Assembly: GCF_026745355.1 (NCBI RefSeq)
Contig: NC_079208.1
Span: 25,839,805-25,903,804, forward strand
DNA from: Beta vulgaris subsp. vulgaris
Taxonomy: Eukaryota; Streptophyta; Magnoliopsida; Caryophyllales; Amaranthaceae
DNA: 64,000 nt
Reading direction: 5' to 3'
The notes below the pieces were generated by a model that saw only the letters and a program-made list of their open reading frames with translations, was not told the DNA's origin and ran no database searches. The translations under genes and the position numbers were made by a program. Positions 1-64,000 of this stretch are shown here, one piece after another (the first letter of the stretch is position 1; each line of letters begins with the position of its first letter).

Positions 1-57
1 CCAATCAAGTTATATGTCCAATCAAGTCTTATGTCCAACCAAGTCTTATATCCAAAA
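1..57. repeat. 18-bp short tandem repeat, about 3 copies
   Basis: Three imperfect copies of a word like CCAATCAAGTCTTATGT open the window. The array may extend beyond the left edge. The remaining bases to about 300 are AT-rich and show no gene. Confidence 0.7.
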
Positions 58-299
58 TCAGTTTCGCATAATAAGATTGTACTTCCAACTAATAACAATA
101 ATATAATTTCTCTACTTCCTACCTTACTTAATTACAATCCTAAAACCAGATTCACAACATAAATCAGATTAATAGTTTAAACTAATTACACAACTTAATT
201 AGTTACTAATTAACTCGAATTACAAATTAATTAATTACAACTTAACATAATTATAAAAACACAATATACTATTAAACTAATATAATATCATATACATAT

Positions 300-715
300 T
301 AGGTTTTTAGTACCGCTAAACTCGCCGGCAACCGAGCTCCGGCCACGGCGCACAACACACGCTTACTCGCGCGACCACACTTCTCACAAGTGAAGCCCTT
401 GCGCACGTCCAGACGACAGCAGCGACGCCGCACCCTTGCCCACGAACCGCTCGCACACGTGAAAACCCGCACTCGTCGCGCAGCCTTCGCACCACCAGCC
501 TCGCACAAACCAAAATCGCACAAGCCCCTCGAACTCCCTCGCTCGCCTGAAACCCCGCTCGCTTCTCGCAGCACCATCGCGTCACAGTCCGAAGCTCATG
601 CACTCACTCGCACCACGAGGTTCGCTCGCCAGCACTCGAACCACGCCCACACACGTTCGCTCACTCGCACTCGATCTCCGCACACTGATAAGAGGTTTTT
701 AGTGTGTCGTTAAGG
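300..715. other. GC-rich island with overlapping spurious-looking ORFs
   Basis: This stretch is abruptly GC-rich, with many CTCGC and CACAC words, inside AT-rich flanks. Open frames of about 90 to 107 codons exist on both strands, dominated by Arg, Ser, Thr and His. Their composition simply follows the base bias and I see no domain. GC-rich leaders of this kind occur inside plant LTRs, and two clearer examples lie elsewhere in the window (28150-28770 and 55330-55800). A piece of an old LTR leader is my best guess. Confidence 0.3.
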
Positions 716-1800
716 CACTAAGAACCGCTTTCCAAACAATATTTATAATCCTAACAAGCAATTACTAAGGGAATAGTAAGGGCAAGTCAAGGGTCGATCC
801 ACAGGGAAACAGGGATTGGTTAAAGTTTATCTAGTCTAGACTACCTAATTGAAAGGTATTTGGGGGTTTGAAAGAGTTTTGGTATCGATTAAATCTAACT
901 AATAGCACGAACAAACAAATAACACGAGTTTAAATATCAGATAAAAAACACTAGAGTTAAGGTTACTAGTATGAATAAGAATAGCCAATGATTGCTAATG
1001 CGATTGTGATGTACGGAGATGATTATGCAAGGTTTAGTTTCCCTCTAAATTACTTGAGTCCTCTCTCGAATGGTCCTCAAGAGTAATCACTTAATCAATC
1101 AACTAAATCCTCTCTCGAATGGTCTTTAGTTAATTGACTAAGAGATTCAATAAGTTTGGAAAACCCCTAATAAAGGATCCCCTTAATTTCTACCCAATAT
1201 CTTGGCCTAGAAATTAAGTTGATTCTTGGGGATGATAAAAGAGTTCAAAATTCGATAGGAACATTTGAAATCAAAATACCAAAGTATAAATGTGATCAAT
1301 ATCTATCCTAAGGTTTCAAAACACCAAGATCAATGCATAAACTTCTCTAAACATCACAATCACATCAACAACACATTTAAAACCCTAATTCATACTTTCA
1401 CCCTAACCCTAGATTATGAAACTACTCACTAATCATGGAGTTAAAGCAATTAAACAATGAATCTACGACTAATCTAAGGTTAAACATGATTAAGTAATAA
1501 TTAAGCTAATGTAAATCGCAAATATGGGACTAAGAGAATAAAGATCGAGAATAATCCAAAGCAAGAACAAAGACGGAAAGAATGAAATAAAAACTAAAAC
1601 TTTGAATTGAATTGAATGAAAAGTACCTTGAATGTCAATCGAATCACAAACTATAATCACTAATCTCAATTATCAATGGAAACTAAAGTGTTTTCTCTCT
1701 AATACAAAACCCTAAAATATTCTCTGAAAACTAGAATGAAAGCGTCCGTCTAAAACTAAAAGAGAAAAAGGGTTTAATGAACGAAATTAAATTCCCGGAA
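716..1800. repeat. Dispersed-repeat-like segment without genes
   Basis: No credible coding sequence. A short segment is repeated at about 1062-1078 and 1108-1124 (CCTCTCTCGAATGGT in each, followed by related text). The text near 790-815 about a retained primer-like CGATCCACAGGG resembles phrases common in plant retroelement leaders. Assignment to a particular family is not possible by eye. Confidence 0.3.
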
Positions 1801-1805
1801 TGCAT

Positions 1806-1997
1806 GGTGCGGGCGCACCATAATTAGGTGCGGGCGCACCATGCTGAGGTGCGGGCGCACCATGCTGAGGTGCGGGCGCACCGGACCTCAGGTGCGGCCG
1901 CACCTGAGTCTTCTGTCTTTTGTAAAAAATGCTCCGTAGTTGGTGCGGGCGCACCAGCAGTTGGTGCGGGCGCACCAGACACAGGTGCGGGCGCACC
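1806..1997. repeat. Array of GGTGCGGGCGCACC palindromes on a 21-bp period
   Basis: Seven copies of GGTGCGGGCGCACC and one GGTGCGGCCGCACC start at 1806, 1827, 1848, 1869, 1891, 1942, 1963 and 1984. Each is an inverted repeat with 6-bp arms (GGTGCG and CGCACC) around a 2-nt centre. Spacing is 21 bp inside each cluster (22 once), which is two turns of B-DNA. Degenerate copies follow near 2035-2075. Open frames run through it on both strands and give Gly-Ala-Pro or Arg-Pro-His repeats, as expected from the period, so I do not call a protein. Confidence 0.93.
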
Positions 1998-2439
1998 GAA
2001 GTCGTCTGTAATTATGTCTCATAATAAGTCGATGGCGCGGGCGCACCATCGTGTGCGGGGGGAGCTCTGGGCGCACCTTGTGCTCCCTCTCATCCTCTAG
2101 CTCGTTCCCTTGTGCCATGTCTCGCATTACTCGGCCCCGAAAAGGGTCATACCTGCAATAAAAACACGAGCAAACATGGTGAAAGCATATGCGCTAGAAA
2201 TTCGATCAAAATAGATCGAAAATCTAGCAAAATGTCACTATGATCAAGTATGATCAAGTGAATGAAATAGAAGGGAAAAGTGAGGAGAAAGAAGGAAGAA
2301 AAGGAGAAAAAGGGAGCTAAAACAAGCCAAAAGAAGGTCATAAAGTGCGTTAGAAATGCACTTATCACACACACACTCTTCACTTCGCATAACTTCGCTC
2401 GCATGCCAACCTTGTCGAAGGTGCAGAGGAGGCGACGAG

Positions 2440-2560
2440 AGAGAAGAAGATATAGAGAGAGGAGAGGGAAACTGAGAGAGAATCTGAGGGAGAGGGAGAA
2501 TGAAAGACGGCTGAGGGAGAGGGAGAATGAAAGACGGCTGAGGGAGGAGAGAGAAACTTA
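2440..2560. repeat. Purine-rich tract with a 27-bp tandem duplication
   Basis: A GA-rich strand contains two exact copies of a 27-bp unit starting CTGAGGGAGAGGGAG at 2484 and 2511, and a partial third at 2538. An open frame crosses it, but the peptide is only Arg and Glu. Confidence 0.75.
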
Positions 2561-2894
2561 GAGTTTGTATTTTTTTCTGATTTTTTTATTCTTATTTCTC
2601 TATTTATAGTGTGGCATAATTAGGTCTAGTAGGAGTTAGTTTAATCTTTTTAAAATCCAAAATTAACTAAACCGAACTATATTATTATTATTTTGTAAAT
2701 AATACTAAAATACCTTTTAATTATATTCTTTATATTTTCTTAATTATAAAGAATTAACTCCAAAAATACAGAGTATTAGACTGATCATGTCAACGTCTTC
2801 GTTTCCTTGCATCAAAGTCATTCTGAAAATTTAGCGATAACACTATCTTTGACAGCCTTAGTGGTCAGTCTATTGCTACATCTTCCTGAACCCA

Positions 2895-3060
2895 TAATCC
2901 AAAAAAAAAAAGAAACAAAAAGGCAAGAGAACAAGTATAGACGTTATGTGATTCGCCAAATCACAATGGACCATTGAGAAACCCTAAGATTCGATTTTGA
3001 AGAGAGAGAAACTCTACTTGAAGGAGTGGAAAAGCAAACATGTGGCGTGGTTTTTATAGT
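2895..3060 (-). promoter_or_regulatory. Possible minus-strand promoter and 5' leader of a lost gene
   Basis: Read on the minus strand, a TATA-like CTATAAAAAC at about 3051-3060 is followed by a CT-rich leader and a short ATG frame around 2979. A second ATG near 2895 opens a 25-codon frame ending near 2821. Nothing recognisable follows, so this looks like the 5' end of a truncated gene or a retroelement leader. From 2561 to 4100 I see no other gene. Confidence 0.25.
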
Positions 3061-3549
3061 TGAGCTATGGCTAGAGTCATGATTGTTATATCATAGCCTA
3101 ACGGATAATAACTAAATGCGAAGTTTAATTACCTTTTTTCTTTCTGCTGGTATCTTATGTTATCATTGTTGTCTTTTGAGTTATCACTAGTAGCTATTTC
3201 TTATCGCCTGATTTAGGCCGTATTATCTCTCACGAGTTTCAATTTTCTAAGACTTTGCTGACATCCTTATTTCTACAATTGGGGAAACAATGTTATGACT
3301 GAATTTTATAGATCCAGACGGAATGTCTTGTGACGCAACGACTATTAAAATGGTCTAGATAGTGAGCCGCAACATAATGTTATAATCAAGGAGGTCTTCG
3401 TCAGTGGTGTAGAACGTGCAGCTAAGGAGTTCGACTTCGAACGAGTCAAAGAAGGGCCACTGAAGTAAAAAGGAAATGTTGGAAGATCGTGGAAGTTAAG
3501 ATATGCGGAGATTAACTCCTTGAGCGTAGGAACTGCTTCACACGTATCA

Positions 3550-3790
3550 AGGACTATAAATAGCGGATATAATGCTGAAAGCACAGTCAAACAAGCTATC
3601 ACGAGAAACAATCTGAGTACTTAAAAACAATCTCAAGCAAACACTTAGACTATTTTCGTACTTGTTTACATTGCTTTCCTTCATTTACATATTCGACCAA
3701 AACTATTGTACTTAGATATATTTTCATAGTTTGTATTGAATGTAGTAAGTAATTAGTGACGGTTGCATCTTAGTGAATTGGTGGACATAT
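3550..3790 (+). other. LTR-like promoter remnant
   Basis: A plus-strand TATA box (CTATAAATAG near 3552-3561) is followed by a C/T-rich leader rich in TTTACATT and ATTGTACTTAG text, the look of the R-U5 part of a plant LTR. I could not find matching terminal repeats or a primer site, so it is only a remnant. Confidence 0.3.
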
Positions 3791-4112
3791 AACCATGTAT
3801 AAACTTTTTACCAACATTTCCTTGCATCATTCCCTTAATCTCTTTTTTATTTCATCAAGTTGATTCAGTCTAGTTGTCGACGTTCCAAAATATTCCTCGC
3901 CCTTAAGCAACTTTTTACCTAAACAACTACCTCGAACACAAACATAGGGCACTTTGAACTAAACTGCACATAATCTATTACCATTCCCTTGAATCTTTTA
4001 TTTTACACCCAACGGCCATTGCCCCAGCCACAAAATAAACTTCACAAGAGTAACAACATTTACAAAAGCAGTCGCTGATAAATTGAGTACCTATATATAC
4101 ATACAGTGTCTC

Positions 4113-4190
4113 ACGGGGAAGCATAGCTCAAAGGGCTACAGAGCATGCTTCCCTTCAATTATTACCAAGTAGTAAGGACACGAGTCCACA
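4113..4190 (+). repeat. tRNA-like SINE head
   Basis: An A-box-like TAGCTCAAAGGGCTA (4124-4138) is followed 52 bp downstream by a B-box-like GGACACGAGTCCA (4176-4188), the layout of an internal RNA polymerase III promoter. The cloverleaf is degenerate, so a tRNA-derived SINE remnant fits better than a working tRNA gene. It lies downstream of, and antisense to, the CCCH gene. Confidence 0.45.
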
Positions 4191-4445
4191 GCTATTTGCT
4201 AACATCATTATTCTGCATTATGAGTTCCGAGCATATATAGAGCTATTATAAACAGTAAGATTATATTCAAGTTCTGAAGTGGGAGGTAATCTATAGGGTG
4301 TAGATACTTGAACTTGATAACAATAGAAGTCACTTTGGAGAGATGACTTGCAAGCTATTTACGATATGAAGTAATATAACAAAGATTGATGGCATCTTCT
4401 GCTTTTCAAGGTCTTGAACATAAAAGAGTGGCTCCAAAATATAAT

Positions 4446-7400
4446 TTAGCTTGAATGATTGGCTTCATCATCTTCTACCATGCTTATGCTACTGCTCAGT
4501 AGTACAGGACCTTGACCAGACCGTTGAACGTTAGTAGTTGTCTGAATCACCGTCAAACCAACAGAAGTGCTACCAGAAGATGGTGTCCTATTTGATTGAG
4601 TATCCCCAGGAGACCCTAAAGCATATTCCGATAGGAGCTCTGTGGAAGATGATGAATGAGGCAAAGTAACTATTGAAGATCCAGCCAAATAGGGAGCAAC
4701 TGGTGTCTCAGTGAGAGATGAAGCTGATGGACTATATTTCATCATACCCACTGGGTGATCAAACTTACATGTGGGCCCAAATTTGCAATATCCATGTTGC
4801 ATATAGAAGGTGCAAGGCTGTGTTCCCTGTTGAAATTAAAAGGTAATAAGTCATTAACTTGATATGGGAAACATGTTGGGTCAGAAACATGACATAAGGT
4901 GCATGGTCGGAAACCTGTCCATTACAAATGTGAGAGTAAGTGCAGAGCATCATTTGGAAAATGGCATGTTAAATTTCTTCAACAGAGAACTTCAGAGTCA
5001 ATTATATTTCCCACGGTGGGAGGAGGTGGTGGGAGGAGGGAATAACTTTACAACAATTCTAGCTGGACTATTTTCAGTAACATTGAGCGGTTCAGCATGT
5101 CATTGAAGATAGCTGACATCCTTGAAGTCCAAGAAAATTAACATGAGGGTGGCATGGAGGGGTAATAGAAATGAATAGAGAAGTTTACTTTCAGTATCTA
5201 ACAAGTAACGACTAACATAAACAAAGGTACTACCAATAATTACAAAAGCAATGCAATATAATACTTCAGCATATCATTGAAGATAAATGCACATCCTTCA
5301 AGTCCAAGCAAATTAACATGAGGCTGGCATGAAGGCGTAATAGAGATGAACCGAAAAGTTTACTTTCAATATCTAACGACTAAAATAGAAAAAAGTAATA
5401 TGAGTAATTACATAACCAATGCAATATAATAATTCATTACACCTCCCCCTTTTTTTTCCTAAAAAAATTCAAAATATTTTAGTAATTTCTTTACAACATA
5501 TATTTTTCCAAAGACCTTTGAACCTAAGAAAACTTGGATGAAGGTGATTGGGAATGATATGAGTTTACTTGGGATTGAGGATGGCGTTGGATGCACTAGA
5601 GAGAATATATGTTGATGACTTGACTTGATTTTATGTCTTCCCTTTCATAGTTTACTTCTTGCGGTTGCATTGAGCATTCTTTACATATTCCCTTTCTTAA
5701 GGTTTTCTCTAGACTTTTCATTTGTTTTCCTTACAAAGCTGTTTTTTTCTCTCTCCGGCTTTTCTTGACTCTCTTCTATATAATATTTTCAAATGCATAT
5801 ATTTTTTTTATCTATCCTTACATTTTTCACTTTTCTTATTTTTCTTACGCCTTACGTTATTCTTATTTAATTTTTTTTTCTTGTCTTACTTTTATTAATT
5901 CACTTTCTCCCTTTTCCTTGTTTATTTGTTTTTAACTTCCTGCTTTTTCTTGTTTCATTGGTCATGGTAACGATTTCCTATGACAATTCATGTTAGCCGT
6001 CCCCAAATCATTTTGGAACTAAGGCTTTGTTGTTGCTGTTATTGACCTTTGAACCTAACTAGCACTTTCAGAGTTCCATTTCTCCATGGTAGCCTATCAA
6101 GAAATTGGAGATCATAATCAGAAGAAAATATAAAGAAGATCCTGGAGGATGAGAAATAGATAAGAGAGAGAATAAAAATGAACATAATCTGCAAATGAGT
6201 GGCAAATTTGTACAGAGCACCACCCATTTCGATTACTAGATGTCACATGTCCCTGAATTCATACATCACAGGAGTCTGAAGTCTTAGTCATTTCCAAATG
6301 AAAAGAACATATCACAGCAGAGGCTATATAGGTTATCAACCAGTACATCATAACAATTTATAAATACCTATCTTTAGTACCACCAAACAATTAGATTGCC
6401 GAACTGAGCAATTCTTTAAAAAAAAATGCAATGAACTGGGAGGGGTAGGTATTCTATTTCAGTTTCAGGATTAGCGTGAAGGGGAAAGAAGAGAGTTATC
6501 CCGAGGAGAGAGTGGGAAAGAGAATCAGAAAGGCTATAAATAAAAAAGAGTAGAGTGAGAGAAATCATGATGAACAGCATTTAGAGTTTTCTTTACTTTG
6601 TATTCAGGGAGATAACAAACCTCTCGAAAGCCTGTATAAAGATATGACTGTTGTTATTTCAAGAAATTAATCAAATATAATCTTCATACAAAAATGACAG
6701 CAACAATAAAGCTGACCAATTCACATCTACAGTAATTATGCTTAACAAAAGCTAACAATAAAGGGCAATGTAAATGTTCAACACAACTTATTCAAATAGT
6801 AGAGGCATTGCATCAACGACTTAAATGGATTTTTGTAGGAGGTAAATCAAGTGCGACGTAGCCAATTGGAAGTGAGACTACTCTAATTTCGGTTGATTAA
6901 AAAATGCAGAAGAAAATGAAGAAATGACGCATTCCTTGACAACTTTCACTGCAACGAAGAACCTTATCTCACCTCGTCCTTGTAGCAAGTAGTTCCCTTT
7001 GTCTTTGGGAAACAAAATTACCAAGTGATTTGTTAGTTCTTTCATCACATACATTAATTATTTATGCTTATTCTCCAGAGATTTGATAACTGCGCCAACA
7101 TAAGATTAAGTAATTAAAATTCTCAAATTTGTTCTTCCTATATGGCCAACGAACTTATTTGAAACATCTGCTAAAGATGTCAAAAAACAATTCCTATTGA
7201 ACATATATCCTGTAGGAGCTAAATGACACCTTAATTCAGCAAAAAAGCTCTTTGTGACTTGGTTTTCATTTCAACAATGTAGTCACTAATCCGCAAACAG
7301 TTATAAAGGTCCATAAATCCTTTAAAAATGTGTGATGTCTATATCAGGGCCATAATCCCGGTTTCAAGTGTCAACATTGTTTGCACCTTGCCAATATTTG

Positions 7401-10400
7401 TGGACTATAGGAGCATCAAGTGATCAGTTTTGGCTTAACAGAGCAGTCTCACCAGATGTATGTGTCATACTACAGTAGTAGTGAAGCATTAGTAAATTGG
7501 TTTATGCATCATGAGATTAATTTACGAAGCAATCAGAACTTTGGCACAGGATGAACAGATGAGCTATCCCACATGCTTTGCAGGCAATTTAGCAGTTGGG
7601 TTTAGGCAGAAGGAGCAAATATTATTCTAGAAATGTGCACTTTCGCTATTTTACGGGATGTTCAAGAGGAATGATTGTCGCTTCTAAAATGGAGACATTG
7701 ACAATAACCACATATACAAGGAGTTTAATTATACCATATTTTTCTGTGAAAGCCTTATAAGAGAACATAGTGAGGAAGACATTTTCAAATGGCAAAATCA
7801 GAGAAACAAAAAGAAAGAAGGTAACAATGGAGCATAATAGGATCTAACAGAGAAAATCTTACCTCCTCGCAATACTAAATTCATCTACATTGAGCTGGAA
7901 TGATCAGAGTCCGTATTAGGTTATCAATCCAGAACCAGACACATCCTAGTTTGTTAGATACCTTTGGTTTACAACACCTTTTATTAAATTTTCCAATAAA
8001 ATAGCAAGAAAAGGATGCATAGTAAGAGCAGAGCAAACATTCTAACCTTCTCAAACTCAAAACAAAGATGAAATAGAAACAAGAAAATCTAAGTCCAGAA
8101 TCTTAGATGCTAAGAATTTTATCCTATCGTGGAACCATAGCAGGCAGGTTTTGGACTTGGGCTGCCACCAACATCTTTAAGAAAGTAGTTGCAGTTATCC
8201 CCAATTCAGGATTATAAACCAAGAATGCACAATTTTAGTACTCCTTTTTGAGTAGTTTGACGGTGAAAAACTACATACCAGTAGTCCTTTAGAAAACCCA
8301 GCATTAAGCAACAAAATCAACAATGTCAATGAAGTATAAAAGAAAGACAGGGGAAAGGGCCTAAGGAAGACTCAATATAGAACATAAACAATATACACAG
8401 ACATAAATCTCAAGATCAAGCTTACCGGACGTAAGGGCAGACCTAGAGGTCCCAGAAAACAAGCAGCAGCAGACGCACCCCCGTCTGGTGGATGATGATA
8501 TCTACAAGAGCCACCAAATTTACAGTTCCCTGTTTTCAAAAAGTACTGACACTCAGGTTCACCTGGTCTCTCCGGAAACTTATGTTCTGTGGTACCAGTG
8601 ATCGACTGCCCATCAGACGACAGTAGAGAAGGATAAGATCCCGCTAGACCAGGTGTAGAAGGTGATAGTGAGGATACTCCATATACAGAACCTCCAGCAG
8701 TAGGTTGACCACCAGGCGATAACACAGGGCTTAAAGGTCCCTGCAGCAATGAAGCCAATAGATCACTCAAAAGTTTGTTAACCCCTGCTAGTAAGTCATC
8801 CCACTATTAAACTATAATATCAACTTACTGAATAGGAACCCCAGCCTGGCAAGGGAACAACTCCAGGAGAAAGAAGCACAGGACCATAAGACCCTGGAAC
8901 ATACGAACCAGGTACAAGAGGGGGCCTAGCTACCCTATAATTGGGGGACGACCCTGCTGCTGTTTCAGGTATAGGAACTGAAGGAGACTGCACCGTCGGA
9001 TAAAATGGAGGTGCAGCTGCAGGCATTGACATGCCAGCTGGTTGAGGATGATGGAATTTACAAGTTATCCCAAATTTGCACTGCCCCGTTTTCAAATAGT
9101 AGGAGCATTCTTTCTCACCCTGTCCAGATAAGCAAATCACAGTAAATCTAACTTCTCAACTTTATTAAAATAGACTCTTAAGAAATCAGAAGCATGAGTG
9201 AAGTTTGAATGCAAGCATGATAAGCGAATACAAACCGGTCGTAATGGAAAACCTTGGATATTTAGCGGAGCATTAGTCAATGATCCACCAGCATTTCGCG
9301 GATGATTGAACTTGCATGTAGTACCAAATTTACAAGTTCCAGTCTTTAAAAAATACTGCACAAGGAGCATTACAAGTCAATTAACTGCATGAAGCATTTA
9401 GAGCTCCGTACTTGTAATAGTTTTACATAAAGTTACACAATGACAACTCACCTGACATACAGGCTCACCAGGACGTTCAGGGTACTCCCCTCCAACCAAT
9501 CTTGCAGCCGCTACAGCCTGAACAGAACAAAACCACTGTTAAGTCAAGAAACAGCCATGCACACTTACCCCTTTAGAACACATTAGTTTCACATACCGCT
9601 TCCATATAATACATCGTCTATTTGTAGCATTGTAGCATCAGTTTCCTAATTCACAACTTTTCATACTTAGAAGAGCAGAGTGAAGAATAGGTGTTAAATT
9701 CATGCAAAACAAAACAGACATCCAGCTACAATTACCACTATAACCTCAGTGCCTTATATTAGGCATCCATTTCCCCCAAATATGGAGAGATAAAGAGAGG
9801 TCAAATGTGCACAAAACCACAACTCAAAAGACACACATTGTAGATTCATAGACAAAACCTTAATTGGAAAGGCACCTACTTTCTCAAAATATGCAAGAAC
9901 TCAGACATTTGAATTAGTCTCGTTTCAAATACATGAAACTTTCCTCAGTTATCTCTCTGATCTGTGCACATGTGATACACATATCTCAAATCATTTGCCA
10001 TACACAGGCCCTCTCTCTCTAAAATCCATGAAAAAGAACACACATAAAACCTGCAATTTTCGATAATAAACATAAAACTACACAACAACTAAACAATACT
10101 CCCACCGTATTCTTTTTGTTCTTCCTACTTTGAATCTTCACACAATTCACAATTAGAGAGAATCTTCTAAATTCTTCTCAATATATAAGAGAAAACATAG
10201 TCATGTGGGGTTTTGTTTGATTCGTCTAAACGAGTATTGTATCAATATTCAACCGTTAAATTTTTTACTAAGATGTACTCAAAGATATTTAAGATCAAAT
10301 AATTGCATTGGCAAACACACATAGTTAAAGTAGGAAGAAAAAAACTCAGAGGAGTTTATATTATTAATGAAATGTCATACCACAAATACTAACACATAAT

Positions 10401-10849
10401 GCAGGTTAAATTGAACACAAAAGTCGGCAAGATTAACAAATTAAGAAGGTTATAGGAGGCTCACCGCGGCACGATCATGAGGGTGATTGTAACGGCACCG
10501 GGTACCGAACCCACAGAACCCGGTACGCATGTAGTAGACACAGTCAGATACTCCGGGCCGCTCCGGGTATGTCTCCCGGCCCGAAAGACCCAGCCTCCAC
10601 ATGGACTCTACATTTTGGCTCAACAATTAAATCAGAGCTACAGTAATCAACAACATTACAAAACCCTAAAAATTAAAAACATTACACAAAGAAGTAAAAA
10701 CCCAAAAAAAAAAGAAACAAAAAAATTGAAATGGGGGAAATCAAAATTATGAAATGAAGCATCAAAATTTTGTTACCTTCGAGTCCAGTTTCACCCCATT
10801 CAGCTGGCGGATCCACCTCCGAACCCTGATTTCTTCCGTACAGCTCCAT
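4446..10849 (-). CDS. CCCH zinc-finger protein, five fingers (Arabidopsis C3H32/ZFN type)
   Basis: Seven coding exons on the minus strand: 10777-10849, 10465-10607, 9452-9517, 9236-9355, 8829-9119, 8426-8740 and 4446-4826. All introns are GT/AG, frame is kept throughout, and the protein is 462 residues, the usual size of the family. It begins MELYGRN, the family's start. Five C-X8-C-X5-C-X3-H fingers are complete: C47-H66, C93-H112, C139-H158, C295-H314 and C341-H360. Each is preceded by a YPERPGE-like or related linker, with a Pro/Ser/Gly-rich stretch between fingers three and four. Such proteins bind nucleic acid, mostly RNA, and are largely nuclear or cytoplasmic mRNA regulators; the target here is unknown. 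The last intron is 3.6 kb and enlarged by repeats. Paralogue assignment (C3H32, C3H8, C3H58) needs a tree. I see no broken residue. Confidence 0.95.
5091..5440. repeat. 174-bp tandem duplication in the last CCCH intron
   Basis: Two diverged copies start at 5091 and 5265 (each near TTCAGCAT, then CATTGAAGAT) and both end near a CAATGCAATATAATA phrase. It lies inside intron 6, close to the last acceptor. It has no coding capacity. Confidence 0.8.
5528..6043 (+). mobile_element. 5'-truncated LINE (L1-type) 3' end
   Basis: A 516-bp insert in intron 6 is flanked by perfect 15-bp target duplications GACCTTTGAACCTAA at 5513-5527 and 6044-6058. Its left end still encodes a short relic of a LINE ORF2 carboxy end ([18 protein letters not shown]). 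Its right end is a CCCCAAATCATTTTGGAACT phrase followed by an irregular TTG-rich tail, as in plant LINEs. It is a dead, 5'-truncated copy. Confidence 0.9.
6059..8425 (-). other. Remainder of the long last CCCH intron
   Basis: No exon, RNA gene or bounded mobile element is visible. It is AT-rich intron DNA; the nearest flanking splice sites are the donor after exon 6 (8425) and the acceptor before exon 7 (4827). Confidence 0.6.
10099..10354. mobile_element. Stowaway-like MITE in CCCH intron 2
   Basis: The terminal inverted repeats are CTCCCACCGTATTCTTTTTG at the left and a CTCC...TTCTTCCTACTTT match at the right, about 30 bp and imperfect. TA precedes the left end; the right flank reads TT, so one copy of the TA target has mutated. 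Length is 256 bp, with no coding capacity. This is the Tc1/mariner-derived Stowaway form. Confidence 0.8.
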
Positions 10850-11200
10850 TTTTCTTACTCTTTTTCACTGAAGAATCCAGAAAAAAGGCTGCTTTTTTTT
10901 TACAAATGATTCTACACAAAACAGAGAAAAAAAAGGTTAAATAGTGAAAAAAGAAGGGATGATTTACACTTCCTCAAAGAATTGAGGTCGAATATAATTG
11001 TAGAAGATATTTAGGAAATAATGGGGTTGTTTTTTTTTTTTTTGGGCTGTTGTCAGTGTGATCAGAAAAAACAGAAAGAAGGGAGGGAGGAGGAAGAGGA
11101 GGAGATGCGGGAAATGGTAATGTTGTCCCTTTTGTTTCTCTTTTTTCTTTGAGTTATTCTCTCTCCCTCTCTGAAACTAGTAGTGTACGGACTGTTTGTA
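10850..11200 (-). promoter_or_regulatory. 5' leader and promoter side of the CCCH gene
   Basis: Upstream of the minus-strand ATG is a leader that is strongly C/T-rich on the gene strand around 11060-11170, with an A-run at 11029-11043. C/T-rich leaders are common in plant genes. I could not place a convincing TATA box or transcription start. Confidence 0.4.
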
Positions 11201-11499
11201 GTTTGTGAGAGTGAGTGTGTGTGAACTCTTTGGTTTGGATTTGGACCTTTTTCTTTTGTTTCTCTTCTTTCCCTTTTTCAGTTTTTCTTTCTTACGTTAC
11301 CAAAGACTCGTCTGGTTGGTGAGTCTCACTAGGCTGTCAATTTCGATACTCGGATTGGGTTTTTGGTTAGCTCATCTTCTACTTCGTCTATATCAATGTG
11401 TTTTAGTCACTTTTTAATATCAATTTTTTTTTGTATTTTAGGTTGTTTTGAAAGTAATTTATACGTATTTTTTAGTTTTTCTTATTTGAAATCAGGAGA

Positions 11500-11598
11500 A
11501 GGTCAAGTTTGTTTGGTGGAGGTGGTGAGAAACTCACCTTATAACTTTGAGTTAAGAAGTTCGAATACCACTACCTACTTGTGTTTGGGAGTAGGTAT
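11500..11598 (+). repeat. tRNA-derived SINE-like segment
   Basis: An A-box-like TGGTGGAGGTGG (11514-11525) and a good B box GTTCGAATACC (11559-11569) are spaced as in pol III promoters. The downstream end, near 11598, is where the giant MULE inserted, so the SINE tail may be disrupted. Confidence 0.55.
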
Positions 11599-11607
11599 TT
11601 CATTATA

Positions 11608-11650
11608 GAGAACGTATTGTGTCGGACTCGTCCGACACAACACTCTCGTC
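11608..11650 (+). repeat. Left TIR of the giant MULE
   Basis: Pairs with 36778-36820 in inverted orientation. It contains its own palindrome GTGTCGGACTCGTCCGACAC (11619-11638), so each end could also fold by itself. The right end has the related but degraded GGTCAGACGGTCTAACC. Confidence 0.85.
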
Positions 11651-12049
11651 GGACAACAACATAACAAAAACCAGGCGTTTTATAACGGCCGAAAAAAAAA
11701 CAAAAAGAAACAAAAACAACAGCTTCATCCGCCATTGTTCAACGGGAAATTATCGTACACATCCGCTTTATCCCTGCAAGTAAATCTCATTTCGACATTC
11801 GACTTCTCAATCTAGTTAAAGCAAGAATGTCAACCGAAGATTCGAACTCACAAATCGAAAGTTCATTAAAAAATGAACTAACGAATGAAAAAGGTAACAC
11901 ATATCTCACATTAATCAACAATTTTCACACAGTAACTCAACTTATAAATTCATATCAAAAATTGTTTGATACAGATAGCAGATCAGGAAAAAAAAGAAAC
12001 AAATTAGAAGGATAATCACCTGGAAAAGACGACAAAGAAACAGGTGCAA

Positions 12050-13340
12050 CAAAAATAATTTTCAATTGCATTTACTCATTTTTCAGTTAGCATTTACATT
12101 GTCTCAGTTAGTATGTCTAAATTTTCATTTACAAAAGTCTATTTTTCAGTTAGTCTTCATATTACCATTTACATTGTCTCAGTTACATCTTTTTCCAGTT
12201 AACGTTACTTCTCTTTTCAGTTAGACTTATTTATTTGTCAATTAGCCTTATTTATTTTTCAGTTCGATTTATTCTGTTTTCAGTTGGTCTTCATATGATT
12301 TCATTTAGTATAACCAATGAGACTAAAAATTTTCAGTTAGACTTATTTAGTTTTCAATTAGACTTATTTATTATTCAGTTAGACTTATTTAGTTTTCAGT
12401 TCGTCTTCATATGATTTCATTTAGTCTAACCAATGAGACTAAAATTTTTTCAGTTAGACTTATTTATTATTCAGTTAGACTTATTTAATTTTCAATTGGT
12501 CTTCATATGATTTCATTTAGTATAACCAATAAGACTAAAAATTTTTAGTTAGACAACTATATTTTTCAGTAAGACTTATTTATTTTTCAGTTAGACTTAT
12601 TTATTATTCAGTTAGACTTATTTAATTTTCAGTTGGTCTTCATATGATTTCATTTAGTATAACCAATAAGACTAAAAATTTTCAGTTCGAAAACTATATT
12701 TTTCAGTTAGACTTATTTATTTTTCAGTTAGCCTTATTTATTTTTCAGTTAGACTTATTCTGTTTTCAGTTGGTCTTCATATGATTTGATTTAGTATAAC
12801 TAATGAGACTAAAAATTTTCAGTTAGACTTCTATATTTGTCAGTTAGCTTTATTTAGTTTTTAGTTCGTCTTCATATGATTTCATTTAGTATAACCAATG
12901 AGACTAAAAATTTCCAATTAGACTTCTTTATTTTTCAGTTAGTCTACTTAGTATTTCATTTAGTCTAATGATTCTTTTACTTCATTCTATTCCAATTAGA
13001 CTAAAATAATAAGTTCAGTTAGACCTTTATTTCTCCGTTAGACTTCTTTATTTTTCAGTTGGTCTTCTTATTATTTCATTTAGTATAATGATCCTTTCAT
13101 TTCATTCTTTCAGTTAGGATTTACATTGTTTCAGTTAGTATATCTAAAATTTTCATTTACAAAAGTCTATTCGAATCATACTTATAATTTTCAGTTAGAC
13201 TTATTTGTTTTTCAGTTGGTCTTTATATTATTTCATTTAGTATAGTGATTCTTTCATTTGATACTATTACAATTATTTTCAGCTACACTTGTTTAGTTTT
13301 TAGTTAGTGCTTCTGTTCTTTCAGTTAGTGTCCTTATTTT
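12050..13340 (+). repeat. TTCAGTTAGACTT repeat block, about 120-bp higher-order unit
   Basis: Intron-like DNA between transposase exons built from variants of TTTTTCAGTTAGACTTATTT. A larger unit of about 110-130 bp recurs, each with CATATGATTTCATTTAG followed by a CCAATGAGACTAAAAATTTT phrase (near 12290, 12410, 12510, 12645, 12780, 12870). No coding sequence. Confidence 0.9.
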
Positions 13341-14350
13341 TTGTCAATGAACTCAACAGCTGAACATGAATATCTCAAGTACATCAATGACGAGAATATC
13401 AGTAGCAGTTTAATAGGAAGACATGTTACAGATCACAAAGATGGTTACAACTTGTATCAAGCACACTCAAGAGCATTAGGATTTAGTATTAGGAAACAAA
13501 CTCTAAGGAGGAGGAGAATTGATAATTCTATATACGAATTCTACTTGGTTTGCTCAAAGGAAGGAGCCTCAAAATCAACAAACAAAATAACAGAACCAAA
13601 AGAACAAGACACACAACAAGATCATGTTCAGATACCACATGTTGAGGAGCCAACCAAGGAAAGAAAGGAAAGAGTAGTCAATGAGACAAGAACAGCATGC
13701 AAAGCCATGGTCAAATTTAAGCAAGAAAAACTTGGCCAAGAGCCCAAGACTTTGTTGTAGTAGCTCATGAGTTGCAACACAACCATGAATTCGTAATACA
13801 GCAAGAAATACATCATCTGAAATTAGAAAGAAAGATAACTGAACAAAAAGGCCAACTAATAGAAACAATGGTTGAATTTGGCATAAAGCCAATGCATGCA
13901 TACAACTTTTTGTGTCATGAGGGTGGATCAGAGGAACTAGTGGGCCACACAAAAAGGGACCATCTAAACTATATCACACAGTACAGAACAAGATTGGTTG
14001 AAGGAAAGGATATGCAGAGTGTGTTGGACCTACTTCAGCAAAGAACGGATGATGATCCTGCATTCTTCTACAGGCTGAAATTTGGGGAACATAACAACAT
14101 TGTCAGCTACTTTTGGGCGAGATTTCATGATGTTGGAGGACTTAAAAGCCTATGGAGATGTTATGATATTCGACACCACTTATAGTTTAAACAAATATGG
14201 ACTGATATGTGCACCATTTGTTGGCATAAACTGCCATTGGGAACCAACAATATTTGCATGCGCTTTCATAACTAATGAAAAGGAAGAGAGCTTTGAATGG
14301 CTACTAGAAACATTCGAGAGAGCAATGTGCCAACAAGAGCCAAAGACAAT

Positions 14351-16079
14351 CACTAGTAGAGAAAAGGCAATTTGCGTCGCATGTGAGGCGCCTATTTGCG
14401 TCGGACTATGGTGCGACGCCAAAGCCCTCGACGCAAATGACTCAGAAACGATCTGCGTCGTATACGGAAACGACGCATATGGTTCAGCTATTTGCGTCGC
14501 ACCTTTATACGGTACGACACAAGTGGTTCTCCCTTGCCCAACATAGAGCGGTATTGTGCGTCGCACATTACCTAAGGTGCGACGCAGATAAGTGATTTGG
14601 AAATTTCATTTTTTTAAAAAAAATTTTTTTTTTTTGGAAAAAAAAATTGATTTTATGAACAGAATGAGGCTCTGTGCAAACGCAATCGTAGATTTGAAAT
14701 AATAAATTACAGAAAATAAAAAAAAAGAGATAAGTTACACTCCACAACAATATTGTTTTGATTCTGCACATAGTTTATTAGTGTGACTATCAAAAAATGT
14801 ATTAATAAACTAATTAGAGAAAAATAAACCTAAAAAACAAAATCAGAAGAGAAAATTTAAAAGAAAATCCTAAATTTGAAAACGAAATTAAAAAAATAAT
14901 CAGATCTAACATAAAAAAAACGAAACTAAAAAAATGAACCTAAAAAAACAAGTGAGGAATTACAAACAATGAAGATATTAAACGGCGATTCGATGCTGAA
15001 GATGATGAGAGTTGATGATTCGATGCTTTTCGGGTCGCCGGAATCACAAACAATGAAGATATTATTCAAACATAAACAAAAGTGAAAATAACAATAATTT
15101 AGTGGGCGAAAATAACTAAAAATTACCTGGGACAAGAAGAAGAAGATTTGAGTGTGACAGGAATTTAATGAAGATCTTCGATGCATCAACTCTCAGCATC
15201 TTCAGCATCGAATCAATTAACTGATTATTTTTTCTTCACAATGAAAAATAGGGTAAATTTTAAAGAAAGAAAACAAAACAAGGGTTTTTTTTGTTTTTGG
15301 TTTTGATTTTGATTTTCTCTCTCTTAATTTTATGAGATGATGAAGAAGTAGTAGAAGTGTAATAAAAGCAAAGACTGCAACGCCGCCATTAGCAGCTTCT
15401 TTCTTTGTTTGCTGAAGAAATGTAAATTCTGAATTTAAGACAAAAACAGCAACATCAAAACAGCAAAATTACCAGCAAATTTAAAACTTTCTTCTTTTTT
15501 TTTTCTCTCTCTTACATAGGAGTATTCTTCTTCGTTTAATTTTCTGAAATTTGTGGGTTTTTATGTATTGGGTTTGATTTTGGTTGTGTTATTTTCTCTC
15601 TCCTCTTTATCACTCACTGGTTACTGATAATCAACGACACATGAAGACGAAGACGGAGGAGAATTACAGTTGAGTGAGGGAGAGAGGAGAGAGAGAGAAG
15701 GAGGGAGGGAGAGAGAGATGAAACGGCTGGAGATGAAAATGGAATTACTAATTAGGTTAAGTGAGGGAGAGGGTCAGGGACACGTTTTTACGGTTTGGGC
15801 CCAATGTGCGTCGGATGGTGGACTCGTGCGACGCACATTAGGCTCAATCCCCCAAACTGAGAAGCTCAGTATGCGTCGCACGCGGAGCTAGGTGCGACGC
15901 ACAAGGTAATTTGCGTCGCACTTACATACGGTGCGACGCATATTGCTCGTATGCTGATATGAATATTGATGTTTTGTGTCGAGTGCTCTTTGTCATGCGA
16001 CGCACAAAGGTAATTTGTGTCACTTCGGTGTCTGTGCGACGCAAATCCGGGGACGCAAATCATCTTTTTTCTACTAGTG
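14351..16079. mobile_element. Non-autonomous CACTA element
   Basis: 1,729 bp bounded by CACTAGTAGAGAAAAGG at the left and the inverted CTTTTTTCTACTAGTG at the right, with the 3-bp target duplication AAT (14348-14350 and 16080-16082). Both subterminal regions (14367-14590 and 15800-16060) are full of TTTGCGTCGCA / GTGCGACGCA words in both orientations, the usual transposase-binding clusters of CACTA ends. The middle is AT-rich and has no transposase. It sits inside the transposase exon of the host MULE and so is younger than that gene. Confidence 0.95.
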
Positions 16080-16189
16080 AATTTTCACTGATCAAGATAA
16101 GGCGATGGGCAATACAATTGAAAAGGTATAAATAACATAAACTCACACAACTGAATACAAACATGTCAATTTGTAATTATTTCTATCAT

Positions 16190-16730
16190 TTCAGTTGCGT
16201 GTCTTACTGATTCATTTCAAAGATCTACTCTTTCACTTAGATTAAAAAGCATTCAAATGTAAATTTTTTAGTTAGCATTTACACTGTTTCAGTTAGACTT
16301 ATTTATGTTTCAGTTGGTCTTCATATTAGTTCATTTAGTATAATGATTCTTTCATTTCATTCTATTCCAATTAGACTACAAATTTGCAGTTAGCATTTAC
16401 ATTGTTTCAGTTAGACTTATTTATTATTCAGTTGGACTTCATATTACTTCCTTTAGTCTAATGATTCATTCATTTCATTCTATTCCAATTAGACTAAAAA
16501 TTTTCAGTTAGCATTTACACTGTTTCAGTTAGACTTCTTTATTTTTCAGTTGGACTTCATATTACTTCCTTTAGTCTAATGATTCATTCATTTCATTCTA
16601 TTCCCATTAGACTAAAAATTTTCAGTTAGCATTTACACTGTTTCAGTTTGACTTCTTTATTTTCCAGTTGGACTTCATATTATTTCTTTACTCTTTCAGT
16701 TAGATTCACAAGCATTCAAATGAAAATGAA
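16190..16730 (+). repeat. Second TTCAGTTAG block (transposase intron)
   Basis: Three units of about 115 bp with TTTAGTATAATGATTC/TTTAGTCTAATGATTC, ATTCTATTCCAATTAGACTA and TTTCAGTTAGACTT phrases. The same unit appears at 34930-35745 near the other end of the element. Confidence 0.88.
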
Positions 16731-17524
16731 TTGTAGCATAATATGTACTATCTTAAAACAGGTTTTCCCAAATTCAAGACATAGGCTTTGCCTTTGGCAT
16801 ATAGAGAAGAACTTTGTAAACCACTTCGGATCCCTCAAGACCAATGAAGACTTCAAGAACATGTTCAAGAACTGCTTGATGGGGTGTCAAAATGAATCAG
16901 GCTTTGAAGAATTATGGACGAAAATGATGGAAATGTATGGACACGAGAAAAAGGAATAGTTCGATCAAGTATATGACCAGAGACACAAGTGGTGCACCGC
17001 GTTAAATAAGGATATGTTTTCAGCTGGAATCTTATCATCACAAAGAAGTGAAGTCACAAACAAGGCAATATCATTCAATGCAAAAGCAACAACAAACTTG
17101 TTTGAATTCTACCATATATTTGAGCAAACAGTGAAGAGATGAAGAAGCAATGAAACTAGCGATAACTTCCGGAACAGAACCGAACGTCCCAAAGCTGTCA
17201 AATCCAAGTCAAAGCTTCTGAAACATGTATTTGATGTATACACACTAGCACTGTATAATGACTTTGAAACAGAATATGAGTGGGCAATGTCATCCTTTTT
17301 ACGAGCATTTGCAACCTGAAGTTGTTTGAAGTCTCACCAGAAGAAGATTTCAGCAATTTAGCAGAATTAGTGTGCTCATGTCAATGCTTCACAGAGACCG
17401 GGATGCTTTGCTTTCACATCATAAGGGTCATGCACATGTTCAGCATATTTCAAATCCCAGAACAATATATCCTTAAGAGATGGACAAGACTTGCAAAGTC
17501 AGCAGTATAGGAGAATGTCCAAGG

Positions 17525-17935
17525 TTAGTGAAATAAATTAATATAACTAACTGACAAATTAATGTAACGAACTGAAAAAATAAAGATTCCAACTGAAACA
17601 ATTTTCAGATCACCTGAAACATTTAGTTAGTCAACTGAAAAATAAAAGGCTCCAGCTGAAAAAGTAGTATAACTAACTGATCAATTAATGTTACTAACAG
17701 AAAATTAATTGGGGGTTTTGCGGGTTTTGTTTGTGTGTGGGAGGGGGGATTTTGGTGGAGTGGGGTTTAACACTTAACTAACTAAAACAATTAAGACACC
17801 ACCTGAAATAATTTATCAACTATCTGATAAATTTAGTTAGCCAACTGAAAAAAGTAAAGCTCCAACTGAAACACTTTATCAACTAACTGAAAAGTTTTGT
17901 TCGCTAAATGAAATAATTGACTAAGAAAATGTTAT
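17525..17935 (-). repeat. Inverted-orientation CAACTGAAA / CTAACTGAA block
   Basis: Here the words read AACTAACTGAAA and CCAACTGAAAC on the plus strand, the reverse complement of the earlier blocks. It lies between the SWIM-encoding exon and the last exon. Confidence 0.8.
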
Positions 17936-18349
17936 TACAACAGACAAGGACCAAAGCCAAAATGACTGTTATGCACACCATGGAGACAAGCAATAACCAA
18001 GAATTTCTACATCCTAGTGTCAATATGTCAATCAAATGAAGAAGCAAGAAAATTATGTGACAATTCGTTGAAGGACTTATATAAATCGGTAAAAGAAGTT
18101 TTCAAGACTGATCAAGAAAAACAACAAGAAGTCGAAGACGAAGAACTACGAAGACAGACAGTTGAAAATCCTGAGGTGATAAAGACAAAAGGAAGACCTC
18201 CAAAGGGAAACAAGATAGTAAAAGGACATTTTGAGAAGCGTAAAATCAAGACAAGGCATCCGAATGAATATGGAACAAAAACCCCACATGTACCTGAAGT
18301 TGAATAGTGTAAAAATAATATTATTTTTCAATTGTATTCCAGTCACTAA

Positions 18350-18740
18350 TTGTATTCAAATTTACACTTGTTTATTTTTCAGATACTCGAGATTCAGTTA
18401 GTTATATTAGTATTTATAGTGCTTCAGTTAGACATGTTTATTTTTCAGCTAGTCTTTATAGTACTTCAGTTAGCCTTGTTTATTTTTCAGCTAGTCTTTA
18501 TAGTGCTTCAGTTACACTTGTTTATTTTTCAGGTAGTCTATATAGTGCTTTAGTTAGACTTGTTTGTTTTTCAGCTAGTCTTTATTGTGGTTCAGTTAGA
18601 CTTGTTTATTTTTCAGCTAGTCTTTACAATCCTTCAGAGTGACTTCTTTGTTTTTCATCTAGTCTTTATTATGCTTCAGTTAGACTTGTTTATTTTTCAG
18701 CTAGTCTTTAAAGTGCTTCAGTTAGACTTAAAATTTATAT
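18350..18740 (+). repeat. TTTTTCAGCTAGTCTTTATAG repeat, about 56-bp unit
   Basis: About six units of roughly 56 bp alternate GACTTGTTTATTTTTCAGCT with AGTCTTTATAGTGCTTCAGT. It lies just past the transposase stop, between the two convergent genes. The same unit recurs at about 22340-22440. Confidence 0.9.
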
Positions 18741-19317
18741 TCCGCTCAAAGCAAGTGTAAATATACAATTCTAAAAATAAAAAATATCAATTAACTTGTG
18801 TGCTATTTCTACTGTACATTACAAAATTGAGTTGTGTGCTATTTCTACTGTACATTACAATAAAAAATATAAAAAAATGCAGTTTGGCAACTAAGAATAA
18901 CGAAAATTCAAAAGTTTCTCTAATTTGACTTTGTCTTCAAAGTGATGATTCAACATGTCTTCAACTTCCTCCTCGTGCTGCCTCATTCGCTCTAAAATTC
19001 GTGCTTCTTTTCTATTTGTCCTCTTTGATTGATTAAATGCTAATTTACTTAGAACAACCTCTTTTTCCTTTCTTAACTTCTGTCTTGCCATAAGTTGAGG
19101 CTTCGTTGCTGACCAAAGATAGCAATCATGCTTCACTTTGTCCTTCAACTTGTTTATAGGATGCTCCACTAGTCGAAGTGCAAGCTTGCACCGCTCAAGG
19201 TTTTTGGTGGCTGCCTGTAAAATAAAAAAAATCAACACTATTAAAAAAATTTCAAAAACTAGAAATCTAACAAGTATAAAATTCTGCCTAAAAACAATAA
19301 AGTTATCATACCCTTTT

Positions 19318-19851
19318 CAGGTCAACAAGTGGAAACTCATTAGCATTTTGACCATCATACAACTCCATTGACTTGATTGCATACACACCACAATCATTAT
19401 TGTTGTCCTTATTTCTCCAAGGGAAAAACAGAGTCACATTACCCCAATGTTGGAGATGATCAAAATCACGACATCTCATATTAACTTGCATAAAAGAATC
19501 AAAAGCACGACAATGCATTTGAAGATGAAAAAGTAAAGAACAATTATAAAACAAGTAATAAAATAATGGAACAAAAAATAATCCAAATGCTCATAAAAAG
19601 GTACGTACAAAGTATGTAAGACCGTTAAATCCCTCATGCTTATATCTATTAATATCCTTCATGTATGTACGATTGTCAATGTTTTCAATCCTTTTAGCTT
19701 TCTTGTTGAGCACCAAAACAGTGTAATGATCATCTTTGTGAACGGGAACAAAAATCTGAAAATACACATAAGATACAAAAGCAATAAGTCTACCTGAAAG
19801 AGAACAAAGAAGTAAATGAAATACTAACAACACTAGCTGAAACCAAAACAT
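19318..19851 (-). other. C48 peptidase catalytic core exons
   Basis: Two exons carry the triad. The upstream one (about 19760-19606) has HKDDHYTVLVL and ENIDN; the downstream one (about 19554-19319) has WGNVTLFFPWRN and NDCGVYAIKSMELYDG. The exon 19238-18891 adds a Lys/Glu-rich coiled tail (MARQKLRKEKEVVLSKL). The core is better preserved than the transposase. Confidence 0.85.
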
Positions 19852-19854
19852 ACA

Positions 19855-20170
19855 CTAACTGAAAGATTAAAACAACTAACTGAAATATTTATATACACTA
19901 ACTGAAGTAGAAACATACACTAACTGAAATAGAAACATATATTAACTAACAAGAAAAACAAACTAAATGAAAATTAAACTATTACTAACTGACAAGAAAG
20001 ATAAACTAACTGAAACATAAACTAATACTAACTGACAAGTAACATACACTAACTGACAAGAAACATACACTAAATGAAACATAAACTAATACTACCTGAC
20101 ATGAAACATACACTAACTGACAACAAACATACACTAAATGAAACATGAACTGATACTAGCTGAAATCAAA
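19855..20170 (-). repeat. Minus-sense TTCAGTTAG block in a Ulp1 intron
   Basis: Short units of 25-40 bp combine ACTAACTGAAA, ACTAACTGACAAG and GAAACATACA. On the Ulp1 gene strand this reads TTTCAGTTAGT, the same sense relation as in the transposase introns. A similar block is at 21380-21790. Confidence 0.85.
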
Positions 20171-21379
20171 AGGAATAAAAAAATGGTAAACAATAATACA
20201 ATCCAACTAACCAGTTCAGCTTCTCAAATATCATTCCTTGGAAATGCTTTCACCCATGCAGAAATAGCCTCCTTACATTTATTGAAGAATAAATCATCAT
20301 CTTTTGTACCCAACTTTTTCTTCTTCTCTTCCCATTCTTTCAACTTCTCATCATATTCACTAGTTCCCTCCAGCTTCTTCAACATAATCTCATTTTCGGC
20401 AATTTCACTATCAGACTTAACCTTGTTTTACCTTCTATTCACACATCCAATTGATATAGTTCTGCAACAAAAGAAAAGAGATACTAAATAACCAACTGAA
20501 AACAGAATATGACAAACTGAAAAACAGAAGATGACCAACTGAAAAAAATAATATGACCAAATGAAAACAGATGTATCAAACAAAATGAAAAGAGAATATG
20601 ACCAACTGAAAAATAAAACTAAGCCATAACACTAAACACTTACAAAAGGTATCAAATTAAACCAGAATCTCCTCGTTGCAGAAGGTGATTCCTCTTCTTG
20701 CCTATTAAACATACATCAATAACTCCACTAGTCAACCAACCTTGACGAGGCATGCTAACAAAGTCAAACTTGTACAACTGAACCGAGTAGTTGCTATGAG
20801 GATTCTCAAAGTCCACAATGAGATCATTTGTTAGATCACTTTGCAGAATATAATTTCTCGTCTTTGTATCTTCAGACTCTGGATCCAATGACAGTATTGA
20901 AACGTCATCAAACTCATTGTAGAAGAGATAATCAACTAGCAACACGTTCTCAGGAGAGAGATCACTCAGGTACTTGTTATATTGTTGCAAGCTTCGACAC
21001 AAGATCATGCCATGATTATTGACAGGGATAGCCTGCAAACCAGATGCAGAAGAAGAAGTAACACCAGCTACATCTCCAATATTTTTCTCCTCATCCTCTT
21101 CTTTTTGGGCTCATCAGAATCAACTCCTTGTGTACAAATCCTGTCAATGAGGTTATCCAAACTTTCATCCCCAGAATTATCAACTTTTTCCTCAACTCTC
21201 AAAACTTTCTCAGATTTCTCCGAAGTATGGTCATAGTCCCACCCCTTCAATAATTCAGGTGTTGAAGGAATTTATGACTTTGAATGTTTCTGAGGTATGT
21301 AGGATTTGTATGATGATTGATCAGTTGAAGAGCCATCACCCTACATTGCATCAAAATATGAAAAAAATACTTAAACAAA

Positions 21380-21790
21380 AATGACAGATATACTAACTGA
21401 AACATAAACAAATAATAACTGACAAGAAACATACACTAACTGAAATAGAAACAGATACTAACTGACAAGAAACACAAACAAATGAAAAATAAACTATTAC
21501 TAACTGACAAGAAAGATACACTAACTGAAATATAAAATAATACTAACTGACAAGAAACATACACTAAATGACAAGAAACAAACACTAACTGACATGAAAC
21601 TTACACTAACTGAAACATAAACTAATACTAACTGACAAGAAACAAACACTAACTGACAAGAAACATACACTAAATGAAACATAAACTAATACTACCTGAC
21701 AAGAAACATACACTAACTGAAATAGAAAGAAATATTAAATGAGAAGAAACATACACTAACTGAAACAGAAAAATAAACAAATTAAAACAC
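21380..21790 (-). repeat. Second CTAACTGAC/GAAACATACA block
   Basis: Repeats alternate ACTAACTGACAAGAAACATA and CACTAACTGAAACATAAAC with little spacing. It lies in an intron of the Ulp1 gene. Confidence 0.85.
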
Positions 21791-21817
21791 AAACACACAA
21801 ACAAAAACTATACTTAC

Positions 21818-23700
21818 TCAAGGATATTTTACATTAACTGGAGTGATCATTGGAATTGAACTTCCAACACCCTCACCACTGTCTGCACTGTCTGCAAATC
21901 CAACATCCTCAACAACAGGACTTGGAGTTAATAGTTGGAATGAAGGGCCACTGAAATCAGGTATCTTTTTCCTTTTAGCAGAAGAATCAACTCTCCAAGA
22001 CTTTCTACTATATACGTTCTCAACAACTTCAACAACGGGAGGAGGAGTAGGAGTACAAAGATCAACAAGCTCAACACAGCGGTGCGAGTAGGATATGTGT
22101 AGAACTCTTATCCTTATCCTTATCCTTAGCCTCTTTAAGTTGATCATCATCAGCATTCTTAGTCTTCGTATCATCTTCCTTTGGTTTTCTTTCTCAACAT
22201 CTTCATTCAAAAACAAAAACAATAAAAAATAAATAGAAAAAGTTTCATTTGGTATTTATATGATATTTAGTTGGTATTAATATTATTTCAGTTAGAGTAT
22301 CACAGTTTTCAGTTGGTCTTTTTATTCTTTCAGTTTGACTTGTTTATTGTTCAGCTAGTCTTTATAGTGCTTCAGTTAGACTTGTTTATTTTTCAGCTAG
22401 TCTTTATAGTACTTCAGTTAGCCTTATTTATTTTTCAGTTCGTTTTCATATTGTTACAAACTGAATATTTCAGTTGGTATTTATAAGATATTATTTCTTT
22501 TAGATTATCACAGTTTTCAGTTGGTCTTTGTATTCTTTCAGTTAGCTATAAAATCAAAGAAACTTACTTCCTCCTTTCTCTCCATTTGCATGAACCCCAG
22601 CATCCAAATCTTTATTTCCTCCTTTCTCTTTATCTCCTTGAAGACCACCATCATCAGCAGCATTGCCAGTCTTCTTATCATCTTCCTTTGGTTCTTTCTC
22701 ATCATCTTCATTCAAAAACAAAAACAATAAAAAAAAATCTAAATACACAAGAACTGAAAAACACAAAATCAAAAATGAATCAATTCATTGACAAACTGAA
22801 ACAATTTTTCCACCAGATGAAATAAAAACAAATAGCAAAAGTTTCATTTGGTATTTATATGATATTTAGCTGGTATTAATATTATTTCAGTTAGAGTATC
22901 ACAGTTTTAGTTGGTCTTTTTATTCTTTCAGTTAGCTATTTAACTTTTTCATTTAAACAAATGTATTCCACTCAAATGAAACAATGTCTCCACCAGATGA
23001 AACACTCCAACAATCAAATTAAAACAATACAATAAAAGAACTTCCTTCCTCCTTTCTCTCCATCTCCATGAACACCAGCATCCAAATCCTTATCTCCCCC
23101 TTTCTCTTCATCTCCTTGAAGACCAGCATCATCATCATCAGTATCATCCTGCTTTGTCTCATTATAATTCTGGTGATCCTTATCATCACCATCATCATCA
23201 TCATCATCATGATCATCATCATCTTTAAGCTGATCATCATCAGCATTCCTCTTCTTCTCATCCTCCTCTTCTTCTTTTTCATCATCTTCATTCAAAACAC
23301 AAAAACAATAAAAAACAAGCTAAATACACAAGAACTGAAACAATGTTTCCACCAGATGAAAAAAAAAATCAATCAACTGAAAACATCCAGCAATCAAATG
23401 AAAACTTGATTGAAATAAAAACAAATAGAAAATTTTCATTTAGTATATATCTAATTTTCAGCTAGTGTTGATATTATTTCAGTTAGAGTGTCAAAGTTTT
23501 CAGTTGGTCTTTTTATTCTTTCACTTACCTATTTAACTTTCTCATTTAAACAAATGTATTCCACTAAAATTAACAATAATTTTTATTCCAACCAGATTAA
23601 AAACTACAACAATCAAATGAAAACAATATAATGAAAGGAACTTACTTCCTCCTTTCTCTTCACCTCCATGAACACCTAACCAAATCAGGAACATCTTCAT
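21818..23700 (-). repeat. Tandemly repeated acidic exon-plus-intron module
   Basis: At least three copies of an exon and its flanking intron are arranged head to tail, about 500-585 bp apart. Exon starts (minus sense, LNEDDEKE or LNEDVEKE) lie near 23293, 22712 and 22210. Exon ends (DAGVHGDGEKGG, DAGVHANGEKGG) lie near 23045 and 22568, with a related end (VHGGEEKGG) near 23650. The copy at 23041-23293 is extremely acidic, with long Asp runs. The introns between share a long TTTCATTTGGTATTTATATG segment. It expands a disordered acidic linker of the Ulp1 protein. Confidence 0.8.
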
Positions 23701-24857
23701 TTCTTTCGAACTCCAAATCCACAGTCCGCTTCACCAATAGTGCAATTGTAGGATCAACTTTGTTTGCACTATCTTTCGCTTCCAAATGACGCTTGCATAT
23801 GTCGTCAATTTGATTCAAAAACTTTGGATTAAAAACTTCACTGTCATCCAGAGAAATACTGTCTTGAGACAGCTTTTCGCCTTCTTCCCGAATGTTTTGG
23901 GCAATATCCAAGTTCACTTGAAGAATGCAAGCGCATTCCTCTTTAACTTGTGCATGTTCTTCACATATTCCATCGATTAAAAGAGAAAAACAAATAAACA
24001 AACAAATCAATATCATAATGACACAAAAACAACTCAAACCCAAACAGAAACAACATAAACAAAAAAAAGGACCAACTGAAACAATCCAGCAATCAAATGA
24101 AAACTTAAATGAAATAAAAACAAATAAAAATATTTTCATTTGGTATGTATATACTCTTCAGCTAGTACTGACATTATTTCAGTTAGAGTTTAACAGTCTT
24201 CAGTTAGAGTTTAAGAGTACAACAATAATAAAAACATAAGATGAATGAAACTCACAGGAACATCAAGAGCATCTATTTCCTCATCAGTCATCAAAGTATG
24301 AGGAAGATCCATAACAAGCTGCCTAGTTGAAGGTGATGGACCCTCAACCACCTTTATTATAGGAGAAGCAGACTTCCTACTAGCAGCACTAACACTAGGA
24401 GCTTTAAACTCAAGCTTCTGTTTTTCACGCTTCACCGGTAGAATAAAATCCATGTTGATCTCAAACTGCTTCACAACACTACTCAAATCCTTCTCTTCCT
24501 GCCAATAAGTGATAAATGGCTTACTGACATTTGAAAAATCCAGATTACGACATTTGAAGTTGTGAATAACAGCAAGAGCCAGAGCGCTCATGCATCCCCG
24601 AAGCTTGAATGTCACTTTCTTCTGTCCCAGCTCATTCTTCTTCATCATTATAGACTGATGACAGTCCAAAACAGCAGTACAAAGACTTCTTAAGATATAT
24701 CCACACCAATCGTAGCTTGAAATCGTAGATACATCTTCCAAACTCTTGGCACACTTCAGGGCAGGCCCTAAATCAGCAATTGGACATATGAGCTTGGACA
24801 AGCAAAAAAATAACAAACAACTTCTTTAAATCATCCCCACATTGATGCTTCTTAAAC

Positions 24858-27800
24858 TGTAACAACCCGAATTTCCCCACCAGCTTACAAAGGATTAGGC
24901 ACAGCGAAAGAGACACTAGTCGAGGTAACTTGGACTATTACCATCACACTCACCGAACAACATCGGAGAGTGTGGAACTCAATTCCCAACTCTATTCAAA
25001 TAAATTAACTATTATAACTACGCTCTGATTCTCAAACTCTATTCTCATAAATTTCTACAGAAAATCCGGCAGAGTTTCCTTTGAAAATAGGACAACGCTA
25101 AAGCGAGAAATAATATGAACCTGTTGCAATTTTCAATTTATAAAATATTTCCAAATCCCAAAGCTCAACAATCTCAACGCTTTCGCGGAGCAACAACCAA
25201 TAGAGAATCAGGAGCACTAACTAGCGACTCTTAAATGTAGAAATAAATTATAGAAAATAAACAATTAACTATTACAAAGTCAAGCGTCCTCACTTCGATA
25301 GCAACTATAATACTGCTCCAACTTGTATTAGTTTCAACTTGCAAAAGGATAACTCACGGCTTCAACCTGAAACATTTAAGATACTGCCACCCACCAAGTG
25401 ACAGGCCACAGAAATGACAAAACAACATATACACATCAGCAAAGCTGAGTACTAACCCGTAAACAAGAGTAACACATGCTTTGGTGGTTTTTACTTGAAA
25501 ACGACTCTCACACAATCAACATAAGTTTAACAATCACACCAATAATAGCATACTTTGCAGCAATATTCTTGTTGAACATACATATTACATTTCCAAAATT
25601 CCACGTTCCATAATACTTCATCAATCATATAGTAACAAAATTCAATAAGACGACTCTCAACAATGACACGTTTTTATATTCTCATTTAATCAACCTTTCA
25701 ACTCAGTTACTATATTTTCACAAAATCCGATCGTTTGGCATGAACGCGAGTGGAGAGGGGTACCACGCAGTACCAGCTGTCTCCAAACTAGTGACGGTCG
25801 TCACCCAGCCTTTTATTATTATGCTTGCAAGACTTACCCGGACATGTCCTATAACGCCAGGGATTAGCCCCTCCTGGAAGGCAACAGCTAGGGACTCTAC
25901 CCGCCCTAACTCGGGGTGCCTATTCATGCCTCACTTTCATATTTATAAAATAAGATATTTTATGATTCATACTTGAATCCTCAATACTCATAACATAACA
26001 CCATATTCGACCTTATCTGGTCTTAACTCATATTTGAATCATTTCCTCATTATCATACCAAATCATATTTTCAGAAACATAGTATTTTCGAAAAACTCCA
26101 ATGACTGAACAAAAAGAATACTTTTACAATAATCCAATAGCAATTCACAACTAATTCATAGAGATGTATCTATAATCATGGCTATTACCACAAACGATAT
26201 ATGATATCCAAAATTCAATATAACGCACACAGGAGCATTTAAATATATATTGCTGAACATAAAGGTTACATTCACTCTATAACAATTATGCGAAACCTCA
26301 AAGCATGATGACTTGATTTCCCATGTCATCTTGAATTATATACGTCTATATAGCCATCCTCCAACAATCACCTCAAAATAACATCGGTACTCAATAACCA
26401 AATTTAGACTAATCTAAACTATAAAAACGTAATCGTAACTTATTCTCAATTCACAAATGATCAACCTTTAACATTCTAATTTCCTTAATCCTTAATTAAT
26501 ATCTATAACTTCGATGATATTAGCTACATCGAATTGCATCCCAATTCATAATCACAATTCCAAATTATATAACTAACCCAACTAAACATAACTCACAACC
26601 TTACCTCAATCAAGAACATAATTTTGCTACCACAAATATATTAAGAATATGAAGCTAGCTCGACTCATAAATAAACCTCAATAAACTTATTTTGATCTTG
26701 CACTCAAATCCTTAACCAATCGAATAACAATTCCAATATTATAATCTCCTTCATGATCCCCAATGATACTCCATTCAAAATCATCCTCCACTAATCAAGA
26801 CTATTAAAGTGATTAGCAACTTGTATCCAACCTAGTCATTTCCCCTGTAGATAACCATAATCGTCTAATTCTTATAAAGACATATTTCAAATCGACACAT
26901 ATATGCTTTTCAAATTCCAATTATCAACATAAACACAACTGGAAGTAATTAATCATGTCAACAAATCCCACAACAATATTACTAAGTCTCTTAGTTACAA
27001 TTAACTAACGAGAGTTAACCAAAAACACACAATTCAAGTTTCATTGATCATATGTTAATTATAAGTAACTAAATATAATCCAAGTTATACCATTAGCTGA
27101 GTTCTTGTTAACATAAACAGTAATAGAACTAAGTACATATCATACTCATGGTCATACATAGCGAGTTTATCTCATTAAAACAATGTCATTATCTAAGTGG
27201 GACTTCTTCAAGGTAATTCTTAACTCACTTTGATTTATGTAGTTAAACACACACACTAATTCGCTTTAGTGAATCACTAGTCAAGTAGTCTGACTTTATC
27301 ATCTTATTTCATTTATAGTTATCAAACTAAATTACTTTATTAACCACATTTTCATTAATCGAATCCATAGTTAATGAAATAAACTCAAGTACTCTTCACA
27401 TTACTAATAAGGACTAATTAATTCTCTTTCTAACTTAATATGAGAAAACTAATTAAACACATGAGCATCATACACTTCTTAATTACTATTCGTTTAACTT
27501 ATACTTCAACCATAAACTTGGATTACTACCACATTTATTAGAAATTTTCTATCAACATTAAACTAAAGATATTTGAACTACTTCTTACTAACTCATAGCA
27601 TCACAAGTCTAGTCAACCTCCCATATATAATTCATCAATCACTTATAATAATAACTTCTTAATATATAAACTAGATTGCAATTATTAATGGAATTATTCC
27701 TTCGAACACACATGAGCCTAAATTTAATAATACTAATAACATTTCATTCATCGAGATCTGCAAGCTTATATAACTCAGTTGCATTAAGAGTTTCAATTTG

Positions 27801-28922
27801 CATCTTTCTTTTCCTTCTCAAAGTTAAGGTGGACATGAGTTGCAAATCAACTATGTCAAAAAAAAACAAAGAGACACAACTCAACTTAGAGAATAAAGCT
27901 CAACTCAATAACTTATTTCAATTGTAATTTAACTAAAACAGAACTATAATCAGATTTAATCATAAGAGGACTCAAAGAGAAACTTGTGCAATGTTAAAAT
28001 CAAAACCCACAATCAATAACACATAATCATACAACTACAACATCAACAATATCAACACCAAATCTTGAAATGAAACAAAATCCAATTCTAGGTTAACTCA
28101 CTAAAATCTGATTTAGGTTCAACTTGAAAGAAATTAACAACGTAATTAAACTTGTATGTAATCAGAATTTCAAGGGGGGGAAATACAGAGGTGCGGGTGT
28201 ACCTCTGCTCTTGTGAGCAGCGAAGAACACGGAGGGGAGATGGGCCTCCGACGAGTGGTGACGGAGAGCCGGCAAGGGTGGACCACAGCACGACGCCAGC
28301 GACGAGATTTCGGTGGCTGTTTGTCGATTCTCGATGCAGCAACAAGCCACAACAAACCACGAACTAGAGGAGAGAGAAACACGGGACAAGGGAGGGAACC
28401 ACCACAGCACCAACAACAACTCTGACAGCAACTGCGACGGGGCAACACCGCGCATCAGCGGCGAAGAAACGACGAGCAGGGGAGGCCGACGAGAAGGCAC
28501 GCGAACAGAGGAGAGAGAGTGTTTCGAAGGAGGAGAGAGAAAACGCGAGCAATGGGAAAAGGTTCGACAACAATTCCGGCAGCATCACCGGCGAGGAAAC
28601 GCCGCGAAATACCGGCGAGGAGGAAGGAAGGGGAAGAGAGAGAATTTGGGGATTTGGGGTTTCCTTTGGGTTTTCTCACGGCAAGATAGAGAGGAAAGAA
28701 AGGGTTTGGCTGGGGTTTTGTTTCATTAAGCAAACCGACAAATGAAGGGGGTATTTGGGGTTTATCCAACCGACCACCGACCAAGGAAAATGGGGAGTTA
28801 AATTGGTTTTGGTATTTTTCACAATAACCGACAAAGGGTTTTGGGTTTTGGTTTCTATTTTGGCAAAATTCAACTAAACTAATTCACATAAAACTAAATA
28901 TATTAATTACTACTACTACTAC

Positions 28923-28979
<57 letters not shown>

Positions 28980-29145
28980 TAATAATAATAATAATAACTC
29001 CATAAAGTTAAATAAATAAATACATTACAGCACGACAAAATAATTCATACTCCAACTCAAATAAAATAAGAATTTTCGAAACATAATTAACTTAATAATT
29101 ATAATTATCATTTAAATAAAGACTCTTAAAAACAGGGCTATTACA
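24858..29145 (-). repeat. Left LTR (3' LTR in element sense), 4,288 bp
   Basis: Near its right part is a GC-rich leader (28150-28770) and a TAA trinucleotide tract (about 28909-28996). Frames in the leader are broken relative to the other LTR, which argues against a translated product. Confidence 0.93.
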
Positions 29146-29710
29146 CTCTACCACCCTTAAAATAAGTTTCGTCCTCGAAACTTACAAATAATTATTTTCA
29201 TAAAACCAAATCTCAAGCTCGCAAGACATTATGCGTCCAGCCTCCATTCTACCATCATCTTCTGATTCTCTACTTCAACTTGATACGCGAAATCAAGGAG
29301 CAAAGAAAATCTCTACTTCGACTTGACTCGCAATATCAAGGAGCAAAGAGCAAAAGGGGCAAACTTGTTGGCATTGGATTTCAATCATCTCACGACAGAG
29401 ATCTCGTTTGAAATTAATTTACTTAAGCAAATCATACAAGTTTTCTCGAAATACACACTTTTAAGTAAAATAATATCATGAACAATCAAGTCATAACAAG
29501 ATAATAATATACACATTAGCAAATATACACACACTTAATACCCATTTAAATAAATGGATTCATATAGTACACGCGTAAGCGCAAACACTCATACGGCTTG
29601 ATTCATTTATACCTAACTCTTTAGTCAATTCATTAGACCTATATTCAACCCCTACACTATGATGTGGAGATCACAGTGTATCCAAAAACTACTCAAGCTC
29701 TGATACCACT
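29146..29710 (-). other. Non-coding interior of the LTR element
   Basis: Only 565 bp. It holds the primer binding site next to the right LTR, the polypurine tract next to the left LTR, and AT-rich spacer. No domain of gag, protease, RT or integrase is visible. Confidence 0.9.
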
Positions 29711-32700
29711 TGTAACAGCCCGAATTTCCCCCAGCTTACAAAGGATTAAGCACAGCGAAAGAGACTCTAGTCGAGGTAACTCGGACTATTACCATCACAC
29801 TCACCGAACTAAATCGGAGAGTGTGGAACTCAATCCCAACTCTATTCAAATAAATTAACTATTATAACTACGCTCTGATTCTCAGACTCTATTCCATAAA
29901 TTTCTACAGAAAATCCGGCAGAGTTTCCTTTGAAAATAGGACAACGCTAAAGCGAGAAATAATATGAACCTGTTGCAAATTCAATTTATAAAATATTTCC
30001 AAATCCCAAAGCTCAACAATCTCAACGCTTTCGCGGAGCAACAACCAATAGAGAATCAGGAGCACTAACTAGCGACTCTTAAATGTAGAAATAAATTATA
30101 GAAAATAAACAATTAACTATTACAAAGTCAAGCGTCCTCACTTCGATAGCAACTATAATACTGCTCCAACTTGTATTAGCTTCAACTTGCAAAAGGATAA
30201 CTCACGGCTTCAACCTGAAACATTTAAGATACTGCCACCCACCAAGTGACAGGCCACAGAAATGACAAAACATATACACATCAGCAAAGCTGAGTACTAA
30301 CCCGTAAACAAGAGTAACACATGCTTTGGTGGTTTTTACTTGAAAACGACTCTCACACAATCAACATAAGTTCAACAATCACACCAATCATAGCATACTT
30401 AGCAGCAATATTCTTGTTGAACATACATATTACATTTCCAAAATTCCACGTTCCATAATACTTCATCAATCATATAGTAACAAAATTCAATAAGACGACT
30501 CTCAACAATGACACGTTTTTATATTCTCATTTAATCAACCTTTCAACTCAGTTACTATATTTTCACAAAATCCGATCGTTTGGCATGAACGCGAGTGGAG
30601 AGGGGTACCACGCAGTACCAGCTGTCTCCAAACTAGTGAGGGTCGTCACCCAGCCTTTTATTATTATGCTTGCAAGACTTACCCGGACATGTCCTATAAC
30701 GCCAGGATTAGCCCCTCCTGGAAGGCAACAGCTAGGGACTCTACCCGCCCTAACTCGGGGTGCCTATTCATGCCTCACTTTCATATTTATAAAATAAGAT
30801 ATTTTTGATTCATACTTGAATCCTCAATACTCATAACATAACACCATATTCGACCTTATCTGGTCTTAACTCATATTTGAATCATTTCCTCATTATCATA
30901 CCAAATCATATTTTCAGAAACATAGTATTTTCGAAAAACTCCAATGACTGAACAAAAAGAATACTTTTATAATAATCCAATAGCAATTCACAACTAACTC
31001 ATAGAGATGATCTATAATCATGGCATTACTATAAACGATATATGATATCTAATATTCATATAACGCACACAGGAGCATTTAAATATATATTGCTGAACAT
31101 AAAGGTTACATCACTCTATAACAATTATGCGAAACCTCCAAGCATGATGACTTGATTTCCCATGTCATCTTGAATTATATACGTCTACATAGCCATCCTC
31201 CAACAATCACCTCAAAATAACATTCGATAATCAATAACCAAAATTAGACTAATCTAAACTATAAAAACGTAATCGTAACTTATTCCCAATTCACAAATGA
31301 TCAACCTTTAACATTCTAATTTCCTTAATCCTTAATTAATATCTATAACTTCGATGATATTAGCTACATCGACTTGCATCCCAATTCATAATCACAATTC
31401 CAAATTATATAACTAAACCAACTAAACATAACTCACAACCTTACCTCAATCAAGAACATAATTTTGCTACCACAAATATATTAGAATATGAAGCTAGCTC
31501 GACTCATAAATAAACCTCAATAAACTTATTTCTATCTTGCACTCAAATCCTTAACCAATCGAATAACAATTCCAATATTATAATCTCCTTCATGATCCCA
31601 ATGATACTCCATTCCAAAATCATCCTCCACTAATCAAGACTATTAAAGTAATTAGCAACTTGTATCCAACCTAGTCATTTCCCCGTAGATAACCATAATC
31701 GTCTAACTCTTATAAAGACATATTTCAAATCGATACATATATGCTTTTTAAATTCCAATTATCAACATAAACACAACTGGTAGTAATTAATCATGTCAAC
31801 AAATCCCACAACAATATTACTAAGTCTCTTAGTTAAATTAACTAACGAGAGTTAACCAAAAACACACAATCAAGTTTCATCGATCATAGGTTAATTATAA
31901 GTAACTAAATATAATCCAAGTTATACCATTAGCTGAGTTCTTTTAACATAAACAGTAATAAAACAAGTACATATCATACTCATGGTCATACATAGCGAGT
32001 TTATCTCATTAAAACAATGTCATTATCTAAGTGGGACTTCTTTCAAGGTAATTCTTAACTCACTTTGATTTATGTAGTTAAACACACACATAATTCCTTT
32101 AGTGAATCACTAGTCAAGTAGCGACTTTATATCTTATTTCATTTATAGTTATCAAACTAAAATACTTTATTAACCACATTTCATTAATCGAATCCATAGT
32201 TAATGAAATAACTCAAGTACTCTTCACATTACTAATAAGGACTAATTAATTCTCTTTCTAACTTAATATGAGAAAACTAATTAAACACATGAGCATCATA
32301 CACTTCTTAATTACTATTCTTTTAACTTATACTTCAACCATAAACTTGGATTACTACCACATTTATTGGAAATTTTCTATCAACATTAAACTAAAGATAT
32401 TTGAACTACTTCTTACTAACTCATAGCATCACAAGTCTAGTCAACCTCCCATATATAATTCATCAATCACTTATAATAATAACTTCTTAATATATAAACT
32501 AGATTGCAATTATTAATGGAATTATTCCTTCGAACACACATGAGCCTAAATTTAATAATACTAATAACATTTCATTCGTCGAGATCTGCAAGCTTATATA
32601 ACTCAGTTGCATTAAGAGTTTCAATTTGCATCTTTCTTTTCCTTCTCAAAGTTAAGGTGGACATGAGTTGCAAATCAACTATGTCAAAAAAAAACAAAGA

Positions 32701-33745
32701 ACACAACTCAACTTAGAGAATAAAGCTCAACTCAATAACTTATTTCAATTGTAATTTAACTAAAACAGAACTATAATCAGATTTAATCATAAGAGGACTC
32801 AAAGAGAAACTTGGGCAATGTTAAAATCAAAACCCACAATCAATAACACATAATCATACAACTACAACATCAACAATATCAACAACAAATCTTGAAATGA
32901 AACAAAATCCAATTCTAGGTTAACTCACTAAAATCTGATTTAGGTTCAACTTGAAAGAAATTAACAACGTAATTAAACTTGTATGTAATCAGAATTTCAA
33001 GGGGGGGAAATACAGAGGTGCGGGTGTACCTCTGCTCTTGTGAGCAGCGAAGAACACGGAGGGGAGATGGGCCTCCGGCGAGTGGTGACGGAGAGCCGGC
33101 AAGGGTGGACCACAGCACGACGCCAGCGACGAGATTTCGGTGGCTGTTTGTCGATTCTCGATGCAGCAACAAGCCACAACAAACCACGAACTAGAGGAGA
33201 GAGAAACACGGGACAAGGGAGGGAACCACCACAGCACCAACAACAACTCTGACAGCAACTGCGACGGGGCAACACCGCGCATCAGCGGCGAAGAAATGAC
33301 GAGCAGGAGGCCGACGAGAAGGCACGCGAACAGAGGAGAGAGAGTGTTTCGAAGGAGGAGAGAGAAAACGCGAGCAATGGGAAAAGGTTCGACAACAATT
33401 CCGGCAGCATCACCGGCGAGGAAACGCCGCGAAATCGCGACGAGGAAGGAAGGGGAAGAGAGAGAATTTGGGGATTTGGGGTTTCCTTTGGGTTTTCTCA
33501 TGGCAAGATAGAGAGGAAAGAAAGGGTTTGGCTGGGGTTTTGTTTCATTAAGCAAACCGACAAATGAAGGGGGTATTTGGGGTTTATCCAACCGACCACC
33601 GACCAAGGAAAATGGGGAGTTAAATTGGTTTTGCTATTTTTCACAATAACCGACAAAGGGTTTTGGGTTTTGGTTTCTATTTTGGGCAAAATTCAACTAA
33701 ACTAATTCACATAAAACTAAATATATTAATTACTACTACTACTAC

Positions 33746-33808
<63 letters not shown>

Positions 33809-33968
33809 TAATAATAATAACTCCATAAAGTTAAATAAATAAATACATTACAGCACGACAAAATAATTCATACTCCAACTCAAATAAAATAAGAATTTTC
33901 GAAACATAATTAACTTAATAATTATAATTATCATTTAAATAAAGACTCTTAAAAACAGGGCTATTACA
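29711..33968 (-). repeat. Right LTR (5' LTR in element sense), 4,258 bp
   Basis: Near-identical to the left LTR. Its GC-rich leader on the minus strand has a 205-codon open frame (32989-33606) rich in Ser, Pro and Leu, absent as one frame from the left copy. A longer TAA tract lies at about 33736-33822. Confidence 0.93.
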
Positions 33969-34647
33969 TAAACAAATCATCCCAATGTTTTTTAGCAATG
34001 TATGGCTTCTTGGGATTAGAAATATCAAGGAACCTATGCCAATCCCTCCTGGCACTTCCAGCCTCCCCCGGACTACCTTTCCTCCTAAAGGCATCATCAT
34101 CAATAACCTCAACTGGTTTATCTGATACATGTATACCCAAAACATCACTAATGGTAAACTTATTAAAAATCACTTTACCATTCTTGGTCGAAAACATCAT
34201 TCCGGAAGCATTATAATTCAACAACAACTCCAAATTCAGATTGGGACATAACTTCTTTATCCTAATATCTAGAAGACTGCCAAACCCAATTTCCCTAATC
34301 TCTCTTTTCAGCTCATCACTGAAGTTACTAACAACTTCATGTAAATGAAAATAGTCTGACAATACTTGTAGACTAATAGAATTCATTTCTTGCTCAGTCA
34401 AATTCCTAAGAAAAGTGAACAAAAATAAATTAAAAAAAAGAAACAATCATATCATATAAAAGGAGAATAATGAAAAAATGTACGATCTATCAAAAGTGTC
34501 TTTCTGTTCATCTGGATTAGACCTTGAAAATGAAAACTTCACTGGTTATAAATCAGCTTTGCCTTTCTTCTTAGACAATGATTTATCACATCTGAAAGAA
34601 AGAAAGTTTAATCAAATAATAAGACTAACTGAAAACAAGCAACAACA

Positions 34648-34905
34648 TCAACTGAAAGAAGACCAACATCAACTGAAAGAATACAAAGTTCAACTGAAAG
34701 AATACAAAGATCAACTGAAAGAAGACCAACATCAACTGAAAGAATACAAAGAGCAACTGAAAGAATACAAAGAGCAACTAAAAGAAGACCAACATCAACT
34801 GAAAGAATACAAAGAGCAACTGAAAAAATACAAAGATCAACTGAAAGAAGATCAACATCAACTGAAAGAATACAAAGATCAACTGAAAGAATACAAAGGT
34901 CACTT
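34648..34905 (+). repeat. 21-bp minisatellite CAACTGAAAGAATACAAAGA
   Basis: About twelve head-to-tail 21-bp units, of two kinds: CAACTGAAAGAATACAAAG(A/T)(G/T) and CAACTGAAAGAAGACCAACA. The plus-strand frame 34478-34918 reads this as 7-residue units QLKEYKE and QLKEDQH. The array lies in an intron of the minus-strand Ulp1 gene, so I call DNA repeat, not protein. Confidence 0.92.
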
Positions 34906-34929
34906 CTTTTTCAGTTAGATTTATTTATT

Positions 34930-35745
34930 TTTCAGTTGGTCGTCTTTTCTTTCATTTACTATAATGATTCTTTCATTTCATTCTATTCCAATTACACTTA
35001 AAATTTTCAGTTAGAATTTACATTGTTTCAGTTAGACTACTTTATTTGTCAGTTGGTCGTGTTAATTTTTGATTTAGTATAATGATTCTTTAATTTCATT
35101 CTATTCCAATTACACTTAAAATTTTCAGTTAGAATTTACATTGCTTCAGTTAGACTTCTTTATTTTTCAGTTGGTCGTGTTATTATTTCATTTAGTATAA
35201 TGATTCTTTCATTTCATTCTATTCCAATTACACTTAAAATTTCCAGTTAGAATTTACATTGTTTCAGTTAGACTTCTTTCTTTTTCAGTTAGACTTCTTT
35301 ATTTTTCAGTTGGTCTTGTTATTATTTCATTTAGTATAATGATTCTTTCATTTCATTATATTCCGATAAGACAAAAATTTCAGTTAACATTTACATTGTT
35401 TTAGCTAGACTTCTTTATTTTTCAGTTGGTCGTCTTATTCTTTCATTTAGTATAATGATTCTTTCATTTCATTCTATTCCAATTACACTTAAAATTTTCA
35501 GTTAGAATTTACATTGTTTCAGTTAGACTTCTTTATTTTTTAGTTGATCGTCTTATTCTTTCATTTAGTATAATGATTCTTTCATTTCATTCTATTCCAA
35601 TTAGACTAAAAATGTTCAGTTAGAATTTACATTGTTTCAGTTACACTTTTTTATTTTTCAGTTACACATATTTATTTTTCAGTTGGTCTACTTATTATTT
35701 CATTTAGTATAATAATTCTTTCATTTCATTCTATTGCAATTAGAC
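34930..35745 (+). repeat. About 118-bp tandem array of the CAGTTAG family
   Basis: About seven units, each with TTTAGTATAATGATTCTTTC, ATTCTATTCCAATTA, then TTTCAGTTAGAATTTACATT and TTTCAGTTAGACTTCTTTAT. The unit matches the blocks at 16300-16680 in the other arm. From 35750 to 36270 the words reverse orientation (CAACTGAAAGAA, CAACTGAAAACG). Confidence 0.92.
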
Positions 35746-36777
35746 TAAAAATTATCAACTGAAAGAATACAACAATCAACTGAAAGAATACAAAGATCAA
35801 CTGAAAACGACAAAAAAACAAAGAAAAAAAAATCAAAAACACCAAATGAAAGGTAGAAATGTCTAAATGAAAGAAAAACAACATCAACTGAAAGAATAGA
35901 AGAAGCAACTGAAATAATACAAGAATGAACTAAAAGAATATAAATATCAACTGAAAACGTCAAAAAATCATAGAATAACAAAATAAAAAAGACCAAAGGA
36001 AAGAAATAAATGTCTAAATGAAACAAAAACAACATTAACTGAAAAAATATGTGAATAATACAAAACAACAATTATAACACACCAAAAAAAGAACAAAATA
36101 TGTAAATGAAACAAAAACAACATCAACTAAAACACAAACCCTAACAAAATGAAATAAATACAATAATCAACTGAAAACGTCCAAAAATAGAAAAAAACAA
36201 AATCAAAAACACCAAATAAAAGGTAAAAATGTCTAAATGAAAGAAACACAACACTAACTGAAAACAATTACACTAAGAACTTGAAATATACCTTGGATCA
36301 TAATCACCATCTTTCTCTTTCTTCTTCCTTGCAGTAGACACAACCAAAATTTTTCCTGAAGATGTGGCAGTCTTCACCTTCTTCGACTTCGGGCTACATT
36401 ACAATTACAACAACAAAACACTAAGAATTTGAAAAAAAAAAAAAATATTTGCAGCAAAAATCAAACCAAATTATACCTAGAATCATCATCTCTGATCCTC
36501 TTCACCATATTTGCGATGCAACAGTAATGAATTACGAACAAAAAAACAAGCTAAATTTCAACAACAGAGAATCAGAGAAGCAGAAAAATTCTAGAAATAA
36601 TCACTAATTAATATAGAAGAATCAGTTTTAAAACTAGCGAGAATCAAGCACAAACTAAATAAAAAACAGTTTCAAAATCGTAAAAAGATATAACCTAATA
36701 ACCGTTAAATGTTTTTCTAAAAAACAAACAAATATGAAAAAAAAGCCCGCGCGCGTTTTGATGGGCTCAGCCCGTCC

Positions 36778-36820
36778 GACGGAAGGTATTGGGTCAGACG
36801 GTCTAACCCAATACTTCCAC
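36778..36820 (-). repeat. Right TIR of the giant MULE
   Basis: Inverted partner of 11608-11650; the outer 35-40 bp align with substitutions. The Ulp1 gene's first exon begins about 270 bp inside this end. Confidence 0.85.
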
Positions 36821-36903
36821 TTCATTATATCCCTCTACTCTCAAGTGTTGGCATGTGTAGATGGACTTGCTAACATGCAGTAGGTGATAGTTCATTAGGG
36901 TTT

Positions 36904-37230
36904 CCAATGAGGCCCACAAAAAAAAAAAGAATCAAGAGAGTAACCTTGTAACATCAGATGTTTAGTTAGATTTCTCTTGTTTGAGAGAAAAAAAATTAAA
37001 ATGTGATCTATCTCTTTGACTTTACCCATGTACACTAACTAATGCAATTATGTTTTTTGAATACCCAATGAGGGCCTCAAAAAAGGATTTGGAATCAAGA
37101 GAGTAACCTTGTAACATAAAATGTTTACTTAGCTTTCTCTTGTCTAAAGAGAGAGAAATCAAACTAAAAATGTAATCTATCGGTTTAACTTTACCTATGT
37201 ACACTAACTAATGCAATTATGTTCTTTAAA
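36904..37230. repeat. 163-bp tandem duplication
   Basis: Two copies with CAATGAGG, ATCAAGAGAGTAACCTTGTA (36931 and 37094) and ACACTAACTAATGCAATTAT near their ends. The surrounding 36830-38040 has no gene or bounded element that I can see. Confidence 0.8.
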
Positions 37231-38039
37231 GAGTTTTTTTTATGGCTCAATAGGGGTAGTTGTACACTAATAACCAATTGAGAAAAAAAGCAACCCACAG
37301 AAATTGAACCCAATTCTGATAATGAAGAGAAAAAAAGCAACCCATGAAAATGATTTAGTGTTTTTAATTTGCCTACGTGGTGTGAGCGCGTATTTGTATT
37401 TGACTACCCCACTATCAAGATTTTGTATTAAAAACGTTTTTGAAATCGCCAACAAGTCTCTAAAGGAAGACTAATAAATCTAATTGGATATTGAGAAACC
37501 GTAGGAGACAAAATAGGGACTTATCCAATATAGATTTACTCGTTTAGACTCCATAGATGGTCAAAATGAACCAAATATTGAGTTCGGGGGTCAGGGTACC
37601 ATACAGTCAGGAACTATGTTGCATATTGCTGCCCTCTACTAAATATCGATTCATGTCAATGTTTATGCAAAAGAATAACCAAGTTGTGTTTTAATCACCC
37701 TAAAATTAATTAGTATAAATTGGTTTAAGAAACAAATAAAAAGATTCTTTTTTAAGTGGTATGTTATTACGCAATCAATTTACAAGTAACCTAGCAGGTC
37801 CTCCAAGTTAATCTGATTAATATTTAAATAGTTCTGTAGGTCTTTGATTAACAAAAATAACATGTGTGTGACTAAGGCAATAAAACAAGGCAATCATATA
37901 ATATGCATAGAATAATCAGGGAAGCATATAATAATATACAAAACTAAATAAAAAGAAGGAAGGACTAAAATATACATTAGCACGATTTTTATATTAAGGA
38001 TTGACATCATGAAAGAAACAGTTAGTAACTTCAATATAA

Positions 38040-39197
38040 AAATAGAAAATTTATTTAAGGACCCTCAGGATTATAGCATGGCCTGGATCTGCGAGATTGA
38101 CAACCTTCGCGATGAGCAATCGTGAAGCCTACAAACCTAAATGTATTATGTAGATTGAATGTATTTGTGTTTGAAAGGTATGAGTTTTGTAATTCGTAGA
38201 GAGGTTCGTAATATATTCATCGAGTTCAGAGTGTGTTAATTTGGAAAATCTGTTATTAAATCTGTACGAAAATCAAGCGTATCTATAGGAAAAACGACAA
38301 TGTGCCTCACGCGCCAGTTGCGCCTGGCGCATCATGACATGTCAAGTGCATAATGCAGCATACCCGGTAGAAAGCGTACACGTTTTGAAAAAGATAATAA
38401 AGAAACTTTGTGTCTCACGCAGAGAATTGTGCTTGACGCATGACTCTATGTGAGTCAGAAATCATGTGTCAGGTGCACTATGTCAGGTGCAGATTAGTGC
38501 ACCTGACACAGGTGGAAAAAGTTGCGCATGACGCACAATCTTGCGCCAAGCGCACGACCCTGCTCCAAGTGCAAGCTTTTCTAAAATGTGATTTAAAAGA
38601 TTTTATTTTATCCTTTAATTCCGAAAATTTGATTTTACGGGATAAAATCTGATAATAAATATCTTTTGAAAATATTTATGTATCAAAATAAAACAATTAA
38701 TTATTGTTAAATAATTAATTGGGGTTTTCCAAGGATTGGGCTCAAATTAAAATACAATTAATTATCATGAATAATTAATTGGGTTTTAAAATAGGACTTT
38801 AACACTTTTTGAAATGATTTTGAATGGCTTTTTAGACTGCCCTACCCTTGGATCAGACCAATTAAGATCATGGTATGATTTATCATCGGATCCTTAAATG
38901 GGGAGACACAATTATGTGTTTACAGAAGCCCCCACTTTGACTAATGTTCAAGAAACCGAAAGTCGAAGTATATAGTGTCAGGACGGAAAATGATTCTAAA
39001 CACTCTGTAGTTTAGAACTGGTCTATATACGCCAGTCTCTGCATAACAAAGTTAGTATGTAGGACAATAACTATAAGCAATTTGATTACCTGCAGAAGAA
39101 GATGATAGCAGATAGGTGCAAACAACTCAAATAAGCACATGAGATGCTATGCAAGGACTAAGGTTGGGCAAAGCTAAGGGATGACACGTCATGCAAG
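38040..39197. other. Old LTR-like DNA with GC-rich palindromic words
   Basis: No coding sequence. From 38300 to 38575 short GCGC-rich words (CTGGCGCA, TTGACGCATGA, TTGCGCCAAGCGCA) recur, and an inverted repeat pairs GTCAGGTGCA (near 38478) with TGCACCTGAC (near 38500). The phrase AGAAGCCCCCACTTT near 38925 recurs as AGGAAGCCCCCACTTT near 51691. The hAT element and the Helitron therefore probably sit in one older retroelement. Confidence 0.4.
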
Positions 39198-39440
39198 GTC
39201 AGGGTTAGGGGTGATAATGAGCCTGACAAGCTTGGGTGCAGCTCGGGCTCGGCTCGGTCAAAGCTCGTTGAAGCTCGGCTCGAGCTCGGGATCGGCTCGA
39301 GACTTAAACGAGCTGAACCGAGCTAGGCAAAGCTCAACTTGTAAGCTCATGATTAGCTTGATTATTATTTTATACAAAAAAAAGATTTTATATTAAACAA
39401 TTATTTATATATATTAGAAATTATATTAAGTATTTCTTTA

Positions 39441-39972
39441 AGATATTAACTAAGGTATATAATAGAAGAAAGATAAAAACAAAAGGTATGAACAATTAAA
39501 AAATGTATTTTCATTAAGGTGTAATTGTTTGATCATTCTCACACTTGAAATAGCAAGAGGAGAGAGAAAGAGAAAGTGGGATTAATTACTGAAGAGAATT
39601 CACACATGGACAATGGGGAGCAATCTTGCAAGATAGAAGCAAGTGAGAAAGAAATTTGGCTTTCTAGAGTCCCACATCGGTGGAATAGGATGAGGGTGTG
39701 AGTTACAGGCTTTTTAAAAGAAATCTTTCACTCCCTAACTCTCTACCATCGGCCTGCTACTACTTGCTTGGCCATGCAATATTAAGTTTTAGTTATTGGG
39801 TCTTCGAACTACTAAACATTCGGGTCTAATGACATATGACCTTAGACTTGTTCAGGATTGAACCTTGAAGTTATATTCAAGCTCGAGCCGATTTTTAAAA
39901 AATATTATTTATTTCAAGATATTAACTAAGGTATATAATTGAAGAAAGATAAAAAGAAAAGCTAAAAATAAT
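39441..39972. repeat. 476-bp tandem duplication inside the hAT element
   Basis: AGATATTAACTAAGGTATAT begins unit 1 at 39441 and unit 2 at 39917. Unit 2 is interrupted at 39980 by the MULE-like element and resumes at about 50771, ending near 51170. Shared text includes the CACATCGGTGGAATA phrase and CTAACTCTCTACCAT. Each unit has an snRNA-promoter-like GTCC(C/A)ACATCG (39669-39679; 50930-50940) upstream of a TATA-like word. Confidence 0.85.
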
Positions 39973-40083
39973 AATTAAAAGGAAAAATTATCGGGAATAA
40001 GTCAACCTTTTCACGGTCTTCTTTTAATAAGTTAAACTTTGGATAATCCTGGAATAAGTTAACCTTGTGGGCGTATCCGCTTC

Positions 40084-42131
40084 TGTTATTTCACTAGGAA
40101 CACTACAAGAGGGGGGGTGAATTGTAGTGTGGAACTTATTGCCCAAATAATGCGGAATTTAAAACATAAGCAATAAGGAACTGAAAGTGCAAGAGAGATT
40201 TTTACGTGGAAACTTCTTGTCTCAATACAAGAAGAAAAACCACGACCTACTCAGGATTTAAACTCTTCACTATAATAGGAAATCTCCTATGATTCAACCT
40301 ATTACATACTCACGTTCCACTCGGAACTCCAACTCTCTCACAATATCCACTGTATACTCTAGACTTAACTCTAAGTCTTTCAAGAGTTCACACAACTCTT
40401 TACAAAAGGTTTGCTCAAACCCTTCACCCCTAGATAGACTTCACCCTAAGTCTACGCATACACAATAAGAACTTACTCAAGTTCCTAACTCGAACTTACT
40501 CAAGTTCCTAACTCGAACTTAATACAAGAATTCATTCAAACCCTTTACCAAGTTCCCATTACAAGAGTTCACTCAAACCCTTTAACCCCAAACTCAAATA
40601 CAGACGCTTGATAATTTGGTTTAACTCTAGTATATAGAAACTGAATAACTGTAAAGGAACATGGCACTCGTAGGAACTTGAAACTCAAAGGAACTGACTC
40701 AAACAAGGAATAGAAAATATATTTCTTTTATAACGCTATTCCTTAAGCCAAACTTATGGAATGACATAAGTCTAACACTATGGAAAGACACTAGTCAGAC
40801 AATTAGAAACTCAATTGAACTTGTATATTTATAGGAGTCTTTTAGAATGAACGTGGGATTAATCATGTGTTAGTGGGGTTAAACCATTATCCCATGATGT
40901 TCCTTACACGAAGGAACACGTTCCTTATCATGTCCTATGATCCCATGATCTCAATATGAACGTGGATATGTTTTAGCCACAACTCCTAAGTAATAGGAGT
41001 TCCTTGAGCTTTATCCGAAAATCAGTTAGTTTATAAAACAGATTTATCATTAAAACTTAATTTTAATCTTTAAGAAAATATTATCTTATAAATAAAATAT
41101 TCATAAAAACCGGATAAATATTTTCTTATCTTTTTCAAAAAACAAAATCTTTTCCTTAAAAGATTTTCTACTAAAACTGATTTTTACTTGGGTAAAACTG
41201 ATTTCCTATTATTTAGGCATGACTTACTCAACTTCATAATTGTACCGTTATATTACTGTACGCCTAAGTCTAGTTCCTTGTAATAGTTAGTTCCTTTAAC
41301 TTAGATTAATAGACTACCACGTCTGTTCCTTTAGAGAGGAACAGACAGACAATTTCTTTAACAATACTCATTATACGTATTATAAATCTAGGCCTTTTAT
41401 TTTCCAAAAACTGAAAAGATAAAATTAAATTAATTAAAATCATATTTCCAAAGAAACCGATTTTATTAAAAACTTATCTTTTATTTTAAAACTAAAACTT
41501 ATCTTTTAAAACTAAAACTTATCATAAAACAACTAATGCATATTATTTATAAATAATTAACCACGTTGAGATTTATTAAGAAATAAACTCTTAATGAATT
41601 CTTATAGATTAAGATAATAATATGCATCAGATTTATTGACTCTTAAATACTTTTGACTCTAAGTTCCACGAGTTCCTTTGACCTTACGAGTTCCTTTAGA
41701 CTTGTTCCTTTACCTTTCATGTTTCCATATACTTACATGAATCCTAGAAAATAAACTCATATTTTCTGCCTTCATGCTCCATGCTGCTCCAACTCAAGAA
41801 CCGCTAGTTCCTTTAAGAAACTTCGCACTCATAGTTCCTGCTCAGGAACTTCTTGTTTCAACTCTGAAACGTTATATTGCTGCTCCCACTCAGGAACTGC
41901 TCCAGAACTTCATATTCAATGTTCCTCATAGGATGTACCTAGGAACCGCTCTAGTTGTGTTCCTTATAGGAACTCTTTTAGGAACTTCACTTGTGGGAAG
42001 ACCTTCATGATGTGATATATTCAACCTTTGATGACTTGTTTCATGTTAATGTAATATGCACATCTCAAACACACATGTTAGTTAGATAATCATCATTTGT
42101 TTATAATATCAAAATACTACATGACTCAACA
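40084..42131 (-). repeat. Left Copia LTR (3' in element sense)
   Basis: Starts TGTTATTTCACTAGG and ends CTCAACA. It is dense in GTTCCTTT, AGGAAC and GTTCCTAA words. Compared with the right LTR it lacks a 34-bp block after CAAGAACCGC (near 41809). Confidence 0.95.
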
Positions 42132-44319
42132 ATTTCCCCCTTTTTGATGATGACAAACAAATGATGCTTATCACAAATTAAGCAATAAACGATGTACTTT
42201 AATTCCCCATAATGAACAAGTCATGCAAGTATATGAAGGAGATACCAACATAAATAAACACATCATATAAAGAACAATCATCATGGAAGGATATAAGACT
42301 TAACTATATTTGACCATAAGCATCATACATATTCTTCCCCCTTTTGTCATTATCGAAAAGGATCATCTTACACACATTTATTTTTGGTAAATCATATACA
42401 CATTATTTTATATGCTACACTTACCACCATCATGGTTAAACACTTGTTAGTCCCAAAAGCCTCAAGAATCTCAGTTTTCAAACTTAGGATGCACGTGCCA
42501 CACAAATTTCCAACTCACAATCCAAAGACCCAACTTCAAAAACCATGAAGGAACTTGACAGTAAGAAAATAAAAGTCAAGCAAAAATCAATTTTGAAAGG
42601 TCAAGAATGGATTAAGAGTAGACATTGTAATATCCGGCTCAAAGAAATATGAAAGAATTTGTGAAAATTTTGAGTAGAGGAACTTGAGATATATTGTGTG
42701 CTCTATGGTTTGACTTATAATAAGAGGTTCTCAACAATCATTATTAGTTAATCACTTCACCTCACACTTTTAAATCTCTGTCAAACCCACACACATTCAC
42801 CTTGATTATATCTATCAAGTTCACTTTACTTAACTAATCAGCCATGAGGAACTCATTGAGTGAAGAAACTTGAACGAATTCATCTTTATAGTCAAGTTCT
42901 TTCAATCATTCGCTTATGTTCCTCTTCTCAAATCATCAATCCATGAGTAAGCATTTTCACAACCATATATATGACATATTGAATTCTAGAAAATAATAAA
43001 GATTGGATCACCCTTGTTTATTTTTTTTTTTTTATTTCAATTTTTTTTTTTTAACAAGGGTGTCATTACAAGATGTTGTACTTTTCCTAGAATGTCACAT
43101 TTACCTACCACAAAGAAGTAAACATATATATCGATTCCTTCCTTATTCCCCTGAGTTCTTTACCATTCCTTCATCATTAGGAACTTATATGAGTAGCTCC
43201 ATCTAATGATATATCTTTCTGAGCATCAATTGTTAAAACATATAATACTTGCTTCTCACTTCTTCCTTAACTTCCCCTCAAAATGTATTTACCATTTATC
43301 ACTCTTTATGTATCATTGAACCATAAAAAGTCATGAATTTTAATTTAGAGCACACGGGAATTAGGATATTTGAAGTGAAAGATATGAATGGAATGATAAA
43401 TTAATTAATCAAAGGGTGTTTGAAGAAATGTGGTGTGAACTGTTGATAGTTGGCTAAGAATAGGTTTGTTCCCTCTAAAAGTTAAATGAAATGAAATATA
43501 TTAAGGGAATTTACCATCTTGTTCCAACAAGGTTTCTTTCATTGTATCTTTGGCAACTTAGGACTTTCATGTTTGCCAGCATCCACAATTCTATTATGAG
43601 ACCTCTAACACTCTTAGGCAAGAGAATATGCCTTTACGACACAAAAATTAAGTGTAACATATTTACTCTAGTGTGTATATAATCACTTCAATTTTAGTAC
43701 ATGTAAGAACCCAATTCGACAAAACTTTTGGAAAAGAACATGTTTATGCTCAAGTCATACTTCATTAAGTCTTGTTCCTCTAAACAGTCCATGAATAGGT
43801 GAAATTATAAAGAACATATATTCACATAATTTAAAGCAAGACTTTTAAAATTTATGCATTCAGATTAATAAATTTTAACAATGTAATATATTAATGTGAA
43901 TAGGAACATCATAACTTAAGTCATATTTCACCATGAATATAGAATTACCTCAAGTACTGGACTGATTTTGATGACTTACTTTTGAATTCCCGAACTGTTA
44001 GTTCCATAATTTGATGTCTTCATCTGATGGACATTTCCATTCCAACTTGACTCATACTCATCGTTCTTCAAAAGTTCCTTGACATGTTTTTGTCATAATA
44101 TCATTATGCTCCAAGAGAGTAGTTGAGTTCCCTTATCATGCTCGTGTACTCATTTGCGTATAAGGTTAGCAAAAACTCTTGCATAAAATAGTTAGTGTAC
44201 CAAGCATATTATCCATATTACGATGTACAACTACTAAGTCAATTCCTCTTGAAAACAGAAATTATTAATTTTGAAATCATTTTTCAAGAAGAAACTTGAT
44301 GTTGTTCCTCGTAGATTTT

Positions 44320-44359
<40 letters not shown>

Positions 44360-44429
44360 AACACATTGAAAATCTATTTGGAACGTCCTAAATATCATGT
44401 AAGAAACAAAAACAATTAGAATTCTAATG

Positions 44430-44705
44430 GCTTCTAGACTAGCAACAGGAGCAAAGGTTTCTTCATAGTCAATTTCCTTCTTGTTGATTATAACCTTTTA
44501 CTACAAGTCTAGCTTTGTTCCTAACAATTGTTCCATACTCATCTAGTTTGTTTCTAAACACCCATTTTAAGCCAATTAATTTTTTATTTAGAAGAAGGAA
44601 CTAGATGTCATACCTTGTTTCTTTCGAAGTCATTTAATTTAGCTTCCATGACAGTGATCCAATCAGAGTCAGTTAGGGATTTTTCATGATTTCATGGTTC
44701 CATCA
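44430..44705 (-). pseudogene. Copia reverse transcriptase relic
   Basis: Minus-strand frames, with stops and frameshifts, give short motifs of the Copia RT amino-terminal region: SDWITVMEAKLNDFERNK, then RNKLDEYGTIVRNKARLV, then DYEETFAPVASLEAIRI. The catalytic YVDD region is not visible. A T-run (44329-44358) breaks the downstream part. The rest of the interior (42132-47659) has no other recognisable domain. Confidence 0.75.
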
Positions 44706-47659
44706 TTGATAGGAACACATGAAATGCACAAAAATTCCTTAACTGAGATCTAGTTTGCATACCTTTGGATATGTCACTTATTATGAGTTTCACTGGATGA
44801 GATTTCTGATGTCTCCAAGGTTTTGGTTGAAACTCCTTGTATAAAGTTTCTTTGCCTATGTCTCTGTGAATGAGCCATAGGAATACTTCTTATGTTCCCG
44901 TTAGAATCAAGAAACTCGATTGTTGGAACTCTTTGTTCCTACTAATTGTGTAGGAACTCGCTTACACATATTCATTGAGTTAAAATTTTATTTGATGAAC
45001 CTGAACTTGATCTTCATTTTTAAGCTCTTTTCCATACGTTCATATAGCTGACTATTATTACTTTCTAGAGTGACATATTTCATATTAAGAACTCTAGCTG
45101 CAACAGAACTTGTGAGTTCAACATAACAAATAATAATCATCTTTGACCTGTTTACTGGGAACAAACAAGTTAGTCTCATAATAAATATGTCAACTCTTCA
45201 TAACACATTATATATCATTTTGCTATAAGCTCTTTGTGTTTAACAATTAGAGGTGCATTTTAACACTACCTCATCACTTCTATTTTTAAAGTTCCTTAGA
45301 TGATTCTTATTGCTATTATTTCCAAAACACTTAAATCAAATGCTTAAGAACTTAATACCAGTGTTTTCTCCTTTGAAGATCTCATAGGATGTCTTGTTGA
45401 TCAACTTCTAATCATTCCTTTGTTGATGATTAATTAGCAAGTGATATTGATTGCTTTTTCTTGCTTGTTCCTTGCTCCTGCATACATCATCAAACTCCTC
45501 TGGAAATGTAATCAAGTTCCTAGGCAATGCCATCATATGGAATCTTCTATCCAAAAGATAATCTCCGGAACTCTCCTTTTAATTGAAGAAACTTGTTCCC
45601 AATGTGTTCGTTCCTTTTATGGAAGAACATGAACTTGTTCCTTCATTTTGGGTTGCCATAAACTAAGAAATATAATCTGTATAGTAAACCCAAAGGGAGA
45701 TACTTTGTGCATTTTAATGTTAGTAGGTTAGTCAAAAGAGATAATATAATTAAAGCATATAATGAAATAAATTTCCTTAAAAAATATAGTGTCATATGAA
45801 GAGGAACTTCTGCTTTGTTCAAGTGAACTAAGATTAATTTCAAAAGAATTAGAAACTTGTTCCAAATGTTGGTATTTTTCTATACCATTTAGTAGTTCCA
45901 CTAATATTAGTTTACCATCACTTCCTTCAAATCAATAGTCAATGTTTCTTGATTTGAGAAGCTGATTTTATGCATTTAATTTGGTGGAAATAGAATAAGT
46001 AGGCAATAGGAACAATTTGCTATTATAAGAGAATAAAGGCACTGAGACTTTAATTACTTAACTCACTTAATCACTTAGTCAGAGACACTTAGAACTTCAT
46101 TAATTAAGATCCTATATAATAGTTATTTAGATTAATCATGAGATTAGATCATAGGATCATGGATTTACACGTTGTTCCTTTCCTTGAGGAACAAGCACAT
46201 CATGCGCCACTTTGTATACGTTCAATTGAACGTGTTGTATCCAGTATATCACTTTCCTAAATTCTAGGAAATTGTTAAGCATAAAAATTAATGTTAGTTC
46301 TTTTTAATAATATCCAAGAAGGTTTTTTCTTTAAATATAAAAGATTTAATTTTTAATTATAAATCCATAACCAAAAAAATCTTTAAAATGATTTAACTTA
46401 GTCAAAATCTTTTTCGTTAAAACCTTCCTAAATTATAGCCTTAATTAAGCTTCTATTATTATTTGAAAATGAACATCAGTTAATAGATCTGTTGATTCAT
46501 GCTTAATTACTATACTCATGTGATTATATTAGAGTTCGTTTGAATCAATTTGTTGTGCCAATAAGTTTGTTCCTTTCAGAGGAACTGATAATCATTCTCT
46601 TATTACATCTATAAGTTCCTTTACCAATATTAATTATATCCGTAGACAAACCTACAAGATATAATTTTACTTGCACAAAAACTTGAAGAGAGTTGATTGA
46701 AATAATTTATATATATGTAACGATCATAAAACAACTTCTCTTTCATAACCTTCTTCAATCATGTATTTATAAGAGATATCAAAAATCAAATTTGATAATA
46801 ATAATGACCAAGATATATAGTATGTAAAGATTATTACCCAATTTCCTAAGAAATATATTTCATCTTTTACATACTTTTTCTAGCTTTTGTAGTCATAGGA
46901 ACTCATGTCTAGAACTACTTTCTAGAAACAACTAACCTCTACATCAAGAGATGTCAGTTCCTTTCACATTACCTGCAAAATAAGCAAGTTCTTGGTTTTT
47001 GGTACCCAAATATATGTTGGGTCCTTTCTTGTTAGTAGGAGCAATAATAATATCCATATTCATGATGCACGCACATATCTACCACTACTAACAAGGAACA
47101 TCATGTACCGACATAAGAAATATTTCATCAAATATTCATGATGCATAATAAAACTATCATTTGGCAAATGAATAATAATATGAGCGATATAATATGCCAA
47201 AAATAATGGATTTTCCTTAAGATGAGAAACAAGTTCCAAAGACACAAATATGCATTGTTCCATATAACTTGTTCCTTCAATCATTTCTAGTATATGATTC
47301 TTTGAATTTTAAAGAAATTGGAAATCTGAATTTTGTCTTTAGAAAAAATGCTTAAAGTTATCTAAATTTCTATAAAAACATCAAAGCCAAATAAAACATC
47401 TTACTAGAAATACTATAAGGAACAAGTTCCAATGTAATATATGCGTATAAAGAATATCTCAAGGAAGAGATACTTACATCAAAGGGGTTGTTCATAATCC
47501 TTGAGTGACTTTTAATTTGTGTATAAAAAGTCAGCCTTCACTTGTTCCTTTGAATGACATCGGGTGGAGTTCCTTTCTCGTACGTGTTCTTTCTTCTTGC
47601 AGGAACTTAACTCAGCAGGGTTTCCTGCTTATCAATGAGTTCCGGCTCTGATACCAATT

Positions 47660-49739
47660 GTTATTTCACTAGGAACACTACAAGAGGGGGGGTGAATTGT
47701 AGTGTGGAACTTATTGCCCAAATAATGCGGAATTTAAAACATAAGCAATAAGGAACTGAAAGTGCAAGAGAGATTTTTACGTGGAAACTTCTTGTCTCAA
47801 TACAAGAAGAAAAACCACGACCTACTCAGGATTTAAACTCTTCACTATAATAGGAAATCTCCTATGATTCAACCTATTACATACTCACGTTCCACTCGGA
47901 ACTCCAACTCTCTCACAATCTCCACTCATACTCTAGACTTAACTCTAAGTCTTTCAAGAGTTCCACAACTCTTTACAAAAGGTTTACTCAAACCCTTCAC
48001 CCCTAGATAGACTTCACCCTAAGTCTACGCATACACAATAAGAACTTACTCAAGTTCCTAACTCGAACTTACTCAAGTTCCTAACTCGAACTTAATACAA
48101 GAATTCACTCAAACCCTTTACCAAGTTCCATTACAAAGAGTTCACTCAAACCCTTTAACCCCAAACTCAAATACAGACGCTTGATAATTTGGTTTAACTC
48201 TAGTATATAGAAACTGAATAACTGTAAAGGAACATGGCACTACTGGTAGGAACTTGAAACTCAAAGGAACTGACTCAAACAAGGAATAGAAAATATATTT
48301 CTTTGTAAACGCTATTCCTTAAGCCAAACTTATGGAATGACATAAGTCTAACACTATGGAAAGACACTAGTCAGACAATTTGAAACTCAATTGAACTTGT
48401 ATATTTATAGAGTTCTTTTAGAATGAACGTGGGATTAATCATGTGTTAGTGGGTTAAACCATTATCCCATGATGTTCCTTACACGAAGGAACACGTTCCT
48501 TATCATGTCCCATGATCCCATGATCACTAAATGAACGTGGATATGTTTTAGCCACACTCCTAAGTAATAGGAGTTCCTTGAGCTTTATCCGAAAATCAGT
48601 TAGTTTATAAAACAGATTTATCATTAAAACTTAATTTTAATCTTTAAGAAAATATTATCTTATAAATAAAATATTCATAAAAACCGGATAAATATTTTTC
48701 TTATCTTTTTCAAAAAACAAAATCTTTTCCTTAAAAGATTTTCTATAAAACTGATTTTTACTTGGTAAAACTGATTTCCTATTATTTAGGCATGACTTAC
48801 TCAACTTCATAATTGTACCGTTATATTCTGTACGCCTAAGTCTAGTTCCTTGTAATAGTTAGTTCCTTTAACTTAGATTAATAGACTACCACGTCTGTTC
48901 CTTTAGAGAGGAACAGACAGACAATTTCTTTAACAATACTCATTATACGTATTATAAAATCTAGGCCTTTTATTTTCCAAAAACTGAAAAGATAAAATTA
49001 AATTAATTAAAATCATATTTCCAAAGAAACCGATTTTATTAAAAACTTATCTTTTATTTTAAAACTAAAACTTATCTTTTAAAACTAAAACTTATCTAAA
49101 ACAACTAATGCATTTATTTATAAATAATTAACCACGTTGAGATTTATTAAGAAATAAACTCTTAATGAATTCTTATAGATTAAGATAATAATATGCATCA
49201 GATTTATTGACTCTTAAATACTTTTGACTCTAAGTTCCACGAGTTCCTTTGACCTTACGAGTTCCTTTAGACATTGTTCCTTTACCTTTCATGTTTCCAT
49301 ATACTTACATGAATCCTGAAAATAAAACTCATATTTTCTGCCTTCATGCTCCATGCTGCTCCAACTCAAGAACCGCATGTTGATGCTCCACCTTTGGAAC
49401 TTCAGTGTGCTAGTTCCTTTAAGAAACTTCGCACTCATAGTTCCTGCTCAGGAACTTCTTGTTTCAACTCTGAAACGTTATATTGTTGCTCCCACTCAGG
49501 AACTGCTCCAGAACTTCATATTCAATGTTCCTCCATAGGATGTACCTAGGAACCGCTCTAGTTGTGTTCCTTATAGGAACTCTTTTAGGAACTTCACTTG
49601 TGGGAAGACCTTCATAATGTGATATATTCAACCTTTGATGACTTGTTTCATGTTAATGTAATATGCACATCTCAAACACACATGTTAGTTAGATAATCAT
49701 CATTTGTTTATAATCATCAAAATACTACATGACTCAACA
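47660..49739 (-). repeat. Right Copia LTR (5' in element sense)
   Basis: Near-identical to the left LTR, with small indels and an extra 34 bp at about 49377-49410 flanked by GC dinucleotides. The primer site lies just outside at 47645-47657. Confidence 0.95.
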
Positions 49740-49756
49740 GCTTCTAACAAGTTCAG

Positions 49757-50056
49757 GTGACCAATGACCTGAAGAATAGGTAATTTTTAATATTTTTGTT
49801 TTTTTCTTTTCACTCCTACCATTCTTCAACCTTCTTCCCTTCCCCTTTTTCCGGCCACCACCCTCGTTCCCCTTGCTCCCTTTTCCGGCCCCTATTTCCC
49901 CTTCATGTGGCCAATGACCTGAAGAATAGGTAATTTTTAATATTTTTGTTTTTTTCTTTTCACTCCTACCATTCTTCAACCTTCTTCCCTTCCCCTTTTT
50001 CCGGCCACCACCCTCGTTCCCCTTGCTCCCTTTTCCGGCCCCTATTTCCCCTTCCT
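49757..50056. repeat. 150-bp tandem duplication, C/T-rich
   Basis: Two almost identical 150-bp units start near CCAATGACCTGAAGAATAGG (49761 and 49911) and end in runs of TTCCCCTT and TTTTCCGGCC. C/T-rich text continues to about 50220. Frames of 65-145 codons on either strand only reflect the strand bias. Confidence 0.9.
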
Positions 50057-50339
50057 TTAATCTCCTTTTTTGGCCACCACCCTCATTCCCCCTACCCCCT
50101 TCCATTTCCCTTTTCCAGCCACCATATCTATTCCCCCTACTAACCTTCGCTTTCTCTTTTCCGACCATCATGCTCCCCCATTATCCTTGTTTTCCCTTTT
50201 CCGGTCACGAAGAACAGGAGGGAACATCACGCACTCCCATTACCCTTGTTTTCCCTTTTACGGTCACAAAGAGGAGGAGGGAAGGTGAGATGTGGTGGCT
50301 TGGGACCTACGCACCAAGGGTTTGGGTGGCATGGGCTGC

Positions 50340-50520
50340 GTGGTTGTTGCAAAGTGAGGTGTTAGCAGTGTAGAGGGGGCGGTGGAGTAGGTATTAGCAG
50401 AGGTGGGGAGGGGGTTTGGGTGGGAGGGTTAACATGGTGTTAGCAGAGGTAAGGAAGGGGTGGGGAGGGGGTTTGGGTTGGGGGGGGGTGCGTAGTGTCA
50501 GAAGGGGTGGGGAAGGGTGG
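50340..50520 (+). other. G-rich, quadruplex-prone tract
   Basis: Many runs of four or more G occur, including GGTGGGGAGGGGGTTTGGGT twice (near 50402 and 50459) and a run of nine G near 50481. It directly follows the C/T-rich half of the same element, giving a sharp switch in strand composition. Confidence 0.85.
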
Positions 50521-53073
50521 TATTTTTAGTTTTAATTTTTTTAGTTTAATTATCATTTAGAATCAAAAGAGAATTAAAATTGAAAATCAAACCAATCAAA
50601 ATATGACACATGACTCGCTGTCCTATAATAATAGGTTGTTTACCTGTTAAACTTGTTAGAAGCGGATACACCCACGAGGTTAACTTATTCCAGGATTATT
50701 CAAAGTTTGACTTATTAAAAGAAGACCGTGAAAAGGTTGACTTATTGCTGTCAATTTTTCCGAATTAAAAAGGGTATTTTCATTAAGGTGTGATTGTTTG
50801 ATCACTTGAAATAGAAAGAGGAGAGAGAAAGAGAAAGTGGGAATAATTACTAAAGAGAATTCACGCATGGACAATAGGGAGCAATCTAGTAAGATGGGAG
50901 CAAGTGAGAAAGAAATTTGGCTTTCTAGGGTCCAACATCGGTGGAATAAAATGAGGGTGTGAGTTAGAGGCTTTATAAATAAACCTTTTACTCCCTAACT
51001 CTCTACCATTGGCCAGCTACTAGTTGCTTGGCTATGCAACAACAAGTGTTAGTTATTAGGCCTTTGAACTACTAAACGTTCGGGCCTAATGACCTATGAC
51101 CTTAGACTTGCTTAGGGTTGAACCTTGAAGTTATATTCGAACTTGAGTTGAGTTGCAATTTTTGGACTCGAGCTTGAGTCTAGTTAGGTTCGGTTTGGCT
51201 TGTTAACACCCTTAGCTGAGCCTAAACGAGCTCACGAGCCGAGATTAAAGGAGCTTACGAGCCGAGCCTAAACAAGCTCACGAGCCGAGCTTAAACGAGC
51301 TCACGAGCCGAGCTCGAGCCGCAAATGCTAATCACGAGATCGAGCCGAGCTCGGCTCCTCCAAGCTCGGCGAGCTCACGAGCCGAGCCGAACCCATGAGA
51401 AGTTAAATGAGCTCGAGCCGAGCCCAATGCTATTCGGGCTCGGCTCGCTCGATAAGCACCCCTAGTCAGGGTTATGCAAGACTAGAATGTATGCAATGCA
51501 AGGTCAGGGTTTTGCAAGGGTGCAATACAAGGTCAATATTTTGCAAGGCCATACAATTTATAGAATTATAGAGTGATTATGAATAGATAGAACTATCTTC
51601 GAAAATTATTTTTAGTAAATAATCCGGGTTCGTAAACAAGGTCTGCGGATTATAACTTTTCGGGAGTTTGATTTCGAGGCACCACCACATAGGAAGCCCC
51701 CACTTTCAATGAGCTTGCCTTGAATCTCTATTATATAAGAGAAGAGGGATAAGACACCAAAATATAAAAATTTACCCCTAATATGTTAACTAAATTACAT
51801 CTAATAGAATAAGAAAAAAGGATAAAAAAAGAACCAAAAAAAATCAAGAGAGAAACGTCGACAATTACTTAATATCTACAATATTCTCACTCATCCACCT
51901 ACCTACTTAAATTGGAATAAGAAACACACAAAACACATCACATACAAAATAAACCGTCGATTTTGAATGCAGTTCTCAAACCATATTATGAATTCAATTT
52001 TTTAAAAATTAAAAATCTCATGACTAACTCGCCTCAAAGAAAAAAAATTATGATTAACTGAGCACATCTGCACTTAATTTTTATTTCTAACTCCCACAAA
52101 CAAATTACGGTAGAATGCTCCAAAATTCTTGATAGTTCTTCATCTTCTCTTCTCCATTAACTGCAAACAAAAAGTGGATACTATCAACTACAGTTCTACA
52201 ATTTTCCTTTTCAAAGACTAATAGCACGTAATTCATGATCTAAAAAAACCGACATTCTTATTATACTTAGTTCTTCATTTCATTCACAATTGTTATCATA
52301 AATTTGTCGTTTTGTTTTTAGTTCAGCGTGTATTCGAACCAACCCAACACTATAAACAAAAAACAAGAGGAGCACAAAACACACAAAGGGGGAAGAACAC
52401 ATCAAAAGGTAATTTTTGTTTCTTATTATGCTTTGTACTGTCCATGTGAACATTCTGTAAACTAAGTAGATTAAATCAGATAATCGGAGAATGCTTTGTT
52501 TTAAAATGAAATAGCAAAACAAAAGAAGAAATAAACATAAACAAATAGAATCAGTTAATTCCAAAAGATTATGTAATCTTCTTTTCTCACAAATAAATCT
52601 GATTGAGGGAAAAACTTATGAATCAAATAAGCCGAATCAAACCATGATTTAGTGAGGGACAATAATTCAATTTTAAAGATTATATGTATTCCCAAATATC
52701 AAAATGTAATCTTTTCAGGAATTAAAATACAAATTGACGGGAAAATTAAAATTCATCCAATACCGTGTGGTTATGTGAACTTTTAAAAAAAACCTTTAAT
52801 AAAAATTCGCTTAAGCAAAAGCCCTATAATTCCAAAAAAGAAAATTTATAGACCTTACCTATCTACTACTGAACATCAAAAATCCAACTTTTGAAGATCT
52901 TTCTTCCTTTCCCTTCAACTGTTGTCGTCGAAATTTTGCTAAAAAAATGGGATTTTAAATTCTTTCGTTTGACTCAAAAAATGTGGTGGCGGTGTTGTTT
53001 ATGGTGTGGGAGAGAGTGTGTGGAGGTTAACACCGGTGGGCATGAGGTTTGATGTTGAAGGGTTTATGACGAG

Positions 53074-53511
53074 TATAGATGGAAATGGATCGGGTTCGGG
53101 GCGGGTGGATCGTCACCCGCATCCATCACCCGCATCCACCCGCTTCACCCGATCCATCCATCACCCGCATAAATGTTCACCCGAATCCATCCATCCATCA
53201 CTCGCGGGTGAAACGGATGGATCAGGTGATTACCGGGTGAAGGGAGAAAAAAATCCAGTAGCCCAACAACATAAAACCCACCACAATTTGCATAAGAAAA
53301 TAAGTTATATATATATATATATATATATAAACGGGTGGTAACCGGGTGATGGACCGGGTGATGGATGAAAAATTATCACCCGAATCCGATCCGAATCCGT
53401 CACCCGTTAACCCGTCACCCGCCTCTCATCCGTTTAAACCGGGTTTTCCATCCGTTTAATAGTGCGGGTGAAGCGGGTGATCGGATCATCCGCTGGATAT
53501 TTCAATCTCTA
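53074..53511. mobile_element. hAT-type MITE rich in CGGGTGA words
   Basis: 438 bp with 13-bp inverted ends (TATAGATGGAAAT; inverted right TAGAGATTGAAAT, 11 of 13 match) and the exact 8-bp target duplication ATGACGAG (53066-53073, 53512-53519). Subterminal words CACCCGCATCC and CGGGTGATGGA repeat in both orientations. A TA tract (about 53308-53330) is near the middle. No transposase. Confidence 0.9.
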
Positions 53512-53570
53512 ATGACGAGCTTAATTATGTTTCATCATTTCCAATTGCCTTTTCTTTTAGTTATCAATTA

Positions 53571-53799
53571 CTACCTCCGGTCTTTATTACTTTACCCGTA
53601 TTTCTATTTTGGATGTCCCTTATTAGTTTACCCATTTCTTTTATTTCTATTTTTGAAATGGGACCACTAAATTTCCATGACATAAACATTCAACTTTAAT
53701 ATAAATTAATCTTCTCTCTTTCTTTCTATGTCCAACAATATTATTTCTCCTAAAACTTTGTGCAAAAGTAACGGGTAAACTAATAATGACCGGAGGGAG
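53571..53799. mobile_element. Stowaway MITE
   Basis: 229 bp with inverted ends CTACCTCCGGTCTTTATTA and (right, inverted) CTCCCTCCGGTCATTATTA, flanked by TA at 53569-53570 and 53800-53801. Non-coding, Tc1/mariner-derived. Confidence 0.93.
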
Positions 53800-54179
53800 T
53801 AGTAAGGAACTTTCACAAAAGCCAAGAAATACACCTTGAATGAATATTTAAAAAACAATATCATTAATCTTTACTAAAAGATGAAGAAATAAGGACTTTC
53901 GTCTTCAACAATTTTAATGTATTCCCAACCAATGAAAATTCAATAATAAGAGGGTTGGCAACTCTTAGGGTCACTCAATCAATCCCCTCTGTTATATATT
54001 CTTAGCTAGCTAATCTTCAGCTTAAGCTCACCCATTTCGATTAATTATTTAATAAATCATCAAAAATCAAACAGAACGTAAATTGGGATAGATGAAAGTA
54101 GGGGAGAAAGTAAATGTAATTATGCAATCAATTTAATTTTGATGATTATTTCGCACGCATAGCGTGCATATAAAGCTAG

Positions 54180-54725
54180 TTAGGCTTGAGCCTTGATTGA
54201 AATGTACTTGAACTGTCTTGAGCATTGAAAGTTTTCATTGGAGATTTTTCATTGGGAAGTTGATATATGCAAAGTCAAATATCGCCAGAAACCATGTAAT
54301 TTTCAAAGAGTACTTCAAGAAAAGGAGAGCTTGGATTACAAAATATAAAAAATTAATTTTATGACTCAAATGAATGTGTATGTGGGAAAAGGTTTTGACG
54401 AGGCTAGGTTCAAACTCGAGTCTAAGTCGGGATCTAGAAATAGATTATGCTCCTAAATTCTTAAAAATCAAATCTTTAGACCACGACTAATTTGTTTTAT
54501 TGAAGCGGTCGGACCTAGAGATGATTATTCCTATGTATCCTTTTGTAATCAAGCCATTTGTAGTTCCCGATCTGATTTTTTTTGTACCCTAATTTTTGCC
54601 TAGGCCTTCCTTTCAAGGTTTCAACTTAGTGGGCTTGGAGATACCTTGAAAAAGGAGTTAGGATTGATGAAAAGGTTTAAGGCTTAAGGCTTAGATGAAG
54701 ATTTAGTTGGTCTGGATAAGGTTCT
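54180..54725. other. Gene-free flank of the Helitron
   Basis: AT-rich with scattered remnants. The text just right of the Helitron (TTAGGCTTGAGCCTTGATTG) resembles the text on its left, consistent with one older repeat around it. No gene visible. Confidence 0.5.
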
Positions 54726-54847
54726 TGTAATATCTCGAAAGTTTAAACTTGCTTAAATTAAACAATAATAATTAGTGGCTAAATTTTTCCTTCACCCATA
54801 ATTAATGATAATTAGTTCGTTATATATATATATATATATATATTATA

Positions 54848-54895
<48 letters not shown>

Positions 54896-56615
54896 GTATG
54901 GAAAGAGTTGTAAATAATAACAAATTATGTTAGCTTAAAGAATAACATCAGTTAAAGTAAGAAAACAAAATAAATAACAAATTAATTACTACACAAAATA
55001 GTTGGTAGTTAAAATAAAAAGGAAAAGAAAAAGAGAAAAGAAAAGAAAAAAAAGAAAAAGGAAAACTTAAACTCAGAAATACTGCTTCAAGAATTTCAAC
55101 CCATCTCCATTTTTTTTCTCTTCACAAACGACCCAACTATTCAACCCATGATTATTTTACATAAACAAACTCTACTTGAATTAAAAATCCATACCCAAAA
55201 CAAACTCTCACAAAATTCATATTTTTTCATCAAATCAACCCACCTAATTGACAAGAATTAAACCTCAACAATGGCTATAAATAGTCATAGTTGCTCCACA
55301 TTCATCACACACTCACCACTCTGCTTTCCACCATCTTCATCTTACTAGAATTCCCTAACCCTCGCCGGAAACCGCCACTCAAGAACCACCCTCAAACTCT
55401 CTGTTTTTCGCACTCTCTCCCATCCCTATGTTTTCGTTCAGCCATCGCAGCACCACCGGAGCACCGCCGTCGGTAGCTGCCACCTCCCCAAGCAGTGGAC
55501 CTCCTGTGCGCCACCCACAGCACAACTAACCCTTCTTCGTCGCCCGCATTCCTCTCTCCTCTGGCCCAACTCTTTCTTCCCTCTTTCGTTGTTCTCTCTT
55601 TGCCTGACTGCCACTGTTTGCACCACCAACCCTTCTCCGTCGCCCGCATTCCTCTCTCCTCTGGCCCAACTCTTTCTTCCCTCTTTCGTTATTCTCTCTT
55701 GCCTGACTGCCACTGTTCGCACCGCCCCAGCACTACCGCACCCCGCGCCTCCCGATGCCGCCACATTCTGCCTCGCCTCGCTGTCATTTGCCGGAGTTTC
55801 GACCTCCTTCGTGGCAGCCAAAACATATCTCTCCCCTTTATATGCCTAGATAAATTTTGTTGGGCTTTAGAGTTTAATGGTTTGATAAATTATTTGGGTT
55901 GATTTTCCTAATTCTGTAAAAGGAGTGGACTAAGTGAAGTGGTTAAAGCATTTAGTTAGATATTGATGGATTAATTAGGTAGTAACTAAAACATAATAAA
56001 ACTCACTATAAACCATAACCCTTATAATTTAATTGTATGAGACTATACTATGACTAGTAAATGATTAAACAAGGATTTATTTTTTGTAACTCTAATATAT
56101 CCACTAAAGAATAATAAGAATTAAGTTTATTTGTCAAATTAGGTTAAAAGTAATAGGCACTTATAGATAGTTTAGATTACAAGAATGAAATAGTTATAAT
56201 ATGAATCCCATAATTACAAATTATTAAGTGTAATCATGAACCATAAGATTAATGGCCAATGTTTTATATTTATAAAATGACGAATATGTTTAAAGGGACC
56301 CTATGACTAATAGAATGAAGTTTGGAATTAAAGGTTAACAGAATTACAACGTTTTGAAATTTTAAAATACGAAATGGTTATAGTAAGACATCGTCTATAA
56401 TCATAAATAATGAATTACGACTTAGGCGCTAAGTTGTTAAGTGGAAAGGGTGCCTACGACTCTTTATCAACCACCAAAGTCCTAAATATATATAACTCCT
56501 AAATTGGACACATGATGGAAATGGATCAATAAACTCAGAATTTAGAATTAAATATTAATAAGTCCTTTATTAATTCCTGAATTGATTATTAGATTAAAAA
56601 GGAAGAGATATTACA
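54726..56615. repeat. Isolated LTR-like segment
   Basis: It begins TGTAATATCTC and ends GAGATATTACA, the inverted termini typical of Del/Tekay-type LTRs. On the plus strand a TATA box (CTATAAATAG, 55278-55287) precedes a GC-rich, C/T-rich leader (55330-55800), suggesting plus orientation. Yet the text just right of it (the complement of GTAGGGGGAGGCT) looks like a polypurine tract, which would suggest minus orientation. There is no primer site. The immediate 5-bp flanks do not match. The leader contains an internal 100-bp near-duplication (CGTCGCCCGCATTCCTCTCT at 55539 and 55639), which explains its open frames. Confidence 0.6.
54821..54892. repeat. TA dinucleotide microsatellite
   Basis: An almost pure TA tract of about 70 bp, broken near 54842-54856. 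Confidence 0.97.
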
Positions 56616-56990
56616 AGCCTCCCCCTACAATCAAGGTTCTAAAGCAGGATTCTAGGTAATGTCTACTGCTAACACCCGCATTCCCCTTCCAACTACATTT
56701 TATGATGCATTTATATAATATTTATGTTATGTTTTATATGATGTGCGGGATATGAAATGTTTGGGTGTGCAAATGAATTGATGACTTTATGCAATGACTT
56801 TAATATGATTTCTGAAAATCACTCAAAAGAAACGAAACATGATAAATGAAAGTGAAAGATGGTGAATGGCAGTACTATGTTCTCTGGGCCGTGCACGTGT
56901 CATTTTGTTATATGGCGGCAACGCCACCTTCTGATGGGGGACAATGTCCTCGGTGGTACCCGCATTATGACATTATATGTCACCTTCTGA
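56616..56990. other. Retroelement-derived spacer
   Basis: No gene. Two related phrases, GCCACCTTCTGATGGGGGAC (about 56929) and TCACCTTCTGATAGGGGACT (about 56980), suggest a short duplication. TGTAACACCCCCACC at 57000 looks like the start of a Tekay-like LTR but no partner was found. Confidence 0.4.
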
Positions 56991-57129
56991 TAGGGGACTG
57001 TAACACCCCCACCGACCCGAACCCTTTTTCATTCGATAAAGCTCGGGTTTTGGGAGAAAATAAATCCACGAGAGTTCGACTCGACGGGTGGCGCTACCGC
57101 CGCACTTATCTCCTTGGAAATAAATGCAA

Positions 57130-58050
57130 GGCTAAATTAAAAAAAAAACTAAACTCACATTCATTAGATGTTGTCACTGCTTCTGTTATGGTGACCTCAG
57201 TTAAAACAGTTGAGGAACAACTCGCTAAAATGAACATCTTACTCCATAAATTAGTGAAGGACGGAGAGGAAAAGGATGCCCAAATCAGACTCCAAAACGA
57301 GCAAATTGCTGCCCTCAATGAGAAACTTAGTAGAATATCAAGCGACACATCATCAAGTCAAGGTGGTGTTGAAAGCAAAAACGAAAGTGGTGACAACCCT
57401 CAATGTCCATCAACAGCTCGACAACTCGAAATGTGGATAGCTTATGCTGTCAAGAATCAATTTGGGCAAAGCTCTCAAGTCATCACTATGTAAAGCCTTA
57501 TATTAAGAGAATTTATAACTTGCAGATGCCTTATGGTTGCCATCCCCCAAAGTTTCAACAACTCGATGGGAAAGGAAACCCTAAGAAACACATTGCTCAC
57601 TTTGTGGAAACATGCAACAATGCTGGTACCATAGACGATTTCCTCGTCAAACAATTTGTACGTTCGCTTAAAGGGATGGTCTTTGATTGGTACATAGATC
57701 TACCCTCACAATCCATCAATAGTTGATCAAATGGAGGAAGAGTTCCTAAACAGGTTCTATAGCACTCGACGTATTGTCAGCATGATTGAGTTGACTAAGA
57801 CTCACCAATGGAATGACGAGCCCATCATTGACTACGTTAATCATTGGCGTGCTTGAACTTGCAATGTAAAGATCATTTGTCAGATACTTCTGCGGTCGAA
57901 ATGTGCATCCAAAACATGCATTGGGATTTGACCTACATCTTGCAAGGGATCAAACCCAAAACAATTCAAGATTTAGCAAGTAAAGCGCACGATATGGAGC
58001 TTACAATTGCTTGTCATGAAAATGAATTAGATTCATCGACGCGTCAATAG
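57130..58050 (+). pseudogene. Ty3/gypsy gag fragment, frameshifted
   Basis: Frames 57130-57493, 57500-57726 and 57844-58050 together give a gag-like protein. First comes a coiled region (VEEQLAKMNILLHKLVKDGE), then the conserved capsid block YGCHPPKFQQLDGKGNPKKH with FVRSLKGMVFDWY, and then [20 protein letters not shown]. The frame shifts near 57490 and again between 57720 and 57850. No protease or RT follows, so this is a truncated retroelement, replaced downstream by repeats. Such gags package element RNA. Confidence 0.8.
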
Positions 58051-58139
58051 AGGATCCGACGATGCCATGATTGTGAAAATTATTCTAAGTGAAAGATCTA
58101 GGGGCATGGAAACAAAACCTTATGGATACAAACAAAAGA

Positions 58140-58640
58140 AACCCTCCTAAGCAAGAGGGTAAATTGCAAGTCCAAAATTCTAACTCCTAAGCAAGAGTAT
58201 AAACTGCATGCCAAACGAAACAAAGGAAAAACTCCCAAGCAAGAGTATAAACGGCAAATAAAAAAACTATCTCCTAAGCAAGAGTATAAACTGCAAGCAA
58301 ACAAAAAACAGAACTCCTAAGCAAGAGTGCAAATTGCACACCAAAAAAAGAATCTAACCCCTAAGCAAGAGTCTAAATTGCAAGCAGACAAAAAAATGGA
58401 ACATCTAAGCAAGAGTATAAATTGTCCCCAACAAAAAATTCTAACTCCTAAGCAAGAGTAGAAACTACATATCCAATTAAAAACAAAAAAAAAAAACAAA
58501 AAATGATTCCAACTCCTAAGCAAGAGTTTAAATTGCACACATGAAAAAAAATTGTAATACTTCTGGCCCGCAGAAATTTAAACTGTGAACGGCAAAACAA
58601 AAAAATGCAATACTCCTGGCCTGCAAGAGTCTAAACTATG
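58140..58640. repeat. CCTAAGCAAGAGT minisatellite, 40-65-bp units
   Basis: About ten units share CTCCTAAGCAAGAGTATAAA and a GCAAG/GCACA-plus-A-run spacer of variable length. The last two units are degenerate (CTCCTGGCCTGCAAGAG). Two short minus-strand frames read it as repeated CSLYSCLGVR, as expected from the period. It directly follows the broken gag. Confidence 0.92.
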
Positions 58641-58807
58641 AACAGCGAAACAAAAAATTTGCAGTCAGTGTAGCAATCCTGATCAACAAGAGCAATGTAG
58701 GAGTATATTATTATCATTGAATTCTTTAATGAACACCATCCTGAAAAAAAGTGTTTGTTAGAAAAATATATATAAATAAATAAAGAGGGGAAGGGTTGGA
58801 CGCCGCC

Positions 58808-59050
58808 ATCTTCGTCTTCAAGGGACTGTCTGGAGGTGTCATTTTCGTAGTGGTAAAGACATATGAGTAACACCCCTGACAGGCTCACAGTGCTAAAGAC
58901 ATATGGCCCATCGCGACGAAATCCCCGTCTTCGTCTTCAAGGGACTGTCTAGAGGTGTCATTGTCGCAGTGCTAAAGACATATGAGTAACACCCCAGACA
59001 TGCTCACAGTGTTAAAAACATATGGCCCGTCGCGATGAAATCCCCATCTT
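58808..59050. repeat. 120-bp tandem repeat
   Basis: Two full units begin at about 58808 and 58928 (CTTCGTCTTCAAGGGACTGT) and a partial third at about 59045. Each has GGTGTCATT, GCTAAAGACATATG and CGCGA(C/T)GAAATCCCC. Confidence 0.9.
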
Positions 59051-59309
59051 CAAGTTAACCTGTAATACGCACTAAAAACAAATACACAGGTCACATGCAA
59101 AAAAAAAAAAAAAAGTGATACACAGATAAAATATTTTGGACTAAAAGATGTAAAAAAAAATCATCACATTACTAGTCAAGACTTTCTAGTATTGCTCCAA
59201 ACAAAGTAAGTTCGATATCTTGAAAATTTGATGTACATCAAGTCAAACAAAGTATGTCAAAAATCCAAGTAAAAAAAATACTAGGCACCGAGTCAGGCGA
59301 AAATACTAT

Positions 59310-59485
59310 AAGGGGGCGTTTGGATTGGGGTTTTCTGGAAAGGGTAAGAGAATCAACTAGCTTGATTCCCTTACTCGCTGTTTGTTATGACAAATCAATC
59401 ATTCCCTTTACCATCTCCTTTCCCCAAGTCCTACTTTCATTCCCACCCCCAAAGGTTTCATTACCCTTTCTTTCTTCTACCCATG
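59310..59485. mobile_element. Possible truncated MITE
   Basis: Begins GGGGGCGTTTGGATTGGGG, a terminal motif used by several plant TIR elements, after a TATAA-like flank. The matching right end is not seen, possibly because the Tat LTR inserted here. Confidence 0.35.
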
Positions 59486-59489
59486 TGGC

Positions 59490-60103
59490 TGTTGTAGCTA
59501 AAAATCAGCGCTATCCTATGACACTGGCACTACTTCACCTACATGTGGCATTCGTTTAGGCCAAGAAAATACAAGGCTGCAGGTCTTTGGGCTAAAGTAC
59601 ACTTTTCTGAGGAAAAGGTGTACTGAAAAGCTCCTTGTGACCCAAAATTGTACTTAGGCCCAATGAAGTAAAGCCTGATTCAGCTAAAGGTAAAATGTAT
59701 TACAATCAGCACTTGCCACGTGTCCTGTATTATTGCTTAGCCAATCAGATGCTCCCAAATTAGGGTGACATCATGGTACAACAGTCATTTCAAACAGTAT
59801 AAATAGTCCTTGAAATAAGGGGAAAGGTACGTTTTTTCAGAGCATAGTACTGTTATTCTGCCATAAATTCTCTCTCCGTCTCTTACTTTCTCTCTCTAAA
59901 ACTTCCTTCATATCCCTTATATCTAACTTAAGCATCGGAGGGGGAAATACCACCCAAACCTCCAGGGTGGGTCCTTTTCTGCAGGTTGCTGATCGGAGTT
60001 CAGAATCGGAATTCGAGCCTAATCATTGTTGCACAAGTTTCCAAATTAAGAACCTGAAGTTGGGAGTTGTTGTTTTGCATTGCTAGTTTCATACTACGTA
60101 ACA
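59490..60103 (+). repeat. 5' LTR of a Ty3/gypsy Tat-type retrotransposon
   Basis: The right border is well placed: the LTR ends ...ACGTAACA at 60103, just before the primer site. The left border is uncertain (TG candidates at 59484, 59490 and 59544) because the 3' LTR lies outside the window. A TATA box (TATAAATAG) is at 59798-59806, with CCACGTG and CCAATCAG boxes upstream (near 59717 and 59741). A CT-rich leader follows. Confidence 0.75.
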
Positions 60104-60105
60104 TT

Positions 60106-60124
60106 TGGCGCCGTCTGTGGGGAG
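60106..60124 (+). promoter_or_regulatory. Primer binding site of the Tat-type element
   Basis: TGGCGCCGTCTGTGGGGAG begins 2 bp after the LTR end. It resembles the tRNA-Asp-type primer site (TGGCGCCGTTGCCGGGGA) used by Athila/Tat elements, with several differences in its second half. Confidence 0.75.
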
Positions 60125-60132
60125 ACGCAACA

Positions 60133-61521
60133 ATGACAGATTGTCACTCATCAAATGTGGCGAGGAACAGAAGTTTCAGGGTTCAAGTAGAAGATACTGT
60201 GGACGACGAGAGGCCACCCCGTGGACGGGACAAAGGCCATGCTGCCGTCCATCTGGAGGGTAGGATTGTGACTCTGGTCATCCAGGAGAACCTTGATCGT
60301 CCAGTGACAGCTGGTCACTTGGAGATTGTCTTAAATGATTTCCAGGCCAGAATGGCCGTTGTCATGGAAGAGCAGATTAAGAACAATATGTTGTTCTTTC
60401 AGATAAGTCCAGGTGGAGAGGCAGCAGAGCCACTCAAAGGGAGGTCCCAAGAGGGTCGTCCAGGGACTAGCCGGCCACCTCGGCCAGACTTGACCAGGCC
60501 GCTTTCCAAGGGAAAGCAACCAGCTGCTAGTGACTCCAGGAGGAAGATGGACTGGAGGCTGGTAGTCCGTCCAGGAGACAATATTCCCCCTACTGGCCAC
60601 AAAATGGAAACTGATGCTAGGGAATATTTGGAAGCCAAGAGGGCGGCAGCCCAGCAGCATTCAGCCTCTGGTTCCACTCCTTATATGAAGGATCCGTCAT
60701 TGAGGCTCCCGTCCAGAACAGTAGGAAGAAGCCATGGACCTTCGGCTTTTCAGCCAAGACAAGAGAAAACAGTTTTGCAGCCAATGGTGTATAGGCGTCA
60801 AGCCTTAGCTAACACCTCTTCTAATCCGGTACTGAAGGAGTACCGCCGGGAGCACATACCCATTGAGGGTCAGGTTGGGGCACTCCAGATCAATTGGCCA
60901 ACTCCTTTCTCGGTCAGAATTATGGAGTCCCCTCCTTTCCCAAAGGTTAAGCTCCCGACCATCGAACCTTTCGATGGAACAACAGATCCAGACGATCATC
61001 TATCAGCCTATAAGCATCAGATGTATGTCCAAGGGGTGGACGATGCTACTTGGTGTAAGAATTTCCCAGCTACGTTGAAGGGAGTAGCTCAGAAATGGTT
61101 TAACAATTTGCCGCCTAACTCAGTGAACAATTTCACTGAGCTCAGTATCCTGTTCACTAGTCACTTTGTGGCTAACCGTCAAGAACAAAAAACAAGCATG
61201 CACTTGGGTAAGGTGGTTCAGGGTCCTAAAGAGGCCTTGAGAGGTTATGTGAAGAGATTCAACCTAGAAGCGTTGCAGATCCAGGATCTGAATGCGGGAG
61301 TGGCGTTTGACGCCTTCATCAGAGGCTTAAGACCAGGAAGCTTTAAGTTTGATTTGGTCAAGAAGAAAATCACCACATTGTCGGAAGCTTTGAAGGAAGC
61401 TGAAGCATTCATTCATGCCACGAAGGTTTGTGCTAAGGAAAAACATCCAGAGGTAAAGAAGGTGGAAGAGGCTATTCAGCCAAAGAAGAATCCGCCCAAA
61501 AAGCTGAAACTTGGGCAATGA
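60133..61521 (+). CDS. Tat-type gag (capsid region)
   Basis: The likely start is the ATG at 60133, just after the primer site; an upstream ATG at 60067 lies inside the LTR and is unlikely. The 462-codon frame has a basic, disordered amino half and a retrotransposon gag domain in the second half (DATWCKNFPATLKGVAQKWF, then YVKRFNLEALQI and FDAFIRGLRPGSF). It ends in a Lys-rich stretch with stop at 61519-61521. The zinc-knuckle part continues in a different frame. The protein forms the particle and packages element RNA. Confidence 0.88.
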   Translation: MTDCHSSNVARNRSFRVQVEDTVDDERPPRGRDKGHAAVHLEGRIVTLVIQENLDRPVTAGHLEIVLNDFQARMAVVMEEQIKNNMLFFQISPGGEAAEPLKGRSQEGRPGTSRPPRPDLTRPLSKGKQPAASDSRRKMDWRLVVRPGDNIPPTGHKMETDAREYLEAKRAAAQQHSASGSTPYMKDPSLRLPSRTVGRSHGPSAFQPRQEKTVLQPMVYRRQALANTSSNPVLKEYRREHIPIEGQVGALQINWPTPFSVRIMESPPFPKVKLPTIEPFDGTTDPDDHLSAYKHQMYVQGVDDATWCKNFPATLKGVAQKWFNNLPPNSVNNFTELSILFTSHFVANRQEQKTSMHLGKVVQGPKEALRGYVKRFNLEALQIQDLNAGVAFDAFIRGLRPGSFKFDLVKKKITTLSEALKEAEAFIHATKVCAKEKHPEVKKVEEAIQPKKNPPKKLKLGQ

Positions 61522-61883
61522 CTTCTTTGACCACCTCGTCCAAGAGGAGTAGGCGGTCTGAGCCGGCGGCCTCAGTTGAACCTATAGAGTTCAACAAAGA
61601 TCAATATTCCATTCTTATGGAAATTAAAGATCAGCATGAGTTAAAGGCGCTGGCCGAAATGAAGACGCCCTACCGTAACAGAGACAAAAGCAAGTATTGT
61701 CATTTCCACAAGGATTGTGGACATGAAACCAATGAATGCAAGCACTTGAAGAGAGCATTAGAAGATTTGGCCCGAAAGGGTAAGATGAACAATTATCGAC
61801 CTTCGTCAGGAAGGTTATTCCAGAAAAGAGATAACCGTCAAGGAAGAAAGATGGAGGTGATAGCACGGATGATGATGTTGTAA
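61518..61883 (+). pseudogene. gag carboxy end with zinc knuckle, out of frame
   Basis: Overlaps the stop of the preceding frame by four bases (ATGA). It carries KYCHFHKDCGHETNECKHLK, the knuckle-like Cys/His motif typical of Tat gag. In intact relatives this is continuous with the capsid frame, so a small indel near 61518 is likely; a programmed frameshift is less likely. Confidence 0.8.
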
Positions 61884-61923
61884 TGGTCATTTCAGGAGGA
61901 TTTGCGGCCGGAGGTCCAACCAA

Positions 61924-62548
61924 TTGCGGCCCAAAAACTATTTAAGGGAACTCAGTCAGGTTATGCTCACTAACCAGGCCGAGTCTGATCCTTTCCCCAA
62001 AATAGTAGTCAGCGAGCTGGACCGAGGTAAGATAAGGACGCCGCATGATGACCCCCTAGTTGTGGAAATGAAGATTGCCAACCTCAGGGTTAGGCGAATT
62101 CTGATTGATACCGGAAGCTCTACTGATATAATCAGTGCTGATTGTTTGTCTCGTTGAAGTTTGATAAAAATGACTTGGTCTGTAAATCACCCTATAATCG
62201 GTTTCGGCGGAGGATCATCCATCCCATGGGGACCGTCACTCTACCGTCAGGGTTGGGGAGAAAGATGCTGCTCGGACACTTTTTGTGAAATTTTTGGTAG
62301 TACGAGACTTGACCGCTTATAATGTCATTCTTGGACGACCTACCTTAAATCACATAAAGGCTGTTATTGTGACCCACTTAATGCTAATGAAGTTTGAGTG
62401 TGATGGGGGGAAGATTGGATCTCTCTATGGAGATCAGCAAGCTGCTAGAGAATGCTACCTTACCACTCTCAAACCATCATCATGGAAAGAAAAGGCAGAG
62501 CATCCAAAGGTCCGGGAAGATGACTCGGCCGAGAAGGTAAAGGGTTAG
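61924..62548 (+). pseudogene. Aspartic protease region, frameshifted
   Basis: Frame 61924-62157 has RRILIDTGSSTDIIS, the DTG active site. A second frame, 62285-62548, has NVILGRPTLN and a GDQQAARECY motif, the downstream part of the protease-linker region. A frame break between 62150 and 62285 separates them. Confidence 0.85.
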
Positions 62549-62569
62549 ATTGTTGAGCTAAAGCAAGAG

Positions 62570-64000
62570 GTGGAGAAGGTTCAAGTCCTACCTCTTCCTG
62601 AGAGCAAGCCGTCAATGCTCTTGCTCAGCAAGAAAAGAAAGTGTTTGGCTATTAAAGAAGAAAAGAATTCATCTGAGGAGGTTATGGCAATTATGAGTCT
62701 GGGACTAGAACGTCCGGAGCCGGTACAAAGTCCGGTAGAAATCTGTTTAAGACCAGATCGTCCAGAAAGGACATTGATGATTCGGTCCGTCCTGAATTCT
62801 GAGATCAAGGACGCCTTGATCAAGCTGCTAAGAGAATTTGAAGATGTTTTCGCCTATACCGTAGGGGAAATGCCTGGGATAGATCCTGAGGTGGCGGGGC
62901 ATAAGCTAAATATTGAGCCGGGGCAAAAGCCCATCCGGCAGAAGAAGAGGCATCTTGGGCCGGCCAGGAATCAGGCCGTTGACCAAGAGGTTCAAAAGCT
63001 GCTCAAATCTAAGTTTATCCGTGAAACTTATTATCCAGATTGGGTAGCAAATGTTGTGATGGCTCCGAAGCCGAATGGCACATGGAGGATGTGCGTTGAT
63101 TACACGGATTTAAACAAGGCTTTCCTAAGGACAGCTTTCCGTTGCCCAAGATTGATCGACTGGTTGATTCTACAGCAGGTCATGCACTGCTGAGTTTCAT
63201 GGACGCTTACTCAGGCTTCCACCAGATTCCCATGTGGCCAGACGACCAAGATAAAACCTCCTTCATCATAGAGAAAGGGCTGTATGGCTGGCTCCGGATG
63301 CCCTTCGGCCTGAGAAATGCGCCGGCCACCTTTCAAAGGCTTATCAACACTGTGTTTTAGCCACAACTTGGGAGAAATATGGAAGCTTATATCGACGATA
63401 TGATCGTCAAGAGTCGAGAAGAAACGGATGATCTGGATGATTTAAGAGAAACTCTCTTCACTTTGAGGAAGTACAAGTTAAAGCTCAATCCGCAGAAATG
63501 CGTATTCGGTGTAGTAGCTGGGAAATTTCTGGGGTTTTTGGTCGATCAGCGAGGGATTGAGGCCTAAGGTCTAAGATCAAAGAAGTTCAGCGTCTAAGGT
63601 CAAAGAGGTTCAGCGTCTGACGGGATGTTTGACTGCCCTTGGACGGTTTCTTTCAAAATCAGGGGACAAATGTCACCATTTATCTGCAACCATTAAGAAG
63701 AATGCCAAGTTTGAATGGACGGAAGAAGCTGAGGCTGCGCCATGACAAGTTAAAGATCATCTTCGGCAGTTGCCTAGGCTGATCAGTCCGGCCGAGGGAG
63801 AAAAACTGTACGTTTACCTGACCGTGTCTCCGTTCGCAATAAGTGCTGTTCTCTTGGCTGAGAGAGACTCAGTACAAATACCTGTCTATTTTGTTAGCCA
63901 TGTCTTGAAAGACGGGGAGGGCAGGTATTCGTCCATTGAGAAGTTCGGCCTGGCACTGTTGATGGCCAGCCGGAAGTTAAGGCCTTACTTTCTGGCCAAT
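62570..64000 (+). pseudogene. Reverse transcriptase and RNase H, broken, runs off the edge
   Basis: 62570-63193 holds the RT fingers (FIRETYYPDWVANVVMAPKP, WRMCVDYTDLNKA). A frame break near 63120 leads to 63142-63360 (FMDAYSGFHQIPM, MPFGLRNAPATFQ), which ends in a stop at 63358. 63379-63567 has the active site YIDDMIVKS and [12 protein letters not shown] short near-duplication of TCAAAGA(A/G)GTTCAGCGTCT (63577 and 63599) disrupts the connection to RNase H, seen in YVYLTVSPFAISAVLL near 63812. Integrase would lie beyond the window. Confidence 0.88.

Follow-up and report, generated by a model that had tools for sequence, protein, structure and literature searches.

Architecture of the element

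Within the window (the whole 64,000-nucleotide stretch of Beta vulgaris DNA analysed here) lies a MULE of FAR1/MULE-domain type that carries two nested inserts (Table 1). It is flanked by a 9-bp target duplication, TTCATTATA (11599-11607 and 36821-36829), and alignment of its ends gives imperfect terminal inverted repeats (TIRs) of ~50 bp; TIRs together with an 8-9-bp target duplication are the marks of a FAR1/Jittery-type element. The transposase matches both the FAR1 (4.2e-11) and MULE (7.4e-15) domains, with no SWIM domain found in those pieces that were scanned; in one sister transposase (L017) FAR1, MULE and SWIM are all detected. A convergent accessory gene of Ulp1 type is interrupted by the LTR insert (LTRs of 4.3 kb, 98% identical to each other) and by introns filled with the ‘word’ described below.

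Table 1. Positions within the window of the MULE, its genes, word arrays and nested inserts
Feature	Position	Strand	Basis or remark
MULE, FAR1/MULE-domain type, with nested inserts	11608..36820	+	TTCATTATA on both sides; ends compared
Left TIR	11608..11657	+	End alignment; imperfect, partly self-palindromic
Word array, 5' non-coding, before first transposase exon	12050..13340	+	47 TTCAGTTAG-type words, mostly 21 bp apart
Transposase gene	13355..18307	+	FAR1 and MULE domains; exon limits partly by eye
Transposase exons (approximate)	13355-14350, 16083-16128, 16753-17522, 17944-18307	+	Frames broken in places
Nested CACTA-type element	14351..16079	.	Duplication AAT; ends read; 0 words at <=1 mismatch
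Word array, transposase intron; 118-bp higher-order repeat	16140..16730	+	Word spacing
Word array, transposase intron; opposite orientation	17525..17935	-	Word spacing
Word array, downstream of transposase gene	18310..18760	+	Word spacing
Convergent accessory gene, Ulp1-type	18897..36515	-	Matches to beet homologues; PF02902 in homologue P0002
Word array, accessory-gene intron	19780..20180	-	Word spacing
Short word array	20460..20640	-	Word spacing
Word array, accessory-gene intron	21340..21800	-	Word spacing
Word array; small further groups as far as 24240	22240..22560	+	Word spacing
Nested LTR element	24858..33968	.	Duplication TAAAC; 0 exact words
Word array, long 5' accessory-gene intron	34600..34905	-	Word spacing
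Word array, same intron; opposite orientation	34905..35755	+	Word spacing
Degenerate word array, same intron	35755..36290	-	Word spacing
Accessory first exons	36478-36515, 36284-36400	-	By eye
Right TIR	36771..36820	-	End alignment

A word at a 21-bp step fills the non-coding DNA

A sequence-only reading of this locus had proposed that a short word fills the non-coding DNA of the 25-kb MULE, and the counts bear this out. TTCAGTTAG has 64 exact copies across the window, 50 of them forward and 14 reverse, and every one lies within 12-37 kb; with exon limits that are partly hand-set, all 64 fall in the 8031 bp of non-coding DNA of the element, and none in its 6338 bp of approximate coding DNA or in the nested inserts (163, 4 and 2 copies, respectively, at <=1 mismatch). 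At <=1 mismatch the two parts of the MULE hold 10.3 and 10.5 words per kb (for this count the CACTA insert was kept inside the left part). The corresponding densities are 0 for the CACTA insert, 0.22 for the LTR insert and 0.17 and 0.33 for the flanks, and a reversed-word control gives 0-0.68, so that the near-absence from inserts and flanks, first judged by eye, also holds.

The blocks originally listed are present, but that list was incomplete (further small blocks sit near 20.5, 22.9, 23.45 and 24.2 kb), and the word is better described as the constant portion of a unit repeated in tandem every 21 bp. Across 14 blocks, 105 of the 187 spacings between neighbouring TTCAGTTAG-type words are exactly 21 bp, a step of two helical turns, and the linkers vary from block to block. 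The word is better conserved than the linker in 18/23 and 7/7 blocks, an order not reversed when units are anchored on the linker instead. Array orientation switches between blocks, independently of gene direction.

Twelve 10-kb stretches were drawn at random from the genome, one of which (all N) was dropped; each of the remaining 11 holds 0 or 1 exact TTCAGTTAG. The word is thus not dense in these 11 stretches, and AT-richness was rejected as its cause, since these stretches have 30-42% GC. A role as a splice signal was rejected because orientation is not tied to the genes. An open frame on the + strand (34460-34918), considered as a coiled-coil gene, was likewise set aside: it lies within an intron of the opposite gene, and a 21-bp unit, being equal to seven codons, would account for it.

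Family copies, gene-less elements and BvMSat05

Genome-wide, exact TTCAGTTAG pairs at the 21-bp step number 5183 (0 for the reversed word), and pairs with gaps of 1-31 bp number 7889 (18 for the control). Of the 23 word-pair clusters found over the initial 16 Mb of C1, 21 lie <=10 kb from a TIR of the family (4.5% by chance) and 19 lie <=1.5 kb from one (0.8% by chance), many of them in gene-less elements of ~1 kb. Among short TIR-TIR intervals, 8/19 lack an exact word pair. One gene-less element (L019) is 1304 bp in length, with TIRs, a 9-bp duplication and three word arrays. Relatives of the MULE carry the word: a copy on C5 has 106 exact TTCAGTTAG, and a copy at C1:5803134 (one of 18 that score alike, at 448.6 bits) overlaps a word-pair cluster.

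A minisatellite of Beta vulgaris, BvMSat05, has been described with a 21-bp monomer and a conserved, palindromic flank of 50 bp, its origin being ascribed to slippage beside palindromes or to breakage-fusion-bridge cycles (PMC2820488). The end of the L019 element matches this 50-bp flank exactly; the outer 28 bases of the left TIR in the window are identical to it, and the best BvMSat05 unit has 1 mismatch in L019 and 3 in the window. By these alignments BvMSat05 is the TTCAGTTAG array, alike in monomer and flank, and its formerly unexplained flank is a MULE end; what was published as a minisatellite is here the cargo of a MULE family.

Sister families carry different words

Thirteen sister loci of FAR1-type MULEs were read, which together with the main family form five transposase clades. 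One sister clade has the word TATAGTGTA, at a step of 20 bp; another has AAAGTAACC, copies of which sit mostly in unlike flanks at L018 and are largely dispersed; and AATGTACATT is the weaker word of one further clade. Set against the transposase clades, the word counts are nearly diagonal, such that words follow clades. No clear word was seen in the DNA read for the L023/L024/L033 clade; GTGACCACT was weighed as the word of the fifth clade but not retained, each locus having 3-4 copies in similar places, and the apparent CAGTT-richness of L012 proved to be a repeat of 5 bp. The suggestion that each family would have a word of its own therefore holds for four of the five clades (one weakly), but not for the fifth; as with VANC and KIU, the motif differs between related families, giving four words over five clades.

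Three of the beet words (cAGTtag, tAGTgta, aAGTaacc) and two published VANC motifs (yAGTattay, AGTtgtcc) have in common an AGT core, a likeness noticed post hoc; AATGTACATT is without it, and its clade is without an accessory match.

The accessory gene

The beet homologue P0002 of the accessory protein contains PF02902 (2.5e-5, above its cut-off), the Ulp1-type domain also found in KIU. A PDB sequence search with the accessory protein returned weak matches (best E 0.25, to SENP2). For the sister accessory protein no Pfam match was obtained in the Ulp1 part, in which a DCGVY segment was the only one recognised by eye; neither DUF1985 nor DUF287 had a Pfam match in the accessory proteins. The N-terminal structure model has a mean pLDDT of 34. 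Between main and sister family the N-terminal domains share 27% identity (E 1e-18) and the transposases 43-49%; by this measure the accessory gene evolves faster than the transposase. Searches for accessory relatives, which score only candidates sharing exact words, gave matches named as Beta vulgaris in 9/9, 13/14 and 1/1 cases, with one unnamed.

A convergent accessory match adjoins 12/16 sister transposases, and the gene accompanies transposases in four of the five clades, being of Ulp1 type in the main family. For L023/L024/L033 it adjoins 1/3 transposases despite there being no clear word, and the L022/L028 clade has a word with an accessory match beside 0/10 of the listed transposases; because of the latter, word and accessory gene are not strictly paired.

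Relation to known systems

The anti-silencing VANC proteins of Arabidopsis VANDALs (VANC21 and VANC6) bind short words in non-coding tandem repeats, introns included, as described in PMC5735166 and PMC10398659; these words differ among related families (PMC5735166), and a variable accessory gene sits beside a better conserved transposase. The beet MULE likewise has a short motif of its own, tandemly repeated through its non-coding DNA, but its transposase is FAR1-type, it has TIRs (though imperfect), and it has no detected DUF1985 or DUF287. VANDALs form MULE group 45, for which the published table lists transposases that have SWIM or CCHC but lack FAR1 (PMC6446971); judged by this table, the FAR1 domain in the window and its sisters places the beet transposases outside the VANDAL clade. 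The original description as ‘VANDAL-like’ therefore survives as regards private words that differ between families, but not as regards the transposase: the element resembles a VANC/KIU-like system on a FAR1-type MULE, and by its transposase is not a VANDAL.

Some VANC genes carry Ulp1, as in KIU (Kaonashi), where the MULE again has a private motif in its non-coding DNA (PMC13317346). Element-encoded proteins are also described as relieving methylation of their own family in the case of MURA, on the terminal repeats of MuDR, and TnpA, on Spm (PMC10398659); as presented in that source, these act at terminal repeats (MURA) or in Spm activation, and not through intron-wide words as proposed for beet. 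From KIU, beet differs in having a FAR1-type MULE and several sister codes in one genome. Sasaki et al. 2022 reportedly described for KIU a helical periodicity of motifs and a role for gene-less copies; if the periodicity is as reported, the KIU step of two helical turns would be like that of beet.

Kochia belongs to the same plant family as beet. Its EPSPS-duplication element is likewise mobile, and is described as carrying an FHY3/FAR1 (FAR1/SWIM) gene along with further genes (PMC6808082).

A model for the word arrays

We propose, with somewhat more conviction than doubt, that the arrays serve as family-specific binding ‘platforms’ for a protein encoded by the element, which would mark its own copies for anti-silencing; here we argue by analogy with VANC and KIU. 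The most likely reader would be the Ulp1-type product of the convergent accessory gene, acting through its N-terminal part. With sites two helical turns apart, bound protein would line up along the same side of the helix, which would allow dense loading on both autonomous and gene-less copies of the family, with little elsewhere. The loaded protein may then remove silencing marks from these copies, and the Ulp1 part might act at the arrays on SUMO or a similar conjugate. Were word and protein to drift together, sister families would consequently have become separate codes.

A further proposal, which we hold tentatively and think may well be wrong, is that a single genome harbours four or more separate protein-DNA codes by which FAR1-type MULEs recognise themselves, with the same drifting DNA-binding fold of the accessory protein as reader; the AGT core would then make the VANC-type code older and wider than the VANDALs.

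An alternative that we consider unlikely is that the transposase itself reads the word through its FAR1 domain, with internal sites aiding assembly of a transposition complex, or recruiting transposase to family copies. Related transposases occur in all five clades, the words track the transposase tree, the L022/L028 clade has its word without a detected accessory gene, and arrays are kept in gene-less copies, all of which would fit; yet the terminal repeats, on which any transposase has to work, were read as lacking the word, the arrays occupy introns far from the ends, and the VANDAL reader is described as a separate protein (PMC5735166). Somewhat less credible still is a neutral minisatellite, in which slippage and unequal exchange multiply the 21-bp units and the element simply carries them along, in keeping with the slippage beside palindromes to which BvMSat05 was attributed (PMC2820488). 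Tandem arrays do readily expand and shift, and local variants such as CTTCAGATAG spread together; however, word and step persist while linkers diverge, the same step and word recur in many separate blocks and in both orientations, AAAGTAACC is mostly dispersed, and the exact word is absent from exons. That the host rather than the element reads the arrays, as an intron or chromatin signal (splicing, nucleosome exclusion, matrix attachment), is very improbable: the unit is AT-rich and phased, includes a splice-acceptor-like TTTTCAG and lies mostly in introns, but its orientation ignores gene direction, it fills a gene-less element too, and the different words of sister families in one genome would call for several host factors.

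Should our reading of an element-encoded platform be right, sequence-specific anti-silencing would extend beyond VANDALs, having arisen or persisted in a second lineage of MULE transposases, and one crop genome would supply several natural word-protein pairs for the study of word reading and code divergence, a task that the authors of the VANC paper set for the future (PMC5735166). Recognising BvMSat05 as transposon cargo accounts for a beet minisatellite that was published in 2010, and suggests that transposon ends may adjoin other 20-21-bp minisatellites of plants.

Distribution of the word in the window element

It had been claimed, on a reading of the sequence alone, that variants of a short word, TTCAGTTAG, fill the non-coding DNA of a giant MULE and are sparse in its nested elements and flanks. 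Exact counts bear this out: all 64 exact copies in the window fall within the 8031 bp of non-coding DNA of the MULE, with none in its (approximate) 6338 bp of coding DNA, and none in the nested inserts or flanks. For a wider word type (CAGTT, CATTTAG, CAGCT, CAATT), neighbour spacing is exactly 21 bp in 105 of 187 words across 14 blocks, a step that holds in both orientations, despite differing linkers; 21 bp equates to two turns of B-DNA.

The plus strand of the element carries a transposase gene with FAR1 and MULE domains, and the minus strand a convergent, ‘accessory’ gene, whose protein has homologues in beet, one of which (P0002) contains a Ulp1-type peptidase domain (PF02902, 2.5e-5). 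Both genes have frames interrupted at places in this copy.

Features of the window
Feature	Coordinates	Remarks
MULE	11608-36820	9-bp target duplication; imperfect ~50-bp terminal repeats
CACTA-type element	14351-16079	Nested in MULE
LTR element	24858-33968	Nested in MULE; 4.3-kb LTRs, 98% identical; internal part just ~0.57 kb; probably a recent, non-autonomous insertion
Direct repeats	40084-42131 / 47659-49739	Right flank; >98% identical, ~7.6 kb apart; probably mark the two ends of a further LTR element
Degenerate tandem array	58128-58466	43-bp unit, core CTCCTAAGCAAGAGTATAAA; no sequence relation to the MULE word

Relatives and genome-wide occurrence

A main-family relative on C5 (loci L002, L003 and L016) has neither the CACTA nor the LTR insert, has its own 9-bp duplication by reading (TATACTTAA), and across the rows printed matches the window copy at 84-92% identity, rows below 84% being left out. 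Transposase searches of the genome gave 153 matches, with at least 18 copies tied at 448.6 bits among those listed. The sequence-only reading would have failed had intact relatives lacked the word, or had it been equally dense in unrelated AT-rich introns of the genome; the C5 copy holds 106 exact words, the 448.6-bit copy at C1:5803134 overlaps a word-pair cluster, and random 10-kb stretches hold just 0-3 exact family words. Further ends of the main TIR family lie shortly downstream of the C5 copy (L016, joined stretch ~23751-25695), and gene-less copies therefore adjoin it.

Exact word pairs at a 21-bp step number 5183 across the genome (2291 + 2892; control 0), against 7889 at any gap of 1-31 bp (3522 + 4367; control 18), so that one step accounts for about two-thirds of pairs where an even spread over the 31 gaps would give ~3%; several linker families, with word and step unchanged, occur among the 100 pair places listed. 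The TIR pattern occurs 1175 + 1199 times (control 0), with palindromic ends scored on both strands. Within C1 0-16.1 Mb, the stretch common to both listings, 21 of 23 word-pair clusters have a TIR no more than 10 kb away (random positions: 4.5%) and 19 have one within 1.5 kb (random positions: 0.8%); 11 of 19 short TIR-TIR intervals contain an exact word pair and eight do not. One gene-less element (L019) spans 1304 bp, with both ends, a duplication (TTAAATTAT) and three word arrays. Two array regions 18.6 kb apart, C1:5784061-5786563 and C1:5802641-5805139, have nearly identical word positions, which suggests that a MULE copy was recently duplicated locally.

BvMSat05 was published as a minisatellite of 21-bp monomers whose 50-bp palindromic flank went unexplained (PMC2820488). 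That flank matches the MULE end exactly; BvMSat05 is the main-family word array and its flank the MULE end. In the literature searched, which included few subscription journals, neither this identity nor a non-VANDAL, FAR1-type case was found reported; a FAR1-type element with a private word, and BvMSat05 as MULE array plus end, are what is new here.

Sister families and constraint on the word

Thirteen sister loci, with transposases 34-51% identical, were picked by hand from the transposase match list; adding the window and C5 copies gives 15 loci, which fall into five transposase clades (FastTree support 0.994-1.000). De novo word enrichment yielded TATAGTGTA, with a 20-bp step, in one clade (six loci), AAAGTAACC in a pair of loci, and AATGTACATT at L022 and, weakly, L028, with no clear word in the DNA read at L023, L024 and L033. 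Exact counts by family are near-diagonal (off-family 0-3 among MULE loci). The expectation that each family has its own word is thus upheld in four of the five clades, weakly in one of them, but not in the fifth. AATGTACATT is palindromic and dispersed around its transposases, and at L018 the AAAGTAACC copies lie mostly within dissimilar flanks.

One sister element (L027+L017+L026), ~14.2 kb long and bounded by weakly matching TIR-like ends (67% over 75 bp, E 0.007), follows the main-family plan: it pairs a FAR1-MULE-SWIM transposase with a convergent accessory gene in which a DCGVY segment occurs, and it holds TATAGTGT 233 times, in a single orientation throughout. An F-box-like frame (L017:580-1035, minus strand; PF12937, 1.6e-6), possibly a captured gene, sits between word arrays upstream of the transposase.

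With units placed by their neighbours, the word is better conserved than the linker in 18/23 main-family blocks (p 0.011; two further C5 blocks with too few units excluded) and 7/7 sister-family blocks (p 0.016), blocks within one element being not fully independent. As linker anchoring does not reverse this (linker better conserved in just 1/4, 2/6 and 0/7 blocks), selection on the word is favoured.

Candidate readers of the word

In VANDAL elements, anti-silencing proteins encoded by the element itself (VANC/KIU) bind short words within tandem repeats of its non-coding DNA, and the word differs from one related family to the next (PMC5735166, PMC13317346). The beet pattern is alike in its family-specific short words and non-coding tandem repeats, although its FAR1-type transposase means that the element is not a VANDAL. 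Sasaki et al. 2022 reportedly described motifs with helical periodicity, and a role for gene-less copies. By analogy, an element-encoded protein probably binds its own family's words and would thereby counter silencing.

The accessory protein is a likelier reader than the transposase, given its faster variation and its fit to the VANC/KIU plan: accessory N-terminal domains of sister and main families share 27% identity (E 1e-18), whilst the sister element's transposase is 43% and 49% identical to the window and C5 copies. Taking positions from the match lists (best-scoring candidates only), 12/16 sister transposases of 39-51% identity, spread over three clades, have a convergent accessory match no more than 15 kb away, as against 0/10 of those at 33-35%; four of the five clades, main family included, have the gene beside a transposase. 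That said, two clades do not quite fit, so that the transposase remains a serious rival: L023/L024/L033 shows the accessory gene next to one of its three transposases and no clear word in the DNA read, and in L022/L028 a word was identified but no accessory gene was matched.

A Pfam scan of the accessory N-terminal part found no domain. Near-equal (34%) matches to it lie at C12:41229346, C1:6676085, C11:34695282 and C1:46643182, with no FAR1-type transposase nearby among the transposase matches listed; the domain may have further carriers.
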